From the NCBI GenBank assembly GCA_032358255.1, contig JAULBX010026663.1, positions 7,388-44,960 of the forward strand: 37,573 nucleotides of DNA, given 5' to 3'. Shown here one piece after another: positions 1 through 37,573 of the stretch. Position 1 is the first letter of the stretch, and the number at the start of each line of letters is the position of its first letter. The notes beneath the pieces are model-generated. The model had not been told where the DNA came from. It saw only the letters and a program-made list of their open reading frames with translations, and did no database searches. The translations under genes were made by a program, and so were the position numbers. Source of the DNA: Heterotrichella gracilis (Eukaryota > Sar > Xanthophyceae > Tribonematales > Xanthonemataceae).

Positions 1-21
1 CCGCGCCCCCCGCCGCCCGGG

Positions 22-180
22 GGGAGTGCTGGAGCTGGAACAGGTGTGGTGTGGTGGTGGCATTTACATGTTCAAGGTCCTGTAAAACTTAAAGCAAAAT
101 AACTCAAATCACCGTTATCACTATGGTGGTGGTGGCGGTGGTTGTGTTGGTGGCGGCGATGGTGTTGGTGGTTGTTGGGG
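22..180 (+). repeat. SEC8 intron: exon-end copy plus GGT/GTT-rich simple sequence
   Basis: Positions 26-43 repeat the last codons of the SEC8 exon that ends at 263 (CTGGAGCTGGAACAG against CCAGAACTGGAGCAG), each followed directly by GTG. From about 120 to 180, and again at 264-330, the DNA is an imperfect GGT/GTT simple repeat. It translates as poly-Val/Gly and is not coding in my reading. Confidence 0.5.
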
Positions 181-185
181 TGGAG

Positions 186-3100
186 GAGGGGGGGGAGTGG
201 CTGGCGGCTGTGGATCACCTGGTGGGGGGGGCGGCAAAGATTACGGTGCCAGAACTGGAGCAGGTGGGGGGTGGTGTTGGTGTTGGTGGTGTTGGTGGCG
301 ATGGTTTTGGTGGTGGTGGGGATCAGTGGGGATTGATGGTCCTGTGTCTGTCCCTCCTACTGTGCCTCCCTGCACTACTACCTTACCAAACCTGTGTGGT
401 AAAGCAGGCTTACCATCCATCAATGCATGGTTACCGATTCCAATTTTTGACACTGGGCCAAATTAGTGCCCTAAACCCGTAACCCTAAACCCATCCCGAA
501 GTTACCGCCTTGGAACTGGAAACCCCTTCTGACACCCTCCCCCTTCCCCCTAGGTGGGCGCGCTCAAGTTCTGCAAAGAGGAGATGGCCTCCCACCGCGC
601 ATCCCTGCAGAAAGGCATCATGTCCCAGGTGGAGAAGCAGCTGTTCAGTGTGGACGGGGGGGGCAAGGGGGGGGAGGAGGGGGAGGGGGGCGCTCGCCTG
701 CAGGCAAACGGTGCGGGGCGGTAATTGTTGTTGTTGTTGTGGTGGTGGTGGTGGATGTGATGGGTGTGTTGTCGGGCGAGCTGTGGGCATTGTAGGGCAA
801 ATACGATGCAGGGCTGTTGGGATGATAGGTGTGCACCGTCAATGATTCCCACTTCCGCCATCAAAGATTTCATCCACCGCAGTCAAAGAACATTCATTTG
901 TCCCTTGACCCTCCCCATTCCCCCCTTCTCCAGGAGCCCAAACCCCAACCAGCGGCCCCTCCCCAGTCAAGCGCAAGGGACATGGCAGAGCGCCATCGGG
1001 CGGAGGTAGGGCAGCAATGGAAACCCTTGCTTAGGGTTTTTGCGAGACCCTCCTTGTTTGAAAGCGTGTACCCTGAGCCTGGCAGCACCCTAGCTTAGGG
1101 TTTCGCGCCAGCACTTGATGCAAAATTTGGTGCATGAGTATCACGCCTCCTGGCTGCATACACATTGTGCTGCCCCAGTATTGGGTTGAGTGTTGTGGGT
1201 TCAAGGTTTAGAATTAGTCCTTGCTGCGAAGCACCCCTCCCCTGCCTTACATCGAGGGTTTGATGTAGGAGTTAAAATTCAAGGGTTTCCAGTCGTGCCT
1301 GTTAGGGTCGTTAGGGTTCTCACTTCCCCCTCCATTGTGTCGATGCGCAGGGGAGGGGGCACTTGGGAGGCCCGGCATCACCCATGCTGACTCACTTGGC
1401 AAGCAACGAACAGAGTCGGTCAACTCGAAAAGGTAAACAAGACACTCAGCAATCCACAAGACACCAACCAAAAACTGGTGTAAACCTTTATGAAATGGTT
1501 GGCCTGTCCATTGGCCATGCAGACCATCCAGCAAAATGATTAATGGTTCCGAAAGGATAAACAATCATGTGCACACAACTCAGCCTTTTCACAGTCACAG
1601 CTACCCAAACCCTGAAATTCCCTGGCTCTTACCCTAAACCCTAAACCCTAAACGAGCGAATGGGCAACCCTCGGGTGCAGGCCAGCGCGCAAGATGGGCG
1701 AGGGCGGGGTCCTCCCAGGCTTCAACTCCAATGAGGTGGCTGTGGGTCTGCCTGTGCTGGTGGAGTGTGTGATGAAGCTGGGGGCGGCCAACCTGGCGTT
1801 CCACACGCTCAAGAAGAGGCTGCCGGGCAATGTAGGTGGCTGGAAACCATGGTAGAAAATCCTAAACCCTGGAAAGACCGTATGGGAGGACATATACCAC
1901 GCGTGGCCACTGCGCATGGATCTTGGTGACTACCACCGCAAGAAACCCTACAAGCCTCACTCACCCGCCGCCTCCATCCCCATCCCCCACCCCTACCCCA
2001 CACACCACCCTTTACCATGTTTTGCACCCTCCGTATCGCTCACAAACCATAAACCCTAAACCCCACAAGCTTCCTTGCCACTCTACTCCTCACCTCCCAC
2101 CACCGCCCACCCACCGCAGGTCCGCGGCTCCATCGTGCGTGCATTGGAGCAATGCAAGCCTGCCTTCATAGGCCTTGACCTGGCTCTCGCTGGGGAGGCG
2201 GTGGGGGGGCTGGTGCCTCAGGCGGTGGCGGGGCCGGTGGGGGAGATGGTGGGGGTGGTGTTTGACCACTGCCTGCAGGTGGGTTTGTGGGTGGGGTGGT
2301 GGTGGTGGTGGTGGAAGGAGTCGGTGGTGGCCATGGCCTGCTTGTGTATGGGTATGGTTTGGGTGAGGGACGAGCGGTGCTTTATTGGTCCCTGCCTTTG
2401 CAACTGAGTGCGGCGGAGGTGGTGAGGTGGGCTATGTGTGTGATGTGTGGTGTTATTTCACTTTCGGATGATGTATGATGTTCTTTTTGTGGAGCATCTT
2501 CCCCATGCAAAGATAACTACAAAAAAAGCCCAGAAAAGACCATGAAAATATTCTGAAAAGACCTACAAAAATGATCCCCTGTTCCCGCAGGTCCTGTCCC
2601 ACTCCTCCACACTGCATGACCCCAAATACCTTAGAAAAACCCTAGAACCCCGATCCCTACCCCTATCCACCTCTCGCAGGTCCTGTCCCACCTCATCACC
2701 CTCCTCCACACCCTACGAGACTGCAAAGCACCCCAGGCATCCTCTGGCTTGGACGTGCTTGCTGGAGCCGGGGGGGTGGCCGCTGGATTAGCACCCCTTG
2801 CGGTAGACCCTGGGTTTGTGGCAAGGGAGGCGGCATATTTCTGGGAGGTCATCCAGGCTGAGGTGCAGGGGCTGCTGGGGGGGTTGCTGCAGGCGGGTGG
2901 GAAGGATAAGGAGGGCGCGGGGAGGGAGCCAGGTGCGGGGTCACGAGTACATGGTGTGAGAATGACAGTTGTGCGTTCCCATTTTCTCTACCATGGGGTT
3001 CTGCTTTGAAGTAGCTGGGATGGAAAAACGCACCGCTGGGATGGAAAAATGCACCACCACTTTGGCAGCCCCTATCCCATTGTTGGCCGCCACCATTTTA

Positions 3101-6100
3101 CCCCCCACCCAGCACACACACACACACAGACAGTGCATACCCCACCCCGCTCCCCACCACCCCACCCCAGCCCACCACCCACCACCACCCGCAGGTGCCT
3201 CCCCCAGCGATGGCGGCGCCGCTCCTTCCGGCACAGCCCCAGGGGAGGCGGCCCTTGCGTTTTCATTCGACATCTCCCCTGATGCCGCGCTGCCTGCATC
3301 GGGAACCAATGCGGTGTCCGCACAGAATGAGGTGGGTGGTGGGAGTGGTGGTATGTTGGGGAGTGGAAGGGATGGGGGTGACTTATCCTCCTAGGAACGT
3401 TGCCCCCCCCGATTGTTTTTCAGCAGCCCACCTGGCCGCGACACATTGACACCTGGAAAGTAAAGGAAACGTTAATGAACGCAGGTTGGGTAAGAAGCAG
3501 TTATGCACAGCCGCTATAAAACGCATAAGAAACCCTTGAAAAGCTCCAAATACTCAGGAAAACCCTTCAAAAAACCCTAACATCCTCCCCATTATTCCAG
3601 CTGAACCATGTGGCCAAGCTGCACGAGGTGCTGGGCGAGTACCGCGGCTCCCCCTACCTGGCCTCAATAATATACCACCCCATCCTCCAATTCGTTGAGA
3701 GCGCCGAAATGATGCTGCTGGCTGGGGCTGCGGTGGGGGGTGGGGGGAGCGACCTGGCGGGACCAACGGGGAGTAACCCGCTGCAGGGTGGCGAGAGCTT
3801 GCTTCAGTTCATTGAGAACTTCATTCGGATGGACTTTTTGCCCACGGTGTATGTGGATTTCAGGTAATCGATAATTCAGGATTTGATTTAGGTTACAATG
3901 CAGTACTTGCAGTATGTGGGATTTCAAGTAATTGCAGAAATTATCAGGTAATCGATCGTTTCAGGATTTATTGAGGTACAATGCAGTACATGTTGTATGA
4001 TTTCAGGTCATTCATGCACCGCGATTGATGCACCACATTGCGATTGTGGTTGTAATGGTCATTGCTGCCGTAATCGCAACTCCCTCCCCTACCCACATCC
4101 GCGTCTCACCTACTCACATCCCTTTCACCATGACCAGGGCTCGATGCACCGCTGCGCTGGATGGGCCAGAGGCGTTCCGACCCAGAGCAGTGCTGCGGGC
4201 GTCCTACCAGGTAACAAATACACTCTACCCGTGTGCTCATTATCCCTACCCAGCATGTGCCCAGACCCAAAAACCTGCGTGTGTGCCCCAAAAGCCCTGC
4301 ACAGTGTTTTCCAGAACTCTCACCTTCCTCCGCCGCTCCCCACACTCTGAGGTTAGCAAGGGTCGCCCAGAGCTTGGCGCCACACCGATGCCACAAACCA
4401 TAAACCCTACGGCTAAATAAAAAACCCTTCTCCTAACCTTTCACCCTTCACCCCCTTGCGTGTGAGGTGAGCAAGGGTCGTCCAATGCTCTGAGATGCAC
4501 TGATGCCCAAAAAGGAGATTCCACCCTTAAGGCTACATCATAGCACTTGACCCTAACCTTCACCCTTTCCCCCTTGGCAGTCTGAGTTGAGCAAGGGCCG
4601 CCCCGTACTTGGCGCTGCGCTTGCTGCCAACAAGATGATACAGGAGCTGAGCCACTGGACCAGCCGCATGCCAATGTTTGCCAGCCACCTCAACGGTGGG
4701 TGGGTGGATGGTGGCTATTGGGATGGGATGGGGTGGCAGTACATGGCGGCAATCCTTAATACGTCATCCAGATTTCAACCTCAATCCTGTACTGTCCATC
4801 GTCGACAGTAGGCACGATGGAGAGCCATAACCCACACCACTTTGGCATAAGCTCCATCACCGGCATGGATGGAGGATTGGCGAGGTCCCATAGTCAAGGG
4901 GCTTTTAGATCCTCACCCAGACCCCATTCCGCCCCTCAGACATGATTTTGGGTCAGTGATGGAGGCCTCCCAAACCCTAACAAAAGCCCTATCGCGCATT
5001 CCTATCATAACCCCACTTCCCCCCCAGGCATGATGGAGAACCTGCTTGGTTGCGTGATCGGGGCCTTCCAAACCCTAACAACACCCTATCACAAACCCTA
5101 TCATAAACCCTACCGTAAAACCCTATTTCCTTCCCCCAGGCATGATGGAGAACCTGCTTGGTCGCGTGATCGAGGCATTCCAGGCGCAGGTGATGCGGGT
5201 GATGGGCAGGCACAAGTCAAGCCAGCTGGCGCAAGCAGAGCAACTGGTCAAGCTGCTGGCTCAGGTGGGATGGGCGGGTGGCTGTGGTTGTGGTTGTGGT
5301 TGTGGTTGTGGTTGTCGGGATTATGCTGAAGGGTTTTGGAAGGGTTTTGCTGGGGTGATGGGTAGGCAGTCCTCATGACCGCTGGGGTCACTTGCAGCTG
5401 GGTTGGGTGGTGGAAGAGTGGTGTTCTTACTCATTTTCAGGTTCTTACTCATTTTTGCCATTCCCACTCCCCCCGCAGGAGCCCCAAGCCGAGCTTTTGA
5501 AAGACCCTGTGTGCTTTGGGGATCCCCGTCAGCCCGACATGATCAATGCGGCGGCCAAGGTGTTGGCCACAGGTAAGGGGGTGGGTGTGTGGGTTGGGCG
5601 GGTGGCGCATTAGGGTGATGATGGTGGGTTGGGGCAGGGGAGGTGATGGGCTGCTAATTTTGTGAAATGGCAGGGAAGTATTCTGGAATATCATGGTGAA
5701 AATGCAGCGTGATCTGTGTTGTGATTGTGGATGATGCGGCAGCCAAGGGGATGATCACATTCCTCTTCACCCCCACACCTTTCCGCAGGTTTTGCCAAGG
5801 GTGGCGAAGAAATCGAGTGCGACATATTGGATGTGCTCCTGCAAGTGGCGCCTGTGGAGGAGGAGGACCTGATTGCGGGTAGTGGTGACACGTCCCCCCT
5901 GGTCACCCTGGCGGCGCTGTCAGACTCCCTGGATTACATCATCACATGCGTCACAGCATACACAAAGGCGCAGGTGAGGGGTTTGACCAGGGTTTGGATA
6001 TGGTTTGGACGTGCTTGCCTCATGCATTGTGGGCCACCTGCGGTGCATGTGCCGCGCACTGCCAGGTGACCCAGAAGGAACCCTACCAAAAGCCCTGCTG

Positions 6101-7989
6101 TAAAGCCTGTACAATAAAAACCATCAAAAGGAAATCCTGTTACCATCCTGCGGAAATGCAAAAAAATGCACCCAAACCCGAACTAAAAAACCTTGCCAAA
6201 TACCCTCCCTTTCCCCCGAGCTGCAGGGTGCGGACGCCCTGCTTCCCTCCATTCACGCGATGGGCTGCACCACCTGCTGAGGGTGTGCCAGGCGCTCTCG
6301 GGCAGACTTTCCACCCACAAATCTGCCATAACCCCTACCAAATTCTACACCAACAGCCTCAACAATACCCCAACAGAAAACCTACTCAAAATCCTCCCTT
6401 GTGTCCCACCCGCAGGCTGCGGACGCCCTGCTCGCCTCCAACTCGCGCGACGGGCTGCACCACCTGCTGAGGGTGTGCAGTGCGCTGTCGGGCACCTGCT
6501 GCCGCGCACTCAGGCTGGACGCCATCCTGCTGCTCATCTTCTTCCTCCAAGAGCTGCCTGAGAGCGTGTATGTGTGCAAGGCTGAGGAGGCAAAAGAGGT
6601 GGACGAATGCATTGGGGCGCTGTCAAGGTGAGAGTGATTCATTTGGGGTGTTCCTGGACCCTTGGGTAGGGTTCTGTTTTGTCTGGAAGTCGCGCTGAAA
6701 GTGAGGGCACTCCCAGTGTGTTGCCACACACCCCTTGTGCCCAGAACACATAACAGCCCCAGTGTTTTGTACTCCCATCTGCTCCCTTCCCAGGACATTT
6801 GCGAGGGCTGAGGAGGATTTGTCCCCCTACCTGCCCCCCCGCAAGCGCACCTACGTATTTGGACCCCTGGCCACATCCTCGGCGCGCATCTTCATTTGGC
6901 TGCTGCCAGACCTCCAGGTGGGTAGGGTGTTTAATTTGGGGCGGGGAGGGCGTTAAAAATGCGGCGTAACATGCACGATTACCTAATAGCAACCACCACA
7001 GTGGGTGGGTATACGCTGCGGTCCTGGCGTGTGTATGTGTGTGTGTGGAGGGGTGTATCAGAGATTACATTGCTGTTTGTATTACTGGTGCAATGCAATA
7101 CCACGTGCCTCATGAAGTGGAGCGCGTGTGGCCTATGCACTGCCCCATGCGCTGCCCACCACTTCCCCACCCACCACCCACCCACCTTCCGCAGGAGATC
7201 AACCAGTTCGGCGTGCAGCGCGTGTGCCGCATGCTGTCAGTCCTCCAACCCGCCCTATGCGCCCTGGGTACCTCGGGGGGTGCATTCAGGCCAGATGCGT
7301 CGCGCCTCTTTGAGCGGGCCCGCACCTACTATGGTCTGCTTGGGCTGAGCTACGAGGATCTGCTGGTGTACTGCAAGGACCACTGGGGGGAGTTCACGGC
7401 TGATGAGTTCATGAACCTGTTCCAGGTGAGGCGAGCGAGAGGGGTAGGGTTTTGGGTAGTGAAGTGGGAGTTTTCTGGGTGGGATTTGGTGGTGTTCTTT
7501 GGGGTAGTTTTTGGCTGCTTGGGCTGGGAGGATCTGCTGGTGTACTGCAAGGACCACTGGGGGGAGTTCATGAACCTGTTCCAGGTGAGGGGAGTGTTTA
7601 GGGTTTTGGTTAGAGAAGTGGGCCTGGTGTTTTTTAGGGGATTTTTCCGTGTAATTTCGGGGTGCTTTTGGAAGTTGCTACTGTCTGGATGGACTGGGCC
7701 ACTGAGGAGGACCACTGGGGTGAGTTCACTGCCGCCGAGTTCATGAACCTGTTCCAGGTGGGCGGGAAGGGGGATGGGGTGATTGTGATTAAGAAAACAG
7801 GTGGTCGTGTTGTGGGGTTTTGGGGTATATCCTGGGTTGTTAGAGGCTGCTTGCACTGGGCTTTGAGGACCGTAAACCCTAAACCCCCCCGTGTGCCAGG
7901 TGACCGTCCCTGAGCGCCCTGTGAACGACGACGAGCTGCACATGGCCAGGATAACCCTAGCCACGCTGGCGGAGGGCAACGGGGAGTAG
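186..7989 (+). CDS. SEC8: Exocyst complex subunit SEC8 (EXOC4), 5'-partial, multi-exon
   Basis: SEC8 is a subunit of the octameric exocyst, which tethers secretory vesicles to the plasma membrane. Exons I read: about 186-263, 554-720, 934-1005 (weak), 1681-1831, 2120-2278, 2680-2932, 3195-3331, 3601-3863, 4138-4210, 4581-4695, 5140-5264, 5479-5572, 5789-5973, 6416-6627, 6794-6917, 7195-7425, 7900-7989 (TAG). All have GT-AG borders and compatible phases, giving about 842 residues. Matches to plant SEC8 by recall: ELEQ-VGALKFCKEE (plant LQ-VGALQDVRSE), the PVLVECVMKLG block, ILQFVESAEMM with FIENFIRMDFLPTVYVDFR, KGRPVLGAALAANKM, and the C-terminal INQFGVQRVCRM and ARTYYGLLGLSYEDLL blocks. Plant SEC8 is about 1050 residues, so roughly 200 N-terminal residues are off the window. 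Exon 934-1005 is kept only because its length preserves phase. The start of the first exon is unclear in a GGT-rich stretch. The family call is firm; the exact borders of the first three exons are not. Confidence 0.88.
2583..2620 (+). repeat. Truncated copy of the SEC8 exon start at 2680
   Basis: The acceptor and exon start CCCGCAG/GTCCTGTCCCAC are seen here about 90 bases before the true CTCGCAG/GTCCTGTCCCACC at 2680. The copy keeps the CTCCTCCACAC stretch but lacks the bases between. It then runs into spacer with CCTTAGAAAAACCCTAGAACCC. It is an intact but probably decoy acceptor. Confidence 0.75.
3112..3128 (+). repeat. (CA)n microsatellite in SEC8 intron
   Basis: A perfect AC dinucleotide run of about eight units, followed by a CCCCACC-rich pyrimidine stretch that leads into the acceptor at 3194. 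It is simple sequence with no coding content. Confidence 0.85.
4345..4510 (+). repeat. Two decayed copies of the SEC8 exon start at 4581
   Basis: The true exon begins TCTGAGTTGAGCAAGGGC and runs into a CGCCCC...CTTGGCGC block. Copy one (4345-4391) has CTCTGAGGTTAGCAAGGGTC followed by GCCCAGAGCTTGGCGC. Copy two (4458-4508) has TGTGAGGTGAGCAAGGGTC. Both lose frame. Each is followed by a spacer with AACCATAAACCCTA or ACCCTTAAGG, then a similar CACCCTTCACCCCCTTG pyrimidine tract. The period is about 115-120 bases. Confidence 0.8.
4935..5085 (+). repeat. Two decayed copies of the SEC8 exon start at 5140
   Basis: The copy at 5022-5075 is nearly identical to the true acceptor and first ~45 exon bases (CCCCCAGGCATGATGGAGAA). 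It then breaks into CCAAACCCTAACAACACCC. The copy at 4935-4980 is older: it keeps CAGACATGAT, GTGATGGAGGCCT and the same CCAAACCCTAAC break point. The true exon continues where the copies break. The two copies therefore share a break point and differ in age. Confidence 0.85.
5283..5316 (+). repeat. (TGTGGT)n minisatellite at the start of a SEC8 intron
   Basis: About five perfect hexamer units follow the donor at 5265. Read as protein it would give alternating Cys/Gly or Leu/Trp, and it is not part of the SEC8 match. Confidence 0.85.
6221..6307 (+). repeat. Dead copy of the first ~80 bases of the SEC8 exon at 6416
   Basis: An acceptor-like CTGCAG is followed by GTGCGGACGCCCTGCTTCCC, matching the true exon start GCTGCGGACGCCCTGCTCGC. 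The match runs through CTGCACCACCTGCTGAGGGT to CTCTCGGGCA. One base is missing near 6255 relative to the exon (ATTCACGCGATG against AACTCGCGCGACG), which shifts the frame into TGA at the CTGCTGAGG position. This is the longest exon copy in the SEC8 introns. Confidence 0.88.
7517..7775 (+). repeat. Two copies of the 3' end of SEC8 exon 7195-7425, donor included
   Basis: Copy one, 7517-7584, repeats GAGGATCTGCTGGTGTACTG through the donor, but lacks an internal 12-base piece (the ACGGCTGATGAG region). Copy two, about 7707-7758, keeps GAGGACCACTGGGG, an in-frame version of the internal piece, and TTCATGAACCTGTTCCAG/GTG. Each copy carries its own GTGAGG or GTGGGC donor and a TAGGGTTTTGG-type spacer. 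Because 12 bases is four codons, copy one is open in frame. Confidence 0.88.
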
Positions 7990-8962
7990 GATGAGGCCCT
8001 TGGGATTGCGGATTCGGGGCATTTTCTGTTATGTAGTTTGTTCCAAAGTCAGCCAGCGTGGCGAGCTGGCGTGGGGAGAGGGGGCATGGGAAGGGTGAAG
8101 GAGTGGGGTGGGGTGGGGGGTGATGTTTTGTTCGTCCGTTTGAGATACAAGTCGACACTGGCAGCAAGTCGCAGCCCTGTCATTGCAAAAAGCTGCACGC
8201 TTGCCAGTGTTGTGGTAATGTGGGTCTGGAGGTTTTTCTTATAGGGTTCTCTGTTCTGTGTATGTATATGGGTGTGTGGAAGGTTTGCAGCGATGCCTGG
8301 CCCCTAGATTGTTGTGGATCTGAGTAGGGTGGGTTTTAAATTTTCCATAACGGGGCGCGATCCTGACACAGCATTCTCGTGATCCAGGGACTGCACCCTG
8401 GTAGACTCTATTGTAAAGCTACCAAGAGTTATTCCCTTGACCTGGCATCAGTCAAGTTGCGACCCACTCTTTACAGTCCCGTGCGAGTAGCTGCGGTGGT
8501 CTGGCAGTGGTACCCGGGGGGCAATGCGCAGAGCAAACCCGGTGTGGTACTGGTACCACTAGGTATCGTCTGGGTGTGGCGGCTCACTGCCACTTAGGGT
8601 TCGGGCTCGACAACGCCTGCCACCACATGCATGCATGTCACACCGGGAAGAAAAGTGGTTCTTCCGCGCTGTCGGCCCGTGGTGCCTTGCTTGACGATAA
8701 AGATGAGCAAAACTCAGCTATGCTCCTCGTCAGCGTGGCTATACAGTCGTATAGACCAAAGTGTAGGTCCCCGTCACCGCAGTATACCACCTGCCTGCCT
8801 CGAACGCATGAAAAGTATATCAAAATCAATAGCCCTCGTTCGCACCTAAAAGTGAAAGTCTTTAAAAGCCAGGTTTTAAATAGACCGGCGGTGTCTGAGA
8901 TGGCTGCTCTTTCACTTTGGTTTGAAACGTGAACACCTTGTATACCGGTGTGTGCGACCGCC
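7990..8962. other. Intergenic: SEC8 3' UTR and upstream region of the PHD/ARID gene
   Basis: I see no convincing coding exon here. A TTGTAAAG near 8410 could be a green-algal TGTAA-type polyadenylation signal for SEC8. A TTTTAAATAG near 8873 is a possible TATA-like element for the next gene. A ten-codon upstream ORF at 8900-8932 (ATG to TGA) lies in the probable leader. All three are weak single-motif calls. Confidence 0.35.
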
Positions 8963-11900
8963 ATGGCTATGGAAACAGGAGGTTCCTTTCAGGTGCCCGA
9001 GGACGGCAACGAGGACCGCTGCGGTGCGTGCTGGGCAGACGGAAATGGCTTCTGTGGCGAGCTCATCTGCTGCGAAAATTGCCCTGCGGCGTACCACCCT
9101 TCATGCGCAGGATATGGTGGGTCTGCATTGCTTTTTGGGACAATGCATGCATGCTGTGAGGGGAGAGCCGGGTAAAGGGTCAGACCCGGTTGTGCCGCAT
9201 TGGACCATATTCGACGGAGGTGGTTTTTTATAGTTGTGGTCTGTATTGAGTTTCATGCGTCTATTTGAGCCAATAGCTGCTGGCTGTGGTGGGTTTTGCG
9301 TCCCGTTTATTGGTTCCTTATGCATGCATTGGCTGGTAAACAAAAGTTCTTTGAGGGAAGCACAATCCGACCCCCAGCCTGCGCCAACCCGGCACAAACT
9401 CCAAGGAACGATTCATGAAAGGTGGTTTGTATTGCTTCTTGAAAAGGAAACTTCCGCCAGTCTTGAGGGCCTTGCAAGTTGTGTGCTGAAAAGAGGTGAA
9501 AGTAACCCCCCGTGTATGCTTCGTCGGCTCTGTATTAGCAAAGGTGTTGCGTAGGTTGTGATCAAGGTTTTTGGTGGGGGTCAAGAGGTTGTGTGTTGGT
9601 GTTGTGAAGGGGCCCTGGTAACATTGCCTACTTTTGTGTAGGCTTCACCGCACTTTTTCTCGAGTGGGTTACACCTTACTTCATTCTTCATTCAATCCAC
9701 ACTGCTTTTTAATGGTATCTTTCTTCCTTGTTGGTGCAGCCTCCCTGGCCGCGGTCCCCAGTGGCCAGTGGCAGTGCTAGGTATCAGCCACGTCCCCCAG
9801 GCAACCTGCCCCTTCACACCTCACCTCGTTTCATCTAACCCATTGTACTCCCTTGTTTCGCAGCCTCATTGGGCGAGGTCCCTGAGGGCGAGTGGCAGTG
9901 CTGGGCATGCTGCAAGCAGACAGGGACACCCTTCAGGCACCCCACACGACCGGTAAGGGTCTGGGGAACAACCCTAAAACCCTGGAAAAACGTTTTCAGA
10001 AAAGCCCTGGAATGGAAGGTTGCATCGTTAAGCTACTTGTCTAAACATGTCTACAATGTCATGTAATTCAGCACCCCTGCCTTGCACAATCAGCGTCAAG
10101 CAGCCGTACCTTGGCACTTCTAGTACCACAGTTTGACTTGGGCAGGCAGTAATGCTCTGCTATGTATATACATTGTACGCACCCACTTGCACAAATCTCT
10201 CCTCCCTCCCCCCAGGTGCCCATCAACGGGGAGGGGACCCTGCTGCGTGTTGCCTCTGACGACGTGTGCGAGGTGTACTGGGACGCCAAGGTGGTGGCGG
10301 TGATGGGGGGCAGCCTCTTCCTGCTGTTCACGGGGTTCAAGGTGGGGGGTGGGGGTGGAGGGGAGGGGAGGGGGTGTGGGTGTGGCAGGAGAGGAGGGGG
10401 GGTGAGGACCCCTCCGTATCATTTTGGAAATAATGGCTGTAACTTTGTGCATCCCGGGGGTAGCATGCACCAGCAGCAGGTGAGTATCACCATCTAAAAA
10501 CAGGAACTCGGGAATCACAACACCACCAAAACCCCCCTGAGGTGCCAAATTCAAGCCCCTTCCTCCATCCCGGCTTTCCTGATGCCTACTCCCCCCACAC
10601 TCCGTCCTTCTCCACAGGACAATGCCCCCATCACCCTCCCCATCGACAGCCCCCGCATCTGGCACGGCACTTTGGATTCCAGGGCGTGGCGCCGTCTGGG
10701 GGAGTCCCAGGAATTCAGCCCAAATTCGCGCAGTTTTGCGGTGGACTACAGTAGGGTGGCAATGCCGACGGGGAGGGCGTCCGCCTCCCTTGGGGGGTCC
10801 GCAGGTGAGGGAAATGTGCCCCGGGGCAACTGGAGGGGTAGAGGGGGTTTTGGCCGGAGGACTTGGCTACATTAGTGGCGAGTTAGTCCACCTCATTCGT
10901 GGGAGAGGGGGCAATGTGGCAAACATGTGGGGATCTTGGGTAGGCTCAAAATCTGTGAAAAGTAAACCAATTTCACCCAGGGAATGTGCATGTTACCGCA
11001 GGACCCCATGCCCCTCCCTGACACTCCACCAAAATGGACCAGGAGGATTGGCGTACATGTACGTATCCAATGCCTGTTTTCCCCTCATTGTACCCTCCAA
11101 CCCCTGATTTGCAGACCTGCCATCACAGCCCGGGGCGGCCAGCGTGGTGGGTGGGGATGGCTCAAATGCGGCGCATTCCGGGGCGCAAGCTGCACCCCGG
11201 GGGGCCGTGGATGAGACTCCCACTGGCCCCTCCCCCCACCCGCAACCTGGGGCGCTGTTGCCATCAGCTGACAACCCCGATGGGCCTGAAAACCCTAATG
11301 GGGCTGAAAACCCTAATGGGGCTGAAGACTCTAGCGAGGCGGAAAACCCTACTGGGGCAGATCTGGAGGAGATAGGTGCGCTTATGGCATCCCTTGCACC
11401 AGCAGACTAGAATTTAGTATACCAGGCTATTATTATTTTTTGGTTTAGCAATTTGTGAGGTCCTCCCGCTTGCACAACCCTAGTGGGCTAAAATCCATTG
11501 GACGCGTGATGGCCCACGAAGGGCGAGAGGTAGGTGCGTCGGTAGGTGCGTGCACGCCAGGCCCTGCAGAACCCCAAGGCAGGGTTTTGGCAACACACTT
11601 GGTGGTGGTGGGGTCACTGATTTTGCCCAAGGCAGGGTTCTTGTACTGGCCCTAATGTTGGGTTTTACACACTCACCAGGACCTTGAATTCGAATTTGAA
11701 ATTCGTTTCTTCCAGGGGAGCAGGAGTTCATGACCCGCCTGCTGCAATGGCACGCCGATCAGGGCCTGGAATTTGTGCCCGCCCACCTCCAGAAGCGCCA
11801 AATCAACACATTCCGGCTGTGGAAAGAGGTCATGGCCTATGGGGGCTATGACGCGGTAAGAGGCACAACCTCAAAATGGGGAATGTATGTTCGCTTGGTT

Positions 11901-14900
11901 TTGGACATGGTCCTACTTCCCACTTCTACACATGCAATTGCATCATCTATTGCCCCCAACTCCCAGCATGTGTTGCCAACCCATATTGATCTTGTCATTG
12001 CCGTTCATTTACAACACAAGTCCCTCGTGGACATGTGTGCCCCATGGGTAGTGGGGCACAAAAGGCAGCTGGGCTACGGTGGGCGGCAAACCTAATTCCG
12101 CCTCATCTCGTGCCAGGGACATAATGGTGGTAGCAGCTCCACCATCACCACCACTCTTTATTACCACCCACCACCACCACCCCTTTCACGTATTTGTGGA
12201 CGCTACAGCCTCTTAGCATGAATCCACCATCCATCCTTGAACTTGTTTCTGCAACAATTTCAGGCGGTGGCGCGCAAGGGCAGCTGGGCGGCAGTGGGGC
12301 GCAAATTCAACCCCCCCGCTACAATGACCGCGCTCTCCTACCTTGTGCGGGAAACCTACAAGGAATCCCTCCTAGGATTCGAACAGGTACCCCCTTCGCC
12401 CCCCTCGCATCCATTTACCCGTCCCCCCCTGCTGCCATTTTGGCCCCCAGGTGTGCGCGCATAAGAAATGGTCGACGATTGGGCGCAATTTGGGGGCCCC
12501 TGCTAACATGACAGATGTTTCTTTTGTGACCAAGAAGGGGTACGGGAGCACATTGATGCAGTTTGAAATGGTGAGACGAAGTGAACGATGGAACAGGGGT
12601 GGTGAAAATCTAGTACCCCAGTCTGCCCCCGTACCCGTATGTTTTTTTTCTTCTTTTTTTCCCTTTTTTTTGCCAGCAATGGATATGTCGCTTGCCACTA
12701 AGGGAGTGGGGCAAGCTACCGCATTTTGCAAGGGTTAGGCACATCCGACGGGTTTCCGGAGTGGAAATGGAAGTTTGCTGCATTGGCAAGGGCACTTGGT
12801 TGTATATTGGCGTTCATAGTACGAATTGAATTGTTCATCATCAATGTTGTTGTATATCCGCGTTTAAGCTCGTGGCGTGGTGGGGGGAAGATGGACCATA
12901 CATGCGCGTTCTACTTATTTCCCCCAATGTTTTGTATATGAATTTGCTAGGGTATGCAGATTTCCGCCCTCGCCTGCGTATTTTCACCCCACATAGCAGG
13001 CGAACACAGCACTGAGCCCTCCTCTCCCCCACCCCCCTGCAGGCCAGCAGGCGTGGCGAGACAGGGGTGGCCCTGCCCCCTGTGGGGGACGTCCCCCCTG
13101 CACCCCCTCCTCGCGCCTCCCCTGCCGCAAAGGGGCATAAATCGCAGCGCCCCAAGAGCGGCGGGCCTGCGCCCATTTCCAGGGTGTCAAAAAGGAGCCG
13201 GTGGACGTCTGGGATGACCGTGCAGGGGGGTGTGGCGGCAGGTGCGCCCTAGTAAACCCTAATCAATCCTTTATAACAACCCTAATGAACCCTAATGAAC
13301 AGTGCGGGGAGAAAACGCGTGTGCAAGGCTGTCTGCTAGTCTGGTTAGTATACCTATACCTTGTTGATGGTTTTTGTGTAATCAGAAATGCTGGGTTGTG
13401 GTATTAGCGCCCCTGATGTCGCCCCTGATGTCACCGGTCAATTTGTTTCCACTCGATTCGCAGCTGATGGCCCCCTCCCAAATGGCGCCAAGCGCCTCCG
13501 AGCCACCCGCACCCCCACCCCCCACCTGCCCCCAGACCCCAGCCAGCTGGTCCCGGGGGTGGTGCACCCACCTGGGGATGGGGGTGAGCTGCTGGGACAG
13601 GATGTGGAGTTCAGGAGCAGCGAGGAACCTCACAGGGGGGGCTGGTTCCTGGGGAGGGTGGTCGAGGTGCAGTACCGTAAATTTTCATGCTGATTGGTAA
13701 ATGTTGTGTACCAACCTCGGGTTCAAGGGGCGGGTGCTGCAGATAATGAGATGGGTTTATGCTTCCGATAGAAATACACGACATTTTTGTTGTAAAGGGT
13801 GACATTGTGCTGGTCGCGATGAGTCATGTAGTTACGTGCAAGATTGGGTCATGGATAGGGTAGATGTTGGAGAAAGGTAGCGGCCAGTCTGGCGGCCAGT
13901 CTTTGCAAACGGCCCCGTGCATCTGTGGCACAGCACATCCCTCACTAGCTTACAACCCCGTTTAGAAATGAGCCCCAAATGCAGTTCATTTGTGTGCAGG
14001 CCGTGAAAGGGTCCGAATGGGAGGGGGGCTGGCGGTATCTGGTGGAGTTCGCACATTCCCAGGGGAGGGATGCAGAGGGGCACAAACCGCAGGAGTGGGT
14101 GCCCCTCATTTGGCGAAATCCCGACCACCCCGACCCCCAGGTCATGATTAGGCCCCCCTTCCCTGCCCCCACCGCACCGCCCCAGGGGCTCAAAAAGGGG
14201 GACCGAGTGGAGGTAGGGAAAATTGACTATGGTGCATCTAGTGTGGGCCTGAATGCAGGGGGGGTGCCTCTGTGGCAAATGCACATGTGGGCGTGTTTGC
14301 CGTTACTTCAGTGTTGTTTGAGTTTTTTGCGGGTTCACCCCTCGTGGTGTTGGCTATTGACCCTAGTCCATGGTTTTGCTTGCCTGCCAAGTGCGTAAAG
14401 GATTCATTCCACCTCTGCAGCCTCCACATTCAGAACCGCGAAATAGCTACCTTTGCACAGTTGAATTTGTAAAGCGTGTCAGAAAGGTCATGCACCGATA
14501 TACTTGTACGTGAGTATTGCACCCCCCTTGCGCAGCGGCTGCTCAACCAGGTGTGGTGGATGGGCACGCTGCTTTGGGACCCCACCCCAGGTGGTCCCGC
14601 ATGCGTGGAATTTGACGCACCCCCCGGCGGCGAGGGTGGAGTTGACGATGATGTGCCGCTGGGGGAGTTGCGCCTTGGCCACCCCTTGGAGCCGCAGGGG
14701 TTTGGCATGATCAAGCCACAGGGGAGGGAAAACATGGTTTCAAGGGGGGAGATGAGGTGCGCCCACCTATGCTGATATCACTAGCATCTATCATAGTCTA
14801 TCATGGGTAGATGTTTAACACTAGTAGCTTGCTCCCCGAACTGTCCCAAAACGTGTGTGGCAAAGTGGTAGATAATGGGCCCAACAGGTCCAACAGGAGG

Positions 14901-17900
14901 TTGGACCCTAAAACCCTGAACTTTGAAACCCTAATGCAGGGAGAAGCTGACCCCTAAGACCCTAAAAACAACTTAGGTCCCCAATGCAGCAGGAGGCTAA
15001 CCCTAAGACCCTGAAACCTTAAACCCCCAATGCAGGGAGAAGCTGTCCCCCAAGGACCTCACATTAGGCCCCTTCACCATCACTGCCTATGCAAGCGCGC
15101 ATCAAATACCGCACCCGGGGCCCCCAAGGGGCCGGCGGGGACGGTCCAGAAATGCGCAGCAATTCTCCAACCCCCCCATGGACCATGGCGGCTTGTCGGC
15201 GCTGGCGGCCGCGGCGCTGGAAGCGGTAGGGTTGTGGAAACCCTAAAACCCTAAACTTAGAGCTCGGTGTTTGTCCACAGCACAGCTGCTGCCTGCCAAA
15301 GCGAATTAGTTATGAGATAGCATAACCCTGCTGGAATGTGAGCGAGACTCGACAGAAACCCTAAACCCTAGGGAGAATGGGAAAACGGCCACTGGTGAAA
15401 TGTGCTGCGTGTTGTTTCGCCTGGGGAGTCGCTGCAAAAGTTTGCATTTCATGGTGTGCACATATGGTCAGTAGATCTCGCCCCTAATCCTGACCACCCC
15501 AGATCTTGACCACAAATCCTGTCCTCATATCAGGACCACCCCTGGTCCTGACCATTGCCACCCCCCGCTGCAGGCCCCTAGCGACTCCATCGCCCCTCCT
15601 TCCAGCGTGTTTGTGTCTGAAGGGGTGCCGCAGGCCATGCTGACGCTAGGTGAAGCCCTGATCACCCTTGCAAACCCTTGAGAAACCCTAAACCCTGGTC
15701 GATGACAATGGGGTCACCCTGGCGCTAGGTAAAACATTGCAAACCCCTGCAAATCTTAATAAGCCGTACGTAAACCTGAAGGTTGCGAGACATTGCATGG
15801 CCTTGACTGGTTGGAAGGAGACCCAGCTGACGCTAGGTTTCACCCTGAATCATCCTGCAAAACCCTAGATCCTTATCGCGTCCCCCGGCCCCCCTCCCCT
15901 GCAGCCTCCGGCGTGCCCCCCACCAGCACCACCCACGAAGCAGACTCACGTGCCCCACATGAAACCCTAGGGATGCCGGCGCCCCCCCATTCAAAGCGCG
16001 GTGCGACTACCCAGGGGGCCCAACCCAAGGCCAGGGGTGAAAAGCTGTCCTCGGGGGTCCCTCTAAATGTGGTGGATGGGTCCCTGCCCAACCCGGGTGC
16101 GAAACACGACCGGCGGAAGGGTGCGTGCGGGGGGTTAGGAAAAGTGGCGCATTTTTCTGGTCACCCTCATTTGCTGCTGCCTTACCCCCCCCCCCATAAT
16201 GTCACTTCATTTTGCACTCACCCTCTCTCCTGCCTAAACACATGCAACCCATCCCCACCATCCATCGACATAATTGCGGTTGGCAGGCCCCACACACCCC
16301 TTGCCTCCATTTCCCTCCCCATTCTATTAAGCCAACCCCCCTCCCCTTACCCACCCACAGGTCCTACAGTGGCTGTGGCTGAGGGTGTGCCGGTGGTGGC
16401 TCCACATGGAGGGGTGCTGTCGCCACAGACGGCGGCGGAGCAGGAGGCGTTTGGGGGTGGCAAAGGGGGGAAGGTGCCAACGGTGTGTGGCAATTATGAA
16501 CCCTTGGTTTTAAGCTCGTAACCCTGATGCCTGAACTTTGAACCCGTGCGAGAGTAGGAGGCGTATTGGGGGGGAGGTGGGGGGGGCGGAGGGGGGCAGA
16601 AGTGACCTCTGCAATTACCCTTTAGGCGATTGAGGTTGCCAAGGCCATGTAGGACATCCTTGCCAAAACCCTTGCCACATCCTTGCAGAAATAAACTCCC
16701 AAACCCTGGTCAAACCCTGAACTTCTGTGTCAAAACCCTCGTAGGCCATGGAGGTTGTCAAGGCCAAGTGGGACAGCCCGTTCAAAACCTTGCAAAACCT
16801 GTCTCAGACCCTTGTCAAACCCTAAAACCATCTCCCCAAACACCTTGTAGGCCATGGAGGTTGCCAAGGCCATGTGGGACATCCTGGCCAAGGTGCAGAA
16901 GGTGAACGAGAAGTCATGCAGCAAGGCGTTCACGGTGCTGGACTTCCTGGACACAATCCCAAACTACACCACCATCATCAAGCAACCAATGGACCTGCGC
17001 TCGGTCAGGTGCGGGGGCAAAAGCCCCAAACCCTAGAATTAAAAAAACCCTGGAAAATACGAGTACACACCACAGCCATCCAGCAACCAATGAACCTCGC
17101 TCGTTTGTACTTGTGCGACAAGCTAAGGCCCTTGTGTTGGTTTCTCAACTGCGTTGCCATTATCGCGCACTTTAAAGGTGCATGTGGAAGGCAGGGCCCA
17201 TTAAAACCCCAAACCCTAAAACTCAAACCCTACAACCTAAAACCTAAAACCTACCGGTGCCGTGGACGACCAAGCTGCAGCAGGGCGCCTCCAAGCCCTC
17301 ACCTCTGAACTTTAAAACCTAGAAGCATACAAACCCCAATCCTAAACCCAACCCCCCCCCTTGCTGGACCACGCTGCAGCAGGGCGTCTAAACCCTAAAC
17401 CCTGAATCCATACAAACCCTAAACCCTGACCCCCCCCTTTGCAGGAACAAGCTGCAGCAGGGCGCCTACAAGCCCACCCCCGAGGGCTTCATGGCATTCT
17501 TCCATGACCTCACACTCATCCACACCAACTGCACCCGCTACCACACAGTCAACCCAATACAGTCGGACCCGCCCATCAGCCCTCTGTACCTGGCGCATGC
17601 CCAGAAGCTGCAGGCCGTGGTGGCCACCAGCTTCCACCAGCACCGCAGGTATGGATATAGTTACAATTCACAGTTATTTGGTATATCACAAGTACAATTT
17701 CTTCCAATTTTATACAATGGGAAGTTAAATATGCTTAGCTCCAAAATGTGATTGCCACCTGCTTTCGTCAGCACCGCAGATTCGATCACAGTTACTGTTA
17801 CCACTAAGGACGATTACGGCCGCAATGGAGAGTTGTGTAAGGTGGTTTCATGTCCTACCCTGGTAATGCGTCCAACCCTGGCAAGGCCTCAAAACTTAAA

Positions 17901-19310
17901 TCTGTAAACCCTACCCCGCAGGTGCTTCCCAAGTGGCGTGGCGCCACCGGCACCGTCTCATGCTTTGGCAGTCGACCTCAGCAAGTCCCCAAACCCTAAG
18001 CTCTAAACCCTACCCGCAGGTGCTTCCCAGGTGGCGTGGCGCCACCGGATGTCCAGCTGTCGCCGCTCACCAGGGCTTCGCCACAGGTGCCAACAAGCAA
18101 GTCCGCCAAAGCCCCGCCACTCACGCAGCCAAACCCCAAGTCATCGCCGCAGCTACCGCCAGATGCCAAGGGATTGCCCCAAACATCAGGCCCACATGCG
18201 CGGTCACATGACAAGTCATCCGGCAAGCGCCCCAGCTCATCGCCTCTGGACACGTCGGCTTCACGCCCGCCTGAGCCACACGTCGGTGCTGCGCCCCCTG
18301 CAAGCAAGCGACCCAGGTCCTCGCCGGATGTGTCAGCGCTCCATCCGCAGCCACATGCCCCATCATTGGCACATGCGGAATCACATGCGCGGCTACATGC
18401 CACGTCAGCACCACATGTGCAAGCAAGCAACCGACCCAAGCCACCGCCAGGTCAGACAGGCTCACATGGGCAGGCGCACGCCATGTCAGCGCCACATGCG
18501 CAGTCACACGGCATGCCATTGCCGCATGCCACGTCAGCACCACATGTGGAAGCGAGCAAGGGCGCCAAGTCAGCATCTGGAGCGGGTACCTCTTCGAGAG
18601 GCCCCGGGATCGATTCCATGCCACCAGCTCCTATGGCAATGGCAATTCCAACCATCCTCCCACCCGAAGGTCCTGGGCTCGATGCCAAGCAATCGGCTCC
18701 GATGACCATGCCGACAACCATCCCACCCAATCAGAAGGCATCACCCACCATCCCCACACACCCCATCACCACCACCACCAGCAGCCCTTTGAGCCACCAC
18801 CACCAGCAATACCCTAGCACAGGGTTGGCGCCAGGGGGGAGTGGGAGGGTGCAAGGGGGGCCAGGAAACCCTTCGCCAGGGTTAGCGCTCAAGGGGAGCG
18901 GGAGCATGCACAGCAGGGGAGGGAACTCTTCCTCAGGGGGTGCGTCGGGGGGGAGTTGGAGTGTGCAGGGGAAGGGAGGGAACTTCCCCACGCCTAACCA
19001 GCCCACCAGCCCATGGGGGGTGGTTAATAGCGCGCCCCTGCCCCAGGGCAATAAACAGGGGAACAGCCAGGGCTTGCCACCCACCACCACCCACCAGCAG
19101 CAGCAGCAGCAACAGCCATCCACCACCCACACGCATGCCTCGCCGGGTGGTGAGTCCCGTGGGTTGCCGGCACCAGTCCTGGTGGGGGGTTCCAGCGGCC
19201 AGCAGGGTGGTGGGGGTGGGGTTAAGGTGGTGAGGGGTGCGGTGGGGGGCGGGCCCTCGACCAGTGGCAGTGGCGGGGGTGGTGAGGTGATTGACCTCTC
19301 TGGAGAGTGA
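8963..19310 (+). CDS. Multidomain chromatin reader: PHD, Agenet/Tudor-like, ARID, bromodomain
   Basis: Nineteen exons join in phase to 1430 residues: 8963-9116, 9864-9952, 10216-10341, 10618-10804, 11115-11375, 11716-11855, 12264-12386, 12451-12570, 13043-13241, 13464-13666, 14000-14212, 14536-14756, 15036-15225, 15574-15649, 15905-16120, 16361-16482, 16851-17008, 17445-17648, 18020-19310. The start ATG sits in GCCATGG. The PHD finger covers residues 20-67 (C20, C23, C37, C40, H45, C48, C64, C67), and a Tudor/Agenet-like stretch about 86-123. The ARID (273-360; FMTRLLQWHADQGLEFVP, KEVMAYGGYDA, SWAAVGRKF, YKESLLGFE) is followed by a second copy of its back half (361-400). Agenet-like modules cover about 515-700 (GGWFLGRVVE, YLVEF, EWVPL, MIRPPFPAP, GDRVE, WWMGTLL). 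The bromodomain is about 881-1000 (IIKQPMDLRSVR, ANC-like TNCTRYH). The tail after 1000 is rich in Ser/Pro/His/Gly, with a KRPRSS patch and poly-Gln. It probably reads histone marks in a remodelling or transcription complex; no named orthologue is recognised. Confidence 0.82.
9733..9780 (+). repeat. Copy of the second PHD exon start, ending in a stop
   Basis: GTGCAG/CCTCCCTGGCCGCGGTCC copies the true CGCAG/CCTCATTGGGCGAGGTCC at 9864 and continues to TGGCAGTGCTAG. The true exon has TGGCAGTGCTGG, so the tryptophan codon has become TAG (9778-9780). Splicing to this acceptor would truncate the protein inside the PHD finger. Confidence 0.85.
11277..11357 (+). repeat. In-frame ENPNGA-type coding repeat built on AACCCTAA
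   Basis: Within exon 5, the 18-base unit GGGGCTGAAAACCCTAAT occurs twice, with two diverged units on either side. It encodes Glu-Asn-Pro-Asn-Gly-Ala repeats. The core AACCCTAA is the same telomere-like motif that fills the introns, here in coding phase. Confidence 0.8.
12264..12640 (+). repeat. Tandem duplication of the ARID back-half exon (two open copies, one decayed)
   Basis: Exon 7 (12264-12386, 41 codons) and exon 8 (12451-12570, 40 codons) are both phase 0-0. They encode alignable ARID halves: GSWAAVGRKFNPPATMTALS against KKWSTIGRNLGAPANMTDVS, and ETYKESLLGFEQ against KGYGSTLMQFEM. A third, weaker similarity follows at about 12580-12630 (ERWNRGGENLVPQSA), with no clear donor. The two exons may be mutually exclusive or both included. 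Confidence 0.7.
14880..15030 (+). repeat. Copies of the acceptor and start of exon 13 (15036)
   Basis: The true junction is AATGCAG/GGAGAAGCTGTCCCCCAAG. Copies at about 14934 (AATGCAGGGAGAAGCTGACC) and 14985 (AATGCAGCAGGAGGCTAACC) break into CCCTAAGACCCTAAAA or CCCTAAGACCCTGAAACC. A remnant (CAACAGGAGGTTGGACCCTA) lies at about 14890. The unit period is about 50 bases. Confidence 0.8.
15640..15840 (+). repeat. Copies of the exon 14 donor edge (15649)
   Basis: The true edge CTGACGCTAG/GTGAAG is echoed at about 15718-15729 (CTGGCGCTAG/GTAAAAC) and 15826-15838 (CTGACGCTAG/GTTTCACC). AAACCCTAAACCCTGG and CAAACCCCTGCAAATC lie in the spacers. The matches are short, about 10-12 bases plus the following GT, so this is weaker than the other cases. 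Confidence 0.55.
16615..16850 (+). repeat. Two copies of the bromodomain exon start (16851)
   Basis: The true start is GCCATGGAGGTTGCCAAGGC followed by CATGTGGGACATCCTGGCC. Copy one (about 16624-16667) has GCGATTGAGGTTGCCAAGGC and CATGTAGGACATCC, where TGG has become TAG. Copy two (about 16743-16790) has GCCATGGAGGTTGTCAAGGC and then AAGTGGGACAGCCCG. The spacers contain CCAAACCCTGGTCAAACCCTG and CTTGTCAAACCCTAAAACC. Each copy has its own GTAG or TTTAG acceptor. Confidence 0.88.
17255..17395 (+). repeat. Two copies of the second bromodomain exon start (17445)
   Basis: The true start is GAACAAGCTGCAGCAGGGCG followed by CCTACAAGCCC. Copies have CCAAGCTGCAGCAGGGCG with CCTCCAAGCCC (about 17268-17300) and CACGCTGCAGCAGGGCGTC followed at once by TAAACCCTAAACCC (about 17370-17392). 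Break points again fall at telomere-like sequence. Confidence 0.85.
17912..17972 (+). repeat. Copy of the last exon's acceptor and start (18020)
   Basis: CCCGCAG/GTGCTTCCCAAGTGGC followed by GTGGCGCCACCGG matches the true CCCGCAG/GTGCTTCCCAGGTGGC junction for about 40 bases. It then diverges at CACCGTCTC. CCCCAAACCCTAAGCTCTAA separates copy and true exon. Confidence 0.85.
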
Positions 19311-20132
19311 CCTGGTGTTACTCAAGGACATAGAGGAGTGCTTTTCTAGTATGTTATGGGGTTAAATCTTCACATATACGTATACCAAGTTTTCTGCAGG
19401 GGGGCCGGCACTACCAGGGGGGATGCTGTGAACACAGGCATGAGGTGGCAGTGGTGGTTGCCTTGTCGGGGGAGAAGGGGAGGGGTGCAGGTCTAGGTGG
19501 GGTGGAGGTGGGGCTTTCCTGCCAAAGCTGTGATCCCTGGCTTCCTAGGGAGTTACACCAGGCGTTGAACACATTCAGATCAATTGTGGGTGTGCAATCA
19601 CCGCTTTGCTGGTCGGTATACAGTTTGAAACGCCACAGAAAATACGCTTGACAAGTAGTTTGAGTAGGATAACCACATCGTGTATCAACAGGATGAAATA
19701 CGGTAACAAGATTTTATACAACAAGATTTTATTATTACAGGATTTTATTTGACAGTCACATTCAGGGAGCCAACCCGGCCTGGCGAGACTGTAAAATATC
19801 TTTGTTAAATAAAGATGATAAGGTTGAGAAACGCTCCATTTTTTGTGTCACAAACCTCGCTGAGGCACAACAGTCGGCATTAAAGTTCAGGTAACTCGAG
19901 GGCGGAGCTGGGCAAAGAGCAACGTTGACTCGCGCCAACCATGCAGGAAAAGCAAATCACAATGTTCTTCACCTAATCACTAATTGTGCACAACAATGCC
20001 CAACAAAAAATCCAATTAAAATCCCACATCCAGCCGATCAAGATCAAGAAAAAACCACGTTCACATCTCCAGCACAAGATCATAAACCCCGCCCCACCGC
20101 CTGCCTTGTCTCAACCAATTGGAAGCTTACTG
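19311..20132. other. Convergent intergenic region / 3' UTRs
   Basis: This lies between the stop of the chromatin gene and the stop of the minus-strand MYND gene. It is more A+T-rich than the flanks, with an ACTGTAAAATATC near 19787 that could serve as a TGTAA-type polyadenylation signal for the upstream gene. ACAAGATTTTAT occurs twice in tandem near 19707-19732. I see no exon. Confidence 0.4.
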
Positions 20133-23100
20133 CTATTGCTTGTCATCTCCCCCCACTCCCTTCTGCGCCCCACGCGCCTCCTTACACGCCTGGTTGTGCT
20201 GGGGCCAGTGCGCGTTCTGGCAGTCACTCCCGCAGTACCGCACCAACCCACACGCGCACTTCGTCACTGCAATGTCCCCACCCCCCGCTACCCCACAATT
20301 GCTGCAAATCCTCCCCTTCTTCTTTTTCTTCTTCTTTGTCTCCTCACTTTCATGCCCTCCCTCGCGTCCCCCTTGCTGCGTTGTGCCCCAAGCACCCTCC
20401 CCTGTGCCCCCATTATACCTTTGTGCACCTTGCCGTAACCCCCGGCTTGGCGGGTGGCCGTCATCTGTGGGTGCTAATGTGGATGCTGATGTGGACGCGC
20501 CTGCTGCCTCCCTGGTGGTTGCAGGGGCTGGGGCGCTTGGGGTGTGGTCCGGCCGCCGAAAGGTGATGGTTGGTTTATTGGGGTCGAGGTATCTGACTCA
20601 GCCACCATGCCAGCTGTCCAAGGACACTTTTCCAGTGCCAATGCCTGCAGAAGGGGTGCAAGCAGCAAGGCTTGAGCGCTGTGCATGCTTGGCCAAAGCA
20701 TTCCGTGACAAGCACATTTGTATGCAGGTGTACATCATGGCCGGGAAGCAAAACCTACTTGCCAACACCTCTCAAAGCAGCGCATGTCCCAGTCACCCCA
20801 GTATCATGATGCTGCTTGCTGCTGCTTGATGCTGTCAAGTCAGGCACCATAGCGTCCATTGTGTATTGTTCCAGGGAGCCAGGAGGCATGTTCCTGGCCG
20901 CTGTGGACAAGTCTATCATAAGGCTCTGTGAAAATGCGGGTGGAATAACTGGGGACGCAGTTTGGCCTCCTGGGGATGCGAAGTGGCCTCCTCGGGATGC
21001 GGATTGACTTCCTGCATCAGTGTGCTCCTTGCGCATGCTGGTGTGCAAGGCAGTGACCTGAGCACTATGGGGGGAACAGGGTTTAGGGTTTAGGGTTTAG
21101 GGTTTTGAGGGGTGTAGTATAGGGTTTGGCATGCACGGCCATGACCTGAGCAGCATGGAGAAGGAGTAGTTGGGGGTGGGCCCTGGTATGATGGAGGACC
21201 GGTTTGGAAATCGCAGCGTGAACACAGGCAATCAACATTGCCCAATTTGCACAACTTTCCAGGATGGCAGTGGAGGCATACAATTGTACGGATGAAACTG
21301 TACTTCCAAATTTTTGCTCTTGTTAGCATCCCACTCAACCACATCACTGTTACGTTACTGATGCAGGGTTCTAGATCTGTTAAGTATTGCACCAGGGGAA
21401 TTGTCATTATACCCATCCCTGGGCGTTATAAAATACAGCAGTTGGGCAAAGCAGCCTGGATACCTCATAGCCACATAAAACACAAACATGCATCCATGGT
21501 GCTTGCCTTTTCCTTCCAGTCCGGAGCCACCCTGAACTTGCCAAGGTCGTGAGAGTACTCGATCTTGCCGGGGGGGAAACTGCGCACTACCTGGACAGGA
21601 GGGGCCCATTCCACACTCCCTTGCACTGCAAACAAACCGACACAAATTTTATTTCTGAACATCCCATGCCATATAATTAGTATATTTTGGGTGAGAAATA
21701 GGTAAATGGTATGGTTGTCATAAGCAGGAATGACAGACACCACAAAGTTATCTCAAGATTTACCCCCCATCGTCCCCCGATATAATTATGATATTTATGC
21801 AACCTTTCATCCCTGTAGCACGTGTTGATGACAGGCCACAGCATTAGGGTTTAGGGTTTAGGGTTTAGGGTTTAGGGAGGGCAGAAAAAGGGCCTGTTAG
21901 TTCATGCATTTCATAACCAGGCAGCACCTGTATGCACTGGCTATCAGGCTCAGGGTGATGCCCTTGCCCCTCGATTCATAAATTCTAGACCCTCAACCCT
22001 GTACACCATTTGACCACACCATTCCACATGCATGAGCTGGCCATGGGCGTTTTGACAGTGAGCTATAAAAACACCGATAGATGATATAAGCAATGCCAAG
22101 ACAGAGTTGAGTGACGCAGGCTCATCTCACAGTGTGCATGGCTGCCTGCTGTGCATGCACCTGAAGTCGCTCCCTTAGTATGAGCCATACCTTGGCTACC
22201 TGGCTCTCGAGAGGACAGAAGAATCATCTCATGAAGCAGCCACCTGCATGCACAGTGTACAAGGGATCAATCCCCTTAAGTCCCTTAAGATTTGAGCTTT
22301 CATTGTTTAGAATCAGGGTCCATAAATGATGCATGGTCAGCCACCTGCACATGCATGCACACAACACAGGCGCCACCTGAGGTCTGCCGTCTTTGCCTTC
22401 ACTCACCGCCTCCCAACAGAACCCTAATCCCTAAACCCTACCTGCAGATGTCTGTTGCCACTTTGTTGCCTCCTCACCGCTTCCTAGCTGATCCCTAATT
22501 CCCACAACCTAAACCCTACCTGCAGATGTCTGCCGTATCCTTGTCGCCCCTCACCGCCTCCCACCTGAACCCTAATTCCTACAAACTAAATCCTACCTGC
22601 AGATGTCTGCTGCATCCTTGTCGCCCCTCACCGCCTCCCACCTGCGCTTCTGAATGTCCTTCTTCCCTCCGGGCGTCCGGCTCTCCTTCCCGAGGGCGCC
22701 ACCACCGCACTGGCCCAGCTCAACACACGTGATGTAAGGCACAGCGCAATGGTGTGGGGATGGGGCCGGTCTGAGGCTCGGGGAGTGCGCGCATGATGCT
22801 CGACACGGAGCGCAGCATGCGGGTTGGCAGGCGGATGCCCCCGCTGCGCCACAAGGCACGTAGGCAGCCAGGCAAGTTGGAGAGCTCCACGAGCATTGCC
22901 AGGAAGGCTTTGAACAGATCTGCACACCATTGAATACTTTAGTCAAATGGATCTCTACTTGGATAAACTTTTTAAAACAGGTATGGTCCATAAGTTGTGG
23001 AGGACCATGGGAATACAATACAATACAACCCACAACGTCAACTGCTCCCTGTCCACTCCCAAAGGCTGCGCACTAGTTGTTGTCAGTGCATATTCACCGC

Positions 23101-24640
23101 GGTACATATTCACCGCGGTTCATATACATTATGACGCGTCATGCCAACCCTCCTTATTCCCACCACCTACCTGCTTCACTCCACAAGACACTGTACCTCT
23201 GAGTAACAGCCACGCACATGGCGGTGATGATATCTGATTGAACCAGCAGGACTTTCTGACCAGGCACAGTAACAATGTCAGAGTACAGCAACTACGCCCG
23301 ATCGGACTGGGTGGACAACATGATCAGGCACAGTATTGATGTCATGGTAATGATGTCAAAGCACACAATGATAATGTCTTATCAAGTCATCTGTGGATTG
23401 CATCAGGCACAATGACAAGGTCAAAGTATACTATTAGTGCCACATGCGGCATGTATGATACTTGAATCATTCAAGTATCATTATGGAGTCAGTGAGCAAC
23501 CTGCCCATCCTCCAGCTTGGGCACAATTTGCAGCAGCAGGAAGATCCATGGTTCCGGATCGAGCAGCATTTCCCGAGCCAGCGCATGGCGCAATTCCCCG
23601 CTGGAAGCGCCCTACAGGATAAAGGTGAGAAAATAAGTTAATGAATATCTATGCAACCTGTCTGTGAACAAGTGCGTTGGTAAAGGAAGATGATCAAGCA
23701 AAGAAAAGAGCATTGCTTATCTGTCCAACTGTTTCCCCTTTCATAAGTGTACCTCTGCAGGACAAGGTAATAGATACAACCGTACCAAGCTTTTCCTGCA
23801 TTCTGCAGAAGCATTTGGAGGATTGGGAGACCACTGGTACGTATCACGCTTTCTCTCACCTCCGCAAACAGATGCTTGATCAAGTATTGCGCAACAGGCT
23901 CAAGCTTATCAAGCCCAAGGGTTGGGTCCTTGGAATAGATGACATCAAGCAGCTTGGCACGTGCCCTCTCCACCACGCGACCCACCACAGGGAAGCAGGC
24001 GTCGGGCGGAGGCACCTGCACCACCAGTGTGGTAATTGTTATGGCGCTATGCTGACAGCACCATGGCACCTTAGACCTGCACAACATGCTACCATAGGTG
24101 GAGCAGTGCAAGCCTTGTAAGATTGCAGGGCATCAGTGGCTGCAATCATTGTGGTTACATAACAGTTTAATGCCATTTGCGGCAATGCATGCCATGCGCA
24201 AGGTGGGTTTCTGGGGAATGCATGGCAGCAATGCCCATGTGGGCACACTGTCAGTTGGAATACACCAAGTACTTTGAGGCCTGGATGGTCACCCCACATG
24301 CCCACCAATGGCATGATGATCACGCATGTTTACCAGTGCCACTCTGAGCGCAATGCGAAGGCCCTTCACGGTGACTTCCCTAAGGCTTGACAATGTCAAG
24401 GGAAGAGGGGCCTGCTACACTGTATGATACCTCAAGGTTGGTGAGCACCGGAGGCTCTGGCCCAGAGCCTGGGACTTGATATGGAGAAGCCTGTGGCAGC
24501 ATTGTGAGGTCTACAGTGACAGCCCTGCTACTGCCAGTTAGTAACAGTTATGAACAGTTCGTCTGCCCTCTTCTTCCGGAATCCAGTTGAGCCCCTCACG
24601 GGAAAATGACAAGCTGCGTATTGACGACGTTCCTGTTCAC
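20133..24640 (-). CDS. Unassigned multi-exon protein with C-terminal MYND zinc finger
   Basis: I do not recognise the family of the N-terminal part. Exons in transcript order with compatible phase: 24640-24600, 24524-24431, 24015-23860, 23802-23786 (17-base microexon, tentative), 23612-23501, 23198-23171, 22919-22729. Further exons: about 22641-22589 (tentative), about 21628-21481 (phase unresolved), 21182-21146, 20948-20848, and 20644 to the stop at 20133. Fragments include VVERARAKLLDVIYSKDPTL, MLLDPEPWIFLLLQIVPKL, LFKAFLAMLVELSNLPG and EPYDRLVHSGQEHASWLPG. The last exon encodes seven lysines, then a MYND finger: CSNC, CACGLVRYCGSDCQ, HWPQHNQACK. MYND fingers usually bind proline-rich peptides. 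A further upstream exon at about 24960-24860 (SLKQLPVKPLVLDRSEE) is likely, and I have no start codon. An in-frame TGA near 20596 is either inside a short intron or a defect. The gene's reality is well supported; its full structure is not. Confidence 0.6.
21049..21180 (-). repeat. Copy of the donor edge of exon 21182-21146
   Basis: On the coding strand, TGCTGCTCAG/GTCATGGCCGTGCATG is echoed 90 bases downstream as AGTGCTCAG/GTCACTGCCTTGCACA. Between them lie three to four perfect CCCTAAA units (plus strand GGGTTTA, 21077-21104). It is a donor-side duplication. Confidence 0.7.
21843..21880 (+). repeat. Interstitial TTTAGGG tract
   Basis: There are five near-perfect TTTAGGG units on the plus strand (CCCTAAA on the coding strand of the surrounding minus-strand gene), inside an intron. 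It is the longest uninterrupted telomere-like tract in the window. It is too short and too internal to be a chromosome end. Confidence 0.9.
22400..22665 (-). repeat. Four-unit tandem array of an exon 3' edge and its donor
   Basis: On the minus strand the unit GTGGGAGGCGGTGAGGGGCG, ACAAGGATGCAGCAGACATC, TGCAG/GTAGG occurs near 22590-22640. It recurs near 22526-22575, 22450-22500 and, in part, 22386-22410. Units decline in identity away from the probable true exon. The spacers read GTAGGGTTTAGG...TTAGGGTTC. The period is about 65-75 bases. Confidence 0.82.
23260..23430 (+). repeat. Degenerate direct repeats in intron (ATCAGGCACARTR type)
   Basis: AGGCACAGTAACAATGTCAG (23261), ATCAGGCACAGTATTGATGT (23321) and ATCAGGCACAATGACAAGGT (23402) begin imperfect repeats. 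Each is followed by GTCARAGTA-like sequence. ATGATGTCAAAG and ATAATGTC are further partial units between them. I see no coding frame. Confidence 0.6.
23456..23480. repeat. Perfect 12-base inverted repeat 20 bases past a donor
   Basis: Arms TGATACTTGAAT and ATTCAAGTATCA are separated by a single C. On the minus-strand transcript this would fold as a tight hairpin, or act as a palindromic site, starting 20 bases downstream of the donor of exon 23612-23501. No function is known. Confidence 0.7.
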
Positions 24641-25286
24641 CTGCAGGTGGAACAATACCGCCACCTTAGGATTGGGTTAGAGTGCAAACTTTGCTTTAAG
24701 CAAGGTGGCCGAGGCTGCTGAGCAGGTGGTAGTACTACTATCCAACTTCCAAAGTGTGCCACAAACCCAGCACTGTACATGGTAAGTAACCCTCACCAAT
24801 CACAGAAACTCGTGAACTCACGCAACCACAGTCACTGTAGTTTGTTGGGTCTCTAGAGCTCAACCAGTCCCCCGACGGCTATCTCCTCGGACCTATCAAG
24901 CACCAGTGGTTTTACCGGCAGCTGCTTCAAGCTCGCACTGAGACCTCGTTGGTACTGGCTGCAGGTACTGTTTGAATGTGAGGCACCCATTAAAGTCTCC
25001 GTGAAGACAGGAGGCCTTACAGTGAAAACTCTGTATGCGTTCCCCTCACACTGTCAACCCCACCTCCACATTGTGCTACCCACCGCAACCCCAAGAATTG
25101 CCAGACAATTGTAATCAATTCCCAACGAATCCACACACAATTTGACTTGGTGCGCGTGGTGAACAAATGCCGCGATCCATAAATAGCCACATCTGTCATC
25201 CCACCCCCCAAACATGTCCCCCCACCACCAACCCCTGTTGCCAGCTCCCTCCTCGACCCCCCACTCCACACCCATTGGGATAGGGC
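24641..25286. other. Upstream part of the MYND gene and gap to the alcohol dehydrogenase
   Basis: A plausible minus-strand exon lies at about 24960-24860 behind a CTGCAG acceptor, open for about 34 codons. Above 24960 I see no clear exon. A minus-strand open frame at 25275-25054 begins in G-rich sequence and has no splice support. The 5' end of the MYND gene could lie here. Confidence 0.35.
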
Positions 25287-28200
25287 CTATCCCACCAGGC
25301 TGCCCTGCACGTCTATCACAAAGCGGTAGTGCACCTTGCTCTTGTGCATGCGCTCCATGGCCTCGTTGACATAGCTTGCGGGGATGACCTCGGTTTCGCA
25401 GGTGATGTTGTGCTCCCCGCAGAAGTCAAGCATCTCCTGGGTCTGTGCCACCCCTCCGATGAGGCTGCCTCCAATGGTCTTGGAGCCTGGAAGAGGGGCG
25501 GGGAGGGGGGAGCGTTAGTGTCAGGGAAGAGGGAATGCAAGTGTGCAGAGGTAGTGAGGGTGGTGAAGGGGAACAGGGGAAGAATGTCAAAGGAAGGCAT
25601 GTGGATGCAAATCAGCTACCACTGCCATTGAAAACGGTCCTCCCATCTCAAATCCGCTCCACACACACACATCACCATGCATTCCCTCCCCTGCGCCCCC
25701 ATACAAATCCCCCGGTTTTGAGCTGCATGGGGTCTGAAGGCAGCTCTAAACCCTAAACCCTCATTCCCTCCCCTGCTTACCCCGTAATGAGGCTCCCCGC
25801 CTTGAGATGCATGGGGCCTAAGCCAGCCCTAAACCCTAAATCCTGAACCCTCATTCCCTCCCCTGCTCACCCATGATGAGGCTCCCCGCCTTGAGCTGCA
25901 TGGGGTCTGGGGGCAGCCCCACCAGCACCAGCTTCCCCCTTGGCTTCAGCAGCGTCAGGTATGGCTCCAGTGAGTGGTTGGCGCTCACTGTGTCAACGAT
26001 GCCGTCAAGGGTGCCAGCAATGGCCTGGAAGAGGGGAATGGGGGCGTGAGTGCATGATTCTCAGATTCTGGCCATGGAGCCATTTCTCCTCGATTAATTC
26101 AATAGTACATGGGGTTGGGGGAGGGGAGGAAAAAGGTCATCTATGACGGAGTGTGGGTCGTGGCCCCAACCACAGGGTAATTTCACAGAGTATGATCTCG
26201 AATCGTCACTGATCACCAAAACGCGCGTTTTGGTGTAACAGTCTGGCGCCTGTGATTCCGTGATACATATTATCACAAGGGGTGAATAATACCTTCATGG
26301 CATCCTCATTCTTCGTGTTGATAAACGAGTCCGCCCCCAGCACCCCCACCGCCTCCTCCTTTTTGCTGTCACTGGTGCTCAGCACAGTCACTGTGAGGCC
26401 CAGCGCCTTGCCAAACTTGACCGCCATGTGACCCAGACCCCCCAGGCCAACCACCCCTAGGGTCATGCCGGGCTTGTCTAGCCCATAGGCTCGCAGGGGG
26501 GAGTATGTGGTGATGCCGGCGCATAGGAGGGGGGCGGTTTTGGTGAGGGGCAGGTGGGCGGGCATGTGGAAGACGAACCTGGGGAGGGGAGGAGACTGTG
26601 TTTGGCATGGGCTGCTGGGTATATTTAAGCAGATCAAATTATGCTCTGATTTGATTCCATGCACCCTAGATTTGCCTCCACGCATCTATACGCATCTAGC
26701 CAGCCAGCAACTCCCCCCGTTTATTCCATATAATGCAACCCGCCCTGCAGCTTGCATGCATGTGCGCCTGTATGATGGGACTCGGCATGTGCCCCTACCA
26801 AGCACATAGCGCAACGGAAAGAAATGCTTTACATTTAATTGTATACTTATAATTCTGTTGCCGTCAAGTGCATGTCATGACCCAGCCGAAACTAACAAGC
26901 ACTACCCTCCCATTGGTGCCCATGCACCCATGCACGCCATAGACCCCTCCCCCTCCCACACTCACTTCTTGTTCACCACCACAAAGTTAGAGTAGCCTCC
27001 CATGGTGATGCTGCCATCCACCTCCTTGCTGTTGTAGGTGAACACGCTCCCCTTGCAGAACTGCTGCTCCTCGTCATTGCACTGAGAGCAGGATTGGCAG
27101 GAGTTAACCAGGACGCCAACCCCCGCCACGTCGCCCGCCTTGAAATTCGTGACATTTGGGCCCACCTCGGTCACGTACCCTGCAATTTCATGCCTGCGGG
27201 GATGGGCAGGCGAAACCTTGTAAAACAGCCATTTTGGGGGCGGATAGGGAGGGTCAGTGGCATAACACCATTTTGTGGCATTGGCCTGCATTCCACAACA
27301 CGGCAGCCATGACTTCCAGAATTTCATGCACAAGCCTAATAAACGATTCCCATTCACCATTCCACATGTGATTTAAATTGCGATGGAGGGTTTTTGGGTC
27401 ACGAGCCCTTCCACAGCAATTGAGGGCTCAGGGTTTATCATGTTGAAACCTAAACAAGGGTCCCAAATATCTCACTCACCCAGGCACCATGGGATACTTG
27501 CTCCCCTTCCACTCATTCTTCACATTATGGTAGTCAGAGTGGCACATGCCCGAGGCCACAATTTGGACCCTGACGTCATCAGGCCCCACATCGCGCCGCG
27601 AGATCTTGAAGGGGCTCAGCAAACCGTTGGAGTCGTGGGTGGCATAGGCTACGCAGTTGCCTGGGAAGGTCTCAAACCCGGGGGTGGGGGGTGCGGCAAA
27701 TGCGGATGCAAAGTCCTCAAAGGACAGCTCCTCTGCGGGACAAGGGAGGTGTGGTGGAGGTGGGGCGGTGCATGGGATGGAATGGGAAGAGAATCCATTC
27801 TCCTGGTGATGTATCATATTGCAGCGGGCCTTTCCTCACTAGGGTTGTTCCTGGTTTGGCTGCAAGGAACTGTGAAGTGCATCCTAAACCCTAACCCTAA
27901 ACCCTAACCTTTGGATCGGCACCCTCTTAGGCTTCTTGACACCTATTCATCCACGCGTCATTAAGCTTACATATTGCCTTAGCCCAGATGCAAAAATATT
28001 TCATGCGCAGACACACATTTTGTGACAGATCAACAGCCAGACAAGTCTGCCACCATAGCATTGCAGTGCCCCACCTGCATCCTTCACTTTGCCGCCGGCA
28101 TATGTCTCTGCAAGCTGGGCATACTCCTGTGACAGGGAGGATGGTCAACCCACAGTTGCTAGCACTAGCGAAATAGTATTGTGTCACCCATCATTTAGCT

Positions 28201-28658
28201 AGTGATTAACCCGGGTGACAGGGATGACGTAAATGACAGTTCGTCTCTTGCTCGTCTACAACAGACCAAAATCCAACCACCGAAGCCCTGAAATGCTTCT
28301 GTTATCCGTTTGGGCGGTGCACTGGTGAGCAAGGGTGCTACACCCCAAACACACAAAGACGCTTGCCACCCTTGCAATAGTTTGTGCACATCCCCACGAG
28401 GCTCGCACAACGGGGTTCAACACGCCCATGACAAGTATGCTAGTACCGAGCTTTATTACTGCAAAGCACTGTCATTGTTTCGCGATCAACCACCGCCACG
28501 GCTTTAGAACCACAGGTGGGTGTGCATGCCACCACTGTCCATACCTGCTCTGACACCACCCCTTCAGCGTTTGGCTTGCACTGCACGTACAGCGCATACT
28601 CACGAGGGTGCGCGGCGATGGCAGCGGGGGAGGGCTGGCCGATGCGGACACGAGGCAT
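25287..28658 (-). CDS. Zinc-dependent alcohol dehydrogenase, CAD type, copy A
   Basis: This oxidoreductase interconverts alcohols and aldehydes with NADP(H); the substrate is not predictable here. Seven exons in transcript order: 28658-28545, 28126-28075, 27732-27480, 27193-26966, 26578-26293, 26024-25871, 25486-25287, all GT-AG and in phase, 428 residues. Catalytic zinc ligands: Cys119 in GMCHSDYH, His141 in GHE (split across an intron), Cys235 in [12 protein letters not shown]. Structural zinc: Cys172, 175, 178, 186 (CQSCSQCN...FCKG). The cofactor fold is [14 protein letters not shown] at 260-273, followed by STSDSKK, which favours NADPH. The CAD core normally starts near my residue 84, so about 83 residues (MPRVRIG..., then [12 protein letters not shown]) are an added N-terminal extension. 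I see no clear transit peptide in it. Tandem paralogue of the gene at 29134-32757. Confidence 0.93.
25676..25860 (-). repeat. Two copies of the exon 6 donor edge of ADH copy A
   Basis: On the plus strand the true edge reads CTGCTCACCCATGATGAGGC and continues to TTGAGCTGCATGGGGTCTGG. Copy one (25763-25825) has CTGCTTACCCCGTAATGAGG and TTGAGATGCATGGGGCCTAA. Copy two (25676-25745) has TTGAGCTGCATGGGGTCTGA. Each is joined to CCCTAAACCCT and to the same CATTCCCTCCCCTGC tract. Confidence 0.88.
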
Positions 28659-29133
28659 GACTGCAGTTCTTTGACCAGCTTTACACAGGTTTGATCAGGT
28701 ATACTCAGTTGCCCGAGGTCGACTCAGTGGACAGGATCAAACAAGCAACCCACAATAGCAGGCAAGGTTCGTCACTTGATGATAGCAGTTCAGAAGTGGT
28801 AAGTATGGGGTACTAAGGGGTAATTATGGGATACTGGGGTTGCACGCAACTGTGGCTACTTTATGTGCTGCAAGCTGCAGCATCCACACAAGCAGGCAAG
28901 GGACGCAAAACCCTCCCCAAGGGTTCCCCGAACTCTAATCAATTAAACTCGAAAGAAAAAGAAAAAAACAAACGCAAAAGAAACTTGAACCTGTCCCAGC
29001 AACATTCTACCTCGAGTCATTCACAACTGATTTATTCAGCTCTATTCCTAAGCCTCTTGAAAGACATGACAGCTCTGCCGATAGGACTCCAATTTCCTTC
29101 CCCTGCCATTCCCCCCCCAAATACAGGCCCACT
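28659..29133. other. Intergenic region between the two alcohol dehydrogenases
   Basis: It holds the promoter and leader of copy A (see next entry) and the 3' UTR of copy B. An A-rich stretch, GAAAGAAAAAGAAAAAAACA, lies near 28952. No coding exon seen. Confidence 0.5.
28707..28795 (-). promoter_or_regulatory. Upstream block of ADH A conserved with ADH B
   Basis: About 50-135 bases before the start codon, GAGGTCGA, AGTGGACAGGATCA, CACAATAGCAGGC, AGGTT, GTCAC and AGCAGTT occur in the same order and similar spacing as in 32786-32870 ahead of copy B. It is either retained promoter or leader sequence from the duplication, or under selection. No named element is recognised. Confidence 0.55.
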
Positions 29134-32100
29134 CTATCCCACCAGTGTGCCCTGCACATCAATCACAAAGCGGTAGTGGACCTTGCCCTGGAAAATGCGC
29201 TCCATGGCCTCGTTCACATAGCTTGCGGGAATGACCTCGGTTTCGCAGGTGATGTTGTGCTCCCCGCAGAAATCAAGCATCTCCTGCGTGGCGGCAATGC
29301 CACCGATGAGGCTGCCACCGACTGACTTGGCGCCTGAAATGGGGAAGGAGGGAATGTTAGTGTTAGGGGAGGAGGGAGAGCAGAGGGGTTAGTGGGGTAT
29401 AAGATAAGGGGTTATGATGTGTCGGGAAAGGGAAGAGAAGTGTGAAGCGTCTTGTGCACGGGTGCAGCTCATTCTATATGTGTAGCTGAAAGAGCTTGGC
29501 ATACAAAAAAAGGGACCAAACAGACCAGACCCCATTCCACCCCAGCCTTTCCTTCCGCTGTTCAACCATCACATGCCTCTCCACATCCCTGCACGGGGTC
29601 TCAGAGCAACCCTAAACCCTACCCTGTCCAACCCAATACCCTACTCACCCATGATGATGTTTGACGCCTTGAGCTGCATGGGCTCTGAGGGCAGCCCCAC
29701 CATCACCATCTTCCCCCTGGGCTTCAGCAGCGCCAGGTAGGGCTCAAGTGGGTGGTTGGCACTCACGGTGTCGATGATTCCATCAAAGGTGCCTGCGACG
29801 GCCTGCCACAGGGGAGGAACAGGGGGTGAGTGTGAGGGAGGGAACGTGAAGCACAAGAGTGAGAGTAGTGCGAATAATGTGCGTGTTGATTGACTCAACG
29901 CGGCAGGCCTAGGATAACCTCCATATGCGCACGCATACCTTGCAAAATGCCAATATACATATGCATACGGAGGTCACTATTGTGAATGCACAATGCCAAT
30001 GTTTCTCATTACATATATAAATTATACTTGGGGTAAGACACTACCTTCATGGCCTCCTCGTCCTTAGTGACCAAGAACTTGTCTGCCTTCAGCACCGACA
30101 TGGCCTCCTCCTTCTTGTCATCGCTGCGGCTCATCACCGTCACAGTCATGCCCATGGCCTTGCCAAACTTGACCGCCATGTGGCCCAGGCCCCCAAGGCC
30201 AACCACGCCCAGCTCCATCCCTGGCTTGTCGATGCCGTTGACCTTGAGCGGGGAGTAGGTGGTGATGCCGGCGCACAGGAGGGGCGCGGTTTTGAAGAGC
30301 GACAGGTGGTCGGGCATGTGGAGCACAAACCTGGGGAGGGGGCAGGAGGAGGTAGGGTAAGTAAGGGAAAGGGGATATGTTGTGTTATTGGCCCTAACCT
30401 GCGTCTAAATGTGTCACATCCCGCTGCCCATCATGCAGTTCCCTCCATATCCTTCCCAAAAGTAAACCCCAAGTCCCAACCGTAGCACATGGCAGCCCCT
30501 TGCTGTTGAACCCACCCTACCATTCAACCACCTGCTGTAAATCTGCTTCCGCCGCTCATTCCCCTCCTATCCCACATGTTCTTTTTGCCACTATATACAC
30601 CTTCTGGCACACGGTGGACCAGCAAACCCTAACCCCACTCCACCCTGCCCACACTCACTTCTTGTTCACCACCATGAAGTTGGAGTAGCCTCCGTTAGTC
30701 ATGGTGCCGTCCTTGTCCTTGCTGTTGTATGTGAACACACACCCCTTGCAGAACTGCTGCTCCTCGGCATTGCACTGGACACAGTCTTGGCAGGAGTCCA
30801 CCATGCAGCCCACCCCAGCCGAGTCGCCCACCTTGAAACTCGTGACATTCGAGCCCACCTCGGTGACGTACCCTGCAATTTCGTGCCTGCAGGGAAGGGG
30901 AGGGAAACCTGACAAACTGTGACATTCTGGAGCCCCCTTGCTAAGGTAACCTCAATGCTACAGCCTGCAAGTGGAGGGTTGAAAAGGGCAACAATAACTT
31001 GCGCCATTTGAAATACATATTTACACATGGTCCACAGTGCATCTCAGTGGCATAATTTATTATGGAATTTGCAGCTGGAGGACGGAGTAGTGCAAAGTTG
31101 ATGTCATCACTGTAGCATCTACAGACAAGTGCAATCATCGAACTGATAACCCAGCCCACAGGTGCACGCCATCAATGCCCTGCTATACCCCACGTACGGG
31201 TATTCATGGGTTCACTCACCCTGGAACCATTGGGTATGAGCTGCCACCCCACTCATTCTTGATACTGTGGTAGTCGGAGTGGCACATGCCGGAGGCCACA
31301 ACTTGGATCCTGATGTCATCGGGCCCCACATCGCGCCGCGAGATCTTGAAGGGGCTCAGCACACCCTTGTCATCGTGGGTGGCATAAGCCACGCAGTTGC
31401 CTGGGAAGGTCTCAAACCCGGGGGTGGGGGGTGCGGCAAATGCGGATGCAAAGTCCTCAAAGGACAGCTCCTCTGCGGGACAAGGGAGGTGTAATAAGGG
31501 GGTTGCAGGGGAAATTGGATTGTTTTCTGCTTCTTTCAGACTCTAGACAAGAACCGCGTCCCCCAGAACTGTCTTTTCGGTCTTCAGATGAATATGCAGC
31601 AGCCTTTCAAACTGTACCTATAAAACTGCCCAAGTGGTTCTATCAAGCTAGTTACTGATATGGACTCCTCGCTGTGGATGCAAAGCACAACCTCAACACT
31701 CGCGCGGAAACACTGTGTGCACAGTGCGAACAACAAATTGTTATTGGCTTAGGGTTTTATCATGGGTTTCCCACCCCATGTGAAACCCTCACCCAATACT
31801 GTGCTGCACGGTATTGGCCTACAGTTGACTGGTGTCACCAGGGATCACGAGGTTGCAAGTGAACTATGGCAAACTGACAGGCGTTGCAACTGGCAGCCAA
31901 GTTAAAACACCTGCCATATGCAACTAACATGCAACCACAGCACAGCAGTGTCCCACCTGCATTCTTCACTTTCTCGTTGGCGTAGGTCTCTGCAAGCTGG
32001 GCGTACTCCTGGGACAAGAAAAAAGCGGGGATCAACAACAGCCCAGAAGAATTGGGCAAATAGTGACCAAGCTTGTCACTAGCGTTCAGGCTGACCACCT

Positions 32101-32757
32101 TGTGTTCGGGCTTGACTAGAAGGACGTGCTCGTAAACACCAGCCCTAACAGCTCCAAAACCTTACCAGGCACCCACGAGGAACACAACCAGTCAAGCGTG
32201 CATCTAATTATTCGATGCACATTAGGACAAGTCAGGCATGTCCGATAATAACAGGCCACCCTAACTTCGGTCCCAACTGCCGATGTCGACGGCCACCACA
32301 CCTTCTACGCGAAAGCCTTGGAACCGCTTAAACCACTTATTGTGGCAACCTTTCACAATTGCAGTGCTCAGCAACGGGCCACACCCTCCACCACACAACA
32401 CGGGCAGTGATGGCAGCATGGCCCGCTAGCCCACCCCACAGCCCTTTGCAGCCCCAAAAACAGCTAGCGCTTATACAACACAGCGCCAAGCAAGCCGAAC
32501 ACAACTAAGTTATTTACCCACCCACGACGGGTGCTAGTCAACACGTATTTATGCGCAAATCGCCCGCCCGCAGCGGCTTCAAATGCTGGCCACATGGCTG
32601 GTCCACCCTGGTGGCATGCCGCCTACCGCCGTCTAGGTCTTACCTGCTCTGACACCGCTCCATCAGTCTCTGGCTTGCACTGCAAGTAAAGCGCGTACTC
32701 GCGAGGGTGCGCTGCGATGGCGGCGGGGGAAGGCTTCCCGATGCGGACGCGAGGCAT
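29134..32757 (-). CDS. Zinc-dependent alcohol dehydrogenase, CAD type, copy B
   Basis: Paralogue of the gene at 25287-28658, with the same seven exon lengths (114, 52, 253, 228, 286, 154, 200) and 428 residues. Exons in transcript order: 32757-32644, 32008-31957, 31472-31220, 30886-30659, 30330-30045, 29802-29649, 29333-29134. All zinc ligands are kept ([19 protein letters not shown]...[16 protein letters not shown]), as is [14 protein letters not shown]; the following strand reads SRSDDKK. Differences cluster at surface-like positions (for example NSCQS to [16 protein letters not shown] to SIKNEWGGSSY), consistent with a functional, diverged duplicate. The N-terminal extension is shared, so it predates the duplication. 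No breaks seen. Intron sequences are mostly unalike, apart from the patch described under findings. Confidence 0.93.
29571..29648 (-). repeat. Copy of the exon 6 donor edge of ADH copy B
   Basis: CCCTGCACGGGGTCTCAGAG followed by CAACCCTAAACCCTACCCTG lies just past the donor of exon 29802-29649. The exon itself has GCTGCATGGGCTCTGAGGGC. The copy lies in the same intron and at the same exon edge as those of ADH A. Confidence 0.65.
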
Positions 32758-33647
32758 GGTTGCAATGGTTTGGTCAAGACTCTGTTGCCTGAGGTCGATC
32801 GAGTGGACAGGATCACGGGGAAACGCACAATAGCAGGCGAGGTTGGTCACGTAGATGGCAGTTTACAATAGCAGGTAGCCAATGCAATGCTTTGTATGGA
32901 GACGAAGGGGAAGTGGTGGGTGTGGTAGCGCTCACTTGGCTGATATGCTGCCTTATGCAAACAGCTGCAGCAAAAAGCGGGCAGGTGGGCGAATGGTGAT
33001 TGGAAGGTGCGAAGAAGTGACGTGGAATCACATACGTCCAAATTATATATGCACCGGGATCCTCCAAAATCCCCAGAAAAAACTATTCTTCATGCTGGTG
33101 GGCCATGGCCTGAAGTTTATGCAGTCCTTGTTCAAGACCAGCTTGAACGCTGACGCTGCAAGAGTAGTGAACCAAGGTGATACTTGTGGGAACCTGTTGA
33201 CAGGGGCATGCAAGACACGGCTTGGTAGTGGCTTGTGGCAGTTGAAATGCGCTGTGGCGCATGCATGTATTGTATGGCTCAGGTTGCATGCAAATTTGGC
33301 AGCGCACTATCAGTTTGGTTTGCTGCGGTGGTACAACCCGACACCGTTCCAGTGCTTATAGCGTGCAACTCCTCGCTCTGATACTCAGTGCTGACCCAGT
33401 GTGGAGTTGTTGGGCGGTCCAACAGCTTTTCCCCTTGGATGTAAAGTTGGACCATTTGGTGGGTGAGAACGCGCAAAAGTGTTTCTCACGTCTTCTCTTG
33501 CTATCATTAACAAGGTGAGATATACACTAAAGAACACATGGTGATAGCACACCGCTGGAGTAGAGGAGGATATACCTTGCCTTGTCCAAATGTTGGCCAG
33601 ATCCTTAACAGCCACAGATCTGTACTACACAGCCGGTAATTGGTATA
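32758..33647. other. Divergent region between ADH B and the F-box gene
   Basis: The ADH B upstream block conserved with copy A lies at 32786-32870. From about 32880 to 33640 I see no exon I can support. Short upstream exons of the F-box gene may be here, since the F-box exon lacks a start codon. ATTATATATGC at 33043-33053 is A+T-rich and TATA-like. Confidence 0.4.
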
Positions 33648-35253
33648 TTGTGGCTGGTTGAACTCTTAGTTAGCCAGTGTGTGCTCCCTGACCACCTGCT
33701 GCAGCGCATCCACAACCTAGTGTGGGCAAAGGAAGGGTTTCTCCGCAATGACCCAAGAGGGCGGATGCAGCTGGTGTGCAAGCGCTGGCGCAGTGCCCTG
33801 GCTGGCCCAAGTGAGGCATATGAGCACATGCCTTGTCTGCTGGTTGTCCGCCAGCCGATGGTCGTTTGGCTGTGCCCCAAGCTGGCAGCCATCAAGACCT
33901 TGTTCATACCAAATGGCACTCCAGAGCAGAAGCTGCAAGTGCTCTCCAAAATCCTAAATTCTAACGCATAACCCTGCAGTAATGAAGAGCAGGGCTTGCA
34001 GGTGCTCAACAGTTGCTCTGCGTTTCTCACAGCGCTAGCGCCTTTTTTTGTATTACTTACAAGCGCGTTTCTCACGAGCGCTTCCCCTTTTTTGTGTTAC
34101 CTGTGTCTGCAACATTCCTTTTCTCTTGTTCTCTGCCTTGCTTTGTCGGGCTGCGCAGCATGCTTGTATGCCACAGCCGCTTCTTGTTGAAAGAGTTAAG
34201 AGGTACTCTTGACCTATTTTGCTCGCTTGACAGCCCCGAGGAAATCAGCAGCAACACTCCAGCGTCCCTCGCCTCTATCGCCTCCTTCAGAACCCTAAAC
34301 CCTAACCCCACACCCTGCAGGTTCTCAACAGCCTCAACCCAGCATGCCTCACCGCCCTCACCTGCACCTACTTCGGCCAGGGCAAGGGCCAGCTGCTTGC
34401 GCCCACCTTCCGCCTCACCTCACTCACGCGACTGACCCTCTATCTGACCTGCACCCAAGAAGAGGCGGCTCCCGCAATGCCCGCCGTGGCAGCGCTGGTC
34501 AACCTGGAATGCCTTAACGTGAGCGTCACTACGCCACGCCCCAGCACCGTGCACTGGTGGCCGCAGCTCCCCACCCTTCCCAAGCTGAGGGAGGTATCGG
34601 TGATTGTGAACGGGGAAGACTTTGTCTTAATGCTAGCCCACCAGCCAGCACTGGTGAGCCTGGACTTGGTTACAGCAGACCATAATCAGAGGGCAACGCT
34701 TGGCACCTCCCTGCGCCAGCTCACCCAGCTGACCAGCCTGACTGCGAAGGGCTTGTCTGCGCCACATGCCTGCTTCCCTACCTCGCTGCAACGCCTTTAA
34801 CTTGGTAGGGGCTGGGGCGGGGAGCAAGCGACTGCCATGGAGCTCCTCCCTGAGCTTGTGCACCTGACATCGCTTGATCTGGAATGGCCATGGTCTGGCC
34901 TGCAGCTGTACCCCGCCCTTGCCAGGCTCACCAACCTCCAGGAGCTGAGCATCTCTAAGTTGTCACGGCCGCTGGTGCTGCCAGTCGTGCCCAGCCTCAC
35001 GCTGCTCAAGGCATGGCATGGGTGTGGTGTGGAGATGGAGGCGCCGATCAACCCCAGCTTGCGCATGGTGCAGTGGGGCAGGGGGGTATCAGATGCCCCA
35101 TTAAGGTACATCGACGCACCCGGTCCACACACGGACGAGGTGTGCATTAAGGGGCGTCATGGGAGGTACAGCATGGGGGTGGGAAGGGATGGCAGTGTAG
35201 TGGTGCTTACATGCAGGCGCTTGTCCAGAGCTCCATTTGAGTTTTCTGGGTAG
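33648..35253 (+). pseudogene. F-box/leucine-rich-repeat gene with one in-frame stop
   Basis: F-box proteins bring substrates to SCF ubiquitin ligases. Exon one (from about 33678, acceptor TTAGCCAG, to 33938) encodes an F-box-like helix set: LPDHLLQRIHNLVW and LVCKRWRSALAGP. Exon two starts at 34321 behind CCTGCAG, in phase 0. It encodes leucine-rich repeats (LTSLTRLTLYLTC, LPKLREVSVIVNG, LTQLTSLTAKG, LVHLTSLDLEWPW, LARLTNLQELSIS), ending at TAG 35251-35253. The frame is broken once, by TAA at 34798-34800. The 36 bases after it and the 139 codons beyond stay in the same frame and continue the repeats. No intron that would remove the stop is evident. Either a recent pseudogene allele, a truncated protein ending after the fourth repeat or so, or a sequence error. 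No start codon found. The exon-one donor (CTGCAA/GTGCTC) is inferred from phase. Confidence 0.68.
33990..34110 (+). repeat. F-box gene intron: acceptor-edge copy and a tandem repeat
   Basis: GCTTGCAG/GTGCTCAACAG at about 33993-34011 copies the true CCTGCAG/GTTCTCAACAG junction at 34321. It is followed by two imperfect units of GCGTTTCTCAC...GCGC...CCTTTTTTTGT (34019-34053 and 34068-34100). The true acceptor is preceded by AACCCTAAACCCTAACCCC. Confidence 0.65.
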
Positions 35254-36196
35254 CAAACAGTTGTTTTTTAAGAAAATAATCAAAACATATTTGAATGTCC
35301 ACTATACCACCATGTTAGGGAGGCATTTCAGAGCTGCTATAATGGCATTTCAAGAAACCTGTTTAGCTTTTTTGGTAGTATATGTGAGGCCAGTGTGGCT
35401 CCATTAGTTCACAATTTATTTAGTAAGCGGGGTGACTTTATCAAGCACCCCCAACAGTCTTGTGAGCCCGAGTTGGCTCAGCCTGAATTTGACTGTCAAA
35501 TAAAGGTCGCTTCCCCATCCTGCACTTTTCTCAGAGAAATGTTGATCGTATTCAGCAACTCGAGGTTTTTGAGGGTTATCAAGCAGCGATAAGCAGGGTT
35601 CAAGCAGGGTTTGCGGGCGTAATGTGGGTATGGCATGGAGGGTACGATGGGTCACCCCATAGTGGGGTGCAGCGTGGTGTAGGGCCGTATCCAGCGGGTA
35701 AACTTCAAGGTGATATGCACGCTTTCAGGCGGGTTTCAGAGGGGTATGCAGCGAACAAGAGCGGGTTCCGCAGCGGGTACGGGCGGGTGTAAGCATGCAC
35801 CTGCAATGCATATATGCATGGTCCCATGGGTCCATTGGTGCATGTGGAACATATGCATGTATATGCAATGTGGTCCATATGGAACCATATGCATGTATAT
35901 TGCATGTACCACCATGCATATGCATACCACCTTGCTTCCCAGACGGCATACAACGCACTGCCCTACCCTTACCACCTTTCTACCACCCCTGTTTGCTTTC
36001 AGGTTACTAACACGCTGGTGTCCAGCGGGTTTTCCAGTCTAGTTCTTATTCTTATCACCGCTGCTGCCCAGCGGTAATATCCGATATCGACAATTATCGT
36101 GATCGACAATGCTTGTGTCACCGTGACTCGTACACTGTCACCTCTGAATCCGAACAAATTTTTCTTGATATCTTGACCGGCTTGTCTCTGTAAAAT
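35254..36196. other. Intergenic, with ATGCATAT-rich repeats
   Basis: No supported exon. At 35581-35790 CAGGGTT/GCGGGTT-like words recur. At 35805-35935 palindromic ATATGCAT and TGCATATGCA words are dense. A ~34-base unit beginning GGAAC(C)ATATGCATGTATAT occurs twice (35847 and 35881). A poly(A) or TATA function cannot be told from sequence alone. Confidence 0.5.
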
Positions 36197-37072
36197 ATGA
36201 CGCTTTTATTCCACCGTTCGAATTCACCTGCAGGTGTGTCTGTGGGTTGGTGGTGGGCGGTGCTGGCGGCGCTGCTTTCCATCAACCATGTGGTGCACCC
36301 TTGCCGAGCGCTGTGGAACGGGACTCTGAGCGCACACGAGGTTGTTTCCCTAGTGCTGCGGACACTTATTCCCTTCAACTCGCCGTTCTTCGACGTTGCT
36401 ACAGCCCCGGGCATCTCCACGGACAAAGTAACCAAGCACTCGTACCAGTATGTATACGACACATACCTGCGACCAGTTCGACACATACCTTTGCGCTTGT
36501 TGGAGATCGGTCTTGGTTGTGGAATGGCTTACGGTCCAGGCCACTCACTGAAGGTGTGGAAGCGGTATTTGACAGCTCCTGGCACCAAAATATCGTTCGT
36601 AGAGTACAACGCCGAGTGTGCTACCAAGTTTCGAGAAGTAATCATCGCGGAAAGCAAAGGTGAACTGTTCGTTGGGGATCAGAGAGACCTTGCAGTCCTT
36701 GAGGCCGTCGCAAGTTACGCTAGCACGTTTGGCGGGTTTGATGTTGTCGTTGATGATGGGGGCCACCAGTCAGACATGATAATCACTAGCTTTAATGGCC
36801 TATGGGACTCCGTGAAGCCAGGTGGCATCTACGTCATTGAAGACATCAACTACAGTTTCTATAACAAGGATAGTGGGCAAGCAGAGAAATCGATTGACTT
36901 CGTGAGACGACTCCTTGACCGTGTGATGTGTCGAAGTTTGGATACCCACAAGTATCATACGGTCCGGCACGCTTTTCGTCAATATTGTGACGAGGCGGTA
37001 CTAGATGTGCTTTTTGTCGATTGCTGGCCTGAGGTGTGCGTCATTGGAAAGGGCATGCCCCTATCGCTTTGA
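36197..37072 (+). CDS. Intronless class I SAM-dependent methyltransferase, probable membrane anchor
   Basis: A single open frame of 291 residues. Residues 17-30 (VGWWWAVLAALLSI) form one hydrophobic segment near the N terminus, as in a signal anchor, so a Golgi or ER luminal enzyme is possible. The methyltransferase core shows DKVTKHSYQYVYDTYL (76-91), LEIGLGCGM...YGPGHS (102-117, the SAM glycine loop), FVEYNAECA (134-142), GDQRD (160-164), VVVDDGGHQ (183-191) and PGGIYVIEDINYS (208-220). These resemble the family often annotated as demethylmacrocin O-methyltransferase-like or CmcI-like in algae, fungi and bacteria. That name is by homology only; the substrate is unknown. It differs from all other genes here in having no intron and a more balanced base composition. 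An alternative start is not needed. A GTGTGT after CACCTGCAG at 36233 could be an acceptor, so a spliced 5' end cannot be excluded. Confidence 0.82.
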   Translation: MTLLFHRSNSPAGVSVGWWWAVLAALLSINHVVHPCRALWNGTLSAHEVVSLVLRTLIPFNSPFFDVATAPGISTDKVTKHSYQYVYDTYLRPVRHIPLRLLEIGLGCGMAYGPGHSLKVWKRYLTAPGTKISFVEYNAECATKFREVIIAESKGELFVGDQRDLAVLEAVASYASTFGGFDVVVDDGGHQSDMIITSFNGLWDSVKPGGIYVIEDINYSFYNKDSGQAEKSIDFVRRLLDRVMCRSLDTHKYHTVRHAFRQYCDEAVLDVLFVDCWPEVCVIGKGMPLSL

Positions 37073-37319
37073 CGTGTTTAGTTTCAAATATCCGACGCTC
37101 CCTAGGAACGCTAGAGACCAGGCATGTTTAGTCCAAACTTTAACCCACAAGGTGAAGCATTCAGTAACTTGGGAATGCCAACCTTCGACCCATGAAGGGG
37201 TAATATTTGGACCTGCCATTTATTGTTATCCTTATTTTTGGGGGGCAATTTATGTATACTTATCCTTATGCTTTCTGATAATATTCTAATTTTTTACAGG
37301 AATTTACAGGAATTCTTAA
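37073..37319. other. A+T-rich stretch between methyltransferase and LINE
   Basis: Short and A+T-rich. Two adjacent copies of GGAATTTACAGGAATT-like sequence (about 37300-37315) could be a target-site or junction feature of the retroelement. No exon seen. Confidence 0.35.
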
Positions 37320-37573
37320 GCTCAAAAATTTTCTTTATGCTTATTTCTTAGCTTTGGCATGCTTGGCAAATATTTTAATAAATACAATTCTGAGCTAAAA
37401 TATTGTTTTAGCTCAGATATTCCGTTAGCAGTGGCTGCTAGAAAAGCCATGTTTGGTATGATGCGCAGATGTGCAATGATGGGGATAACAAACAGCAAAT
37501 TAAAATGTCAGTTGTTCGATACGTTGGTTTTACCAGTGCTTTGCTATGGCTGTGAAGTGTGGGGAACACAGTA
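37320..37573 (+). mobile_element. LINE (non-LTR retrotransposon) reverse transcriptase C-terminal part, runs off the window
   Basis: An open plus-strand frame from 37320 to the window end. It includes AVAARKAMFGMMRRC, KLKCQLFDTLVLPVLCYGCE and VWG, the post-catalytic 'thumb' block typical of LINE reverse transcriptases (A..A..A...L.., L...F..LV.PVL.YG.EVWG). A TAA lies just before 37320 in the same frame, so the left side is truncated or frameshifted. The catalytic (F/Y)xDD would lie upstream and is absent. It is probably a 5'-truncated insertion, the usual outcome of LINE retrotransposition, but the window ends before this can be shown. Confidence 0.8.

Follow-up and report, generated by a model that had tools for sequence, protein, structure and literature searches.

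Internal tandem duplications of the FLT3-ITD type are short, sometimes lie across exon-intron edges and contain filler letters; they are somatic, belong to one locus and have non-telomeric filler. In mammalian genomes, interstitial telomeric sequences are described as insertions of telomere repeat at double-strand breaks, with the target duplicated at 6 of 130 loci in rodents, 4 of 25 in primates and 3 of 66 in horse; the frequency of such insertions in human introns is described as matching the fraction of the genome that introns make up (PMC2246262, PMC7215372). Intron gain by tandem duplication of coding sequence has been characterized, in the account used here, by an intron start that resembles the start of the downstream exon and an intron end that resembles the end of the upstream exon (PMC2891723). 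Moreover, intron gains accompanied by short repeats are described in Daphnia, where they were attributed to break repair (PMC3488318). Here, we analyzed a stretch of 37,573 nucleotides from the xanthophyte Heterotrichella gracilis (hereafter, the window; positions 7388-44960 of contig JAULBX010026663.1, assembly GCA_032358255.1, 68.5 Mb in 903 contigs), in which exon edges are partially copied into the adjoining introns, frequently together with telomere-type words. No system of this form was found in the literature, as represented by open-licence papers.

The exon-edge copies of H. gracilis resemble FLT3-ITD in their short tandem form and in their filler, and differ in that the filler is telomeric and many loci are involved. 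With the mammalian insertions, as far as these are portrayed in the two papers cited above, they share the genome's own telomere repeat in short arrays inside chromosomes, some of the mammalian arrays having a direct duplication of the target. Unlike those insertions, in which duplication concerns a minority, the duplications and motifs described here cluster at exon edges, the arrays reach several copies and many of them lack the exact motif. In H. gracilis, the exact motif lies between copies, where a target duplication would place it, in 20 of 38 arrays, in 9 of which the motif also lies beyond the outer copy. Local tandem duplication involving splice-site sequence is common to our case and to the intron-gain model as outlined above, with the difference that existing introns are enlarged here. 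Neither signature of that model was found among 198 introns tested (0 and 0). The Daphnia gains are comparable in showing direct repeats at introns that would stem from break repair in both cases; in contrast, new introns arose there and the portion of that account considered here does not mention telomere filler, which is common in H. gracilis.

The sample consisted of the window and 20 stretches of 10 kb located on 16 contigs, 237,573 bp altogether, with L001-L008 excluded from all counts. As the first-pass annotation had been based on the window alone, evidence from the other stretches of this genome is independent of it. Work with gene models was carried out on 227,573 bp, that is, the window and 19 stretches, leaving out L019 (35% G+C). 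This 10 kb stretch has no local repeats, the others have a G+C content of 52-57%, and it is perhaps organellar or foreign. The rbcL family (PF00016) gave no match across the assembly, which thus seems to lack the plastid genome. A home-made gene HMM, initiated from two genes spliced by hand and refined over the sample in repeated rounds, predicted 204 introns, of which the 198 with both flanking exons present and a length of at least 60 bp were tested. The HMM exons agree with the hand-spliced dehydrogenase exons, except that the two genes were fused and their facing ends clipped, and its errors include a 4,299-bp intron (18298-22596) that is counted among the 198. An own-edge copy in an intron was defined by a score of at least 36 against exon-edge templates of 120 nt; the thresholds were not fixed beforehand.

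Self-comparison of the window detected 25 direct pairs at most 1500 bp apart. Over the 237,573 bp, 87 direct pairs within 600 bp of each other were found, covering 11,974 bp in 66 clusters, while the controls gave 1 inverted pair and 0 pairs after block-wise dinucleotide shuffling. Because telomere-like words alone could produce such matches, the search was rerun with these words masked, allowing at most one mismatch in each heptamer; it returned 81 direct and 2 inverted pairs in 56 clusters. Copy identity in this masked search ranges from 69 to 100% (median 88%), by which the copies look like decayed duplications and not like assembly errors. Thirty-eight of the 56 clusters join an exon edge to an intronic or unannotated copy, 9 are intronic, 7 lie in unannotated DNA, 2 are partial and 0 are wholly exonic.

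A copy of the intron's own exon edge was detected in 35 of the 198 introns (8/43 in the window and 27/155 elsewhere), as compared to 0/990 shuffled introns, 0/987 swapped introns and 0/198 antisense edges, the last control being one that may be inflated by the aligner's scoring of N against N as a match; the exons used in the other tests contain no N. The outcome named in the first-pass annotation as a refutation, self-matches no commoner than in shuffled introns, clearly did not occur. With a looser score of 30, copies were observed in 24% of the introns, versus 0.3% of shuffled introns, 0% of swapped introns and 1% of antisense edges. As regards mobile elements of the introner type, the swapped introns show that the edge copies match their own exon alone. 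In the window, 17 exon edges (12 from the HMM or hand-spliced genes and 5 hand-set), chosen after the self-comparison results and from the list in the first-pass annotation, were compared with their adjoining introns after masking of telomere-like words, with 200 first-order resamplings per intron, and 15 of them exceed all resamplings (Table 1). That annotation had counted about 14 such edges in the window and taken them for a genome-wide habit; the habit is borne out by the introns outside the window, and the window edges largely hold, apart from the second dehydrogenase edge (39/200 resamplings as good) and the edge of the gene it named F-box (1/200), neither of which passed alone. In the first gene of the window, which it named SEC8, no Pfam family was found. 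Overall, within the sequence sampled, the exon-edge copies of this genome are real and extend beyond the window, and they are bound to edges more tightly than could be shown before.

Table 1. Exon-edge arrays and dehydrogenase genes of the window, with the number of intron resamplings that were as good as the observed match.
Feature	Positions in window	Strand	Resamplings as good
Acceptor-edge copy 2583-2602; exon start 2680	2583..2691	+	0/200
Donor-edge direct repeat 3860-3933 and 3944-4012; hand-set exon end 3864	3860..4012	+	0/200
Acceptor-edge copies; exon start 4581	4343..4603	+	0/200
Acceptor-edge copies; exon start 5140; AACCCTAA-type sequence at 5068-5132 between nearest copy and exon	4948..5182	+	0/200
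Acceptor-edge copy 6223-6277; exon start 6416; intron without exact CCCTAA/TTAGGG	6223..6467	+	0/200
Donor-edge copies 7515-7570 and 7708-7764, TTTAGGG in between; exon end 7425	7336..7764	+	0/200
Acceptor-edge copy 9723-9784; exon start about 9864 (hand-set)	9723..9908	+	0/200
Acceptor-side repeat 14891-14958 and 14987-15054, CCCTAA motifs; hand-set edge 15033	14891..15054	+	0/200
Two acceptor-edge copies, 16617-16666 and 16741-16778; exon start 16851	16617..16891	+	0/200
Donor-edge copy 17067-17103; exon end 17008	16966..17103	+	0/200
Acceptor-edge copies 17268-17290 and 17367-17386, CCCTAAA in between; exon start 17445	17268..17475	+	0/200
Donor-edge copy 17748-17795; exon end 17648	17617..17795	+	0/200
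Acceptor-edge copy 17881-17950; exon start about 18020 (hand-set)	17881..18048	+	0/200
Tandem 77-bp units: donor edge (exon end 22597), two copies and telomere-type words	22402..22644	-	0/200
First dehydrogenase gene: open across all seven hand-spliced exons	25287..28658	-	
Intron 6 of the first dehydrogenase, with TTTAGGG arrays (coding sense) and donor-edge copies both young and old; exon end 25871	25680..25917	-	0/200
Second dehydrogenase gene: open across all seven hand-spliced exons	29134..32757	-	
Second dehydrogenase intron 6 start: TTTAGGG and possible old copy, not significant alone	29573..29648	-	39/200

We then focused on the anatomy of the copies. Of these, 21 are of acceptor type, beginning 0-9 nt from the edge and ending 23-53 nt inside the exon, and 28 are of donor type, extending 23-90 nt back into it. 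Such depths would be in line with a need to retain about 45 bp of intron at acceptors and only a few at donors. Tandem duplication of whole exons was rejected, as the copies end at these depths within templates of 120 nt and wholly exonic clusters are missing. Where a copy aligns to the edge, AG is kept in 15/17 and GT in 12/12 cases, which supports the earlier statement that the splice site is included in the copies; as a test for functional decoys, splice letters kept in 27/29 copies compare with 82% expected from decay (p = 0.15), and the copied sites may be functionless. The smallest spacing per cluster is 90-120 bp in 26 of the 56 clusters and 155-221 bp in 15, with none at 133-154 bp, and units within an array repeat in register. 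A common break point, also reported at first pass, does exist within an array; it is expected there because the structure is tandem. The copy nearest the exon had been described as often the best preserved, and its score does surpass that of the farthest copy in 7 of 10 multi-copy arrays, with 1 tie and 2 in which it is lower. Moreover, introns with copies have a median length of 444 bp versus 292 bp for those without. This greater length fits the growth of introns by duplication that had been proposed, without giving the direction of the relationship. Elsewhere in the window, an inverted 51-bp repeat (19744-19792 and 35454-35504, 84% identical, 15 kb apart) is perhaps a dispersed element, and about five 18-bp tandem units with AAACCCTAA-type letters lie at 11267-11358, in the region of the bromodomain/Agenet/ARID gene.

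As the exon side is conserved, duplications at edges remain recognisable for longer, and detection was corrected with artificial 100-bp duplications that were planted and decayed by substitutions only. After this correction, an even spread predicts 17% of the clusters at exon edges, whereas 38/54 were observed there (about 12-fold), a count from which the 2 partial clusters among the 56 were dropped and which rests on the HMM gene models. When only introns are compared, 38/47 clusters are at edges versus 34% predicted (about 8-fold), and among the youngest clusters (identity of at least 92%) 12/14 are. The edge excess is large despite its dependence on gene models and despite allowed exon depths (20-55 and 20-90 nt) that, like the end of the detection curve, were chosen after seeing the extents of the copies. 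Placement of breaks linked to chromatin or to splicing may be guessed at as its source.

Regarding the filler, CCCTAAA is the telomere repeat of this genome: assembly-wide, eight perfect units are matched 33 times on 11 contigs, on 6 of them in CCCTAAA orientation and no more than 200 bp from the contig start, and on 5 contigs reversed. PMC8226300 describes TTTAGGG as the telomere repeat ancestral to green algae. Genome-wide, the 14-letter double telomere repeat occurs 5,629 times and its backward reading 5 times, and the window contains CCCTAAA 34 times versus 5 expected (0/100 shuffles as high). Without any prior choice of words, the most enriched hexamers in the repeat clusters are those of the telomere repeat. 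CCCTAA or TTAGGG is present in 35/66 unmasked clusters; with masked detection, 54 of 291 motifs lie inside clusters as compared to 22 expected from rotations (1/1000 as high). Motif density per kb is 2.76 in introns, 0.59 in unannotated DNA and 0.11 in exons. The motif is found in 28/35 copy-bearing introns versus 63/163 others, a difference of which length explains part, and in 12/16 versus 35/97 when introns of 250-450 bp are considered. A concentration of the motif near copies, implied by the first-pass annotation, is likewise seen at the level of single edges: a copy is present at 19/76 edges that have a motif no more than 75 bp away, and at 19/300 edges that have none so close.

Since filler should separate the copies and be absent outside the outer one, the numbers of arrays with the motif at the junction only and on both sides were compared. 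With the strict motif, the 38 exon-edge arrays comprise 11 with the motif at the junction only, 9 on both sides, 0 on the outer side only and 18 on neither; with the relaxed motif these numbers are 10, 14, 1 and 13, and for single-copy arrays under the strict motif 6, 6, 0 and 16. The junction-only and outer-only counts favour filler for part of the arrays. Compared with mid-intron sequence, telomere resemblance is higher at the junction (p = 1e-8) and also in the outer flanks (p = 0.0005). These telomere-like outer flanks and the 9 arrays with the motif on both sides count against pure filler, as a pre-existing motif predicts. At some junctions the break letters are, by eye, in register with the telomere repeat; filler quality and copy similarity show no significant relation (rho = 0.23, p = 0.18, n = 35). 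Telomere filler in the arrays is frequent and not constant, less uniform than was first written: the telomere-type spacer is concentrated at junctions, as claimed, while its exact form is limited to just over half of the arrays.

Near edges without a visible copy, the motif was found at 23/153 acceptors and 27/153 donors, versus 7/153 mid-intron positions. As relics of invisible duplications, such motifs find no support at acceptors (p = 0.44) and weak support at donors (p = 0.007). The relaxed motif at acceptors is mostly CCCTAA-like (11 vs 0 at array junctions and 41 vs 7 in copy-less introns), and at donors it occurs in either orientation (C 8 and G 7 of 21 junctions; 32 vs 29 in copy-less introns). 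The orientation bias at acceptors may reflect selection against TTTAGGG directly before the acceptor, as TTTAGGG contains AG. The interval from -40 to -14 before the acceptors of the window is enriched in CTGAC, CTCAC and CTAAC; the branch point may accordingly have the form CTNAC.

Two paralogous genes for zinc-type alcohol dehydrogenases also lie in tandem in the window (25287-32757) and have an identical seven-exon structure, the protein having as best full-length relatives green-algal proteins with 57-58% identity. In intron 6 of the first gene, the order is donor, TTTAGGG array, young edge copy with a donor-like site, second array and older copy. The exon adjoining intron 6 is identical between the two genes in 130 of 154 letters. 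Intron 6 of the second gene weakly matches the old-copy region of the first and matches none of its younger copy, and, unmasked, it outmatches all 179 other introns against that old-copy region; the masked half of this comparison, spoiled by the scoring of N against N, is disregarded. This comparison of the two sequences is suggestive only of one duplication before the genes split, and of another later on, in one gene and at the same place.

Four observed features call for an explanation, namely the anatomy of the copies, their departure from chance, the bias toward edges and the link with the motif. The reading we prefer, with a probability of about 0.45, is that short local duplications come from break repair, often with telomere-repeat filler, and are expanded by slippage and filtered by splicing. 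Short tandem duplications, with a frequent spacing of 90-120 bp, would arise repeatedly at exon-intron edges. Telomerase may add the cell's own telomere repeat to a broken end before joining, which would leave filler between the copies, as has been proposed for mammalian telomere-repeat insertions with target duplication. A duplication spanning the edge would survive if the exon-adjoining copy retained a complete splice signal, splicing then presumably taking place at the inner site, and the outer copy would become intron and decay. Once two copies are present, slippage or unequal exchange could add more of them, with the same break point and with the filler carried along. The breaks, the role of telomerase, the order of events and splicing at the inner site are what we infer from the arrays as they now stand. 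A more far-reaching version appears doubtful to us: a standing mutational process at exon-intron junctions, in which the repair of breaks at splice sites would copy roughly 100 bp of the edge and add filler made by telomerase, continually making decoy splice sites and lengthening introns from their edges.

The order of events could also be the opposite, telomere-like words near edges, in part branch-point-like CTAAC/CTAAA before acceptors, being fragile or prone to slippage and seeding the duplications. CCCTAA is indeed enriched 15-45 bp before acceptors, copy-less introns included (4.5 and 4.1 per kb versus approximately 1-2 further in), CTAAC and CTGAC are enriched in the interval given above, and the both-side arrays point the same way. 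A motif that came first, however, does not lead one to expect 11 junction-only arrays against no outer-only array, and the two orientations at donor junctions are unexplained by a splicing signal; on balance, we consider this order unlikely, though not strikingly so. Less probable still is a minisatellite-type tandem duplication whose rate is uniform and whose edge pattern results from selection and exon conservation. About half of the arrays lack the exact motif and edge copies do remain detectable for longer, as such a process implies, but the 8-12 fold edge excess persists after measured detection, 12 of 14 clusters of the youngest class lie at edges, and telomere words head an unbiased word list.

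The copies are local and in sense direction (81 direct vs 2 inverted pairs), and unspliced edges are included, all of which would also follow if breaks were patched by reverse transcription of nascent pre-mRNA, favouring splice-site regions. Tandem duplication nevertheless yields an identical picture without RNA, and we regard such patching as very improbable. Least of all do we expect chance similarity or assembly error to account for the arrays, given controls at or near zero and the range of copy identities; chance similarity itself is ruled out by the shuffles, the swapped introns and the inverted-repeat controls.

Intron growth and the origin of new splice sites have so far mostly been inferred from old events. 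In this one genome, about one tested intron in six records duplications of various ages, together with their break points and filler. Should such duplications still be forming, fresh ones could be captured in cultured cells, and the roles of telomerase and of splicing in the placement of breaks would be directly testable.
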